Assembly: GCF_013426205.1 (NCBI RefSeq) | Contig: NC_089423.1 | Location: forward strand, 186,001-250,000 | Length of the DNA stretch: 64,000 nucleotides | Reading direction: 5' to 3' | Source of the DNA: Metarhizium brunneum | Taxonomy: Eukaryota > Ascomycota > Sordariomycetes > Hypocreales > Clavicipitaceae | Shown: in pieces, positions 1 to 64,000 of the stretch | Numbering within the stretch: the first letter of the stretch is position 1 | How the letters are laid out: each line of letters opens with the position of its first letter | Program-made: the position numbers and the translations under genes | The notes under the pieces: model-generated | What the model saw: only the letters and a program-made list of their open reading frames with translations | What the model was told of the DNA's origin: nothing | Databases searched by the model: none

Positions 1-2110
1 CTCACTAGGCATTAGTGCTTACATACATCGCAACACATGCATAATACAGATTATCCTGCTTGGTTGGCGATTGGGTAAGAGTGCATGTGATGTACCAAAC
101 ATATTCGTCCAGTTTCCTCCGCAAATGCATCTGACCCCAGAGTTGAACGGCCCGATCCTAGCGCATCATGCATTCGTGATACCAACTCGTCACTGATAAC
201 GGTATGTGTACTCCGCATCACAAGACACAATATTGTGACGTGGGCCATGGCCGGCGTTGTGTGATACAACTTGAGGTTCTGTCATTTAATGACAGATGTA
301 AGTCGACGTGTTGATTTACTATGTTGCTACATGGCCGAATCAGACTCGAACAACGGCCCTCTTACGTCTGCATTGCTCTGCCTTATCCACAGCCAGTAAA
401 CATCTTTCCGCCTCACATGCCACTTCTGAGGGTCGGCTCTTGGGCATTTATCATAGACTTGTGCAATATGGAGGCAGCTTCAGTGATGGCGTTCCCTTTG
501 AGGCCCCTTATGAAGAGTTCTCGTACCATCAGTCTCGCCGTCATTGGCGGAAATGACGACCATCATACAGTGGGAGACAAAAGCTACTCAACCAGACTAG
601 GTACCCGGCTATCGCGCTCTATAATACCACATTTTACAGTATATTAGTGTATACTTGTTGGTGGGTAAATATATTCCGCCACCATACTCCATACCTCACC
701 ACTGGTGAAGACGCCGAGGACCAAAGTAACCTCGCCGCATATGATACGCCGTTTACTCTTCTTCTTCTTTCTTTACTCAAGTCTAGGAAATGTGTAACGT
801 TGTACGCTATATGTCTCGGATTCACCTCGCAGCGTGCTCTGTATTTCGCCCAAACACCATGCCTGGGTAACCCCAGCTATCCAACAATAACGGTGCATAG
901 CAAATAAGAGACCGGGTCTGAAGATACGAATCATGTAACAAAGTGACGCAGTTTTGGCTGCGAGCGGCACAAGCCCAATGTTTCGGTTGGGTTCTGTTAC
1001 CACACTACATCAACACAGCCTCGTCAGTTCTGAGGCTCTCGCAAACTGGGAGGCCTCTTTTGAAGCCCAAGTACCAACATCGCTGCAGGATACAATTGGT
1101 GAATGCCATTGGCAGGTGTCACACGGCATATGGGTGCTAACACTCAAAAGACCGTGGCGTGGCCACGCCCATTTTTGGCATCTTTTAGTGTGATAGGAGG
1201 AAAGACACACACATCTCGGCTGAGTCGAGCCCCGGTCTAATTCTCCCTTTTCCATTTTTGTTGGTCATCTGTGTGACCGCTGGCATCTTTACTGCTGGCT
1301 GACTGGGCTACTCACCGGCCGGTGACGTTTATTAATGCCTCACTACCACGAACCTTCGATGCCATGCCAGCCGATTATCCGGAACATTTCATTCGAGACA
1401 GGGACACAAGGCTCATAGTGACTGGCTGGAATACCCCACCATCAATTCGCTATCAAGAAGCCAATGGGAGATAAATACAACCCAACCATACAGGCTCGGC
1501 GCTGGCTGTGGTCCAGCCCGTGCTACCCATCTGCTTGAGCTAAGCCGGTCTCCCTTGGGCACTGCAATGAATTATTGTTCATTGTACTCCGTATGCAAGG
1601 ATGTCTCAAAGAGACTGCCAAGTGAGTCTCCTCTCTGCCCGACGTCGGTGCCCGACGGTGTGTGTTCTTTCCACCAGCTTTTAAAGGACAAGGACGCAGT
1701 CACTTATTCAAGCAGTTGGCGAAGCGATTCAATGATTTTACATGTCCTAAAGCAACCTTCTGTCTATATACCATACTCTGGTTACCGTTGGTTGCGTGTT
1801 CAGTTACAAGAAGCCTCACTTGTCAAAATCGCATACCACTTGGTCGAGTCCCAGCTGCTACGGATTGGCCCAGGCCTCAGGGTGTATCTGAGCAAGGGAC
1901 TTTCGATAACAGGCTCTTGTTCTTCATCTAAGCTTCACAGCATTACCCAGCCATTGTACAGGTAATATTCCAACTCCTACTCTGGTCCGGTCAGACTCAC
2001 TAACCTATTCTCAGTCAGCATACCTCTGCGAACAGAGGGTACACGAGGCACACGAAATTTCCAGGTAGCACCGTGGCCTTGGCTTACTGAATTTGGGTAG
2101 ATGATGATCT
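1..2110. other. Gene-poor left flank, no gene recognised
   Basis: I read all frames and found only short open frames without recognisable domains, splice logic or family motifs. The longest is 136 codons at 1555-1965 on the plus strand and resembles nothing I know. The final few hundred bases presumably hold the promoter and 5' leader of the NLR-like gene that begins at 2111, but I see no specific regulatory motif. Confidence 0.5.
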
Positions 2111-4560
2111 ATGATGAACAATAATAATTTCGGAGACTCGGCGTATGCTCATCAGGGCCCTGGCTATCAGATCAATGCTGCTGGGGGCACGGTGAATAAC
2201 ACCGTGTATAATGGTGAGAATGCCAATAACGGAATGGCTTGCAGTTTCTCAACTAACAAGACTGAGTAGAAAGAAATGGAACCCCGATTCAGGGGAAGGA
2301 TTGCTGGAAGTCATTGGCTTTTCCAGAAATGGAAAGTCGGTACTACGATATCGATGCTGCCCAGACAGGAACATGCGGGTGGCTATCCCAGCACGAAATG
2401 TATAGAGAGTGGGTTGAGAGAAATCGAGGTCTGCTTTGGATCAAGGGGAAACCAGGCTCTGGAAAGTCGACTTTGTTACGGCATGCTCTGGATGACGCAA
2501 AGAAAAAACGCAATGTGAAAGAGAATCCCTTGATTCTCTCATTCTTCTTCCACGGCCGTGGTACAGAACTGCAAAGGACGCCAGAAGGCTTTTATAGGTC
2601 GCTCCTTCACCAGCTCAGCAAGACTCCTGACGCAGTGTCAGATGTAGTCAGCACTTTCAAAGAGAAGTGCGAGACTTTTGGTGAGGTAGGCAAAGCGTGG
2701 CAATGGCATCCCAAGCAGTTGCGCGAATTGTTCGATTCCGCAATTCTAGAAGCACTAAAGCTTCGGCCTATCTGTTTATTTGTCGACGCTTTAGATGAAT
2801 GTGGTGAAAAGGATGCGACGATGCTAGCCCAAAGATTCAAGGACTTACTGGACAGTCTCCGGTCCACCGCCTACAATTCGTTTCACATCTGCTTCACATG
2901 TCGTCCATACCCTATTGTGGCCTTGGACAGTGCGTTTGAGATATGTGTGGAGGAGGGAAACGGGACGGACATATCCAATTTCGTGGGACATCAGCTTTCA
3001 GAGCTAAAACCAACGATATTACCAAGGATTCGGAACTTGATCACCGAACGCGCCAATGGCGTATTCCTATGGGCTTCACTGATAGTGAAGCAGATTGTAA
3101 GTCTCAATCTGAAAGCTACGAAATTAGAAAAAATGGAAGACGCCATTCTTCGGATTCCCCAAGAGCTCGACGACTTGTACCGCCAGCTTATCGAAGAAAT
3201 GGGGTCGGACTCTGTGATGCTCATCCAATGCATCTGCGTTGCCATGCGGCCATTGTCAATAGCCGACTGGCAATGGGCTATGGTTATTAAGACTGATTGT
3301 CCATATTCGTCGTTACAGGAATGTCAAAACTCCCCAGATTACAAGCCAGATGATGAGAGCATAAAGAAAGAAATTCAGATACTCAGCCACGGTCTTATTG
3401 AGGTCACATCGAATAAAACTATTCAGTTCATTCACCAGACTGTCAAGGATTTCTTTGTCGAGAAGGGTCTATGGCTGCTCAAACCGCTTGGCAGCGTGCC
3501 CGACGGGATATCCGAATCCGATTTTGCCGTCGGAATGGCACATCACGAACTGTCTAGAATCTGCGTACGCTTCCTGAAAATGGTGCCGAATACCCAGATC
3601 TTTCTCAAGTCAGCTGTAAGGACGCATGATATTCCTCTGTCAATATATGCTACGATAGAGTGGGTGCCACACGTACAACAAAGCGAGCAGAGGGGGATTC
3701 TTCAAGATACTGTCCTTCAGGATAATCTCCTCGACTGTTTTCCTTGGCTGATGGAAACAGTTCCTAGCCCGTTTATGCGGTTTTATTGCACAGCATTTGA
3801 TCGCCTGTTTCAGTACAGTCATCCAATGTCATACTTATCCCACGTTGCGTCAGAATTTGGCCTCACAGGGCTATTACAAGCAATGCTCCGCAGAAGTAAG
3901 AGTGTAATTGATGAAAAGGATACGCGTGGCCGAACGCCGCTCATGTACGCTGCAGAGAATGAACACGAAGCTACGGCTAGGCTTCTGCTTGGGTATGGCG
4001 CTGATATCGAGGCGAATGACGAGGAGGGCCAGACACCGCTATTCTTTGCCGCTGTGAGTGGACATGAGGGCATCGTACAGCTGCTGCTTGAGCGCGGCGC
4101 TGATGTCGACGGGCTGGGGGAGCGCAGGGCACATGGAAACAATAAGAAACATTATGAAGGCAAAACGCCACTCATGTGCGCTGCAGAGAAGGGACACGAA
4201 GCTACGGCTAGGTTTCTGCTTGGGTATGGCGCTGATATCGAGGCGAATGACGAGAACGGCCAGACACCGCTATTCTATGCTACTACGAGTGAATATGTGG
4301 ATATTGTACAGCTGCTGCTTGAGCATGGAGCTGATAGTAATACGAAGGATAAGGTAGGTCGGACACCGCTATTCTATGCCGCTAAGACTATACGTGGGGA
4401 TATCGTACAGCTGCTGCTTCGGTATGGCGCCGATATTGATGCGGAGGATGATACTGGTATGACGCCACTATGGATTGCCTACGATAACGAAAAAGCGGAC
4501 ATCGAGCGCCTGCTATTTGAACATGAGGCAGCTGAAAATGGGGAATATGATGATATCTAA
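2111..4560 (+). CDS. NACHT-ankyrin NOD-like receptor (STAND) protein
   Basis: Two exons, 2111-2213 and 2270-4560, with a 56-nt GTGAGA...TAG intron; the joined protein is 797 aa. Exon 1 encodes a 34-residue Asn/Gly-rich tail-like motif (NNNNFGDSAYAHQG, then a GGTVNNTVYN stretch) resembling the short amyloid-type signalling motifs at fungal NLR N-termini. The NACHT NTPase follows: Walker A GKPGSGKST at about 94-102 and Walker B FVDALDE near 205. A helical arm region runs to about 570, then six ankyrin repeats (G-x-TPL...A...G...LLL..GAD) occupy about 580-785. Fungal NLRs of this layout act in non-self recognition and cell-death control. The splice is supported because it joins in frame to the conserved pre-NACHT segment CWKSLAFPEM. 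It lies about 20 kb left of the captain, outside the putative Starship. No RIP damage is seen in the gene. Confidence 0.88.
3963..4300 (+). repeat. Near-identical ankyrin repeat units inside the NLR gene
   Basis: About 62 bp starting at 3964 (CACGAAGCTACGGCTAGG...) recur from about 4196 with one visible mismatch, followed by further identity through CAGACACCGCTATTCT. The two units encode the same helix-turn-helix surface (EATAR.LLGYGADIEAND). Such high DNA identity between repeats suggests recent duplication or gene conversion in the recognition domain. Confidence 0.8.
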
Positions 4561-5246
4561 AGTCAGGAGTGTATTGTCGACGTGCTTCTAAAAGTGGACA
4601 TGTAAGGAATCTGCGTAGTTGACTGGTTGTTCATCTGAAATATGGGGCGGGAAATTTTGGTCCATGCGATTCATTGTCTGAATATTTAGTATTGCGCCCA
4701 TGGTTATAGAAATGTTGCCCATGACCTGTCTGGACCGAGTAGAGGTTGTGAGAAGCAACCTGAGAACCTTGGTAACTCACTACTATGAGTGGCTTGTCCA
4801 CTTACATGTCAATTGATGTAATCGCTGAAGGGTGACTATATCTAGGTAGATAAGTAATTACGAAAGTAAGTAGGTCAAAAAGTAAGCAAGTACGTAAATA
4901 GGAAAGTAGGGAAGCAAATAAAACAGTAAGTAATTAACCAACCAACCAACCAACCAACCAACCAACCAACTAACTTCAGCAGTTCACGCCACCCACAAAT
5001 GTGGCACGTTGCAATAGATCCACCAGACCGAAAGTCGCGGTTGCATCAACTGATCCAGTAGCCAACATTGAACCGGCGACGTGTCAGCGTATCCAGGTTG
5101 AGACTGTTATTACACGTCAATATGCTTGCCATTGCATCGCATCCCATGTCGGCATTCTGCAGCGCTACAATACCAATGACTGCTAGCGCTAATGCTGTGC
5201 GCAAGAGACGCCCAAGACATTCATTCCCCTGGCTTTGCACTGCATC
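4561..5246. other. Intergenic, with simple repeats
   Basis: No coding region is supported. It holds an imperfect AAGTAAGT-type stretch (about 4850-4930) and a (CCAA)n microsatellite at about 4935-4974. Confidence 0.6.
4935..4974. repeat. (CCAA)n microsatellite
   Basis: Roughly eight to nine uninterrupted CCAA units followed by CTAAC, in an A-rich context downstream of the NLR gene. Confidence 0.9.
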
Positions 5247-5451
5247 CCTTTGAATGTGCGCAGGTCCAATTTAGCCAATAATAATTACTTATTTAAAAGA
5301 TGTATATACTTGGAGACTATAATTTTTAAAGATACTAAGTGTATAAGAATAGACTAGTTATTATTACTAATAAAAGAGTATCTTTAAGTATCCTCAAGTA
5401 TCATAAAAAAGTGGGTTGAACACATCAATTGGACCTGCGCACATTCAAAGG
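5247..5451. repeat. Fold-back/MITE-like element with 25-bp perfect inverted termini
   Basis: The sequence at 5247-5271 (begins CCTTTGAATGTGCGCAGG) is repeated as an exact reverse complement at 5427-5451. The 155-bp interior is AT-rich and itself imperfectly palindromic: the ATACTTGGAG...AAAGATACT stretch on the left pairs with AGTATCTTTAAGTATCC...AAGTATCAT on the right. This is the structure of a small non-autonomous fold-back or MITE-type element. I found no obvious target-site duplication and no second copy in the window. It sits about 80 bp upstream of the Zn2Cys6 gene and may touch its promoter. Confidence 0.75.
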
Positions 5452-5529
5452 AATGGGGTCTCGGCAACGTCATCGCACCTTGGTAACTGCTCGTTTGAGC
5501 ATCAAGCCACCGCTCCAATGCGAGGCACA

Positions 5530-7730
5530 ATGTCGAAAAGGCCCATTGCCTCCATTTCCACAGCCCAGGCGGCGGACCGTGAAGCGCCTAGCGATGCGTC
5601 CGAGAACGCGCACAAGAATCCGCGGCCCATGTCGAGCTCCCACGCTCCGCCTCACGCATCCTCGGCAAAGCGACGAGTAACATCGTGCGCTGCGTGCCGC
5701 AAGCAAAAGGTCTGGCCGCACATGTTTCCTCCATTGACAATTACCATTCAACTGACGCATCACTCTGTTCACCAACTCAGATCAAATGCGAGCTTCTGAC
5801 GGAGCGGCCGCCGTGCGAACGGTGCAAAAGGCGCAACATAGAATGCGTCATCAACACCGGGCTACGTAACTCTATTCTCGATCAAAGGTATCAATCCTAC
5901 ACCCTTTCATTTTCCGCCCCTCATCATGCCATGAAGCTAACCCGCATAGACAACTTGCCGTCCTGGGGAGAGACTTGAGCAGAGTCCATGCGACGCTGGA
6001 GACGGTGTGCCAGCAGCTCGGAGTAGAGTTGCCAAAACCCCTAGAGTTGGCGGCCCTCAGCAGCGTTGGCACCGGGTCGGGAATGCAAGATGGTGATGTA
6101 GACGACGGCGAAGATGGACTGTACGAGCCGTCACAGCACAATTCTCCATCCGCGGTGCCTGCTCCCATCGACGCCTATCTTACCAAACCCGAGTCTGAAC
6201 CTAGTGCCCCGGGTCCTGCCACTGCCTCGGCTGCACGCTCGTACAAGAAACCGGACATCATTAGCAAAGGACTGATAACGATTGAGGATGCCGAGGTGCT
6301 GGTCAACCACTACTTTGTTGAAATGGATCCTATCCTCTATGGATTCGTCAACACGCACAGCACAACCCATGGTGTCAGAGACGGGTCTCCGGCACTGATC
6401 GCGGCCATCTGCACCGTCTCTTCTCTGCACCTAGTAGACTACGGCCATTTATTCGAGACGTGCTACCGCGAATACAGACACATCATAGCCACCGCTCTGT
6501 TCGAGCGACAGGACGTCGAGCACATCCGCGCCTTGTTAGTCGGCTCGTTTTGGCTCCCCGGCGCGTCGAGGATTCTCCTCTGCGACGCCGTCAGGCGCGC
6601 CGGCGACGTCAGGCTCCATCGGCACATCTTCAAAGCCATCAATGGGCTCTCTAACACTTCTCCGAGCCTCCATCACGGCGGTGCCGATCAGGACCAATCC
6701 CGCGACTGTGTCAGGTTATGGTATGGCATATTCATGAGCGACCAGCACCAGGCCATCCTCAACAACAGAGAAAGTCTCCTCCCGCTGCATATAGACGTGC
6801 TCGAAAAACGAGGAGAGTACATGGACAACGAAGCATGCACCGGCCATGACCTGCGCCTGGTTGCGCAGTCCTCGTTACTGCTGGCCATGGCGAGGATAAA
6901 GTCGACTCTCGGGTCCGAGTACCCTACGCCTGTTCCGGAGTCTCGAGCTGCCGAGTTTGTCAACTTCTCTGCCGAGCTGGATGCGTGGATTGACGAATTT
7001 CGCCCCAAATTCCGTGAGTTGTACAGGGCCACGGCCACGCGGTAGACGAGACATGCTGACTTGGGGATATCCAGAGCCGAGTCCTGAAATGGGCAAATTC
7101 CCGCCATTGGCATTCCAGCTCCATTACCTCTTTGGCAAGCTGTACCTCGGGCACCACGTGTTCCGCGGCTTGCAAGGAAGAATGATTCCAGAGGCACTCC
7201 TCGAGGCCGCCCGAATGGCATACGATGCGGCCGTAGCCATCTTCCGGATGATCCTGGATGCCGACGGCCTTCTGTGTAATCTCTGGAGGGTACCCGGCTA
7301 CATTCACATCATGATTTCATTTGCAGGCCACTTGCTTCTCGAACTATGCATCAAGCACCGCGACCAGCTCGAGATTAACGTCGAGCAAGACTACCGCATG
7401 TTGAACGCCGTCGTCTCGGCATTGACCAACATTCGTCTCAATCCTGCACACCCGCTTCGTCGGGTCGCCAGTGGCCTGCAAAAACGACTCTTTGAGTTTG
7501 CCGCCCAATACGGAAAGCAGAGCTTGATTGACAACGGCACCGACTGGCCTCGTCAGCATGGAAAAGAGGCCACCAGCATGACAGCATCGGCCTCTGCAGG
7601 GGGCGGTGCGCAAGAAACTACAAGACCGCTCTTTGAAATGGGCGCCACGGGTATGCCCGACGACTTTTTCCTTACAGACTTTAGCGACTTTACGTTTCAG
7701 GATCCTTCCGTGGATTTTATGGGGGTGTAG
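5530..7730 (+). CDS. Zn2Cys6 (Gal4-type) fungal transcription factor
   Basis: Four exons: 5530-5709, 5781-5887, 5950-7013 and 7075-7730. The product is 668 aa. The zinc cluster is split by intron 1: CAACRKQK | IKC, then C-x8-C-x2-C-x6-C, with cysteines at 53, 56, 63, 72, 75 and 82. A linker rich in Asp/Ser/Pro follows, then a helical middle region that resembles a fungal-specific TF domain. The C-terminus is acidic and aromatic (DDFFLTDFSDFTF), as in activation domains. Introns are 71, 62 and 61 nt; intron 1 has a weak GTCTGG donor but the joined zinc cluster is perfect. An in-frame ATG at 5518 is an alternative start. The protein should act in the nucleus as a pathway regulator; no adjacent pathway genes reveal its target. 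Confidence 0.88.
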
Positions 7731-7959
7731 GATGTCTCGTGGCCTTTTGTCGTGCTGAGGGTCGGTGAGGGGAGCACAAGCGACGTCCTGTCTTGGCTCG
7801 AATGTACAATCAGTCCACACAGAAACGCGTAGCTAGCAAAATTGACCACCCGGCGGCATTCAACTTTTGGTGTTTTTTTTAAAAAAAATATATATTCGAC
7901 TACCGCTTGTTTTTACAATACATCAACTTCCAAGCCGTCTATTCCTATTCGAGCAATTC

Positions 7960-8586
7960 CTAAACAGGGCCCTGGGACGGCTGGGGAAATTGACTGTTTG
8001 CTCGGGGCTGATTACTAGATGAACTACTAAAATTGTACGCATTCAGGGTTCCTTGTGCCCTCGCAGGCGGATATAACCTGAACTGAGCAATTTGAGGTTG
8101 CTGTGATGCCCATGTTTGCTGTTGGGCAGCGTACCGATGTTGTGGATTGAATGCTGCAATGGCGGCTGCCAGCGTGGCCGCCGCCTCCGATACATGTTGA
8201 GACGCGGCTGTGAGGGCGGTTGTATGCTCCGCAAGCCGTTCTATAAGCCGTTCAAGCCGTGTTGCATTGGGAGCATTTGTTGAAGCGGGTGGTGAATCCC
8301 TTGAAGATGTTGAGTCTCCGCTGCATCCGCCTGGCGATGTTGTAAACGGCGTCGATGGCACGGTTTCCAGGCTGCGCTGCTGCTGCTGAGCAGGCTCATT
8401 AGTTTGATTTCCAGCTCTATTCTCATCACCACGGTTTCTACCGGACGAAGCTGCTGGTTGAGAGGTTGTGGCAGCCTTCCTGGGGGCCCGTCGTCGTGGT
8501 ATGGCATCGTGGTCGGGAGTCCACTTAGTTGCCAACGGGTAATTGAACAGTAACACACAATTCAAAAAACAGTACACGCATCGCAA
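7960..8586 (-). CDS. Hypothetical low-complexity protein
   Basis: A minus-strand open frame of up to 208 codons. It opens with a KWTPDHDAI-like stretch reminiscent of the start of fungal Myb/SANT-type proteins, then becomes Ala/Ser/Thr/Gln-rich. A predicted helical/coiled segment follows (RLERLIERLAEHT...), and the tail is Ser/Asn/Pro/Gln-rich. The real start is unclear, because the first ~20 codons look non-coding and may be intron. I cannot assign a family. The compositional bias is coding-like, but it could also be a remnant. Confidence 0.35.
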   Translation of the reverse strand: MRCVYCFLNCVLLFNYPLATKWTPDHDAIPRRRAPRKAATTSQPAASSGRNRGDENRAGNQTNEPAQQQQRSLETVPSTPFTTSPGGCSGDSTSSRDSPPASTNAPNATRLERLIERLAEHTTALTAASQHVSEAAATLAAAIAAFNPQHRYAAQQQTWASQQPQIAQFRLYPPARAQGTLNAYNFSSSSSNQPRANSQFPQPSQGPV

Positions 8587-10688
8587 TGCGTCAAATCCAC
8601 TAGCTCAAGAGGTGATTCATGACCTTACGCGCCGGCGAAAGCATACGCGTAATGATGACGGCGACTCGCGACCGCGTGAGTCACGCCCCGAAAAACTCAG
8701 AGCAATCCGACACAACATAAATCGACGAAGTCTGCGCCCGACTTTCACGAAGCCCATCATCTTCCCTGCAATCCACATGGCATTAATTTCACTTTCGAAA
8801 ATGGCCATCCCGTCATTGCCAAGAGGACGGACTGTTGCCAATGTCGGCCGTGACATTGGCAGAATGATTCGCATGGCCACGGCCATCGGCAAGGCTGGAG
8901 CTCTTGTTCTTTTCATCGCTCGTCGACCCGGGCCGCTGCAGGCCACTGCCAGGCACCTCTCAGCCCTCGCCATGGACCTCAGAGAAACGCTCGGTGCTCT
9001 CACCAGGTCTCAGGCTGAGGCATGCGGTAGTGCCTAGGCTAGCTGAAACGCCCATGTCCAAGACCGTCCTGCGGACAATGACTGGGAGACTTTGGATGAA
9101 TTGTCCCATGTCTCGCCAGCCGGGTGAGCGATGCGTTAACTGGCCAGGCAATGTTTGTAGACGGCCGTCACTCATCAACATGAAGGAGGCATCAAGGTGG
9201 TAACTATGACAGATGCCCAATGTCAGACACAAGGCGGAGCCGTCTCAAGCCGGTTCGAACTTGATGTTACTGTAATACGCCTCAAAATGATGTATACTCG
9301 GAAAGTGTTTAGTCATCTGGTTGTATGTCATGAAAGCAAATACGGCCTGTTCTGTCTAGTCGTATCGACATCAAGTCCTGCTGCTATATCCTGACTTGCC
9401 CAGCCTGGGACCGTTGGAGATTGGGGCTGTTTCAAGGTGCCCGCACGACCCGAGATGCACACCATCTCGCGCGTCTTGGAAGCCCCCAGCCCATCTTTCG
9501 GTTGACGAGATTCCCGGCTTTCCATCCCCTTGATAGAAACAAAAGGTTCATGTGTTTGCTCCGCCTCTCTGACACAGGAGCCAGGGATGTCGAGTACCGA
9601 CTACCAACTACCAACTAGAGAGGACCACTTGCGATCTGGCTAAACTGAGCCAGGGCAACGACCATGACAACATTTGGCTTGCTTTAGCAGTGCTACTCGA
9701 GGTGAGACAGACGCAGGGATGGTATTTGCCGCCTAATTATCCTCTACGGAGTATTCCGTGCATGCTACAGATAACAGGCCGGGATAGATCACCGATAAGT
9801 GATCACACAGATGCGTACAAGCAAGGTTGGCTTGCTGGCCTACATCTACGGTCTCAGCAGAGCTCACGTCGTCAAATCACAACCTGGACACAGGCCCCAA
9901 AGCCCCAAACGGTACGACAAATCATGATTGCTGGTAGTCGTTTGGCCCCCACCGACACCGTTAACACTTGTAGCTGCTACATTGTTATCTATTCAAGTCA
10001 GCCGCCACCACAAGTTAAGCATCCAACAAGATAACAACATACTATGGCATCATTAGAAACATGCAGCCATATAATGCGAGAGGCCAGCCACTAAAGAATT
10101 TTGTAAAGCTCAAGCCAATCAGAAATGGCCCCGGGAGCATTAAGCATCTCACACACACCAGACTGTCTCAAGCCAATAACGCATAAAAACAGTGAAACAT
10201 AAGTAGATCGGATCGTGCGGATGGGTTTTGTTGAGATATGATCTTTGAGGAAAGAAGCCTGTGGCAAAGACATGCACTAAATATGAACGACATGTCTGGC
10301 AGTAGAGTGTCCCCAAGTCCCCAACTCTATGGCTGGTGGCACCGTGGGCGTCAAAATTGACGGTCAGATTGAGACTACTCTGGGTCCTTGTCGGAGATCT
10401 TTGTCCTTTTCAATTTGAAGGACACTACTAATGCAGATCACCATGCAGGAGGCAGAATGGCTTGACATAGCTGACCCCATACAAAAACAAAAACTGACGC
10501 CCAGTCGTCCAGGTCCAATCGAAATTTAGAATCACGCCAAGCATCGAGATGCACGGTAGTTCCAACTTGCGGCTGATTCGAATTTAAGCACTAGATTAAA
10601 AGCAGACAAAAGCTCAACGTTGGACCCTCTGTGTTCAAGTCATACGGGTTTTATTTTCTTCTTCACAGAAACCATCAAATTTGGAAAA
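8587..10688. other. Intergenic, no supported gene
   Basis: A CpG-rich stretch at 8590-9040 is open in several frames on both strands. None shows recognisable domains, so I treat it as non-coding or as a decayed gene. The rest of the interval has only short frames with no splice-consistent model. Confidence 0.45.
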
Positions 10689-11550
10689 ATGGCATCGGAC
10701 TTCGTTCAAACTATCTCTGAGATCCCGTTGGACGTTTGCGACACGATGATGACAGAACAGGCATTGTTCGACTTGGGGGATTTCCACTGGGGGGATTATG
10801 GCATCTTGACTTTCCGAAATCAGGAGGGCGAGAACTACTTGTTTGCTGAATGGGACTATGACCTACAACTAGCTGCTACAGATGCAACCATGAATTTGGA
10901 TAACACCAGTTTCGGGCTGCACAATGTCTCGAGTACTGACGATGAGATCTCCCCTCTGTAGAGGAATGACATCTCCAGCTATTCAGTCTCTTTCTCAGAC
11001 ATGGCTTTGAGTGAAGCTGGGCAACCAGCAACAGCAGGAAACTGCGATTGGAGCGAGATGAGGTATGGACTTAATCCTTTCCCAACAACCTCCGACTTGT
11101 CGCCCATGTGGGGTTTTGAAGAGACAGGAATGCCTTCATACGACCACATACTGGCTTCTTCGGATGGGATGTACTATTGTCAGCATGATAAGTGTTCGGG
11201 GAGACATGGATTCCCGCAGAGGGGTCTTCTGAGGTACATCGTTTTAGCCTGTGAATGGATAAGCAACTTGCTAAATTCACATTAGGAGACACATGCGCAT
11301 TCATGTCAAACCAGTCGTATGCCAGCTTTGTCGGTTGGCGGTGGCAGATCGTGGTGACATGATGCGACATCTTGAAACCCATAAATTGCGGGCAGGAGAA
11401 CATCATATGTCAACCAACAATTTCCGTTGCCCGCGGTGTGATGAAGAAAAGGCTCCGTTCACACGTAGGGATAATTTGTTGAGGCATTTGACGAACATAC
11501 ACGGCCTTACTTCATCTGCAGCTAAAGAGCTTTTGGGGAATAGCAAATAA
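10689..11550 (+). CDS. C2H2 zinc-finger protein (three fingers)
   Basis: Best model: exons 10689-10932, 10999-11233 and 11286-11550, giving 247 aa. The N-terminal half is acidic (many Asp/Glu and aromatic residues). Three zinc fingers fill the C-terminus: C142-x4-C147...H162-x3-H166 (split by intron 2), C172-x2-C175...H188-x3-H192 and C208-x2-C211...H227-x4-H232. Intron 2 has a TTGCTAAATTCACATTAG 3' end. Intron 1 (GTACTG...TTTCTCAG, 66 nt) is inferred: without it, a TAG at 10959-10961 interrupts a frame that is otherwise continuous. If that intron is not used, the gene is a nonsense-mutated pseudogene or starts at 11001. Likely a nuclear DNA-binding regulator of unknown target. Confidence 0.68.
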
Positions 11551-11831
11551 AATCCAATTTCTACCACTCTGATATGCCATTCTATGTGTCCTTTTCTCTT
11601 CAATGCAGACACAACACTTCTTATCTTTGAGTAAAGACTTTTTGTGTTTGACTGATCAGCCAAATTTTGCAATTGAAAACCACTAATATTCGTACAACGT
11701 ATTTTATTTTCGCACATGTATTGCGCCAACCATCAGGTGTTCAATACAACAGGCCATCAATACGAACACCTCCATCGTTATCATCTGAGTCTTCCGCAAA
11801 AAGCACAAGATCACTGCATCTAGTTGCTTCG

Positions 11832-13416
11832 CTAGTACTCCTCTTGGTATTCGACGGCGTCGATGAGAGAGGTGCGATAGAATCTCGGGTGATTGCCAAT
11901 TCTGCTTCCGATGAGTCGCTGTCTCTTGGAACTGGTGTGCAAAGTTTCGTTCGTCAGCAACCGCCTCTGAGGGTAAAGGGGGCCCTTACAAGAAGTGATG
12001 ATGTCCGACATCGCGGTCTGCGAGTCTGGATGCCAAACAGGAGGTTGAGAACATTTCAAGATTTGGTAAATCGCATCAGTTCGTAAGGATTCAATTATCT
12101 TGTTCAAAATATCTCGCTGGCGGTCCGACTCGTCGTTCTGTTTCCGGAAAAAGGTCACAGCAGGAGGACCCCAACTTGTCCACACTTTTTCATGAGATTC
12201 AGGAATTACCATTCGAGCAGGGTGGTGTTGAAAGTACAGCTTGCAGCAAAAACAAGCGGCTTTGCTGCAGGCAATGTACTTATCATTTGCGACGAAGCTC
12301 AACTTGTTGTTAAAGAAGTGTTCTAGGACTTGAATCTCAGCATGAACCGTGGGCTTGCAATTTGAAAATTCTTCCATGAAGCCTCGAAAGATATCAGATT
12401 GACGATTTATGTTGTGGAGTGAGCGCTCTATTTCCGATCTTTCCGGATCTCCTTTTTTCAACATCCGACTAAGAATCCCGTTCAACGATGTGTGGGAGTC
12501 TGGCTGAGGCTGTGAGACGCTGCGAACCGGGCTGACAAGGCGGACATTAAATGTCCCAAGTAAATAGCCAAGGCTGCAGGCGTCTTGGATGAGTTGCTTG
12601 TGAGCAGTGATGCGATATCCCAGTCTTCCAATGTAATGCCTGGCAGTAGCGAAGGGCCCACGCCCATCAAGCGGTCCTCTCTGTCGATCTTCTGATTGTG
12701 CTTCCAGCGTCAACGTAGCCATAAACTGAGATTTCGCTGCATCGTGAGCGGAAAGACAACATGCGAGAGAGTCGTCTTCGTGAGTAACAGTCTGAAGCCA
12801 CGAGCCAAACTCTCGATCTTCAGAAAATTAGCCCCAGATTTGGACAAATACAATAGAGGCTATAATTACCCATGATTTTGTTACGTTTGTGCAGCTTGTC
12901 TTTACAACTTTGCGCTGCTCTCTGTAAGCACTTCACATCTTTCCTGATACGTCGCCCTGCGAATGTGACGCAGCGCTGCAAAATTGCCTCTTCGTGGGCG
13001 TGGCGTGTCTGTAATGGGATATTGGCCACATTGTTCAAGCAGTTCAGTGTAGTTTCGAGGAAACAAGCTATATTGCCGGTTACAGTATTGGATGCAACCC
13101 AGAAGTTGTAGCAATTCTCGGCATCTTCAACACCGATGGCCGTACAAGAGGAGCCACCTTTGTCGAAGTCGCAAATGTACGAAAGATTCCTAAAAAATCT
13201 GCGACGGCATGATTCCTCTTCGGTGCTGTCCGTAGGGCCAGGTGTGTGTCTTTTACGCGTCTGCCCAAGCACTCTTAACAAAAAAAGTGGCTCATATAAT
13301 CTAGCAATGAGTCTTTGGTATGGATCCAATCTAGGTGGGCCAACTTTCTCGGGTTTAACGGGCAATGTCGAATGATTGTTGGTCTGGCATCCTTCCGGGG
13401 CCTCTGGAAAAGTCAT
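11832..13416 (-). CDS. OTT_1508-like deaminase-family protein
   Basis: Two exons on the minus strand (13416-12870 and 12817-11832) with a 52-nt GTAATT...AAG intron; 510 aa. The C-terminal half carries the zinc-dependent deaminase signature: VHAEIQVLEHF at about 340-350 (His341 ligand, Glu343 proton shuttle) and SKAACFCC with Cys371 and Cys374. This HAE/CxxC pair with an intervening aromatic-rich strand matches the fungal OTT_1508_deam family, a lineage-expanded group related to nucleic-acid and nucleotide deaminases. The substrate is unknown; such families have been proposed as effectors or defence factors. The N-terminal half has no domain I recognise. Catalytic residues look intact. Confidence 0.78.
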
Positions 13417-13617
13417 ATCGTAGCTTCTGCTATGTGCAGTGACTGATCCGTAGTTCTTGTACTCTTGGACAAGCAGCTCTTAAGTACTTAACCCAGTGGC
13501 CTCTAGAAAATGCATCAGTCTTTGCTGAGTTTATGAGAAGCACCACAACCGCACTCACTCCTCCTCGTCGCAGGAATACCAAGGGTGTTCAGATGATATG
13601 CGAGATGGCATCGGCAA

Positions 13618-13742
13618 GATGCGGGAGGCCAACATGCGGGAGGCCAACATGCAGGAGGCCAACATGCAAGGAAGCCAACATGCGGGAGGCCAACATGCAG
13701 GAGGCCAACATGCAAGGAGGCCAACATGCAAGGAGGCCAACA
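13618..13742. repeat. 15-16 bp minisatellite (GGAGGCCAACATGC units)
   Basis: Eight or more tandem units of the type GAGGCCAACATGCRG occur, with one interspersed CAAGGAAGCC variant and some 16-bp units. In one frame the 15-bp units read EANMR/EANMQ, matching the A(D/N)LXX pattern of pentapeptide repeats. The 16-bp units shift frame, so a continuous pentapeptide protein is not encoded. Confidence 0.85.
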
Positions 13743-16400
13743 GTCGCAATTTCAAGCAACAGGGGATAAGAAACAACCTTACCATGCAACCCTTTACTGG
13801 ACCCGATGTCTGAAAAAGCAAAACACCTATTAGGATACGAGCTTTCAAGTTTTACCATGACAGGTAATCATGGTCATTCAATTGGCCTCCGGATATTGTT
13901 TGCAAAGCCGCTACATTACGGTAGTGGTCTAACGGAAGCAGCTGAGCAAAGCAACGCATAAAGAGGCGGTGTATTCGAAATTACGATAATGGACATAGTG
14001 AAACATAGCATTTGTACAACGCTTTACGTCATATTACGCCCACAGAGTAACATAAATACGTCTTGAGATCGCCTTAAAGAACACCTAAGATAAGAAGCGT
14101 AACTTTTAAGCTGATATTAGCGCGGTAATAACATGGACTTTAAAGATGCTTACGTTATTAATTAGCACTTATGCATGCTAGCAAGTCCTACTCTAAGAAA
14201 TATCACCGAGAACTTTATAAATTCCCCCCTTTTGACACCAGCGCTACTAAAGCACTGCCAGACTCTCTTAAGCCATACAGCATTTACTTAATATGGACTT
14301 CTTAGATCTATAGTATGTGAAAATGGTAGCAGCTCTATTTAACCTAACGGCGAGTTTGTGCGGTCCAGTTCTCGCCTATTTTATAATACGATGGCCCCCT
14401 TAAGTACCTTCATCTGCGGGTCCTAAGGCTTAGGGAAAAGCCATACATTGTCTTGCCTGCTAGAGAATTGTCTTACGGACTCTGATGCTGCTGACCTTCA
14501 AAAACCACTCACAGCCTTAGTCTTTCACTATGATGCATTTATATTAGATGACGGTGGATCCCCATGTAAGGCGGCATTTCTTGCGTCACTGCGTGGTATC
14601 AGAGCCCGTATGCTATGCTCACCTTCTAATCTATCCACTATCCGGGTGAGCTTTACCTTCCCCACTAGTTTTGAAGATCTCAGAGGTTATTAATATCATT
14701 AATAGGATATATACGCCCGCCTAAATATTAATATAGAGCCGTTGCAAATTAACAGCAAGGATCTTAATACCAAACGTATGTTGGATCTTATGGTAGTAAA
14801 CTAAGACAATGCGGCGGCTCCTCTTTATATATATGTTATTCACTGTATCTTAAGGGAAATACGCATAGCCCAGCAAGTTTCAGGAGAGCGTTTTAGCTAT
14901 AATAAATTTAAGTTATTACTTTTATCCTCTGATTTAACGCCTTCTTAACTTACACCACTCAGCCAGCAGCTGTTAGTACTGGAGAGTTTCATGCTGTTAG
15001 CGGCACCAAAAAGAAAGGGGAAAGGCCCAAAGGCTCCACCAGGGTCAAACTGGGCAAGCAAGGTAAGTACTCCTCAAAGCTCATTAACCTGTACTAACAT
15101 TAACACAGCCTGGCCTGCTCACTATAGTCGACCTCTCTTGTCCCTGTATTACACCGGCAATGGCATGCTCCTTGTTTAATGTCTGCCTGAGCATCTTTCT
15201 AGAGCAAGAAATCAATTACGGCCGGGTGGTAGCTCTTAACGAAGCACACAAGGTGAGTATTTTAACGCTGAAGACCAAAGAATGGCACCTGACATTACAT
15301 TTGCAACTTTAGTACATGTCTACTTCTCCAGAGTCTTTTACGTTGACGAACACACTGCTGTCAGCTGTCCGGTTATAGCGGCACCTTGGGGTTTAGGTAA
15401 TTATATCGTCACAAGAGCCCACCATAGCGCCAGCTCTTCTAGATCTATGTTTAACCACAATCATACATCGTTTTAGTTCACCTGTGTGGCTCAGAGCTCT
15501 GCGAGCTTGCATAGCCATAAATGTTGGAAAAAGATCTGATGCTGAGCATAAAGATAGCAGGTTGTTGGGAGAATCCATCTATGATATATTTGAGACCATA
15601 GTAAGTCTTAGCACGGGGGAAGCCTTGATATTTTATCCGAGTACGCCGATTAAAGGAAGCATGAATAATGATTTTCAGCCAAATGTATTGGGACAATCTC
15701 ATGTTAGGGTCAAAATTCGCGCGAGACTCTTAGAAGACGGCGGTAAAAGCATACTGGCTCGCTAGCGTCTATACTTTAGGAAAGATGGACTAAAATTGGT
15801 TGTCATATCTGCCCATTCAACCTAATAGATATATGAAAAGGTATCTGTACTGTCGTGCTCATCCACGACTCGAACGGCATGCTAAACTATGTCTTATTAG
15901 CGAGTCGAATTTATTCGTCATTGTGGCGCTAGAGATTTGGGTCATATACGGAATTTTTGGCTTGACTTTCTTGGAAGTGAGCCCATGACACAGAGCACCT
16001 GGTCCAACGGGAGATGATGGAGACACTCACTGTAAAAGATCTAGGGTCTCGTCCCGATTTCTTCCTCATCCTGATTCGAGTCTCGCCCGCCGCGGACCTG
16101 CGTGGTTAGCCAAGAGTTCTTGAAGGTGGTTCTCAATAACAACATGGCGGTGGTGGTTAACGTCACCCCACCACGCCCGAACTATTGGAGTCGGCTGGCC
16201 ATCTACACAGTGTAATGGGATTACCATAGTTGTGAAATGAATGACATGGCTGGGAAATGAATAGAGTCTGGTGTCTTCAGATCTCGGTGTGGTGGGGTGG
16301 ATCGACATTAATTTCCTCCCAAATGGGGCAAGTCATTGCTTTTTGCACTGCCGCGATGTGGTACTGCAGGTATCAGAAACGACTCCTTGCTACAGCTTCT
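13743..16400. other. Degenerate, moderately AT-rich sequence
   Basis: Only short broken frames occur (for example 14448-14693 and 15484-15765, plus strand). They look like fragments of coding sequence but match nothing I can name. Base composition falls toward the AT block on the right. Probably a decayed transposon or gene graveyard. Confidence 0.45.
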
Positions 16401-17559
16401 CTAAATCAGTAAAGCTGGTCACAAGATAAATAGCGCGTTTATATTTATCTTTTATTTATTTTTTAGATAATCCTTATTTAATATAATTAGTGACTTTAGC
16501 GCTATTATACTTGATCTTTTATGAATTCTTGTTGGTCTGATATATACTTTGCCTTAGTGTATATAAGTGTTTTAAGGCTATTAAGATCGGCGATTACTGG
16601 CCGTGTTTTACTATTTGACTCAGACTATTAAGTTAATAAATTAAATTATACGTGGCTTTACTATTAACTCTGGATGAAATAAAGTGTGGGTTAGTCTTAT
16701 AGGTAGCTTAGAAGTTTAAGCTTATTCTCTCCTCTATATATGTTTTCTCTCCGGTAGTTAAGGGCTACCTATATAATTAGCGGTAAAACACACCTTTAAA
16801 TGTAAAGACCCTTCTTATTTATTATCTACTTTATAGACTAACTCTAGAGTTTTAGTAGCTAATATTCCTTAGGTATAAGACACGTTATAAGGGGAACTTT
16901 ATATACTATTAACCGGAAGAATATTAGTAATAATATTAATTAAGCTGTTATTAAAAGTGCTGCGTCAGCGCTTAAAGCTTATAGAAGACTAAGAATTGCC
17001 TTAACTTATACTTCTTTACGGGAATTAGCGCGGGCACGATTAAGGGTGGCTTCCTAATAGGTTTAATATATAGGGCAGAGGCTAAATTCTGATCTTGTGC
17101 TATATAAGATAAACTAATAAAAGTAGGATATATAAACTATACTAAGCATGTAGTTTATAGTACTACTAGTATAATTTTTAGTATTATTTAAAGTATAGCT
17201 ATAAAAGGGTTATATAAACTCTTATTATTTACTAGGATAAAGACTTATTAAGGCAAGTATAAGTACTTTACTAGTACTATAAATAATCTTATAAGAGAGT
17301 ATATATTAGAGACGCTATAATCTTAGAAATAAAAGGAAGTAAGTTATTATAATATTAATTTTATACTAAAAGTACTAATAAAATATCTTATTCTATAATC
17401 TTGGTATTACTATTTATATTAAACTTAGAATTAGATAGGATTTATATTACCTCCTCTAAAGTTTATAAATAATTAAGAAAGGAATAAACTCCTGTAGTTT
17501 ATACTATTATACCGGTATAATATAAAAGAGGGCTTAAGTTTAAGAAATTTATTACAACC

Positions 17560-17900
17560 TAGTTATAAGCTGCACTGTAAATCGCAAGTTAGGCCGGCTA
17601 TATAAGCTATAAAATAATATAAGTATAATAGGTAATAAATTAATAATTAAAATAAGCTATTAATAAAAAAAAGTTTATTAGTTATTTAATAAATTTTAAA
17701 TAAATTAATAATATATATATAATTAATATTTATTAGAATTTTAATAAATAAAAAATAAATATTATAATATATAAAAATTTTTAATTTTATTTTATAAATA
17801 AATTTTAATTTTTTAGCTTTTAATATAATTATTATATTAATTTAAGCTTTACTTATAATTTTTTAATTTTAATTACTTAATTATAATTTATTAAATTATA
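17560..17900 (+). repeat. Left copy of a ~330-bp direct repeat
   Basis: Shares order and sequence with 21170-21500, for example AAGCTATTAATAAAAA followed later by AAATTTTA.CTTTTTAGC and TTTAATATAATTATTATATTAA. Two direct copies 3.6 kb apart would fit decayed LTRs, but the interior is too mutated to prove it. Confidence 0.55.
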
Positions 17901-18494
17901 ATAAAAAAAAAGGCTAGTTAATTACTAAAACTTACTAGTAATATAATTAATAATTATATCTAGCTAATTTAATATAATATAAATTAATAAAATTTATACC
18001 TAACCTTTATAAAACTTATTATTTTTCTTATAATTATTTTATTTTACTTTTATATACTTAATTTAAATAAATTATTTTATAAAATAATTATTTATAAGTT
18101 TTTAGCTTTATATTACTCTTTAAAGTACTTATTAATATTAAACTTAATTAATAATTAATAACCTAAAAAAAATTATAATTATAATTAATATTAAAAAAAG
18201 TAATAAGCTTAATATAAGTAAATTATTTATTATAACTTTAAGAATTAAAGCTAATAAGCCTAAAAAAATAATATTAAAAAAGCTATTATTATAAAAAATA
18301 TTAATAAAAAATATATTATTAAAAGTTAAAAATACTAAAAAAATTAAAAAACTAAATAAAATAATAAAAAATATATATAAAAAAAAATAAAAAAATAAAT
18401 TAAGAAAAATATTATAAAAGTAATTAATAAAAAGTAGCTTTATATTATAGTTTTTCCTTTTATTATAAAGGGTAATTATAATTTATAACTTATT

Positions 18495-20065
18495 ATTACC
18501 CTTTAAAAAAAGTAAAACTATTAATATAAATTTATTTAATAGCTTTACTTTTAGTATTATTAGTTTTATTAAACTTTTTTATAATTAATATAATAGCTTT
18601 TTTAAAGCTATATTTTAGCTTTATTTTTTTAAAAGCTTTTTATTTTATATTTTTAATAGCTTTATTATTTTTTTTAATTTTTATTATATTAAAATTTTTA
18701 GCTTTATAATAGCTATTCTTTTTATTATAAAAGGCTTTTAATCTAGTATTAGTTATAATTATATTACCCTTTAAGCCTTATTAGCTTTTAAACCCTAAAA
18801 ATTATAATAGGTAATTTACTTATATTAGGCTTCTTAGTACCTTTGCCTATATTATTATTATTTATAAATAGCTATAATAAATATTAGTAAGTATTTATAA
18901 AATATATATATATATAAGAGTAATAACTTATAATTAGTTATATTAGGTTTTAATAGTAAAAAAAGTAAATAATTTAAATATAAAATTAACTTAAAATATA
19001 AGAGAAACCTTATAAATATATTATATATATAGGTATTTTAGGTTTTTAATATAATTTAATATAAGTTATAATTATAAAGTTATAATAATATATAAGGTTT
19101 AATTATATAATAATAGCTAAGGCTATTATAAAATAGCTATAACTAGTAAGCTATAATATAATACTAATTATACTAAAATAATTTACTTTTCTAGTCTTTT
19201 ACTATTTTTAGCCTAATATAACCTAATACTTATTATATAAGCATAAAATCTAAAATAATATTAGGTTATATTAGGCTAAAAATAATTAAAAACTAAAAAA
19301 ATAAACTATTTATATATATATTATAATATATTAAATATATTAATATAATTAATATTATATTATAATTATTAGTTAAAATTATTTTATAATAGCTTTAATT
19401 ATTATTATTATAAAGGTAAACTTTATATATTATAATATAAATCTATTAATTTTATATTTATAATTTATATTAAGTTATATTAAAAACCTAAAATACCTAT
19501 ATATATACTATATTTATATAGTCTTGCTTATATTTTAAGTTAATTTTATTTCTTTTTATTTAAGTTATTTGCTTTTTTTATTATTAAAACCCTATTATAA
19601 ATAACTAATTATAAGTTATTACTTTTATATATATATATTTCTTATAAGTACTATAATTGCTTACTAATATCTATTATAATTATTTATAAACTATTATATA
19701 TAAAGTATATATTAATAATAATATAAGTAAAAATACTAAAAAGCCTAATATAAATAAATTACTTATTATAACTTTTAAAGGTTAAAAGCTAATAAAACTT
19801 AAAAAATAATATAATTAATAATAAATTAAAAGCTTTTTATAATAAAAAAAATAACTATTATAAAGCTAAAAAATTTAATTTAATAAAAATTAAAAAAAAT
19901 AATAAAATTATTAAACATATAAAAAAAAGTTTTTAAAAATATAAAACTAAAATATAATTTTATAAAAGCTATTATATTAATTATAAAAAAGCTTAATAAA
20001 GCTAATAATACTAAAAAATAAATTATTAAATAAATTTATATTAGTAGTTTTACCTTTTTTAAAAG
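18495..20065. repeat. Large imperfect palindrome (~0.75-kb arms)
   Basis: The left arm (about 18495-19235) reads as the reverse complement of the right arm (about 19250-20065). Matching landmarks appear in mirrored order: AAAACTATTAATATAAATTT, AAACTTTTTTATAATTAATA, TTAGCTTTATAATAGCTATT and AATTTACTTATATTAGGCTT. The centre (about 19205-19270) is a tight hairpin of GCCTAATATAACCTAATA and its complement. A further partial copy of both arms follows at about 20070-21060. Arms differ mainly at C/T and G/A positions. Confidence 0.75.
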
Positions 20066-21059
20066 AATATATTATATATATAAGTATTTTAGGTTTTTAG
20101 TATAACTTAATATAAGTTATAAGTATAAAGTTAATAAGCTTATATTATAATATATAAAGTTTACTTTTATAATAATAATAATTAAAACTACTATAAAATA
20201 GCTTTAATTAATAATTATAATATAATATTAATTATACTAATATATTTAATATATTATAATATATATATATATAATTTATTTTTTTTAGTTTTTTAGTATT
20301 TTTAACCTAATATAATCTAATATTATTTTAGATTTTATACTTATATAATACTTATATTATATATATAACTTTATTTAATTATAAAATAAAATAATTAAAT
20401 ATTAATATAAATTTATTAACTTTATACTTATAACTTATATTAAATTATATTAAAAACCTTAAATACTTATATATATAATATATTTATAAGGTTTTTCTTA
20501 TATTTTAAGTTAATTTTATATTTAAGTTATTTACTTCTTTTATTATTAAAACCTTATAATAATAATATAATTAATTATTAGTTATTATTTTTATATATAT
20601 ATATTTTTTATAAGTATTTATTAATATTTATTATAGCTATTTATAAACTATTATATATAAATTATAAATAATAATAAAATAACTAAGTATAATAAGCTAT
20701 TAAATAAGCCTAATATAAGTAAATTATTTATTATAACTTTTAAGGGTTAAAGCTAATAAAACTAAATAAGTAATATAATTATTAATAAATTAAAAGCTTT
20801 TTATAATAAAAAAAATATTTATTTTAAAGCTAAAAATCTTAATTTTAAAAAAATTAAAAAAATTATAAAAATAATTAAAAATTTAAAATAAAAGCTTTTA
20901 AAAATATTAAATTAAAATATAATACTAAAAAAACTATTAAATTAGTTATAAAAAAAGCTAATAAAGCTAATAAAATTAAAACTAAAAAGGCTAAAAAAGC
21001 TAAAAAAGCTTATAAAGCTAAAGCTATTAAGTAAATTTATATTAATAGTTTTATACAAG

Positions 21060-21165
21060 ATTTAACTATATAATAGTAGCTGAGGCTATCGCGAGGTGGC
21101 CGCGACTAGCAGGCCACAACACGGTACTAATTACGCTAGTATATTTAACGCGTTATAATATATAT
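21060..21165. repeat. Little-mutated repeat island inside the RIP block
   Basis: The island keeps G and C (GGCTATCGCGAGGTGGCCGC...) while its homologues at about 19111-19178 and 20175-20280 have lost them. Over 58 aligned bases against 19121-19178 I count 22 transitions, all C-to-T or G-to-A relative to the island, and one transversion. It is a local reference for the pre-RIP sequence. Confidence 0.85.
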
Positions 21166-21169
21166 TACG

Positions 21170-21500
21170 ACCCAGCCGCAAGCTGTAGTATAAGTTATAA
21201 GAGTAGGCTAAACTATATAAGCTACCGTGTAGTATAGGTAAGAGGGACTATAAAATAATAGTTAATATAAGCTATTAATAAAAAGGTACTTATTATATAT
21301 AAAATAAGTAATATACGTAATTATAATAAGATTAATATAAGTAATATTATTACTTATATTTAAGGTAAATAATTATTATAATATATAAGAACCTTTAAAT
21401 TTACTTTATAAATAAATTTTAGCTTTTTAGCTTTTAATATAATTATTATATTAACCTAAGCTTTACTTATAACTTTTTAACTTTAATTATTTAATTATAA
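21170..21500 (+). repeat. Right copy of the ~330-bp direct repeat
   Basis: Partner of 17560-17900; see that entry for landmarks. This copy begins with less-mutated sequence (GACCCAGCCGCAAGCTG). Confidence 0.55.
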
Positions 21501-23589
21501 TTTATAATTTATTATTAATATAATACCTAATTACTTAAATTAATTATTTTAATTATTTTATTAATATAAATTATAATTAATTTTTTTTTTAAAAATTTTA
21601 GCTATTATATATTAAAAGCTTTTATTTAAATAATTATTATATTACTTTAAGTAATATCTAATAATTATTAAAATAATATTTATAATATTTACTTTATTCA
21701 AGGTAATTATATTATTAATACCTTAAAAACTTTAAAACCTTAAACTTTAAAATATTATAAATAAACTTATATAATTATATTAATAAGTTAAGTAATTTAG
21801 CCTTAAATATTAAATACTTATATTAAAATAAAAAAACTTAAAAGAAATTATTAAGCTTAAAGTATTAGAATTTTATAATAATAATCTAAGAATACTTTAA
21901 GAATTTTTAATTTAGCTTAAAATATATTATTAATTTTACTTAAATAAATTAATTAATATATAAATAAAAGTATTATATATTAAAAAATATATAATAAATA
22001 TTATATTTATATAATTTAAATTAATTATATAAAATTATTTTATTAATATAAAAAATAATTAAAAAAATAAAATAAAAAAAATATTTATTAATTATAAGAA
22101 ATTTAAAAAAGTAATTAAAAAAATATTTAAATTAATTAATAAAATAAAAATTATAATTATTTATATAAATTAATTTAAATAAAAAGAATTTATATTAAAT
22201 TATATAATATATTTTAAATAAATTACTTTAATATTAAATTAAGAAAATAAGCTACTTATATTAGCTTTTTTTAAAAAACTAAAAAAAAAAATTAAAAATA
22301 AGCTATATAAAAAAAATATATTAAATAATTTTTTAAATTATATAATAATAATAATTTAAATTAATAATAAATAATATTAATAATATATATAAAAATAATA
22401 AGAAAAGGAAACTTAAAACCTTATAAAAAAAAATAATAAGCTAATTAAAAAAAAAAATAAGAAAAACCTATTATTTATAATTATATTTTTAATTTTAAAT
22501 AAATAAAACTTAATATTATTAAAAAAAATAATAAAAAAAAAAATATTATAATTATAAAAAACTAAAATATTTTATTAATAAATATAAAAAACCTAAAAAA
22601 AAATAAAAGCTAGTATTAAAAAAAGATAAAAAATAACTTAATATTATTAACTAATAAAAAAATAAAGTTATTAAACTAAAAGTAAAATATAAAAATTTTA
22701 ATTAGATTTTTTATTATAATAATAATTATTATATTTATATAAATAATAAATAAAAAAGTAAATAATTTTTAAAAAAACTAAAAAAATTAAAAAAAAAATT
22801 ATAAATTTTATAAAAAATAAGCTATAAATAATTAAATAATTAATATAAAAAAAACTAAATAAATAATTAATAAAAAAAAAACTTTTATAATAATAAAATA
22901 AAAAGAATTTTATAAATTAAAATTATTAAAATATTTAAATAAAAACTTATATTAAGAAATTTTTAATTAAGTATAATAATAAGTAAAAGTAAAAAAAATT
23001 TAAAAAAAATAATAATATAAGAAAAAATAAAATATATAAATTTTTATTTTTTTTAATAAATTAAAAAATAAAATAAAAAAAATAAATATTAATAATAATA
23101 ATATAATTTTAAATATTTTAAAAGTATTTAAAAATAAATAAAATAAGAAAAAAATACTAATAAAATTAATAATTATATAAAAGTAAGCTATATAATAATA
23201 TTTTCTTATATTAATAAGAAAATATTTTATAATTCTTATTATTATAATAAATATTATTATAATATTAAAAAACCTAATATTATAATACCTAAAAAAAAAA
23301 ATAACTTTAAACTTTTATTAAAATATAAAAATTATATATAATTAATATAAATATTATATATATTTATAATATATTAAATATATTTTATAATTAAAGTATA
23401 ATTAAATATATTTTTAATTAAAATAAAAAGATATTTAATTAAAGTATTATATTTTAAATAAAAACTTTTAAAATAAAAAGTAAAAATAATTAATAATAAT
23501 TAAATAATAATCTTAGAATTTAATTTAAATATACTTATTAAATATTAAGCTTATATAGATTTTATAAATATATATAAATTAAATATATA

Positions 23590-23655
23590 TTAATTATATA
23601 CCCTTTATAATAAGGGGGAAAACTATAATATAAAGCTACTTTTTATTAACTAACT
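23590..23655 (-). repeat. Inverted copy of 18418-18480
   Basis: The reverse complement of this stretch (TTAATAAAAAGTAGCTTTAT, then a T-rich run, then TTATTATAAAGGGTA) matches 18418-18480. It adds another pair of inverted repeats 5.1 kb apart within the block. Confidence 0.65.
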
Positions 23656-24083
23656 TTATAATATTCTTCTTAATTTTCCCCCTTATTTTTTTTTTTTTTT
23701 TTTACTTTTTTAGCTATCTTATTAAATTTATTAACTTTTTTAGTATTCTTAGCCTTTAATAATATATCTCTCTTCTTATTAATATTCTTTGTAATAGTAG
23801 CCTTTTTATTGCCTAGCTGTGTTATTTGTAAAGCAATTTGTTTAAATTAGGTGTATAAAGGCAAAATAAGGTGATTATAGGGAAGATAATAGGCTTTATA
23901 AAAGTTAGGACTTTATTAATTTATATTATATTAGATTACTCTAAGTTTTTTAGGGTATAACTTATATAGTTATAAGTTGCTGTTATTATTATGTGCTTTT
24001 ACTAGTATATAAGGTTATAAATCACCTTTTAAGCTAGTAGATTTAACGTATTATAATATGTGTACTATTTTTTTAATTATATA

Positions 24084-24095
24084 TTACTACCTTAA
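24084..24095. other. Candidate Starship insertion/5' border (TTAC-N7-A)
   Basis: The sequence TTACTACCTTAA fits the TTAC(N7)A target pattern reported for several Starship captains. It lies exactly where the RIP-mutated block gives way to normal-composition DNA, about 440 bp upstream of the DUF3435 start codon. The motif is short and expected by chance about once per kilobase, so position is the main support. Confidence 0.35.
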
Positions 24096-24536
24096 ACAAT
24101 GAGACGGCGATTTCACCACCAGTTGTGGTTGTTTTGCCCACCGAGGCTGGTGGACAATATGCCCAAAATCCAGCGCCGCTTTAAGACCTCGCAGCAACTT
24201 CTCCTGGTGGGGCCATTACATCAGCGCAGCGCCATGTACCTCCAAAGTCCCCTTCTGCCTTGCCAACCATGCCCCGCCGCAGCAAGGCTCGAGCTCTTGA
24301 AGCAAGCCCCTCCAGGCAGGAACCGGACGTCAAGGCTGCTTTCTGGAAACCACTTTCCGGACACCCCAATACGAAGGCACAACCACCAAATATGGCGGCA
24401 TTGCACGGATCGTACTTAAGGGGCACTCACCCCGCCTCAAGGACGGTTGGTAGTGCAGCATTTGTGTTCCTCTTTGCTGCAGACACTCGCCACGCCCAAC
24501 CGACTCGCCACCGCCTAGAATCGGAAGCTTCCAGCC

Positions 24537-27040
24537 ATGACACGTCGAGCAAACTCTTCCGCTCCATCTTACGACTCAGACGCCTCGTACTCCCCTGAGG
24601 ACGATGATGTGGAAGATGAACTCTTTGACCGGAATGGCTCCGACCACTCAGAATCTGAAACAGAGGCGACGGATGTCGAAGATTTAAGCCTTGACGACGA
24701 GGATGGCTGCGACGACATCGACGTCGATGACCAGGTTCAGTTCTTTGGAGGAAACATTCATCCCCCGGAGTACTACCGACACGCTGTTGAGAGTTTCAAC
24801 GAGAGCGCCTACGAAACTCAGGACTACAGCGACGGTAGCTTGCTGCTCCTAGACGCCTGTGAGGAGCAATGGCGCCAGTATGCAACCCGCCATACAACTT
24901 CCTTCTCTTTGCTGGCTGCTAATTTGTCTGCTCCCCACCCTCTAGATACTGCAAAATGCTGGAGCGCGACCCTCAAAGCTGTTTTGAGTCTCTCTCGCAA
25001 TCTAACGCCCTGCCCCTCCTGTATAACTTTTTCGACTGGTCACTGAATCAGAAAATCGGCAAGGACGGAAGGAAGAGGAGAGGAACTAGGAAGAGCAGCT
25101 CCCTGGGCACGTACTGGAAAGTCTTCCGACTCGTCCATGAGAGAGCCACGGGAAACAAGCTTGATCCGAAGCTGAATCGGCGTATGCACAAGGTACGGTC
25201 AATCCCTGCCAACGCGAATGTAAGTGGCTAACCAAGTAGGTGCTCCGAGATCTCGCCAAAAAACATGGCCTAAGCAACGAGAAACGTGTGAATCGTTGTA
25301 TGACAATCGAAGACCTTAAAAAGCAAATTGAGACGACAATCAGCACAACTGAGAAGTCGTTCAAGCTAGGAGAGCTGCGCATTCTTGCTGTTCTATTTCT
25401 CCTCCTCCTCGCACCTGCAGGAGCACGCCCTACGTCCATCTTGCGTATGCGGTTTGGAGATATCCGGCTCGTGCTGGCGAGGGACCCAGAAGGCGGGCCA
25501 CACAATATTCTAATTAGATTCACACTGGCCTTCACGAAGACATATCTTGGGGTCAAAGACGCGTAAGGAGGCCACGACCTCCCTTTTTATCGTTTTCGGG
25601 AACCAATTATTAACATAACATACTGTAGAAAAACTTACCCTATCCCTGAGAATTTGTATGACCCTTCCTTGCTACTTAGCCCGCATGTATTTTTACTTGG
25701 CATTTTGTTCCGTCATCGTGCGTTCCGTGCGACAAGCCTCGCCTCTCCCGCACAGCTGGCTAATCTCGACATTCACCCGCAAGAGCGAGAGTTGCCTCTG
25801 CCGTTGAGGGATGAATTGAAAGAGACACACATATTTCGTCGGGCTGTGAAAAACCTGACTGGTTTTGAGTTATCTCAGGATAAGCCCATATCCTACCAGA
25901 TGGTTGCCCAGTGGATCAGAAAAGTCGGCGAAGTCTTAGGGTTAGAGTATCCCACTATTCCCTACAACTTGCGCTATAACGCAGCAAATGAATTCGACCG
26001 GAGCGGTATGTCCCGACCAATGTCTAGTCATGTACTTCAAGCTTACTCTAGTCCCAGCCGATATAAGCGAGGCGCTGCGAAATCTTGCCATGGGTCATGC
26101 CAATTCGACACCATTCCAGCGCCACTACCTGGGCCGGGAAATTGGCGCAGACACATGGGCTATTCTCCGGCGACAAAAACCACAGCAAGCCTTGATTATG
26201 CAGGCCTGCAGTGTCGGTCACTCGATAAGCAAACGACGGCCCACGGATCTCACACCTGAACAATTAGTATCCGTGAACAATGATGCCCTAATTAAACGGT
26301 TAGAGCGAGACCTACGACGCCATCGTCAGGGGTCGAAGAAGTACATGGAGCTCCGCCGTGAGTTGCGAAATGAGAAGCAAAGGCTGAAGAGACAGCTGAA
26401 GCAGAAGGTTCGGGATGAATGGACCGCCGAACAGGCTGTCGACGACATCGAGCGGCAGTTGCGAGGTGTCGGTTTTGCTAAGGGAGCGGCGAACGCAACT
26501 GTCTCTCCCCAGCGACCAGCTCAAAAACGACTCATGGAGGCTCTCACTGTTCCCCTTGGCAATACACTTGAAGGTCAATATCAGCGAAGAGACAACGCCA
26601 TTAGCGCCATTATGGCTTACTGCGTGGTTGAGGAGGGCCAGACCATCCAGCGCCATACACCCTCTGTCGAGTCCAGGTCGACCTTTATATCTGAACCACC
26701 AGTGAGAAGCCCCCAGCACATGGCTCTGATGTCTGTCTTTGTCAAGAATGAGAAGGAGAGGCCGAGAAGGTGCTTCATTTGTGTTGGCAAAGCACTCACC
26801 CTGGCTCCTGATGACGTGGCTGTGGAGGGCCTCGTACGTCAGTTCTATACTCCGGGGGACCTAAATAAGCACTTCCGTCGAAGCCATCTAAGCAATATGC
26901 AAATGGATGAGAAGATAGAGTGCACGGCTTGCTCCATACCACTCGAACATAAGCAGCACTTGCTGACCCATGCTCAAATAGTTCATGGGATTCATCTGCG
27001 TCATCAGCAGCATGTTGAAACCGATGGGATTGTATTTTGA
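24537..27040 (+). CDS. DUF3435 tyrosine recombinase (Starship captain type)
   Basis: Five exons: 24537-24877, 24946-25192, 25240-25562, 25629-26005 and 26058-27040; 756 aa. The N-terminus is acidic. The DUF3435 core spans about 170-470: helical SAM-like region (YWKVFRLVHERATG), box I GARPTSIL with Arg259, box II YNLRYNAANEF with Arg419, and the terminal GHANSTPFQRHY with candidate nucleophile Tyr453. A basic coiled segment follows (residues 490-540). Two C-terminal zinc fingers use C668/C671/H701/H706 and C718/C721/H734/H739. DUF3435 enzymes cut and rejoin DNA through a phosphotyrosine and mobilise Starship giant transposons, normally from the first, inward-facing gene. All five exons join in frame with catalytic residues present, so the gene looks functional. 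It faces the cargo region to its right. Confidence 0.87.
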
Positions 27041-27426
27041 CTCAGTTGCACTTCTGTTATTCAATCTATTTGACTGACTTAGATAGTTAAATCATCTCAA
27101 TGCACAAATTTCCTTGTCAGGTTACCCTTCTGGGCCCTTATTAAGAATTAACCCTGTGTTGTACCTGTGTTCACGGCACGCGTCTCTGTGTGGGTTTTGC
27201 ACGTGCCTGAATTCCCGTTAATTGCTATCGCCAGTCATATTGTATCATTTAGCCTAGCTTAATCGTTACTATCACTGCGATCTCTCGTGACTCTTGTAGC
27301 GTGGCTTGCCACTACGACTCGGCTGCTGTCTTTCCAAATGCACCTTGCCAAATCACTGGAATGGGTTCTTCCAATCTCGTAATTTAAGACTGCGCACTCA
27401 GAAAACTATTAGTTTGTTGGTCCTCT
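27041..27426. other. 3' flank of the captain
   Basis: Contains TTTTGCACGTGCCTGAAT and TATTGTATCATTTAGCCT, which recur near 34965-35090 downstream of the captain relic. This conserved 3' segment was therefore duplicated with the recombinase. Confidence 0.6.
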
Positions 27427-28760
27427 TTAGTCCTTTCCGTCATCTGCCAGCCGCTTTCTGATCTCGTTAGGAGACGGCCTGGAACGCCTTGCTTCTGGGC
27501 CATGCGGCTGCCCATCATTCCTTGGCTGTGACGGAAAACTTTGTTTACTTTTATGAGCCTCGAAGACTGAAGACGTGCCGGCTTGAGAACGGACAGGATT
27601 GCCGTGCATCGCTCCAAACCGACTGTTATAGCGCTTCTCAGCCAGGTGTTGAATAGTCTCATCTGTCATTGAACCAACCAGCTGCGCTGAATTGCCTTGA
27701 GACAGCGCTTTCTTAACATCAAACAAGTCCGCCAAACTCGTTACCACCACTTGATCGCTGTCACCGTCAGCAACAACTTCCCCAAGTCTGTAGATTTTCT
27801 GGTGTGAAGCTTCTCTAGCCACCTTGCACACCTCTAAGCACTGTTTGGAAATGTTGATGTCTTCCTGCAGGCGTAATCTCTCTTCATCCCTTTTAGGGCT
27901 GTCATCCAAGAGAAGAGTCTCAAGTCGTTCTTGAAGGCGGTTGCTAATTACCGCTAGGCTGTCTCGATTTTTATCCAGAGCTTGGCGTGTTAGCAATTGC
28001 GCTTCAAAGCATCCATGACCATTGTCACCCCCGTTTTCGTGTGCTTCCTGAAGCAAAGTAGACTCCCGGTTCGCCAAGGACTCAATAAAAGACTTTGCAT
28101 CGTCACAAATACGAAGACATTGTGTAGTCACAGCTCTCTCGTCCTTCAGGTCAACCGTTACGTCTGAGGTGCTTGAATCCTCGGCTGTGAGTTGCGCCAT
28201 CTTTTCATCTATCTGGCGCAAATGGAGCTCAAGATTATATGCTGTGTCATGTATCATCTCGTTGTATTGTTGAAGAACTTGGTGGGAAATCTTTGATGTG
28301 TGCCTGATTTGAAAGATGTCAGCAGAGTCTGCAGTAAACAAGGAAATGTGACTAACATAGTAATGGTGCCCAAGCCGACTGAGATTGTTGACTTGTACCC
28401 AGAGATAGTGTCTATAAACTCATTGATATCCCCCCTCATAAACTCCATCTTGGTCCAATCCAGGAAGCCTGTCTTTGACTTGCTGGTGAAGACCTTCATT
28501 GATTGCTCGAACTCGCGACACACCTGGCTGCACCGGTTGAGGGGACCCTGTAGAAGCACCATCATCGATGTCTCAGTATTGATTGCTTCCTTCAGCGAGT
28601 TCAAAATATTCCCGAGATCTTCAAGCTCATCCTGAAGTCTGCGCAAAGTCTTGTTACGATCTTTGAATCGTTTGACAGCTTCAAAGAGTGAATTCGTCGA
28701 CTGAATGGCAGCTGTAAGAACAGCAAGTACAGAGACACTTATACTCAAAGGGTCCGCCAT
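27427..28760 (-). CDS. HeLo/STAND-N-like protein with shared C-terminal module
   Basis: Two exons on the minus strand, 28760-28357 and 28303-27427, with a 53-nt GTTAGT...ATCAG intron and CTGAC branch site; 426 aa. The N-terminus (MADPLSISVSVLAV...) is the hydrophobic first helix of the fungal STAND N-terminal/AzpL-type domain, followed by helices (residues 1-140) and then a long coiled-coil-rich region (about 145-300). Residues 305-355 carry a conserved block (Q319-VVVTS...Q342-LVGSMTDE) also found in four neighbouring genes. The tail is basic and Pro-rich. Family members act as N-terminal modules of NLR cell-death systems; this one has no NTPase domain. The start at 28760 was chosen because it begins the conserved helix. 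Transcribed divergently from the PNP_UDP gene. Confidence 0.75.
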
Positions 28761-29636
28761 TCTTGACTTATGGTGTCGGTGCTTCCTCGGTGACAGAAAT
28801 TGCGAACGTGATAGATATCGCCAGGAGTAAGGGCAAGGTCTCAAAATACCTGGTGTACGTTCAGTCGACTTGACCGTATTACGATCGACCGAGGTGATTG
28901 CAGATTATTTTGGGTGGAATGAAATAAAATTATAATGATACTAGTTTTGTACCGACATAAAGACATGAGGACATGTACCTGGGTTTAAAGTCTGCAGAGC
29001 GCAAATGACTTCGAAAGGGTATATCCCCGCAGGCGTTCTTGCTGACTAGGGGAGGATGAAGGAAATGGTTTCCCAGGGGGATTGCACAAATGGCTGGCGC
29101 GCTGTTACCCACATGATTGCGGAAATGGCGGGATTATCTAGCCCTGCTGCCAATCACACGCACTCAGTCGGTCCCATACAGGCGGCAAAATCTGGAGTTA
29201 GATGGCTTGAGCTAACGTTCGACCCGCAAACCTTTCAAGTGGTAACGGTCTGTTTCATCAAGCGCCGAATGATGGCAAACAGGCGAAACGTAATATACGA
29301 CCAGGCCTCCTTAAAATGAACCTGTAATGCCATCGCCCAATCATTCGTCTTGTCATGCAGCTACTCGTATAGCCAAGGCCACCTAGTAATTACTACGGCC
29401 TATGGCTGCAGAATGCCGGGTCACGTGTAGTTGACGAGTCTGGTTGGTCAACACAAATGCTGACTCTGATGCAACATATCCCGCATCGTCAGCGTGGTAG
29501 AAAGAAAGCAGAGCGCTGTCGCTGCCGCAATTTAAGCGAAGTCAGATCTTTGTTTCGATCAAGGCGCGATCTTTTTCTTTTTTTTCTTCTTTTTTTTTTC
29601 AATAATATACCGTAATTGAATTCATTTTGGAGACTG
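28761..29636. promoter_or_regulatory. Shared intergenic region between divergent genes
   Basis: An 876-bp region separates the start codons of the STAND-N-like gene (minus) and the PNP_UDP gene (plus). A T-rich tract (29574-29600) directly precedes the PNP_UDP start. No other gene is supported here. Divergent layout suggests coordinated expression, but this is inference. Confidence 0.4.
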
Positions 29637-31043
29637 ATGGAAGAACGGAGGGATATTAGAAGAAAGAGAGGCCGACGAAACGCCAAACGGGAAAGCGGGG
29701 GCAACAATGCACCGCACCCGAAGACAATACATTACCGAAGACAGAGACAAGATGAAGTCATCAGCAGGCTTGGACGGCATGGCCGACATCAAAATACTAT
29801 TGTTGTACCCCATGACCAGTATCACGTCGGTTGGATCTGTGCATTGTCGGATGAGTTGGCCGCTGCTTCGAGCATGTTGGACGAGATTTACGAGCGCCAT
29901 TATCAGCCTCGCAGCGACACCAACACCTATATTCTAGGAACTATTGCTGAGCACCGTGTTGTTATGGCGTGTTTACCTACACAGGGTTATGGGACAAGCA
30001 ATGCAGCGGTTGTGGCTACGAATATGCGACGAACCTTCCCTTCGATTTGCTTTTGGCTGCTGGTTGGAATCGGCGGCGGCGCCCCCGGCAAAGTTGACAT
30101 CAGACTTGGTGACGTTGTTGTCAGTACCAAGGTAATCCAGATCGATCTTGGAAAAATTGTCCGGGATGGGCAATTGCATCGAACAAGTGTTGTTCGCACA
30201 CCATCCCAGAGTCTTATGACAGCCATTGCTGCACTACAAGCAAGGCACAGAAAATCGTCAAGCAAGATATCCGGATTCATCTACCAAATGCTGAAGCGTG
30301 ATCCAGGTATGGAGGGATTTTCGGATCCTGGTGCCGATTCGGATCTGCTGTTTGATAGTAACCACGAACACACTCCTCAGTTGATGGATAACTGCAGTCT
30401 CTGTAACATGTCGCGACTTTTGAGGCGGAATACACGTATTAATAGGGACCCAATTGTCCACTATGGGACTATCGCCTCTGCAAACCAAGTTATGAGAGAC
30501 GCAAAAACAAGAGATCGACTAATGAACGAATTGGACATTCTATGTTTTGAGATGGAGGCGGCTGGCTTGATGGAAAGCTGTTCAAGTATGGTCATTCGCG
30601 GAATTGCCGACTATGCGGATTCCCACAAGAACAATCGATGGCAATGCTACGCCGCTGCTACAGCCGCAGCATACGCCAAAGAACTTCTTTCAGTCATACC
30701 ATTGGCAGAGAAGTCAGGGACGGAAGTCCAGCGCGGTATGCAGAGAACACACCGCGTCACTGCTCGCCATTCTCACAATACCCCCTCAGTTTCGCGTGGA
30801 ACCGAACAAGTTCATAGAATTAAAGGAGTCAAAGCAGGTGATGATGCGAACCAGATGTTTCTGTCAAATGGCACTCCGTTGCGTATTGAAAAGGCGACCG
30901 TGCGAAACAGGGGGTTTCAGCTGTTTGGTGATATACCATTGCAGGACGCCTTGAAAATTTTAGACAGGAAGCATAGTACTGGTACTGAGGAGGCTTCAGA
31001 GGAAGTCACAGCCAGCTCAGCCGGTAGTTCGGCTGCTATATAA
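29637..31043 (+). CDS. PNP_UDP (nucleoside phosphorylase-like) NLR-type protein
   Basis: A single exon of 468 aa from the ATG at 29637. The first ~60 residues are basic and poorly conserved. The PNP_UDP domain starts at HVGWICALSDELAAA (about residue 68) and includes the GIGGGAPGK glycine-rich loop, LGDVVVST, the FEMEAAGLM purine-site motif and the VIRGIADYADSHKN end motif. In fungi this domain is a frequent N-terminal effector of NLRs, and bacterial and fungal relatives act on purine nucleotides. No NACHT or NB-ARC domain follows. Instead residues 394-445 form the module shared with neighbours (RIKGVKAGD...Q406...Q428-LFGD). The Ser/Glu-rich tail ends 55 bp before a convergent small gene. 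Confidence 0.83.
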   Translation: MEERRDIRRKRGRRNAKRESGGNNAPHPKTIHYRRQRQDEVISRLGRHGRHQNTIVVPHDQYHVGWICALSDELAAASSMLDEIYERHYQPRSDTNTYILGTIAEHRVVMACLPTQGYGTSNAAVVATNMRRTFPSICFWLLVGIGGGAPGKVDIRLGDVVVSTKVIQIDLGKIVRDGQLHRTSVVRTPSQSLMTAIAALQARHRKSSSKISGFIYQMLKRDPGMEGFSDPGADSDLLFDSNHEHTPQLMDNCSLCNMSRLLRRNTRINRDPIVHYGTIASANQVMRDAKTRDRLMNELDILCFEMEAAGLMESCSSMVIRGIADYADSHKNNRWQCYAAATAAAYAKELLSVIPLAEKSGTEVQRGMQRTHRVTARHSHNTPSVSRGTEQVHRIKGVKAGDDANQMFLSNGTPLRIEKATVRNRGFQLFGDIPLQDALKILDRKHSTGTEEASEEVTASSAGSSAAI

Positions 31044-31098
31044 AGCATCTTCCCACTATTGTTGCCATCTTTAATATAATACCGAATTACCGTAACAT

Positions 31099-31464
31099 TC
31101 ATTTACTGCTCGATTCATTGTCTGATTTCTGCGGACCCAGCGTAAATCCACCCCCATACCTTGTCCCAAATGTAGTAGTGCTTCCAGTAGGATCTCGGCT
31201 TGCAGTCGTTTGACGACTGTTAAGAAATTTCGAGAGTTCCGGAACTGATGATTCGTCCCAAGCCCCGATCACTTGCCAAGAACTCGTTCCGGCTTCCACA
31301 TTTTCCGCATCGTAAACGTGATCTTTCGTAGATACCAAGAGTTGTACGCTGTAATCTCCGGCCTTGATATCTTTCAGACGATGTGTCGGACGCAATGTAG
31401 GGTCGGTTTCCTCTGCTGCATCCATTTCTCGATCAGAGTCCATCGCCAAGTTGGATCGGGTCAC
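31099..31464 (-). CDS. Small protein made mostly of the shared C-terminal module
   Basis: An open frame of 121 codons, convergent with the PNP_UDP gene. A start at 31443 (MDSDREMD) is an alternative. Residues 28-83 (HRLKDIKAGD, Q41-LLVST, Q64-VIGAWDE) align with the ends of the PNP_UDP and STAND-N-like proteins, with the same 22-residue spacing between the two glutamines as most copies. The rest is an acidic N-terminus and a Ser/Thr/Gly-rich tail. It may be an adaptor, a decoy, or the last exon of a larger eroded gene; I found no convincing upstream exon. Confidence 0.5.
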   Translation of the reverse strand: MTRSNLAMDSDREMDAAEETDPTLRPTHRLKDIKAGDYSVQLLVSTKDHVYDAENVEAGTSSWQVIGAWDESSVPELSKFLNSRQTTASRDPTGSTTTFGTRYGGGFTLGPQKSDNESSSK

Positions 31465-33227
31465 CGATTTGATTCACGTTTGTTGAAGACGGGGTTACTG
31501 AAGCAGAAAAGGGGGATGTTCGCTACCCTTATGGATTTCGCTTTGCGTTTGTGAGGTGCTGGATGGTAAACTCCCTGACTGCGAATCTCCTATTCTTCCC
31601 AGGAGGGGGGTAAAAGTTGCACCTGGTCAGTTTTGATAGGTACTCCGCGTGACGGTAGTGGGAACACCAGGCCAAAAAATGTCCAATGCCAGCCTGAATA
31701 CGCGACCTCAAAATGCCGCTAGCAGAGTGGAGACATTTGACGGTAGCTGCCTCAGCCCCATCCAGCTGGGCTGGACCCGTCACGTCTCCTTGGAATCATT
31801 CCTCGCATGTCCTGCTCAATGTATCCAGAGGTATTAATATAACGGCCCTGAAGTCTACAACTGCTGGGTCTCCAACTGCATTTATTATCATATTGTCTGG
31901 TTCTGTTTGGGGTGAAGCTTGGATTTGTCTCTAGGATGTGGGAATAGGTCACACGCTCATCGAGTAAGCGTCGACCTGCAGGATCTCCCCTCACTTTGGG
32001 AGCAACAGAGCATCAGGACTGTGGACACCACCAGTCCTTTTTGAGCAGCTCTTCCTAAGACTAGCAGTCGCTGCTGCCTAAAATTTGTGCCATGCAATAT
32101 CGCCGGACGCAACATTAACGCTATAACTAGCTGCAATCGACCCTACACATTAGCGAATCTCTGCTGATAAGCTAAACCAGGATTTGAGAGTCTGAAGGGC
32201 TTTGGGGCCATTGCTCATGAAGCAATCTACTGGGACCAGTGTTGGAAAAGGCAAGATTGCCTTCCGCCTGTGTGAGTAGTGGGCTTACGCCAAATTGTTC
32301 CCTGAGACTCGTTTGCTCAGCTCTCCGAAATAGTGCCTTTCGCTATTGTTATGTGCAAAAACACCTTCCTTTTTCCAACGAGCTATGCCAGTTGCTAAGC
32401 CTCTGATATTACGCAGCGTGCAATAACCGAAGGCTGTTAATCAAAACCGACTAGTCCATTTTTCGCTTGGTAGGTGTTTGTGGGTGTAGTTGACGGGTCT
32501 CTATGAAGGCATTAGTGACTATGCCCGGCGGTCCCGCTGGAACCATGAATACTTAAGTGGTGAAAAAGAGAATTGGGCCTGGCTGTGCGGCCAGGGCTAC
32601 AACTTGCCCCGGCGTATGTGATCTGGTTTTGAGAGCTGGCATTAAAAACGCTTTCCGCTGGTCCTAATAAATAAGTTCGCCTCTTGAGCTAGTCCATCAA
32701 CGTGGCTGGTTCCGAGAATCGGCCTCAGCATACCCCATGATCCACCACCAAGGCGGTGGCGGATTGAAAATATGTACTGGTTGCGGCACATAGGGAGGCG
32801 TCGATCAAAGGCGTCGTTCGGGGACAAGGACAGTCGACTATCGTTCTTCTGTACGCCCGATCTTGATACTGATTGATTATTCTCCATCATTTGTGGTGGC
32901 TAATCTATTGAGCGTTAGCTTAGCGCTAAGATTTAATGTACACAGCTGGTTAGTCTCGAACATATTGGCAGTTGAGTTGGTCAGCCACGGGCATGACATG
33001 ACACCCTCCGATCCCCCTCACCTCATTGTGGGGATATCTTGGAATCAGGATTGGGGACAACATACAGTCGGACCTCATGTATAAAATAACTTCCAAATAC
33101 TTTTCAGCTTGCCACGGCTTCTGTTCCGCCTTACGGTTGACTTGTATCTGTTTGCATCACTCATGCGCTCTACCACGGTACGTCAAGTGTTCTGAAAATC
33201 CAAGGCTGTACTAATGCAGCTATTTAG
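31465..33227. other. Gene-poor interval with a PNP_UDP relic
   Basis: Frames are broken throughout. One stretch near 32500-32560 reads LYEGISDYARRSRWNH, matching the RGIADYADSHKNNRW end motif of the intact PNP_UDP gene. A second, decayed PNP_UDP gene therefore once stood here. Confidence 0.5.
32500..32560 (+). pseudogene. PNP_UDP domain relic
   Basis: The peptide GISDYA...RWNHEY is the last conserved block of the nucleoside phosphorylase-like domain. A TAA follows within a few codons and no upstream motifs are readable in frame, so only a fragment survives. Confidence 0.5.
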
Positions 33228-33857
33228 GAGGTTGAATATCGATCTAAGGAATTTGAGGCAAATCCACAATGCCTTATAAAAGAAAAACAAAATGTAGTCA
33301 CTGCGTCTCAAAAAGAGGAGTCTGTGAATGAAGAAATTGGGGTGCAAGAGGGTCTAGAAATATACACCCAACTTGTTCATCACATCAACGAGATGCATCT
33401 TGCACTCAGCAATCTACAGGTGCGCGGACCAGCCTCAGCATTCCTGTTGCTTCAAACCCTGGCAGGAGCCTTGTCCAAAGCTATCATAACACAATTATAT
33501 GACAAAGAACAGGATGACAAGGTCAAGAAACCAGAAAAACAAAAGACTCGCCCTTGTGGTACCTCAGAGGGCAGTGACATCGAATCTCGAAGTTTACTCA
33601 GCGACGGATGCAATCAGTGTGTGTCGCGACAAGACATCACCTACAACGAATGCGCGCATGTTGGTGCCGCAGAATGCCGCGTCCATGTGATCAAAGATAT
33701 TAGTATGGGCCATGATGGGAAACAAATTTTTGTGGCTACTCTTGGTGAAGTATTCGATGTTAGTGGAGTGTCCGCTGAGAACAGGGCGACTCAGCTTATT
33801 GGATCAATGTCAGATACTGCGTTGCAAGAGTATTTCAGAGCGCAGTCAAACCAGTAG
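33228..33857 (+). pseudogene. 5'-truncated relative of the STAND-N-like gene
   Basis: The frame is open from a plausible acceptor (TATTTAG, 33227) through 33857, about 209 codons; the first ATG in frame is at 33324. It encodes a charged helical region and ends with the shared module (VIKDISMGHDGKQ-IFVAT...Q-LIGSMSD), closest to the 27.4-kb gene. The hydrophobic N-terminal domain expected upstream is missing. It may be a truncated gene copy or the final exon of a gene whose first exons are lost. Confidence 0.55.
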
Positions 33858-34337
33858 CAAATATGGCTATTAGCTTCGGTTGGCAGGAGGCAATTTGCTG
33901 AGTACTGGACCCGTTCTGTGCTGTTGTTCAGCTATCAGACTGGTTCAAAATTGCTGGGTCCCACAATTCAAATAAAGTTTGGCACGTTTGACCAGGCGCC
34001 ATCACAGCATAAGAATCGATCCACGGTGAAACGTCGTCACGAGGCTAGAACCCATATCGAAACTTGGCAGCCGGTGGAGATACCTAGCTGGATGTGTGAT
34101 TTCGCATTCCCAAACAGCATGATTACTGAGTCTTCCGGTAATTATGGGATCTTCAATAACATGGAAGCTGGAATCTTGTTGCTCCGGAAGGATGAACCCG
34201 GACAGGAGGAGAGTTCGACAACACAGTGGCCAGCTCGCCGTGGCTGGTGTGCCAGGCAAAGATGGCAGAGAGGCTCCAAGGTCATTTCTGATCCAACGAC
34301 GGACCCATTGCCATCGTCAAGGGAGGCATGTCGTGTT

Positions 34338-34460
34338 TATCAGTCCAACGCTGTGCAGCTTGTCGGGTCATTCCGGTCCGCAAGACCTGACGATCTGGAA
34401 CTAATGCGCGTAAAAACTGGCTTCGTATCTCTACCTCTTCTGAGGTCAAATGCCGTGTAA
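34338..34460 (+). pseudogene. Second fragment of the shared C-terminal module
   Basis: The peptide SNAVQLVGSFRSARPDDLE resembles the distal half of the module (AQLVGSMTDETIQ and TQLIGSMSDTALQ). It ends an open frame running from 33918 that otherwise shows nothing recognisable. Confidence 0.35.
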
Positions 34461-34699
34461 CGAAGGAGTCGAAAACGGCGGCAGCACATCGTCCATCGTT
34501 TCGAAAAAGGACATGCGGAGAGAGACATCAGTGGCGCGTGCAGGTGGCGTTTGAGTGCGTTGTGGGTGCTCTCAACGGCGCTTGTCGCTATGCATCAGCC
34601 CCACCAACCACTGTATCTTCAAAATGACGGTGCATCGATGTTCACAGTCCACACACCGTTGTGGGCTTACACTATTACTTGAATGGAATGTTTAATAGG

Positions 34700-35095
34700 G
34701 TCCACCCGTGTGCATGCCGCGGTTGCTGAGACAAAGCACTCTCCCTGGCTCCAGATGATGTGGCTGTAGAGGATGTCGTACATTAGTTCCACGCCTCGGG
34801 TGACTTGTCCAAGCACGCCGCAAACATCTGTCGAATTTGAAGCTTCGTAATGACATAAAAGTGTCCCGTTTGTGGCCTGCCGCTTGACCGCAGGCAAACT
34901 TTTAGAGCCATGCTTTGCGAATTCACGGAACCATGTCTTAACTTACTCATTTTGCAAGTATGTTTTGCACGTGCCTAAACGCGTCCCCCGTTAATTGCTG
35001 TCGTCATTATATTGTATCATTTAGCCTGGCTTACTTAGTTACTATCACTACTGCCTCACACGACTCTTGTAGATGTACAGAGTTGCCTACTCCAC
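34700..35095 (+). pseudogene. Decayed second captain (DUF3435) C-terminus and 3' flank
   Basis: From CAAAGCACTCTCCCTGGCTC onward this parallels 26790-26890 of the intact recombinase (zinc-finger region). GTACGTCAG in the intact gene is GTACATTAG here, creating a stop through G-to-A and C-to-T changes. A second finger is still readable (CPVCGLPLD). The following 130 bp match the 3' flank of the intact gene (GCACGTGCCT..., TATTGTATCATTTAGCC). Sequence differences in the second finger show that it is a paralogue, not a recent copy. Confidence 0.75.
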
Positions 35096-35210
35096 ACCTA
35101 GTTCATGAAAATCCAATATCGCCGTCTATACGAGCTGTCACATCCGGGCCAGCGCGCAGGTCTTGCTCCAGCTATACGTGCCGGGTGGATCGATGTTTGA
35201 AGACTTCTCC

Positions 35211-37290
35211 TCACAGAAGAAGTGTATTCGTGGGGCATGCCTCGAGAAATTCGGCGTGTCGATTGAGAAGCTCTTCAAGGTCTAAGTCCCGCTGTAGGTC
35301 TGGAAAGTAGAGCTGATACGGACTCTCGTTGCCATTTGTCAATAAGGCTCTGCGCAACATGAAGCAGTCATCCGCGAACCTCCCTCGGCACGAGAAATCT
35401 CCGTATGCTAATAAACGGAGAGACGCAACCCCGTTGGGCCCGAAAGCCCAATCCGCAAACTGGCGAAGGTCATCAGACAAGATTGTCGCGACAAGGATGT
35501 TCTGGTTGTTAGCCACGTCTGATTGCCGAGCCACCCACCCTAACATACCATCTTCGCAGATCTCCTGCCGACTCAGGCCCGAGCAGTCCCCAAACAAAGT
35601 AGCATCATCTAATTAGATCTGGCTGAAGACCAAAGATCCATATTTCCTAATGTCTGGCCCTGACTGCCTGATATGCAGGACCTGTAAACTGCCCTTGTGA
35701 GACAAGGGCTCTATAACCTCTTTCTAAATCCATATTAGATACTGCACACTCGACGTGACCAGGGATAAGAAGAGCAAATACCAATCGGCGAGGATCACAC
35801 GCCAGCCCGATACATTCGAGATACAGCTCACCCAGTGGGTTTGGGGACTGCTCAGTGAACCAGGCATCACCTTCAAACTTCATTTCTTCGTCAGAATCTT
35901 CGTCGACACTTCTCAAGTGAGCCAGAAACGAGTCACTCAACAGCGCCATATCATTCAGGTCCATTTCCTCTTCAAATAGCTCGGACTCATCGTCAAGGTT
36001 CACGCTTCTGGCGTGGTAAATGAACCGCCGGAGAGTTGCCTTGTGTCGCACCGCCGTTCTCCACAAGGCCTTTGTATCTGTCGGGCTGGGCAGGGAGAGA
36101 TAAAGGCTCTCTAACCCGCTAATGCTCTCCAAAAAGTTTCGCAAAACCTCTTCCTCATTCTCGGCTACAGCCATCAACCCGACTGGCTGATATATCTCCA
36201 GTGACGTTATATTAAGAGCATAGTTTGGTTCTATCAACCGTTGCAGAAACAGCTCCCAGCCAGGGCATCGGCGAATAGTAATTGACCGCAGAGATGCAGT
36301 ATTCACAGCATAAGCAACTCCACAAGAGTGTGATGTTAGATCAAGGCCAGACAGTGACAGGTTTTCCATGGCAGGAAATCGGAGTTTAGTTGACTGAGGG
36401 CGTACTCTCAATATGAACCTGAAAAAGTCTGCAATATCATCATCCATTTCATCCCAGTGTTCCTTGACTAACTCCCAGTCGATGAAATCGAGCTGTAGGG
36501 CTTCCAAATGGTGGGCATTCTGCCGCAGTGCTAGGCCAAGTGCGATGAAGTCAGAATATGTCCGTAGTCCTGTCCAAGAAATATATTTTAAGGATTTCAG
36601 CCCCTGGAGGGCGAGCGCCGGGCTCTGGGAATTGAGCGCACAGTTGGCATCTGTCACGAGGCGGAGATGCTGAATGCGATTCTGATGGGTTAGGACATAG
36701 CCACCTTGTCCGAGAAGCTGTTGAGGGACACATACGCCCATGTCCCAGCTGCCATCGCTGTCAGTTACAATCGGCCATGCGGCCACGCCATGACGTACCT
36801 GGATTTCTGAAGTCTTCCATCTTGGAGCTTCTGCAAAATGGGCAAAATGCGACTGCCAAGCAGCTGCAGCGAAGAGCGATCTTGTCCGTTATCATCGTGG
36901 TCCATTGTCATATGCACCTCCTCATCGTCAACGTCATCGTGCACGCAGCGGAGCCTTAATCTTTCAGAAAACGGGGCTGATATCCGTAGGTTGGTTACAC
37001 GTGCCAGGAGGTCGCTCGATCGTTCGGCAGCTCGAAGTAACCCTTCCACCTCCACCTCATCCAAATAATGCTCGTCGGGAGCTCGCAGGAGGACTTCATG
37101 TGTACCATAAAGATGCGCCGCTGCTAGAACATAAAGAGCCTTCGAGGCCTCACACAAGCTTTTGAGATCACGCTTGTCTCCGATCTGCTTTGCTTAGCTG
37201 CCATCCGTAGATGGACCAATGACAGGTAAAGGGATTAAATACATGTTCAATAATGCACGACAGGATTTCTGTCGGCAAGCTCAAAAGCAT
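35211..37290 (-). CDS. F-box/leucine-rich-repeat-like protein
   Basis: Minus strand: exons 37290-37243, 37184-36799, 36748-about 35718 (or 35682) and 35608-35211; about 620-632 aa. Exon 1 opens with an F-box (MLLSLPTEILSCIIEH) that continues in exon 2 (IGDKRDLKSLCEASK). LRR-like segments follow (LEALQLDFIDW, MENLSLSGLDL, LRSITIRRCPGWE, LESLYLSLPSP). The last exon carries the FADWAFGP...LLAYGDFS block and the LEACPTNTLL ending that I associate with this fungal family. The final intron donor is uncertain: GTTATA (109 nt) or GTCCTG (73 nt) both join in frame, and without splicing a TAG follows at 35647. Likely an SCF ubiquitin-ligase adaptor; the target is unknown. Confidence 0.72.
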
Positions 37291-38050
37291 CTTATCCGGG
37301 GTAAGATTGACTAAGCTGGCCTGGTTGCATAACTTGCTTACATTCAAACTGGGTATTTTGGTGTAAGCTTAGCCGCTCTGCGAGAGGCAGATGCCTAGAT
37401 TTATATACCAACAGAGCGGAGCCCCATGTACGTTTTGTCATGTGACTTATGTGAGGTCATGCTGGAAGTTTATGAATTATGTCCAAACCTTCGATCTGGA
37501 AGATTCCTCTTTCTTGATCTGAGCACGTAATACCACGATACAACTGTACGGCAGCCTTGATGGCCGTTGTCGTTTATGCGATCGGCCACTGTGTCCTGAA
37601 CCAGGCTACAAATGGTCCACTAGGAAAGGCTTCCATAAAGGACGCTAACCCACTCTAGCTGCTCTGGGACAACGATCTCTATTCATCAGAGAGTACACCG
37701 TGGGCTTGTCGGCTCAAGCCATTATTCATGCGAGCCCATCAGCCTGCGCCACCCGCTGCGTGGCACATTCGGCACAAGCCAATTTTCGCACAGGCTCAAA
37801 AGCCAGCGCCGGGCTGGGCCGTAGCTGTCAAGCCTACTCGAATATCCGCTTATGCCTTCACCTTCACGCCAAGTTACTTGGGCGTACCAAGGCATCCGCG
37901 CCAACTGGCCTTCGACACTCAGCTGACGCTAGGATCAGCACATAAAAGTTTGCCTCCGAACAAAGCAAAACAGGCCAAGCGGCCTCATCATAGTACCTCA
38001 CAGGCGATTGGAAGTGCGCTCATATCAGTCGGTGCAGCTTCGTCTACGCT
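37291..38050. other. Intergenic, no gene recognised
   Basis: Only short overlapping frames without motifs. It separates the 5' end of the F-box gene from the 3' end of the DUF3723 gene. Confidence 0.55.
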
Positions 38051-40856
38051 TCAACGCCGTCTCTTAACTCTACTGCTATCTTCTTCCTGGTGTCCTCCCT
38101 CACCTGGTAGTCTCTGTACCACAATCGTGTGAGTGCCATCGTCAACAACTTTGCGAAAACAGTCTGTTGGGTTCAATTGGTTACGCTCCTTATCAAATAA
38201 ATAGTACCCCTTCCTCATATAGTCCCTTGCCATCCGCCTTACGCGCTCCAGGTCGTCCGGGTTTGCTGGATCCACTATCAATGGATCAGAGATCACAAAG
38301 CTATCACCAGATTCTACATCCACAAAGTCAATACGAATCGTCCGTTTTCGCTCGGCCCCATCCGCTCCAGCTTCTTCTGCAACAATCGCCAATGCCTCCT
38401 GGTGTTCCTTGTTGGGGTCATGTGCCACAAGCTCTTGGAAGTTGAATCGTGTGTTTCGATCTGTTCGTCGCAGCACAATTTGAGTCTCTGCTCCTTGTCC
38501 CAAGCCCGCCGATAAGACCTGCCTCGAACCGTCGGCTGCCCCAGCGGGCGACTCGGGTGCTGGCTCTCCATGCTCTTCTGAGATGACTTCAGCAACCTCC
38601 CTTTGTCCATGATCTAATTTACTCTGCTCCAAGTGTACCATTGTCTTTAGCCGAGTCAACTTTTTCTCCTCCAAGATTACATCTTGTCGTAATCCATCAA
38701 GCTGCACGTTCCGGTCTAGAATCTGTCGATTGATTTCGTCTAGCCGTTCCTGAAGCGACGCTTCGTCTTGTGTCAACTCCTCGAGTTTCGATTCCTTGTC
38801 CCTCACTCGACGAGATATGTCACTATGCCTCGCTTGCTCCAAATGAAGCTCATGTCTTGTTATGGCCAAAATTACGTCCTCTTCGGTTACCGTCGTCGGC
38901 CTACTGCTGTTTCCAAGAAGTTCAGGTTGCTCACTGATAGGCATACAGGGGATCATCGCTACGTCGTCGTTCCTGCTAGCATCGTCGCTAGTAACAGGGC
39001 TTCCTAGAGGCGGTGGCGCTCCAAAGTACGCGCAGTAAACAGACCGTCGAACGAACGTCGACGTCATCTCCCTCATCTCGCTATAGACGTCGGCATGCAT
39101 CTGCGGCAAAAAGAGGCGGGTTTTATCGTATCGGTAATCGGTGTCGTTCGGTCGCCCGCATCGTTGCGGTGGCCGCTCGTGCTCTCTTACTTCGTCTTCT
39201 GTCTCAAGTAGTGCTTTGCTTTCAGAAGCTGGCACAGCAGCCGCAAAAGCATCTACTATTTGTTGTATGCATGCCTCTGGATCTCGAAACATGTATCGCC
39301 CAGGCTGGCGGGCTGCGAAAAGCGCCTGTTCAGCTACCTTTCGGTCGGAAGATGTCTCCAAGATCTCTTCGAGCTGGTCTGATACAAATCCAAGTCGCGC
39401 AGCGAGAGACGCAAGCTCGTGTAGAACTGTTTCGTTTGCCTTGGTTCGCGATACCGCCAGAAGGTCCTTCTTTTGCGTGTCGGCTGGCAGCTCTTTGTAG
39501 TTGCGAAAAGCCGCCAGCCATAGCTGGCGTATCCCAAGGTCCAGCCGAGTGTTGATGTCTCCTGCCACGCTAGTGAAGGTTGTCTCTGACAACTGAATGA
39601 TGCATTGGTCCTCCCTTTGGTTCGCATTGGTGAAACGTTGGTTGAGCACACCAGTTACGGTGTCGTCGGGCCCCACGTGCAGTATCTTCTTGATGCAGCC
39701 GGCAGCATCATTCAGAAGTTTTCGGTCCTCGAAAAAGGTGAACAGGGACGGGATGAGACATTGTCTGGAAGAGCTGCAGACTCGAGACCAGATTGCTTCA
39801 CGCTGTGGGGGAGAGAAGTTCTCGAAAATTTCGCCACTCCGTACCTGTGGTGAAAGGATCCGGTGGTCAGCGGAACAGGCCCCTGGCGCCTTCCCCTCTA
39901 GGGCCGTGATGGTGCCTCGCGTAATCTGTTTCATGGCCTCCTGATCGCCATCGCAGACGTCACGCCACCATCTGTAGATATGGTTCAAGTATGCAAGGTT
40001 CGGCTAAGCCGATGTAAGCATTTGAATTAACAAGCGACTTTACATGTACACTACCTCATCACACTTCATGCCTATTAGTTGGTGTATGGTGCCCAGTCGG
40101 AAACTGCCAAACAGTCCTGGAATTGCTAGGAGAGTGTCAAAGGCGGGTCCGTACTCCTTGTGCTTCGAAAGTTGGTTGAAGAGTCTTTTTTTGTTCGCGT
40201 TTGTTGCAAGCCTGCCCAACCATAGGTTTTCGAAGAAGGGGTTTTTCTCGCCACCGTGTCCTTGAAACTGCCTGATGGTAACGTAATATTCTCCGTCATC
40301 CGGCGCCTTCTGATAATCGTAGCCATCCGTGAGTAGAAGTCGCAGGTCATCACTAAGATCTGTACCATATTAGCATAGATCACTTGCCTCCCTCGGCACG
40401 CGACGTACCATCGAGATATAGATCAACGGTCCATCTCTTCTTAGAGCCTTGCAGCACCTTGTCGGCCGCCGCAAGTCTGTCATGGCCCTCGAGGCACTCT
40501 ATCTTGACGCCAGTAGGGAATTCCAGTTCCGGGTACGGTAGAGCATCCCTCATGAGGCTGGAGCTTGGAATTGAGGCACGAGCTACTGCCGCCTCTAGGA
40601 CCTGCTGGGGGATAAGAGCCTTGACATGATGGCGGCTGTCTTCTTTACGACAGCCACGTTCTTGGCGAAACATTCTTTTAATAGCGTCGACATGGTTGTT
40701 TTTAGAGCCTGTAGCCCCATCGTCCGCTGGGTCTCGATACTGCAAAGATGCTATGCTTATGCTTGCGGTTCCACAGTACTTGGCTCGTCGTTCCTCCTCA
40801 ATACGACGGTTTACAGTTGTAAAGTTCTCTACAACCATTGTCATAACCATTCCCAA
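38051..40856 (-). CDS. DUF3723 protein
   Basis: Three exons on the minus strand: 40856-40409, 40359-40055 and 40003-38051; 901 aa. The N-terminus reads AKYCGTASISIASLQ and continues through the family's LEFPTGVKIECLEGHDR and WTVDLYLD blocks. Exon 2 supplies DDGEYYVTIRQFQ and the PGLFGSFRLGTIHQ block. Exon 3 gives YLNHIYRWW, FRNYKELPADTQKKD and the RCGRPNDTDYRYDK segment. A long coiled coil (about 625-725) and a C-terminal IRIDFVDVESG...DPANPDDLERV domain complete it. DUF3723 is one of the accessory families repeatedly found as Starship cargo; its function is not known. Three nearby upstream ATGs (40856, 40850, 40844) are all possible starts. The 196-bp gap to the pseudokinase gene is a bidirectional promoter. 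Confidence 0.87.
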
Positions 40857-41052
40857 AGAAAAAGACTGGATGATGCCGAAAGCTCGCTAAGTATCTGCAG
40901 CCTTCTTCTTGTAGCCCTAGTGATGTTCACAATATGTCCAATTATGGCCGCTGCAACTGACTTTGGCCTATTTTGGACGAAAACTCGGCCTGCCAGTTTA
41001 TAAACCGGCACACTGGTTCCCATCAGGGCAACGGAGTCCAAGGTAAGACAAG
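40857..41052. promoter_or_regulatory. Bidirectional promoter of the DUF3723/pseudokinase pair
   Basis: Only 196 bp separate the divergent start codons, so both genes must draw on the same region. I see no clear TATA box or repeated operator-like motif. Confidence 0.5.
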
Positions 41053-42044
41053 ATGTCAAACACAGTAAATCGACTCCAGAAACGCCACGCAAACCGTATT
41101 GATCCGCTCAGGCTCGTGGAGACGAACCGACTCGGACGTCGGGCCATGGAGATGGTCCTCGTGAAGCCCAATTCACCTTGGGATTATTACTCGAAGATTT
41201 ACAGTCTTAAACTGGGCGAGAACGAGCCGGTTATTGTTGCTGAGAGGAAAGGTGGTCCGTCTTTTGACCTGGTGTCGGTCCATCCGTGCCAGGACCTCAG
41301 CCAGAGTCAGCTTGAACTGCTCCGCTCGATACAACACGCAAACTTTGTTACCGTACATGAAGTTTACAATGAACAGGATAAATGGTATATAGTTATGGAA
41401 CATATGACACGTTCCCTACAAGAGGCTGTCGGAAACCCTTTTCTTGATAGCTCCAAGCTCGCCGCCATTATAGGACAAGTACGTGTGATGCAGCTCCGGT
41501 AATGCGTACCCTGACCGTTACTAGATTGTCACGGCCTTGGGCTATCTCGAAGATAAAGGACTACGCTTCGGGTCACTCACTTGTTCCGACGTACTACTGC
41601 ACCCCAGTGGGAGAGTCAAATTATGTGTGTCATCCGTATTTTGGTCTGAAAAAGAGCTAACACAAACACCTCAGGTAGACAGCACCATTGCACGCAATCG
41701 GATTCAAAAGATGACATACGACGCCTCGGCAACGTCATGATGGAGCTGATGGATGGTTATGTCAAGGACGGTGCCAACATCGGTATTGACAACCCGGAGC
41801 GATGGAGCCCCGAAGCCTTACACTTCCTTGGCGCAACGACATCTGCTTCGTCGGCGAAGGAGCTTCTACAGGTATGCATACTTCCCTTCTCCTGAGGTTG
41901 TTTCCTAACCAGAAGCAGCATCCCTTTCTTCATTCGTGGCAGAAAGACAAACTTCAGGGTCTTGTGTCTTTTGTGACGACATGGACTAAGCAGAGTTACC
42001 GTTATCTTGGGTGGCAGGATAGGCAGGCTGAAAAAAATCGTTAA
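41053..42044 (+). CDS. Protein kinase-like (pseudokinase) protein
   Basis: Four exons: 41053-41478, 41525-41624, 41675-41871 and 41919-42044; 282 aa. The fold order of a kinase is visible: VIVAERK (possible ATP lysine), an HANFVTVHEVYNEQDKWYIV strand pair with MEHM hinge, and a helix IVTALGYLEDKG. The catalytic-loop position reads LRFGSLTCSDVLLHPSG in place of HRD...N. No DFG motif follows, because exon 3 begins RQHHCTQSDSKDDIRRLG. A C-lobe with HPFLHSW ends the protein. The missing Asp residues argue for a pseudokinase or a strongly divergent kinase. Its divergent pairing with DUF3723 suggests that the two work together. Confidence 0.75.
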
Positions 42045-43965
42045 TCTCGCGATGTGCGCCCTATGGATGTGACTGACAGTGGATTTGGTACTTGATTGAA
42101 GTTATTTATAGGGGAAATTCGTCCGTGGTTATTGAGGTGCGGCAATTTGTTGCCTTTGCCAATTCAGCTACTGCTAGCTTTCAGCTCCCGTAGTCATCAC
42201 TCGTTGACAGTTGGTGTTTCGTAGGTATTTAGTGGGTGAGCATGTCTATGAGGTGGCCATGTTGCGCCATCAGGTATAGGGTAGGACACATTACATCACG
42301 AGCTGTTATACGTTGTTTGTGACGGTAGGTTCATCCGTAGGTTGGCCGCCGTGAGTCCAGAAATGGCATTTAGAGGTAGCTGGGACAATATTGAAGAACA
42401 CTTGATTCCCATGTCGAAGCAAAAAGCAGCGCCATGCATGGACCCACATAATCCCAACTAAAGCATCAACGAAGGCGATACAATCCAAAAGTGCTCCTCG
42501 CATCCTAAGCAAGTTACGGTTCAGCGACAAGTACTCCAGTTCTCCATTTCAACTGGTAAGTTTGCAGACCCACCACACCATATCTTGTGTGGGTGGAGTG
42601 TGAAGGGACCTCCACCCGGCCAGGGACAGGGCAAGGCTGAAGGACAAGGGGTAAGAAACGGCTGCCTTGCGGGAAAGCCTCCCGCGAAGCCGCCGACCAG
42701 CCCCCCTGCTTTTGGATCAAGTGGTTCCTGTGCAAGTGGGGCGGCAGCCTTACTGAGGTCATTTTCGGTTTTCCCGCCACCCCGTTGCCAATGATGCTGG
42801 AGAGTTCTCCGTCCGCGCGCCCAGTATTGCGATTGTCTGACCGCATTCACTTGTACTCACCTTAAGCCGTCCATTGGATGGCACTCCTTCCATTCGTTCA
42901 TTGCGACTGCCCTACATTGCCTTGCGGAAATATCTTGCTGTCATGGGTTTAATCCCCATTTCCATATGTAACCACGTAACATTGTAGTGCCTCTATGAGT
43001 TTTATTTGGACATCATGTTAATAGATATTTGATATCCTGCCGTTTTAATAGTACCCTGTTTGGTGTCGAAAGCGGTAGTGGAGGCTGAACAAGAACTCTT
43101 AGTCGTGAGCTTGTTCCTCCGTAATTGTGGGGTGCGATTTCCGACAAATCTCTCCGTGAACTTGGGCACAGGATGTCGAAGCCCATCCTTACGCCGTTTG
43201 TAAATGTATGCTCACTAACGAAACTGGTGGGCTGTTGGCAGTCCCGCTATGTATAGTAATGTACATGTCAATACATTACCGGTACAACATTAGTGTTATT
43301 AACACGGCGTTGGTGTACCAGGTCCGATTTCATCCCAAGAGGAACGGCAACACAGGCCCAGGGGGGGCGGGGGTATTTCGAAGAATTGTGAGGAGACCAA
43401 AAAGCTGTTTTTGGCTTGCCGCCGATGCAAACCTGGCCTTGGCATCCCCACTAAAGAGTCGTCCCCAAAGAGTACTTTCTTCTTGGCTCTTCCTCCTACT
43501 GTGTATACTTTGATTTACTTTGGCAGCACAGGTGCCAATATTCAGGTGAGATAGAGCTGCTTGCAAGAGACCCCCATGTGGGAGCACGTAAACCTCTAAT
43601 GGCTGCGCCAGCTTTTGCTCAGTCCCCGTTGTATCTAACGCCCTTCAACACCATCATCAGCCATTCTTCGCTGCAGAACCAAACAGCCAGTGAAGACGGC
43701 TTTAGCGGTGTACCGTTCAGCCAAGCTCGACGGCGAACTCGTCCTGGCTTTGGACTAGTGCTGTTGACACTTACTCCCTTCAGCTTTGGAAAGCATAGGC
43801 TGCAGCTCGATGGAGGGTGTGACGCCTGCCATAATTTCTTCTCACAGCGTCTCCCGTGCCTTGGCAGAGTAAAAGCCCACGACCAGCAGTCACGTACATT
43901 TATCACGTTGGGTCGCAGTTTATTTTTAATACGAAACTCAGCCAACTTTCTGTGTGTTTTATTGA
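42045..43965. other. Intergenic, no supported gene
   Basis: Contains a GC-rich patch (42580-42780) open in both directions, without domains, and scattered short frames. Nothing splice-consistent or family-like was found. Confidence 0.5.
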
Positions 43966-45714
43966 TTACGCAGGTTGATAATCTAATTCTACCAACTCAA
44001 CTCTGTCGTCGACGTGCCTTTGCACGATGGCTTGCAGGTCTTTCCGTACGCCAGGGGATGCCGCAACTTGGTCTGTTAGTCATAATCCCAAAATTGGTGT
44101 TCCAATATTACTTGCCTGTGACAATCATGTCGCCTCGCGTAGAGGCTTCCGCCTGTACCCGTTTGATGTATTTTCCCTCAACCTCTTCTCTCATTATAGA
44201 GCACCAATCGGGCAAGCCCTTGATGACTTCAGCCCTTGGGCTTATTTTTTTCTGCCTATCCACGCTCTCGACATACACAGATATCTGCAGAATCTTCACT
44301 CCAATAAGCACTAAACCTGGACAAAAGGGCAAATTTGCTTACATAACCGTTGTCCAGCGTGTCATCAACAAGCGCGTTGTTCAGTAGACTTTCAATTGCA
44401 ATCGCCAAATCTGCCAGTATGAGAAGTTGTCACATGTATGGCAAACGCAACTTACCAATTGTTTTCAATTCCCAAACAAGATGTATACGGCGAGACCGTG
44501 CCTTGCGGCTGTTGTACCCGTGTAATAGCTCCTTGAGATACGGCAGTTGCGCAGCGATCCCATACCCGCTAGCGACCATTAGGACGACCTCGTAGTCGCC
44601 AACTGGAATGCTATTGCCATGTGGCCCGCTGAAGAGGGCACGGCAAAGATCTTGTCGTGTCTGGCTGCGATGGAGAAGGTGCCGGGTGAATCCCGTGCGA
44701 GGCTCGATCAATAAATCCAACGTATCGAGAGGGGCGTCAGACCAAGATGCCACCACAAATGGATGATACTCAATGAGAGCGTGGAAGCTTGTCGACGGTA
44801 TGAACAGCCAAAGACAGATGTACTGGCCAGCCTTCACACGGACCGGACGGGATAGGACAACTCTGACGAGCACGGCGCCTTTTGCGTGCATAATATCGGC
44901 GCGAGGGAGCCGAGAACGAAAGATGCCGTTGCGATAAATTACGAGAAGACCGAGAAGCATCACGGAGAGGCCGGCGATCCCAACTAACACATATACATGG
45001 AGTCGAAGGAGTAAGCGCTGTGGAGCGATGTGCACCCAGATGCCGTACACCGATACGATCGCCAGACACTGGTGAGCGCGGACAAACATTTCGTACCATC
45101 GATATCTGATTACGGGGAGACAAATAGCTACAGAGATACCAATAGACGCTGCTGCCTGAAATGCCATGGTCAATTGTCTGTGGTCAGCCGCCAAGACATT
45201 GACCTAGACTCACCACGATTGCCCATTTATTCTCTGCATTTGCAATAGCGAAGGGAGCCTGTGAAAACGCAAACACAACGATGTGAAAGATGAGTAACAA
45301 TCCAGTCATTATGCCCACAGAACCATGGAGTCTGCGAACCGTGCGCAACCGCAGGCCAAGAGTATTGGTCAAGGCATCAAGGTGTGGTGTTGCGCATAGA
45401 AAGATGAGATTACCGATGCATATGTCAGCCGCTCGTCGTCCTGCTGCAACAAAAGAGGGGATTCTGAAGCAGACCGAGAACACATTGACTCCCAGGTAAA
45501 CGACTTCTGTCAAGACGTCAGCACGGCTCCATTGCACCTTGAAACGTTGACTATGGACAATGGTTTGGTAGGACAAATGCTTCAATATAGGTTTGCGCAG
45601 GGAAGCCCCTAAAGCTCTCAGTCTTGACCTGAAATGATAGCCAAGGAGAGCGAGCGCGACTCCGAAGAGAGCCAGTGAGTAGGCGATGATGACGCAGTCT
45701 TCGAAGGATGCCAT
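43966..45714 (-). CDS. Ferric reductase (FRE/NOX-type)
   Basis: Five exons on the minus strand: 45714-45214, 45155-44456, 44410-44343, 44293-44116 and 44072-43966; 517 aa. Several membrane helices come first. The paired haem ligands are H130/H144 (RLHGSVG...FHI) and H195/H209 (RAHQ...WVH), each 14 residues apart as in ferric reductase domains. The FAD site follows as YHPFVVASWSD and the NADPH site as SGPHGN with VLMVASGYGIAAQLP. The C-terminus is rebuilt over three short exons (ILQISVYVES, KGLPDW, then VRKDLQAIVQRHV). The last intron appears to be GC-AG (GCAAGT...CTAACAG, 43 nt). The enzyme moves electrons from NADPH through FAD and two haems to extracellular Fe(III). Ferric reductases are a hallmark Starship cargo family. 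The protein is shorter than many and lacks an obvious signal peptide. Confidence 0.85.
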
Positions 45715-45949
45715 TACAACGCCAGAGAAGAGATGGGAGAACAGCAGCAGACAAAGGGAAAATGCTATATGTCTTGCAGGCGAGAAACCTGCACGTGGCG
45801 GGTTGCGGGTTTGGTGGCTGCGTTGACAAGTCCGGTTGAGGACCAAAAGTCCTCCACTACGATAGGGAGCAAAAAGAGGCCAATTTCTGCTGATGTTGAC
45901 CCCCAAACGTTGGCAAGCTTAGGAACAAGCCGGATGTGGCCGAGAAGTT

Positions 45950-46980
45950 TGCCATCAATGGGTCATATGAGTATTGCAGCATCTGCTGCAGGTATTGCTG
46001 ATTGGAATCGAGGCTTCTATAATGAGATGATGGAAGAAGAGGATAGATCCTTGACAGAGAAGGCTGTCGGTGTCGACCGACGCGCATTCCAGCTTCTTAC
46101 TGGCACAGTCAGCTTATACGCGATATCCTTGATTGATCAGCAGTGGGTTAAGCTCAAAATGCTTATTGGTGAAGGCGAGGATATAGAATCTAGGCCTTGT
46201 CGGTGTGTTATGCGAGAGCAGTGGCTTCTACCCTGCTATCATGATCTCTGGAAAGTGTACGATACAGGAATACCTCTACCTAGGTCACTGGTTCACCCTA
46301 GATATTGGCTTGCTGGTCACGTACACAGATCTCGAGAATGGGCGCCATCATATGAGTCAATTACACCGCTCATTATCTCACCGAAGCGAGCTAGGGTAGA
46401 AAGTGCGCTTCAAAAGCTAGTACAGCTACGCGATGAGTTCGACGGAGAGGAAAGAGATAAATTCGAGCAGGAATTGCTTGCCCTGGCTGGTAGAGGTGAA
46501 GCAATTGCTTCTAATTGTAGGGCAATTGGAGCTATTCCAATATCTGCGCCGGAAGCACTACCGAATCGACGAGCAATTGGTCGACGAGAAGCTACAAGGA
46601 CCGGACGACTACTTACCGCTTTAGAACAGCAAGAACGCGATTCACAACGAGTACAACGAGAAGCAAATGCCCAGTCTCGAGACGATGTGATACTATCACA
46701 GCGACAGGCAAGCCAGGGCAGTACTATCGTCGTGAATGTCGATCAGGGCGATACGCAGCTTACGGTAATAGTATCATCATCATCTGGGGCTAATTCTGAG
46801 GCGTCGGATGAAGAGACTACTGTAGCGCAGCCAGTCTCAAACTGAATCCCCAATTCTACGACCACCATCATCTACAGCACCTCCAGCGGTTGCCGGTGAG
46901 ATCAGAAGCAAGCGACGACGAGCTCAAAGTGGTTTCTACGCCGCATTGATGGATGACGATTCGCAGGAGATGAAGCGAAG
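45950..46980 (+). pseudogene. MULE transposase C-terminal fragment
   Basis: The frame open to 46845 contains MSIAASAAGIADWN and then a SWIM-type zinc motif, CRCVMREQWLLPCYH (C-x-C...C-x-H), as at the end of Mutator-like transposases. It ends in a Glu/Arg-rich tail. The reading appears to shift frame near 46825, because the continuation SPILRPPSSTAPPAV...SKRRRAQSG lies in another frame up to about 46987. The catalytic DDE core is absent, so this is a truncated element end. It abuts the promoter side of the ferric reductase gene. Confidence 0.55.
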
Positions 46981-46987
46981 GAGATGA

Positions 46988-47512
46988 CGATATTGCCAGA
47001 AAATTGCGGGATCACATGAAATCGAGTGTAGCTGCGCAGAAGGGGCTGATTGTATTGCTGGAGAATTATCCGAGGAATAAAAAAATGACAAGTTATTCAT
47101 TATGCAGGCGCCTACCAAGCCACTGCCAAGAATCGGTGTGTGGCGCAAATAGGTGTCGAAATCGGTGTCCCGATCATCACTCGATCCTGACTTTAAGGAA
47201 CCTCGCCGCCCGTCCTTCAGCTGACAATCCTTCTCCGAATAGGACACATGAAGATGCTAGCCTATCGCCTCCTGACGAGAGATCTGGAACCAAACCTGCA
47301 TCACCAGAGAGACTACGACAACAACACACAGCTAGGATTTTGTTCAGTGGATCACCCAGTCAGCCGCACATAGTGCTCGGAACGCCTATTCCATCAACCC
47401 AACGAAGCTCGCAGCTTTCTAGGTTTCTGGCTCTCTCGCCGCTTGTATAGCTAACGAACTATCTAATCTTTCCGCATTCTGACTTTTCTACTTGCCGAAG
47501 CAGCGTTCATGT
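46988..47512. other. Unassigned interval between transposon fragments
   Basis: A 148-codon frame at 47004-47450 (plus) shows no domain. Its tail is Ser/Pro-rich. I make no gene call. Confidence 0.4.
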
Positions 47513-48880
47513 AGATGGTGGAGGTGGTACCCACAAGTCATACCTCATTAATGTGCTCTCCGCGCACCTCCAAGCCGCCGCCGGCGGGAGAGGAACACCT
47601 GTTTGGCGTGCCGCGCCAACAGGCGTCGTGGGAAATCAGATATCGGGCACTACCTTTCATTCCCTGTTACACCTCCCAATCAATAAAGACCTTCAAGTCT
47701 CTTCTTCCGTCGATAAGACCCAGCTCCAGAAGACGCTGAAGGCTATCAAGTACCTGATTATCGACGAGAACTTCAGAAGAGCATGTTAGGACTGCGTCAG
47801 CTATCATGGATCGATGACCGTCTCCGCGAGGCCTTCCCGAACAAGAATGAGGAGTTCTTTGGTGGTCTCAACATTCTTCTGGTTGGCGACTTCTTCCAGC
47901 TCCCACCCCCCGTGCTACAGAAGCCGCCTGATTACGATAAAGAGGTGCAGGGAGTAGAGATCAAAGGCGGGAACACGTATAGACGCTTCGATAAATCGGT
48001 CTTCTTGAAGGTTGTCCAACGGCATCGGGGCGACGATCAGAAGGCGTTTCGCACAGCTCTCGGGGAATTGCGGCTCCTCCAACTATCGGTCGAGTCCTGG
48101 AAACTCCTTTCCACCCGAGTACAGGCAAAACTAGATGATCAAGAGGTCGCCAGGTTCGCCAACGCCTTAGGAGTATACGCGACTAAAGATAGGGTGAACG
48201 AATATAACCACTACCACCTCGACCGCCTCGACCGCCCAGTCATTCAGGTCAAGGCTAAGAATGTTGGGCCCGGCGCGGCTGCTGCTCCTGACGACAATGC
48301 GGGCAACCTTGCGAAGCTGATCCCCATATACATTGGCGCCCGTCTGATGCTGACGTACAACCTTTGGCAGCCAGTTGGCCTCTGCAACGGCGCACGAGTT
48401 ACCGTTTACGACATCGGCTGGGCGCCTGGGGCCGACCCCGTCCACGACTCTCCCTGTGTTATCATGATGGAGTTTGACAAGTACAGCGGGCCGGTGTTCT
48501 TGACCACCGCTGATGGCAGGAAGATTGTCCCGATTCTCCCTGCAGAGAGAGACTTCCTCATCGGAGCCACTTGTTGCACTCGCACCCAGTTTCCCCTGAT
48601 TGTATGCTACGCTATTACCGTTTACAAGTCGCAAAGTATCACTGAAGATTTGATTGTTACTGACCTCTCCTGCCGGGACTTTCAGACTGGTCTCAGCTAC
48701 GTAGCTGTCTCGTGTGTGAAAACGCTCCAGGGCTTGATGTTGGATGCGCCATTTGATCGTAGTCACCTGTTTTATGAGTCTCCCCCGGATGGTATGAAGA
48801 TGAAGATGAGGGATCAGCGTCATAGGAGACAACAGGTTCTTACACGGAATCCCTACAAGACAGACCAGAGTTCTGTATAA
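47513..48880 (+). pseudogene. Pif1-type helicase remnant (Helitron or related element)
   Basis: Translation from 47513 gives VDGGGGTHKSYLINVLSAHL, then conserved helicase blocks through a C-terminal SYVAVSCVKTLQGLML at about 48700. The intact stretch 47783-48880 covers FFGGLNILLVGDFFQLPP (motif II/III region), IGARLMLTYNLW and ITVYKSQSITED. Several defects mark it as dead. The Walker A glycine is replaced (GTHKS at 47525-47539). An apparent 8-nt insertion (CTTCAGAA, 47771-47778) breaks the frame in IIDE|KSMLGL. The motif V histidine reads Tyr (TVYKSQ), and the motif VI arginine reads Cys (VAVSCVKT). The N-terminal part of any Helitron Rep/helicase is missing. Confidence 0.8.
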
Positions 48881-48988
48881 ATAATTACAAAATTTCTCCA
48901 GGGGTTAACTAGTTAGATAACTAACTAATGAAACGGTTCTATTGTAATAATTGCTTGGCCCACGGACTCTCAGCCTTCGGATGATCCT

Positions 48989-49024
48989 ACCCCTTGCAGT
49001 CAACAGCTCTAACGTGCAAGGGGT
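48989..49024. repeat. Hairpin downstream of the helicase (possible Helitron 3' end)
   Basis: Perfect 10-bp arms ACCCCTTGCA (48989-48998) and TGCAAGGGGT (49015-49024) flank a 16-nt loop. They lie about 110 bp after the helicase stop. Helitrons end in a hairpin shortly before a CTRR terminus, but no clear CTRR follows within 15 nt (GGCGTAGTATTTTAG), so assignment is tentative. Confidence 0.45.
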
Positions 49025-49129
49025 GGCGTAGTATTTTAGATATATATACAACTATATATACACCAAGTACCATGCCTTGATAGGTCGCAGGCACGACTAG
49101 CTACCTCAATGCGAATAACTGTCTACTAT

Positions 49130-49473
49130 TTATCGGCAGCTGTCATTATTACCGGGTCCATTGTCCTTGCAGCCTGTGGAACACACTTTCATGTAATTGA
49201 CGACGCCGCCATCGCCACCGACACAGTAGTACAGAGATGACCTGATATCATGGTCGGTTCTAGGTGCACCAGCACAGTGGTTGGCCTGGAAAAGTTGCTC
49301 GTGGTAGGCACCTATGAGTTCCACATTAGCATACATATTATTGTTTGAGTTCCTGGTAGCGTCTCACCGATGTCAATGAGCGTCTGACCACAATAAACAA
49401 CACCAGGAATGCAGTTGCGAGCAAAGACAAAGGGTAAAATTGCCAGGACGGCTGAGATAAGAGAGGCCTTCAT
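49130..49473 (-). CDS. Small secreted cysteine-rich protein (candidate effector)
   Basis: Two exons on the minus strand (49473-49368 and 49311-49130) with a 56-nt GTGAGA...CATAG intron; 95 aa. A typical signal peptide (MKASLISAVLAILPFVFA) is followed by a mature chain of about 76 residues with seven cysteines (21, 28, 48, 65, 79, 83, 94). The chain is rich in Gly and Asn at the end. The intron falls just after the first two cysteines. Size, secretion signal and cysteine density are those of fungal effector-like or antimicrobial proteins; no named family is recognised. Its isolation in transposon-rich DNA fits an effector location. Confidence 0.75.
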
Positions 49474-51382
49474 TCTGAGGTGTTGTTTATTGGATGAATG
49501 TGAGATATGTTGATGAGAAGGCAGGCTGTGATGGATAGAAGTAATCCATCCCGGACAAGACGGCCCTTTTATACAACTTTCTCATGCATGGCTTTCATCA
49601 CATAGTCCGATGTTGTACAACGCCTTCCTTCGCGAGACTTAAACGATGCATATAGCCAATACTCACTAGTTCCATTTGAATAACTCGTATCTTCTCACAT
49701 GAAGCATGATACTGCTACGTAAACTCATCGTGTGATCCAGGGCCCGATGCAAAGTACTCCCCACATCGGCCACTGCCTATTGCAGATTGCGGTGTAACTA
49801 ACGGCAAGCATACTTTGCTGGTCAACCAACAGCCAATTTAACCAGTAGCTCCATTAATGTCAGCAACATGATCTTAGGACGCCCTATAACCAAGTATGAG
49901 GAAGATCATTCGTAGTTTCGTATCAAGAGAGACGTTCGATATCTGTGAGAAATTGTTACTCTCATATCGCTTCTCGCTGACGGTCCGAGTGGCTCAATAT
50001 GCCCATTAAACCCCTGCAGGAGGCGGGTGGTAAAATCTGACAGATTGGACGGGCTGTGGTCGCGTTAGTCGCGTGCCGTCTCGCGCTAGTTATGCTAGAC
50101 GGCTGACCAGACATGCAGATTTCAAGCTGGCTTCGTGCAGCACAGAAGTACTATGCCTACTGAATGCAACGCAATCACACCGTTTAGGTTACTGCCATTA
50201 ATTGTGACTCGTTGTGACCCATCATGACTTCGTTGTGGAGCTTGCAGTAGGTTAACTATGTAGGATTATGTAAAGTTCTAACGTGCGGAGCGTTGGCTGG
50301 ATCGGCTGCGAAGTCCGAGAAGATTACCTGCGTGCCTGCAAGACGGGAAATTTACTCCAATTCGGGAATGTTGCATTATGTTGTTGGTGAGTTGTTTATT
50401 CCTCTAACCGCATTGAATGTGCTTTGAGCCAGGGATCAGTTTGTGAACGACAATTCGGCCAACAGCTGTCGGATAATGGTGCCTCTGTTGATTGACCCCG
50501 CAACTGTTTTGCTGCCTGGGTGGCAACAGCAGTAATACGAAAGTAGTAAAATATTGAGTTTCCGCTGTGTAACGAGGAGAGGGAGGCAGATATGAATATA
50601 CAAGAATTCAGCGGCGCAACGCGACAACAGCAGAATAGTACATAACTCCATCCATTACTTGCCCACCTGGGCCTACTACTATTGCCTGGTTAGGCCTTCG
50701 TCACATACTTTGTATGGCGGATAGTCGCACTCACTCACACCAAAACGCGTCGGAAATCACTCAGGCCCTCCCACAGAACCACGTGATCCATCGCGTCTGT
50801 TCGCTTAGTGGGTGGGTCTGAGTGCCTGAGGCCTCGCGGCTAGCCTTTCGGGCATCAACTGCCCCTCAACACTGCCCCACTGCATTTTTCATCAGGCAAC
50901 GTCATACTTTCAAGCCAATGTTAAGATGGCGCCGGTAGACCCAGCGTAGCACAACCTTTAGTGCACTCCACTCTCTGTTTTTAACGAGTGCTTCTTTCTC
51001 AAGATCCTTGTATTCGCAAAATAGTCAACTTTGGTGGAGGGGAAAATTGAAGATAGCTGCTCTCACGAGCCAAGCGATGGGCAGGTAGTAGGAAACCGGG
51101 GAGAATGGAAGCAGTCAAGTCTAAACATGACTGAACTAGTGGACGTGCCAGAGGCACTCTAACGGATCCAGTAAGTTTCAGGGTTTTCAGGGGTTTCCGG
51201 GTCTCTCGCGAACCGATTTGTGCAAGATAAACGCAACCGTAAGATACATGTTTAGTAGATAAGCTATGTATTGTACGACTCTAACTCCTTCAATATTGAC
51301 GTGACTTTCTAGATAGAGCCTATGCTTTGCTATCTAGACAAAGGCGCATATGCAAACTCTCGATAATTTGCTCGTTATGCGT
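49474..51382. other. Intergenic, no gene recognised
   Basis: Short frames only. The first ~200 bp presumably hold the promoter of the small secreted protein. Nothing else is supported. Confidence 0.55.
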
Positions 51383-51787
51383 TTAAAAGTCCTCGAGAGA
51401 AACGTCCTGGTTTGGAAGTATTGGCCAGTCTCTCCCCCCACCATCAGATAAGACTGTGATAGCAACCTTGCCATGACTTTCGCTTAATTCCTTAATATTG
51501 CCGTATGAAGATGTGTTTAATTGGTAGATTTGCTTGACAAGTTCAAGCGGAGCCCAGGAGTTTGCCGATTTAAAGGTCCACCAGGCTAGATGGACTGGTT
51601 CTACCTCGGTGATTGCTGCGTTGCTAGTCTTTGAGTACTTTTGCAACCCCCGGAAGAATGTCTTCATGTCCTCGCGTGTAGCAGCGGCTACAAACCATCG
51701 GCCCCAGTCACCAGGGTTACTCCTATTATCTGTCTGTATGAGATGGGCATAATAGGGGCTAGAGTGATGATAATTTGCATGAGACAT
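51383..51787 (-). CDS. Hypothetical 134-aa protein
   Basis: A single-exon frame with coding-like composition: an aromatic N-terminus (MSHANYHHSSPYYAHL), a helical middle containing TREDMKTFFRGLQKYS, a Trp-rich stretch (LAWWTFKSANSWAP) and an acidic end. There is no signal peptide, no membrane helix and no known motif. I do not recognise the family. It is isolated, and no operon-like or divergent partner is present. Confidence 0.5.
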   Translation of the reverse strand: MSHANYHHSSPYYAHLIQTDNRSNPGDWGRWFVAAATREDMKTFFRGLQKYSKTSNAAITEVEPVHLAWWTFKSANSWAPLELVKQIYQLNTSSYGNIKELSESHGKVAITVLSDGGGRDWPILPNQDVSLEDF

Positions 51788-53870
51788 GATGAACTCAATA
51801 GTTGGTAAATGTGCTCAAGGTGTAGGTGAGAAGGTGAAGGGAATAGAGGGCAAAACAGCGCGTCTGGCTAACAAGGCAGTGATTTATATATTTATTTCTC
51901 CAAGTAGGCGGGGATTGACTGCTTCTGTCAGGAGGCCCGGGGGTTCAGCGAAAAGTAATGTTGTTACCGTGGACGTCCCCGTCCGGCTACTATTGACTCA
52001 CATTATGCAAGGAGCCAAAGGCAGAAATATGCGTAGGACATCCCGCCACATCTGTCATATATCAACATCCAACTTGCATAGCATTTAACCTATCATATTG
52101 CTGATTACGATGCGTAATATGTGACTCTTGCTTTAGGAAGCAGGTATATGCAATGTAACAAAGCATGTTTTAGCTGCACGCAGGCTGCTAATACCCAAGG
52201 CCATGCAAAGAGCGCAAGAGAGGAATGAAAGTATGAGATACATAGTATCGGTCATGTAATTATGCTTTACTTTTAAGGTCCGCTGTCTGGCTTTCGTCAT
52301 ACTAGCACACTGTGGCTGCATCAACCAACTTGTCCCCGACTCGGTATGTTCTGCCGCTAAATGTATCTCTTACACCAGAATATCGCTATGTCGTGTTTGG
52401 ACTCTGGATTTCAGGTCTTGCCAGCAGACTACCAATGCCGCGATATAACAGTGAATTACATTCTAGTCTTGTCTTGCGCTCTTTATCGACTTGATTGCTG
52501 GCTAGACTACAATTAATTGCGCACCTAGTCTTGCCAAGCAAGTTGGTCTGGATCGTTTCGAGTCAAAGGACAGACGAGAATCAACGACCCCAGACTGACA
52601 GAATGGCATGGCAGCTGGCCATGTCCTTGGCAGTAACCAATCCCAAAACTTGGCCTGCTTTACACGCATGTTCCAAGATTATTCCCAGGCGTGCTTCATG
52701 AGTGAGACAAACCACGGCAAGTGGGATGTGTGCTAGTCAACCACGTATCAGTTAAGAGCAATCAGGACCCCAAGACTGACCGGGAGGCAGTCTGGCGTTC
52801 ATATCTGCCGTTCTCCTCTCTCGGAAACGTCGCTTCAGCACCTGGGAGAAAACAAGACCATATGATGGCAACGCCCATGCATAAAATACCCCATATAGGT
52901 ACGAAGCATAGACACGATGTCACATTCATGCGGGGCAGCAAATCTTTTGTGCAACAGTCAAGCTTTCCGAATTAGCGCAGAATATTGCAAACAAATTTTG
53001 CCGTTGCATGTTTAACCCTAATCAAGTGCCCAAGAATGCACCCAATTATGGGTAGGATGTCGGTCGTAGGCTTTCAGACTTAACCAGGTCATTCGTTCCA
53101 GTAGGAGAGTTGGAATACCGTAGTGAAGAGTACTTAAGCAGTGCGGGCCTGTTGCTAAATCATGTCGTCCATGTGTAGTAGCCGATAGTGCTAGACGACG
53201 TGAGCCCGATCAAGTGATTAGCGTTGGGTGTAGCATTCGTTCCGGTACGTGAGCTTCCAATGCCCTGCCGAATGTCATATCAAAAGACTCGGCGATGGAA
53301 CACGACGCTCCAGCCCATCTCCGCTGAGCAACAGTCAATCGGGGAAAGAGTCTGGTGTGTTGTATTAATAGCAAGCCTGCAACCGATGCCTTCTCCCCAG
53401 TACAGATATTAGAACACCTTCTGTCGTGGAACTCAACCAAGAAACTCCCAACCCTCTTTTGTTTGGGCGGGGGAGATACCTGCGTACAACTCCGTGGCGA
53501 CAAATAGAATCAGATTGCAGCGTGTCTTGCATAAAGGCTGTTTGTTTGTCCACAGACTTAGACACTGGCTAATTGATGCCGACTTCATAACAAGGGCTCG
53601 TTTTGAGGGTGGAACTAGGATAGTGGTCTGATAACGTTCCCCTTGGCAGCAGGCTGTGTAGGGACAACTTATCCCTTTAGCTGCTGAACTGTACCCTTTT
53701 AGCGCGCCCCACCTCGACTATTCGATACTAATCACGACTCGTTCCAAATACCCCCTCGACTTACAGAATAGTTTCTGCAGCAAAAAACTATGGAATAATG
53801 GAAGACGATTTTATTCCTACCTTAATTAACACATACGGGTAGCAAATGCGTAAGCATGTAAAGAGGGTGA
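51788..53870. other. Intergenic, no gene recognised
   Basis: Only short unrelated frames in all six readings; no splice-consistent model or repeat found. Confidence 0.5.
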
Positions 53871-54300
53871 CTATTGGATCAGTAGCGTCATATGTATCGA
53901 GAAGTGCATAATCGAGATTCTACCGATATAATTGGCCAAGATCCCTGTCACGCTAAAAGGGTACAGTTCAGCAGTTAAATGGATACGCAGGGTATACAAC
54001 TCATCTGCTTCTCCTGGGCTTTGCCAGGGATACATCATCCCCTCTCCAAAGTTGGTCGTGGCGGTTAATGCGATCGGCTGGGACAAGGTCTCTTTCAGGT
54101 GCAGCGAAGTCGCGACCCGAAAAAGTGGGAGCGCGGCACGAGTACGCTCACCGATCTCCTGGAGTGCAAAAAAAACTGTGAACTGATTAGAACAGGGAAC
54201 AACTGCCTTATGAGTCACTTACGATGGGGCCGCAGTAGTTGCTCGAAAGGCTGAGTATCCAAATACAAGCTGGAAGAATACGATAGTCTGCAAAACGGCC
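53871..54300 (-). CDS. Possible small two-exon gene or fragment, unknown
   Basis: On the minus strand an upstream exon reading LPACIWILSLSSNYCGPI appears to splice (GTAAGT...CTCCAG) into EIGERTRAALPLFRVATSLH. That frame continues to a stop at 53871. The end of the frame (about 100 codons) has no known motif. The 5' end runs into the LINE fragment at 54336, so the gene may be truncated by that insertion. Confidence 0.3.
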
Positions 54301-54335
54301 AGCCCGGCTCGATGGTTCAGGCTGTGATGTGGATT

Positions 54336-54900
54336 GATTGATTGATTGATTATATTTTCCGTCCAGCGACTTCAGTCGCTCAGGTACCCTAGTAGTAGTA
54401 AGTTTATTACGCCCGGAGGGCTTTTCCCTATAGGGCCGCTACGCTAAACTATCTGAGCAATCTACACTTGTGGCTATAACTCCCAAAGCCCCACGCTTCA
54501 AGTATCTTGCATTTCGCTCAGCCTCTAATATGCCACTGGCAGGTCTGCTTGAAGGCTAATTTCTCCAAGTGTTCAGCATCCTATTCTCAGCAACTGAAGC
54601 ACGCTCCGCCAAGATTGCGGCTTTTCACAATCCAGCCCAGGCCATTGCTACGTCGACGTTTGTTATTGGATCTTCAATCATTTGGTCTCCATCACGAATT
54701 TAATTGCAGCTCGCACAGCCTTCATGTCTGGTGCCCACTTTTCGCCGTCAGACGCTGCTTTGCCCCCAATGAAGAAGGACAAGTTCCCTATTTTGCTCCT
54801 CGAAACCTTGATTAATATTTCGCGTTGTGCCTTCAACCTTATGCATCGAAATAAGAAGTGCTCGATGGTCCCTATCGGGGCACAGGACGTGCTAGGCTAG
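54336..54900 (-). mobile_element. 5'-truncated Tad-like LINE fragment
   Basis: On the minus strand a frame from about 54893 to the stop at 54678 reads CAPIGTIEHFLFRC and then NLSFFIGGKAASDGEKWAPD, MKAVRAAIKF. This is the conserved carboxy-terminal end of fungal Tad-clade non-LTR retrotransposon proteins. A ~320-bp 3' UTR follows and ends in a short (AATC)n tail (GATT repeats at 54336-54353 on the plus strand), typical of Tad insertions. Everything upstream of the C-terminus is missing, as expected for 5' truncation during reverse transcription. Confidence 0.75.
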
Positions 54901-54905
54901 TTTCT

Positions 54906-56280
54906 AGGCTCAAGATAGCTTTATGTACATCGCCGCCATATCATCACAATCTCACATGGCAGAAGACGCCAACCATCCCCTGCGTAGGCATCTCGCAGCT
55001 GTCACCATGACCAGCCACAAAAACAGCTCCAGCTCCCTCCCGCAAGTAGTGACAGAATGCGCCAATGTCCAACCCCCCATCCGACCCAGACACCATCTAG
55101 CATTTCATCGGCTCAAAGGCGCTCTCTGTCAGGGCCCTCACCCGTCAGCGGGATATCTTGGGCATTCGGCTCTCGCCTTACTGGTCAACCCTTGGTTTTG
55201 TCCGGTCAGAATTCTCTCGCGTCCTCGCTAAAGCTGCTGCCGCAGTCCATCCTCCAGTAGCCAAGCAATGGAAATAGCGCAGGAGCGGCGGCAGGGAAAA
55301 ATCCTTCGAAGGAGTCGGAGACTGTCTGGCAGCCCAGACAGCTTGCCTTCAGGGAGAAAAACCTCCGCGACCAGCCACCGTTGTTTAGAAGAGCTGGCCT
55401 TCCAATACCCATAGCTCATTGGTTCCGAAAGAGACTATGAGGTCCGAGTGGACATGATTGTCGAGACCGGCTTTGCAGAAGATGATGAACTCTCCTAAGG
55501 TCATTTTCTGTGCTGTTAGTGAAACGATGGGCACGAGCAGCGAAAAGCGCGGTCGAGTGGCCTGCAGATTTTTTACCCCACTACCAGGCTGCTAACAGCT
55601 CCATGGAGTGAAAGATTTTTACAGGGGAGAGTTGGCTGTGATGTGGATGTGTTTCGTGAGTCGCATGTCGGGTAACGGCGTGTAGAATTGTCGCCAGTTC
55701 TGGTAAGACGCTGAATTAAGTAATATTTTTCAGGCCAGGTGGAATGGCGACAGACTTAGGGCTAAATTAAAGGATAGAAAGGCATGGGCAGGTTGGACCA
55801 AGAAGTTCTGGCGTGTGTGGCCAACGACGTAATCTAGTTCGTGTGAGGTATGTAATGAGTTGCGGTTGCTCACGCACGTGTACGCTGCTTCAAAGTGAAT
55901 TCCATCGATGAGCTCACGTGCAATGTTCCACGATAAAATGGTGCATGGCCTGTCGGCGCAAGCCCAATATTAGGTGGGGGACCTGACAATAGCAAACGTA
56001 TCTGTAATGCCTACGCAGGCTTTTAGGATGGTGGGCTCAGATGACAGGTTAAGTAGCAGCATAGTTTGGGCGACATCAACGTGATTATTAATACAAAGAA
56101 GCCAGTTGGCTGGGTAGATCACGTAAAAAAAAATATGATAACACACTGAGGAGTTGCAATTTCATGTATGCAGGCGTATAAGAATAGCTGTCAGCGTCGC
56201 TGACGTAGTATGTCCTATAGATAGAGCATGGTTGGGTATATTAAGGGGGGCTCGCCGCGGGACCCTGGACCCTAGACTGC
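54906..56280. other. Intergenic, no gene recognised
   Basis: Several short frames overlap on both strands (54923-55231, 55206-55419) without domains. Nothing further supported. Confidence 0.5.
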
Positions 56281-56532
56281 ATGCCTTCCCGTCGCTACAA
56301 CCACTCAGCCTTTCAAACCACCAAAATTATACTTACAATTATTGCATCTATTTACGCCGTCTATCGCGCTGGTATTGTGGCCGAGATTGAGCAGGCGGAA
56401 ATAAAATTTCTGGGGCTCATCGTGCATTTTACCGTGCATTTGACAATTGCACTTGCAGGGTTCAATATATCTCTAAAGTGCAATGGCACAGTCGACATAA
56501 TCCGGCTCACGTGGCTTCTTTTGGACTATTAA
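56281..56532 (+). CDS. Possible small membrane protein
   Basis: An 83-codon frame with two hydrophobic stretches (KIILTIIASIYAVY and LGLIVHFTVHLTIALAGF) that could form membrane helices. There is no homology I recognise and no supporting splice site. It may be chance. Confidence 0.2.
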   Translation: MPSRRYNHSAFQTTKIILTIIASIYAVYRAGIVAEIEQAEIKFLGLIVHFTVHLTIALAGFNISLKCNGTVDIIRLTWLLLDY

Positions 56533-58063
56533 GAGGAGGGCCGGAGGTGTCTGTATGGTCGCAGACTTGACATACAGTCGAAGTTGAGAAGGGTCTTGAA
56601 ACCTTTGATTCTAATAGCTGAACTTTATCTTCCATCCTTGGGCAATGTCAGGGCAGATCTGTCGACAGGAGGCACGTGATTAAACCTGGAGAAATATTTC
56701 TTCGTACATCTTTTATCGCGGCTACTTGGGGTTTGGCAAATGCCGTAGGCAATTTTGCATACAGTATGAATAGAGATATTTATTTAACCCGTACAGTACG
56801 AATTTGGTACCAAATTTCTGACAGAGTATATGATCCAGTTCAAGAGAGCCGATTCTGGACTTGGTGCATTTTTGACCGCCTCACATCCCTGCCACATCAA
56901 TGACAACCCCTATCGTCTCCTTGAACACTATCCAAAAGCCGTTTTTGACACCAAATAACTCCCTACGCCGAGGGCCGAATTCTACCCATTTTTGCAGATA
57001 GAGCTAGGTATGTATTGTATTTAATAAGTAAACAATATCGACAAGTGACTTTTCAATTTTTTCTGCACCGGGTGTGTCTCATGTTTGAATGCAGCAGGTA
57101 GAGATAGTAGGCGAGGAACAGCCAACTGTGCCGACTGCGATGGCCAGTACGGGGGGGGAACTAAAAATCGTGTCCCCCCAGTCGTCTGTGCGGCAGGTTC
57201 AACTGTCTGCCCCAAAGCAGGTATGAGGGGTACTTGATCCACCTTACCTGTGCAGCCATTGCTTGTTTGATTGCGATAAGTACCGGAGTTATCAGGTACT
57301 TGTAGTCCGTCCATCGCCCACGTAGCGGCTGCAGCTTTGGCCTAAGCTTCATTCTCTCCACGACGACCATGAGGCGGCGGGTCACGTACGGCCCGTAAAA
57401 GTCTGAACGTGAAGTCCGACGCCGCAATGCCCACATACGGTCTCAAAGCGCCACGATCGTTAGCCCTTCCCGCAACTCAAATGTTAATCAGACGGACGTC
57501 GTCTATGTAAGGCAGGCGTACAAGCAAAGATGGCTACTGTGCACGCTGGGTGTGGCCACAAAGAATTTGTAACACGATTCGTGTTGATTGATAGCAGCCT
57601 TGTTACCGCCGATAGGAAGTGGCTTTGTGTTGTGCATTTACGACGGGCGTTCCGGCGACATGGTGGGTGATTGCGAGCAGATTTGCCTACCCAAAAAAAA
57701 GAAAAGAAATTGCTCCGAGCTCAAGGAAGTGGATGCTAAGACTGTTGACGCTGGGAGGGGGAGAAGATTATTCTTATTCTTTTTGGAGGGAGGAAGTAGA
57801 TTCCTTGATCTACCAAGCTTGGCTGGCGTGTGTGGCATGCGAGTTCTCGCTCCAGGCAAGCCTCTTCGTGTAGACAGTATAGAATGGGGTGCAACAGATT
57901 ACCAGCGACATAATTTCGACACTTAAAAACACGAGTAAAATTTGTTAGTTTCTACAGTTCTTGCGCAAGCCGTGACCAACAGAACATCAGAGCCCATGTA
58001 CCAGTTGATTCAGCATCCAACGCCGCTCGTAACCCCCAGCTGCAGAGTCCACCGAATGCCCAT
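56533..58063. other. Intergenic, no gene recognised
   Basis: Only short frames (for example 57588-57926) without motifs. Confidence 0.5.
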
Positions 58064-58097
58064 TCAGCCACCTGAAAGCGAACTTTCAGGTGGCTGA
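58064..58097. repeat. 15-bp-arm hairpin, copy 1
   Basis: Perfect inverted arms TCAGCCACCTGAAAG and CTTTCAGGTGGCTGA flank a CGAA loop and are followed by TAATTGTGGCTA. A near-identical hairpin with the same follow-on sequence lies at 61634-61669 in the same orientation. Confidence 0.85.
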
Positions 58098-58220
58098 TAA
58101 TTGTGGCTAACTCTATGATCCTCGGTCTTAGAGGAGAAGGTTCCAGAAATGTTTTGGCACGACTTATATATTCCACTCACTAAGCCCAGAAGAAGGAAAT
58201 GCACAGAGCACACAAAGATA

Positions 58221-59877
58221 ATGGACGCAATTCAAGCTTTGGCAACGCAGCTGATGCGCGAGTTTCTGAAACACTGCGACATAAGTGATCATAGTCTCGA
58301 GCCTTTTAATCAATCTATTCTTGATATGGCTACAGTCGGTGAGCAAGATAAACAAAAGCCAAGGTATTTTCCTTTTTGCTTAGACAGGATGCTCACACTG
58401 CGCAGTCTATAGGGCCAGAGTTGAGCGTGGAAAAGAAGGCCCCCCACCTCCTCTGCCACCAAGTAATAGTGATTGATGGCGCTACCCCTCACCGATCGAA
58501 ACGCGGATCGCCTACGGAATCAAGCCGTCCGGGTAAAAGGAGCAAGACAAGTTTGTCACCCCACGAAGTATCTGTCTGACTTTTGACCCTTGATGCGATC
58601 TTTTTCTCCTTCCCAAAGTGCCCTATGCTGACAATATTAGATCCCGCCTCTGCCGACCAGGTGATGGACACCATCTTGCGAAAATGTGTAGAGCTACATT
58701 CCAAACGTGCCCAAGTTGCTGGTGACAAGAGCTGGATACCAGTCAAAGCCAGAAAGTACAATGGCGAGGTTAAGAAGTACGCCGAGGATATCGTTGTGTT
58801 AGATTTTCGTGACGCAGTGAGGAAACTTAACGAAGAAGTTGGTCATTTCGCGTGTAAGGCCATCCAAATTATTTACAACGAAGCGCTATACTGGGATATT
58901 ATCCAGAAGCAGGCGGACGTTCTGGACCCGCTCAGGTTGCGGGCCACTAAAGGCCCTTCAGATGGCTCTGGAGACGCAGAGAGAAAGGCCGCGAAAGAGT
59001 TGTCGACAGCACTCGGCCTACGTGGATTTAGCCCTACTAGTCAACAAAAATACCGCAGGCTTTGGAAGAATCTTGCAAATTGGCGAAAGGGTGGTGTCAG
59101 GATGATACTATTCTATCGTACAACAGATTTTGATAATTTTTGCGAGAAATACTCCGAAGAGGCGAAGACTCCTCTGGACAAAAAGATACTCTCATTGGAG
59201 GGCAAGTATGGCCCTCACATCCAGCAACTTGAGCATCGAGTGATGAAAGAGGCCCGGGGCGATATGACTGGGCGCATTTGGTTGCAGGAGCCATTCATTA
59301 TGGAGAGGATAAAGGTTCCGGAAGAATCGTGGAACAATGCCAACAACCCGTGGCTTTCCGATGCAGAAGAGAGTAAGTACCAATCGAGTGCAGGGCATTT
59401 CAGGCGCCGGATGGCAACCAAAATGGCGAAAATGGCGAAAATTCAGACCAATCTGTCTTCATCACCCTCATTCCCAGGGATGAGAAGCTCGTTTACGTCT
59501 GTCCCATTGTCACCATCCATAAAGGGGACTATTTGGGGATATTCTCGGGAAATATTCGATATTCGGATGCCTTCGACAAAAAGCGTGGCGTTTGTGGACC
59601 AACGAAGGACCTTTGGTTAGATTACGGTCAGGTCACAGGAGTGCTAAACCAGATGAAAGTATCGCCACCGTACGGGACCGAGAACGTGCGCCTCGAATGG
59701 GAGCTTATTGACATTTCGGTGGGCATGCAGTGTCACCAAGCATGGAGGGTTGCAGTTCGCGCTCTCAGGACGATCAAGCCGTTTGAAGAGCTTATCCGTG
59801 CAGCTCGTCACGAGGACCAATATCTTCTGCATCGGGAGCCTGCTAACGCAAAAAATGGCTATTTGTCAGAGGGATAA
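58221..59877 (+). CDS. Unknown-family protein, intact four-exon gene
   Basis: Exons 58221-58338, 58413-58567, 58619-59372 and 59447-59877 join in frame to 485 aa; introns are 74, 51 and 74 nt with GTGAGC, GTATCT and GTAAGT donors. The N-terminus is a helical segment (MDAIQALATQLMREFLKH), followed by a basic Ser-rich linker (PHRSKRGSPTESSRPGKRS) that could be a nuclear signal. A long helical central region follows. The C-terminal domain reads VYVCPIVTIHKGDYLGIF, SGNIRY, then LWLDYGQVTGVLNQMKVSPP, and ends FEELIRAARHEDQYLLHR. I have an impression of similar C-termini in other hypocrealean accessory proteins but cannot name the family. It lies between two copies of the same hairpin, which raises the possibility that it is carried by a mobile unit. 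Confidence 0.65.
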
Positions 59878-61633
59878 TGATAGTAATACATACGTCCAGC
59901 GATCATTTCGTATGGCAGAAAGCCAAATAGATTGGTACATACTATAGTAAGGCTGTGCGATGTGCCAGTCTTGGACCCTTTCGCCTTCGATCACGTATTT
60001 GTTATCTGCAAAAACAGCTTCCTCTTGCTGCAAACTCTTCAAAAATTCGACGTATTTCAACGTCGCTATTTCAATCAAATGGCTCTACATGCATGTGAAC
60101 CATGAGAAAAGTCGACATGCCAATTTTCGGCTTCACACGTCGTGGATTTCAAGAGATGTTTTACAGTATGAAGTCTAAAGGAAATGCTATTTACTTGGGT
60201 ATACCTTAAGAAACCCACCATATGCCCCACTTTCGTTCTATGAGCGAGATTGCAATCAGTAAAGCCATTTTTGGCAGCACGGGACGCAATTGAGTACCGC
60301 GAAGTTACTGAAAAGTACTCTCGTCAGCCCAAATGCTGAAAAGAGCGTGAAGAGGAAGCAGTCATGTCTATCCCGGCCCATTTCATTTGTCCCACAAACG
60401 CCCAGCAGACCGCACAAGTAAAGCAGCCGATTTTGGCTACTACAGGCTACAGGCGCAAAGGGCCTCTTGTGTCCACCCACCCAATGTGCCCCGTTTAACA
60501 GCAATAAAATGTATCATCTCCGAAAATTGCCTCATCACCATGCTTAGACGAAAATACGTCTTAATCGACAGAAAAGGCTCCTCTCAGCTAGTGGCTATGA
60601 CAGCAGACTTTGGGGAAGTTCGATCTCATATTGGCTTCCCACTGCCTGGCTAGCCGTAAACAGCTCGATTCACCCTTGAGGACAATAGCTGGTGTATTGT
60701 ACCTACACATGCATCATACTGTATTAGGACTGATAACCTATCTCAAAAGGGAAGCGACGGTACTATTTAATACGGTACGTATATGCTGATTACATGGTCT
60801 CTTCTCAAGCTTGCGCCCTGTTCCCGTCAGAGCCGTCCGCTGCTACTACATACAGCTCCGGTTTTTTGTTGTGATGATATATGCTAGCAGACCTGCTCAA
60901 AGGCTATTCTTTAGGTGTTCAAGAAGATCTTGCACAGCGTAGTAGTGGATTGTTGGTGACGGAGTCATCCACCATTGCTTCGGGCTCAGGTGCACGGAAC
61001 TAATGGTGCGATATACTTCAACAGATGAAGGTAGCCATGTAGCCTCTTGCACAAGCACCGCCTTAGTGCGATTCAGTTAATCATATAACTTCCTGGTGCG
61101 CTTCCCTGGGTGATGCTAGGTTTACTCCGTTCTGCCAAACTTGACCAGGTAGACTATAATTTACGGGCAGTTTAGATCGCGTAGGGTTCATTGCGGTCGA
61201 GCGTATAACAGGTACCGCACATTCCTTCACCATGTTGTTGGCTTCTTGTGGCTACGATGTTCCCTCGGAATTGCCACGTGCCCGCCAAATGATAAATGGA
61301 GCGAATAAATACCTGACCAGATTGTTCCGGTCAGAGAGTACAGAGAGTGTCTCAAAATACCTCTTAAATATTTCCTCGGTGCCTCCCTACAGATTGTCTC
61401 GCGCCATAACCCATGTCCCTTGTCATGGCTTTCCGACAGGCGGGGCGCGAAGATAATGGTCTGGGCTGAGTGTTGACCCGCTGGACGACTAGTACCAAAC
61501 ATGACATGGTGACCACGGTCTGTGTTTGAAGAACAGCATGGTCACAACGATGGAGTGTTCCAAACCGTCCATTGTACCACGTCGGTCCGACAGAGCCACC
61601 CATGCTCCAGTGGCTCGATGGCGATCAATAGCT
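59878..61633. other. Intergenic, no gene recognised
   Basis: Short frames only; no motif, splice-consistent model or repeat found apart from the hairpin at its right end. Confidence 0.5.
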
Positions 61634-61669
61634 TTCAGCCACCTGAAAGTTCATTTTCAGGTGGCTGAA
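61634..61669. repeat. 15-bp-arm hairpin, copy 2
   Basis: Arms TTCAGCCACCTGAAA and TTTCAGGTGGCTGAA flank a GTTCAT loop and are followed by TAACGTGGCTA. It matches copy 1 at 58064-58097 in arms and in the GTGGCTA downstream of the hairpin; loops differ. Confidence 0.85.
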
Positions 61670-63167
61670 TAACGTGGCTAGGACGAGTCTTACAAAGCAG
61701 ATTCTCCGACGTAGAACAGTCCTAGCACGGTCCCGGTACATGTCGTATGGATAAGGTGTAACAGGCTGAGCTTTTTGGTGCACTCGGCTGATGCCGATGC
61801 AATAACTCCACCAAATGAAGGTCTCACAATCTGCTCCCGAGCATCGCCTATGTAAGCAGGTAACCAGCTCCTCGAGAGCATCTAGTTCCTCTACTCTGCC
61901 ATGAATCCAATTGGTCGGTTTCTAACACCTTCTAGCTGAATAAGCCCCGTGCCCCTTATAACAGGTCGGTGAGAGCTTGAAGTCCTGGGCTCGCCGTAGA
62001 CAATCTTGCTCAGGCGCTTCTGCCAAACGCAGAGTTGGTCCTCTCTAGGCACACGTAATAGCTATTTCACACTGAATATTGTCGTCGATTGAACAATTGA
62101 ACAAAAGAAGGTGCGTCTTCTTGAATGATATATTAATACTAAATACAGTACCAATGCTGCTGTATTTAGCTGCAAGGGTTGCACTAGGGCTTTATCGAGG
62201 ACCGATTGTCACTGCGAGGGTCCGACCTGTGGACGTGCACCCCTCTTCAGCGAGGTGGTTACCCCCAGAAGGAACCTCGAAGAGTCGTCCAGTATCCAAC
62301 ACAGCCCAACTCAAGTAATGATAGTAAGTAATTGGCAGTCCAGAAAGGCTTTCACAGCCATATTTGGCGTCCATGTTATATCATATACGTGACTAAATTC
62401 TGAGTCAGCCATTACTACGACCATATGTGTCGGGAAGAGAGTTTTCGTGGCACTTGTGTCGATATTTAGTAGCCAATGGCTTTTGTTGCCATTTTGAACG
62501 TATTTTCTTTGCTGAAATCCTGTTGGCGATGCCTCTTGAGGCGGTTCGTTTCTTCAGCCAAAAGCGACGGTTTACTGTATGTATCGAAAGGGTGTGGATA
62601 TTACACCCCATGGGGTGTGGAAGGCGTGTGGTTAAAACCCGCGCAGAATAGCAGTGTCCAGAGCTGCCAGAATCCGCTTTTTATGGCTTGTGTACGTATT
62701 GACTTGAACGGGTGAAAATAGCACGGCACGATTAGAGGCCAGAAATGGAGGATTAACTCGTAGTACAGTACGCGTCGTTTAACGGGAGGGGCTCGAATCG
62801 TATCTTTAATGTTCATAATTGCCGATGTCAGCTATCAGACTAGGCGATCCCTTCAGCGCTGTTGTGCATTTCCGAATCATGGTACACTTTCATCTAACAA
62901 TGGCTTCGAAAACCTCACTTTGATGAGCCATAAAAGCCATTACAGTCACTATAGGGGCATCCAAGCGGCATGTTGCATTTCACATAGAGAAGGGACAGAG
63001 AAGACTCAAACTGGATCATTTACAGGAGCATGTGTCCTCCATCGCCAACAAGGTATACTTCCCGACTAAAGAAATTTCATCCAAGAACGGCTGCACAACA
63101 AAGCAATGACTAGTCATAAAGGCCACCCACCAGAACTGTGGCAGACTGAGACTCAAGACATCTATTA
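61670..63167. other. Intergenic, no gene recognised
   Basis: Short frames without domains. The last few hundred bases should hold the promoter of the MADS-like gene. Confidence 0.5.
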
Positions 63168-63553
63168 ATGCCTTCTCTGAAAATGAATCCGCCTTCCGTC
63201 AGCAAACGAGACAGGACAAATGACAATTTTGCTAGAGCTACTTTTCGTTTCATGAAAAGATGTGACCAATTGAGCCGGCGCTATGATGCGGATGTTTACC
63301 TACTCGTGCGGCGCAAACAAAGACACTACGACTACAAGTCCACAGATGACCCATCATTTCCCGTCTCGGCTCCTGACTTGGTGAGTTAGCAAACCTATTC
63401 TTGTCTCCTACCCTATACTCACAATCTTCAAAGGAGAAAATATATCCGCCAGTAATTAGAAAGACTGCATTGGACTATCACAACAAGAATTTGGGGATGG
63501 AAGCTGTTGGCTCTGACGGGAATAGAACTAAATCTTGCGAAGTTGTTACATAG
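63168..63553 (+). CDS. Mini MADS-box-like (SRF-type) protein
   Basis: Two exons, 63168-63380 and 63434-63553, with a GTGAGT...TTCAAAG intron of 53 nt; 110 aa. Residues about 13-60 (RDRTNDNFARATFRFMKRC, then QLSRRYDADVYLLVRRKQRH) follow the MADS pattern. A basic helix is followed by a DADV beta-strand, then YDYKSTDDPSFPVS. It is far shorter than Mcm1/Rlm1-type regulators and lacks a C-terminal activation region. It may be a small DNA-binding or dimerising protein of accessory DNA, or a fragment. The second exon ends TKSCEVVT. Confidence 0.6.
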
Positions 63554-64000
63554 GTTCGACTAGTTAAAATAATGAGCTCTGCAGTTTCATGTATGAATGT
63601 TGCACCGCGCCACTTAAAACTGTCAGTGCTAGCCTCACTCAGGCTAGAGAACTAAGGCGGGTCTTGCACCCTTGACCTGACAATCTTGTGCGCTGTCAAG
63701 GTCTGAACATCATCCTCCATGACTCGAGCTTGAATGCCTTCCCCGTCACCTCCTTGGAAGAGCACTCGACCTTGTAAATTTGGCCTGCCGCTGTAGTGTT
63801 TCTGGAGCCTTCCAGGACCAAATGTTAGCGGCAGCTAAGGCTCACTTGAAATAAGGTCTCCATAACATCGCAGCCAGGCGTTTTAGTCCACCACGGTCAT
63901 CAAACGACTCCGAGGATGACTATACTGATATCTACAAAGCGGAATTACTAGCCAGGTGGGGTAAAAAATTTCTTCGTGCAAAGATGGGACATTGACGGCA
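63554..64000. other. Right edge, no gene recognised
   Basis: No supported frame before the window ends. Confidence 0.5.

Follow-up and report, generated by a model that had tools for sequence, protein, structure and literature searches.

Does the tyrosine recombinase gene that lies just inside a sharp composition edge near the left end of chromosome 2 (C2) of Metarhizium brunneum, an insect-killing fungus used for insect control, belong to a Starship giant transposon, as a preliminary description of this DNA had proposed, and, if so, where does that element begin and end? The window analysed here, i.e., a 64-kb stretch (C2:186,001-250,000), is part of a chromosome of 7,478,350 bp in a genome of 37.77 Mb and 7 contigs, and given that telomere repeats are present at the start of C2, the locus sits ca. 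210 kb from the telomere. Published Starships are recognized by a DUF3435 captain as the first, inward-facing gene, a short direct repeat, an empty site and cargo that includes DUF3723, ferric reductase and NLR genes (PMC12506042, PMC9594970). All of these are found at this locus as they are in the superfamily (Hephaestus, Horizon, Sanctuary and others), except that the empty site comes from paralogous repeat copies and not from other strains. We consider it nearly certain that the locus is a complete Starship of 91,975 bp, the left part of which lies inside the window. It is one further element of a known kind, and both its exact ends and the duplicated target sequence were located; the borders, the direct repeat, unoccupied paralogous copies of the repeat, the intact captain frame, its predicted Cre-like fold and the cargo are shown here.

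The GC content is 5-18% from ca. 17.0 to 24.08 kb of the window and ca. 50% from 24.09 kb onward, which bears out the composition change that had been described near 24084. For the right side, the sequence was extended to C2:150,001-370,000 (extended coordinates continue the window numbering), where a second sharp edge, with a return to AT-rich DNA, is seen at ca. 116,062. The sequence next to each border comes from one and the same dispersed repeat, which is AT-rich and resembles products of RIP. The left flank (23500-24090) is a copy of this repeat with 86 matches, many of which reach query base 590 (i.e., 24089); on the right, the first 94 bases belong to the same repeat, at least five matches besides the locus itself begin at query base 11 (i.e., 116065), and a different high-copy AT-rich repeat follows from ca. 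116,159. The repeat homology ends at 24089, together with a TTACTA at 24084-24089 (forward strand), and resumes at 116065 with a second TTACTA at 116065-116070 (C2:302065-302070), beyond the window. The 5' border had thus been placed correctly near 24084, the suspected short direct repeat at the 3' border exists, although outside the window, and the element does run past 45.7 kb as predicted, to a 3' border at 116,064. By these computed borders the whole element spans 24090-116064 (C2:210090-302064, forward strand), of which 24090-64000 falls within the window. A TTACTA occurs 1.78 times per kb (both strands) in the surrounding AT-rich DNA, so the direct repeat alone is weak evidence.

The stronger evidence is an empty site within the same genome. 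At a repeat copy on C6, the match to the left flank ends at 85,404 and that to the right flank begins at 85,399, and at a minus-strand copy on C3, the two matches meet at 2,777,107-2,777,112, i.e., the overlap is exactly 6 bp in both cases. When four repeat copies were aligned to the two flanks joined at a single TTACTA, all four were continuous through the junction (84% identity at C4:4,470 kb, 80% on C6, 80% on C3 and 78% at C4:4,473 kb). As a control, the true right arm was exchanged for each of 300 AT-rich stretches of 90 bases taken from elsewhere in the neighbourhood: these attained a maximum identity of 0.70-0.72 versus 0.93 (C6), 0.97 (C3), 0.91 and 0.92 (C4) for the true arm, and in no copy did any of the 300 do as well as the true arm. 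At the unoccupied core, three copies have TTACTA and the fourth has TTATTT. In four paralogous copies the two flanks are thus contiguous without insert, and the insertion is 24090-116064. An attempt at synteny with a flanking ORF (L024:4975-7830) gave no protein match at E 1e-100 and no Pfam match at E 0.001, so that this ORF may not be a gene.

A TTAC(N7)A-type site had been noted near 24084. Such a site is present there, but it is not the target, as 4/4 unoccupied copies have T at base 12 and the core is TTACTA; its presence proves little in any case, given 69 occurrences on the forward and 66 on the reverse strand of the window. TTAC(N7)A is the target given for Hephaestus (PMC12153272), from which this element differs in that respect. 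For Janus h2 and h3 of Aspergillus fumigatus, of the Phoenix family, the predicted target is A(N3)TTACTA(N2)A(N15)CT (PMC12153272, Table 1): the same six-base core stands at both of our borders and in three of the four unoccupied copies, whereas the outer motif positions mismatch our site at the given spacing. An A. fumigatus captain (P0107), not known as a Janus captain, is related to ours (39% identical over 98% of our captain). As judged from these motifs, the target appears Phoenix-like in its core alone. Sanctuary of Bipolaris sorokiniana likewise combines a 6-bp direct repeat with a Cre-like captain (predicted as such here), but with a different core, ATWHCT; there the 3' repeat is constant while the 5' repeat varies, and the 3' copy has been suggested to travel with the element (PMC12506042). 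Two sister elements in M. brunneum (A and B, below) similarly share a 3' ATACTT with differing 5' copies. Crypton-type DUF3435 elements, which use the same recombinase superfamily, are small and lack cargo, unlike the 92 kb found here.

The captain lies at 24537-27040 on the forward strand (exons 24537-24877, 24946-25192, 25240-25562, 25629-26005 and 26058-27040), and two of its exon ORFs match DUF3435 (E 1.1e-39 and 8e-37). Spliced by hand at four GT-AG introns, it reads from the ATG at 24537 to the stop at 27040 as 756 aa without interruption. It is the first gene of the element, its ATG 447 bp inside the left border and facing inward, in agreement with the ca. 450 bp and rightward orientation given earlier. 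The catalytic residues had also been called intact, and the presumed set (R259, Y416-x-x-R419, H443 and Y453) is indeed invariant in 22/22 aligned sequences, our own protein included. A deposited, uncharacterized protein (G6M90_00g030440, P0001) covers 92% of the captain query at 100% identity; its model has 719 aa and a different C-terminus. The AlphaFold model of this deposited form aligns to Cre, predicting a Cre-like fold, and a PDB sequence search with the captain returned nothing below E 0.7. We envisage that the captain, as an active Cre-like enzyme, would have cut the element out of another site, probably in circular form, and inserted it by recombination across the 6-bp core of a TTACTA within an old, RIP-mutated dispersed repeat, which would have left TTACTA on either side. 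Such an element might have arrived by horizontal transfer or by movement within the genome.

Whether it could still move is a separate matter. A Starship that landed as proposed may since have become immobile, its captain silenced in heterochromatin or its ends decayed, and we regard this as a genuine possibility, though one we somewhat doubt. The RIP-like, AT-rich surroundings, the discordant C-terminus of the deposited captain model (which makes the splice form unsure) and the absence elsewhere in the genome of any copy of the captain region above 71% DNA identity would all fit such a state; nevertheless, the captain retains an open frame and the presumed catalytic residues, and both ends are intact, as are their direct repeats.

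The cargo was surveyed by a Pfam scan of 54 distinct stop-to-stop ORFs between the borders, many smaller ORFs being left out. To the right of the captain follow a PigL_N (STAND N-terminal-type) gene of at least two exons at 27430-28904 on the reverse strand (PF17111, E 2.5e-52 and 9.2e-18), a PNP_UDP phosphorylase-superfamily gene at 29616-31040 on the forward strand (PF01048, E 2.5e-13), a two-exon DUF3723 gene at 38054-40886 on the reverse strand (PF12520, E 1.5e-94 and 1.2e-25) and, at 44433-45918 on the reverse strand, a ferric reductase gene with FAD_binding_8 and NAD_binding_6 domains (PF08022, E 7.3e-7 and PF08030, E 2.1e-5 on 44433-45203). In the last, the Ferric_reduct domain is below the cut-off, and the ORF at 45187-45918, which has no Pfam match, probably belongs to the same gene. 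The gene content described earlier for this part is thus recovered by Pfam at 27430-45918, with one adjustment: what had been called NLR-type cargo in 24084-45714 consists there of N-terminal domains (PigL_N, PNP), no NACHT being found in the 20 distinct scanned ORFs that overlap this interval, and the complete NLRs lie farther right, at 66.5-80.2 kb. These are two PNP-NACHT-ankyrin genes beyond the window (extended coordinates from here on), at 66499-70499 on the reverse and 76144-80201 on the forward strand, the second containing a 99-bp unit repeated 11.9 times (90% matches). Still inside the window, a forward-strand ORF at 47717-48877 resembles a PIF1 helicase below the Pfam cut-off (PF21530, E 3.7e-5; PF05970, E 1e-4) and is possibly a Helitron remnant. 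The remaining cargo comprises an ORF that weakly matches a chromodomain (80.9-82.9 kb), a BCS1-like AAA protein (84.9-86.2 kb), a nested Gypsy element (86868-93442) with identical 152-bp terminal repeats, fungal kinases at 97051-98735 and, on the reverse strand, at 108176-110761, a Zn2-Cys6 factor (99554-100612, reverse strand) and a GHMP-kinase gene (ca. 104003-105115, reverse strand). Patatin-like phospholipases are a hallmark family of Starships, common and not universal; none was found among the 54 distinct scanned ORFs, which do not cover all small exons, so that the element may differ in this respect from others of the superfamily. Nor was a drug-resistance gene seen in the scans of these ORFs.

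Matches to DUF3435 occur at no fewer than 11 loci of the genome (at least 17 matches). Three captains besides ours belong to the same family, at C4:655.3 kb (A), C4:792.5 kb (B) and C6:4,150.2 kb, and each begins ca. 0.45 kb inside an AT-rich edge; the C6 copy is RIP-mutated (37 stops in aligned positions), while A and B are intact and have 460 and 468 of 756 residues in common with our captain. A terminus of the form CTA[C/G]CTT...GACGGC...CACCACC is common to our element and these three. A pattern search of the genome gave three perfect matches, namely A, B and the C6 copy, and three with one mismatch, one of them ours and the others on C1 and C5 in normal or high-GC DNA without an AT-rich edge; two matches with two mismatches that were inspected (L051 and L052) also lacked such an edge. 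In total, the pattern yielded 204 and 187 matches against 108 and 102 for a reversed control. A DNA search with the first 317 bases of the element found only itself. An inverted repeat that is short and imperfect (GACGGC... and TGGTTGT-TTTGCCCACCG) is present in the 5' terminus (24090-24145, forward strand) and is matched by the 3' terminus once the latter is reverse-complemented; 4/1000 shuffles scored as high, as compared to 40 and 82 of 1000 for A and B. Terminal inverted repeats are common in Starships, albeit not universal. The 3' terminus has two other genome matches at E up to 1, C4:517,099 and C4:917,598, both placed and oriented as expected of the far ends of A and B. From these ends, sister A would extend over ca. 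138 kb (C4 ca. 517.1-655.3 kb, reverse strand) and sister B over ca. 125 kb (C4 ca. 792.5-917.6 kb, forward strand). Both have 5' and 3' termini related to ours and, as in our element, DUF3723 matches inside their spans. Exact 6-bp direct repeats were looked for at A and B and not found, the core copies being TAACTA and TTACTA at the 5' and ATACTT at the 3' ends.

The captain tree (IQ-TREE) contained 42 sequences, i.e., 39 of the 119 other listed matches, our captain, A and B, none of them a labelled reference captain. Sister A groups with captains of M. humberi and M. anisopliae, sister B with M. acridum, whereas our captain falls with Tolypocladium, Hirsutella and Beauveria at moderate support (93/82, a branch drawn open), Beauveria being a long branch of unsure placement. 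A well-supported branch (98/98, starred) parts our captain from the other five Metarhizium sequences, and the six were united in 0% of 200 bootstrap trees. In addition, a Pochonia chlamydosporia protein matches the main exon of DUF3723 (650 aa) at 91% identity; the figure is 83% for a protein whose source is unnamed and 82% for one from M. majus. Tree and identities are compatible with horizontal acquisition and cargo exchange, though old paralogy with losses may also account for them.

The differing closest relatives (Tolypocladium and Hirsutella for the captain, Pochonia at 91% for DUF3723) and the nested Gypsy insertion might also be expected of a composite, in which a smaller Starship adjoins the right terminus of a second, older element and 92 kb overstates a single transposition unit. 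We hold this to be very improbable: no second DUF3435 match lies between the borders (C2 has one locus among the matches listed), the 3' terminus is related to those that close A and B, whose captains are of the same family, and a single repeat is reconstituted when the flanks are joined. Least credible of all, and at odds with the paralogous empty sites, is an ordinary gene-rich chromosome between two AT-rich islands with the captain a stray gene near one edge, for although a sharp edge alone is unremarkable in a neighbourhood that is a mosaic of ca. 50% GC and AT-rich blocks, both edges fall at the same base of one repeat unit with a 6-bp overlap, four copies elsewhere are continuous across the junction, and related termini are found beside other captains too.

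With both ends defined exactly, its captain intact and two relatives with related termini in the same genome, this Starship is a substrate for tests of core recognition by the captain and is suited to asking why Starships land in AT-rich DNA. As its captain groups outside other Metarhizium captains, it is also a test case for horizontal movement among insect and nematode parasites. The literature searched, outside of which most subscription papers lie, contained no report of a Metarhizium Starship, and none was among the entries listed in a second search of titles and abstract openings. Among the papers that contain both words, Metarhizium occurs twice in PMC12289983 (one mention in the reference list), PMC13066641 treats Metarhizium accessory chromosomes and, separately, Starships in Tremella, PMC11708051 names Starships in its references only, and PMC13041039 and PMC10936205 are the others; the word Starship is absent from the genome papers of the sequenced M. 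brunneum strain (PMC7842015, PMC11457142).

The flanks have RIP-like indices (TA/AT 1.31 and 1.22; CA+TG/AC+GT 0.15 and 0.08), and the element interior does not (0.70-0.75 and 1.22-1.27, respectively). We considered and rejected reading this as a sign of youth: RIP acts on duplicates, no close copy of the first 10 kb of the element was found in the genome search, and a pair of Gypsy copies to the left of the window shows 0 differences in 6,260 bases and retains open frames, so that RIP seems not to act on that pair now. The identical terminal repeats of the Gypsy element nested in the cargo mark that insertion as recent and do not date the Starship itself. A more speculative idea, which we rate as rather unlikely, is that RIP, by which the fungus defends itself against repeats, builds landing sites for this Starship family, with old, AT-mutated repeats supplying TTACTA cores. 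The density of TTACTA in such repeats is ca. fivefold that in the element (0.36 per kb), and all 4/4 left ends found for the family adjoin AT-rich mutated DNA. If true, giant elements would be guided to mutated repeats that lack genes and would do little harm on insertion, and one landing code would also serve a horizontally acquired ship, as the position of the captain outside other Metarhizium captains might imply. The standing of this idea is lowered by a fifth, damaged captain homologue at C7:2,434 kb, which has no recognised terminus and sits in normal-GC surroundings (3.5 kb).

The deposited protein model of the captain of the Starship (P0001) comprises 719 aa and ends differently from the frame read in the window at about 26817-27040, where the open frame runs on to 756 aa via a cysteine/histidine-rich C-terminus. 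Farther right within the element, the second NLR, a PNP-NACHT-ankyrin gene at 76.1-80.2 kb (window numbering carried past 64,000), carries an ankyrin array of 11.9 copies of 99 bp with 90% matches (positions 4930-6111 of the fetched stretch L018), and such arrays are expected of fast-evolving recognition receptors. Another NACHT-ankyrin gene (window 2266-4557) lies outside the element, to the left of the AT-rich block, and a subtilase-like ORF (C2:306,423-307,139; L022:6423-7139) sits shortly beyond the right-hand AT-rich block, on its right side.

The sequence that precedes the window on its left side contains a pair of Ty3/Gypsy gag-pol elements pointing in opposite directions (C2:161,559-167,818, in L014, and C2:172,301-178,560, in L015), which show no differences over 6,260 bp when compared with each other. 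This identity points to very recent activity of the pair, and RIP seems not to have acted on either copy.

Two more Starship-like elements, mutually opposite in orientation, are present on contig C4 (A, 517-655 kb; B, 792-918 kb). Profile matches place two DUF3723 genes in each, with near-equal scores, and the captain of B is very close to one M. acridum captain in a tree of 42 rows. The genome profile search also returned paired DUF3435 and DUF3723 matches at C1:9,036-9,059 kb (about 21 kb apart) and C7:2,512-2,538 kb (about 24 kb apart), with scores that are equal or near-equal. We consider that these matches on two chromosomes probably represent a duplicated element of another family.
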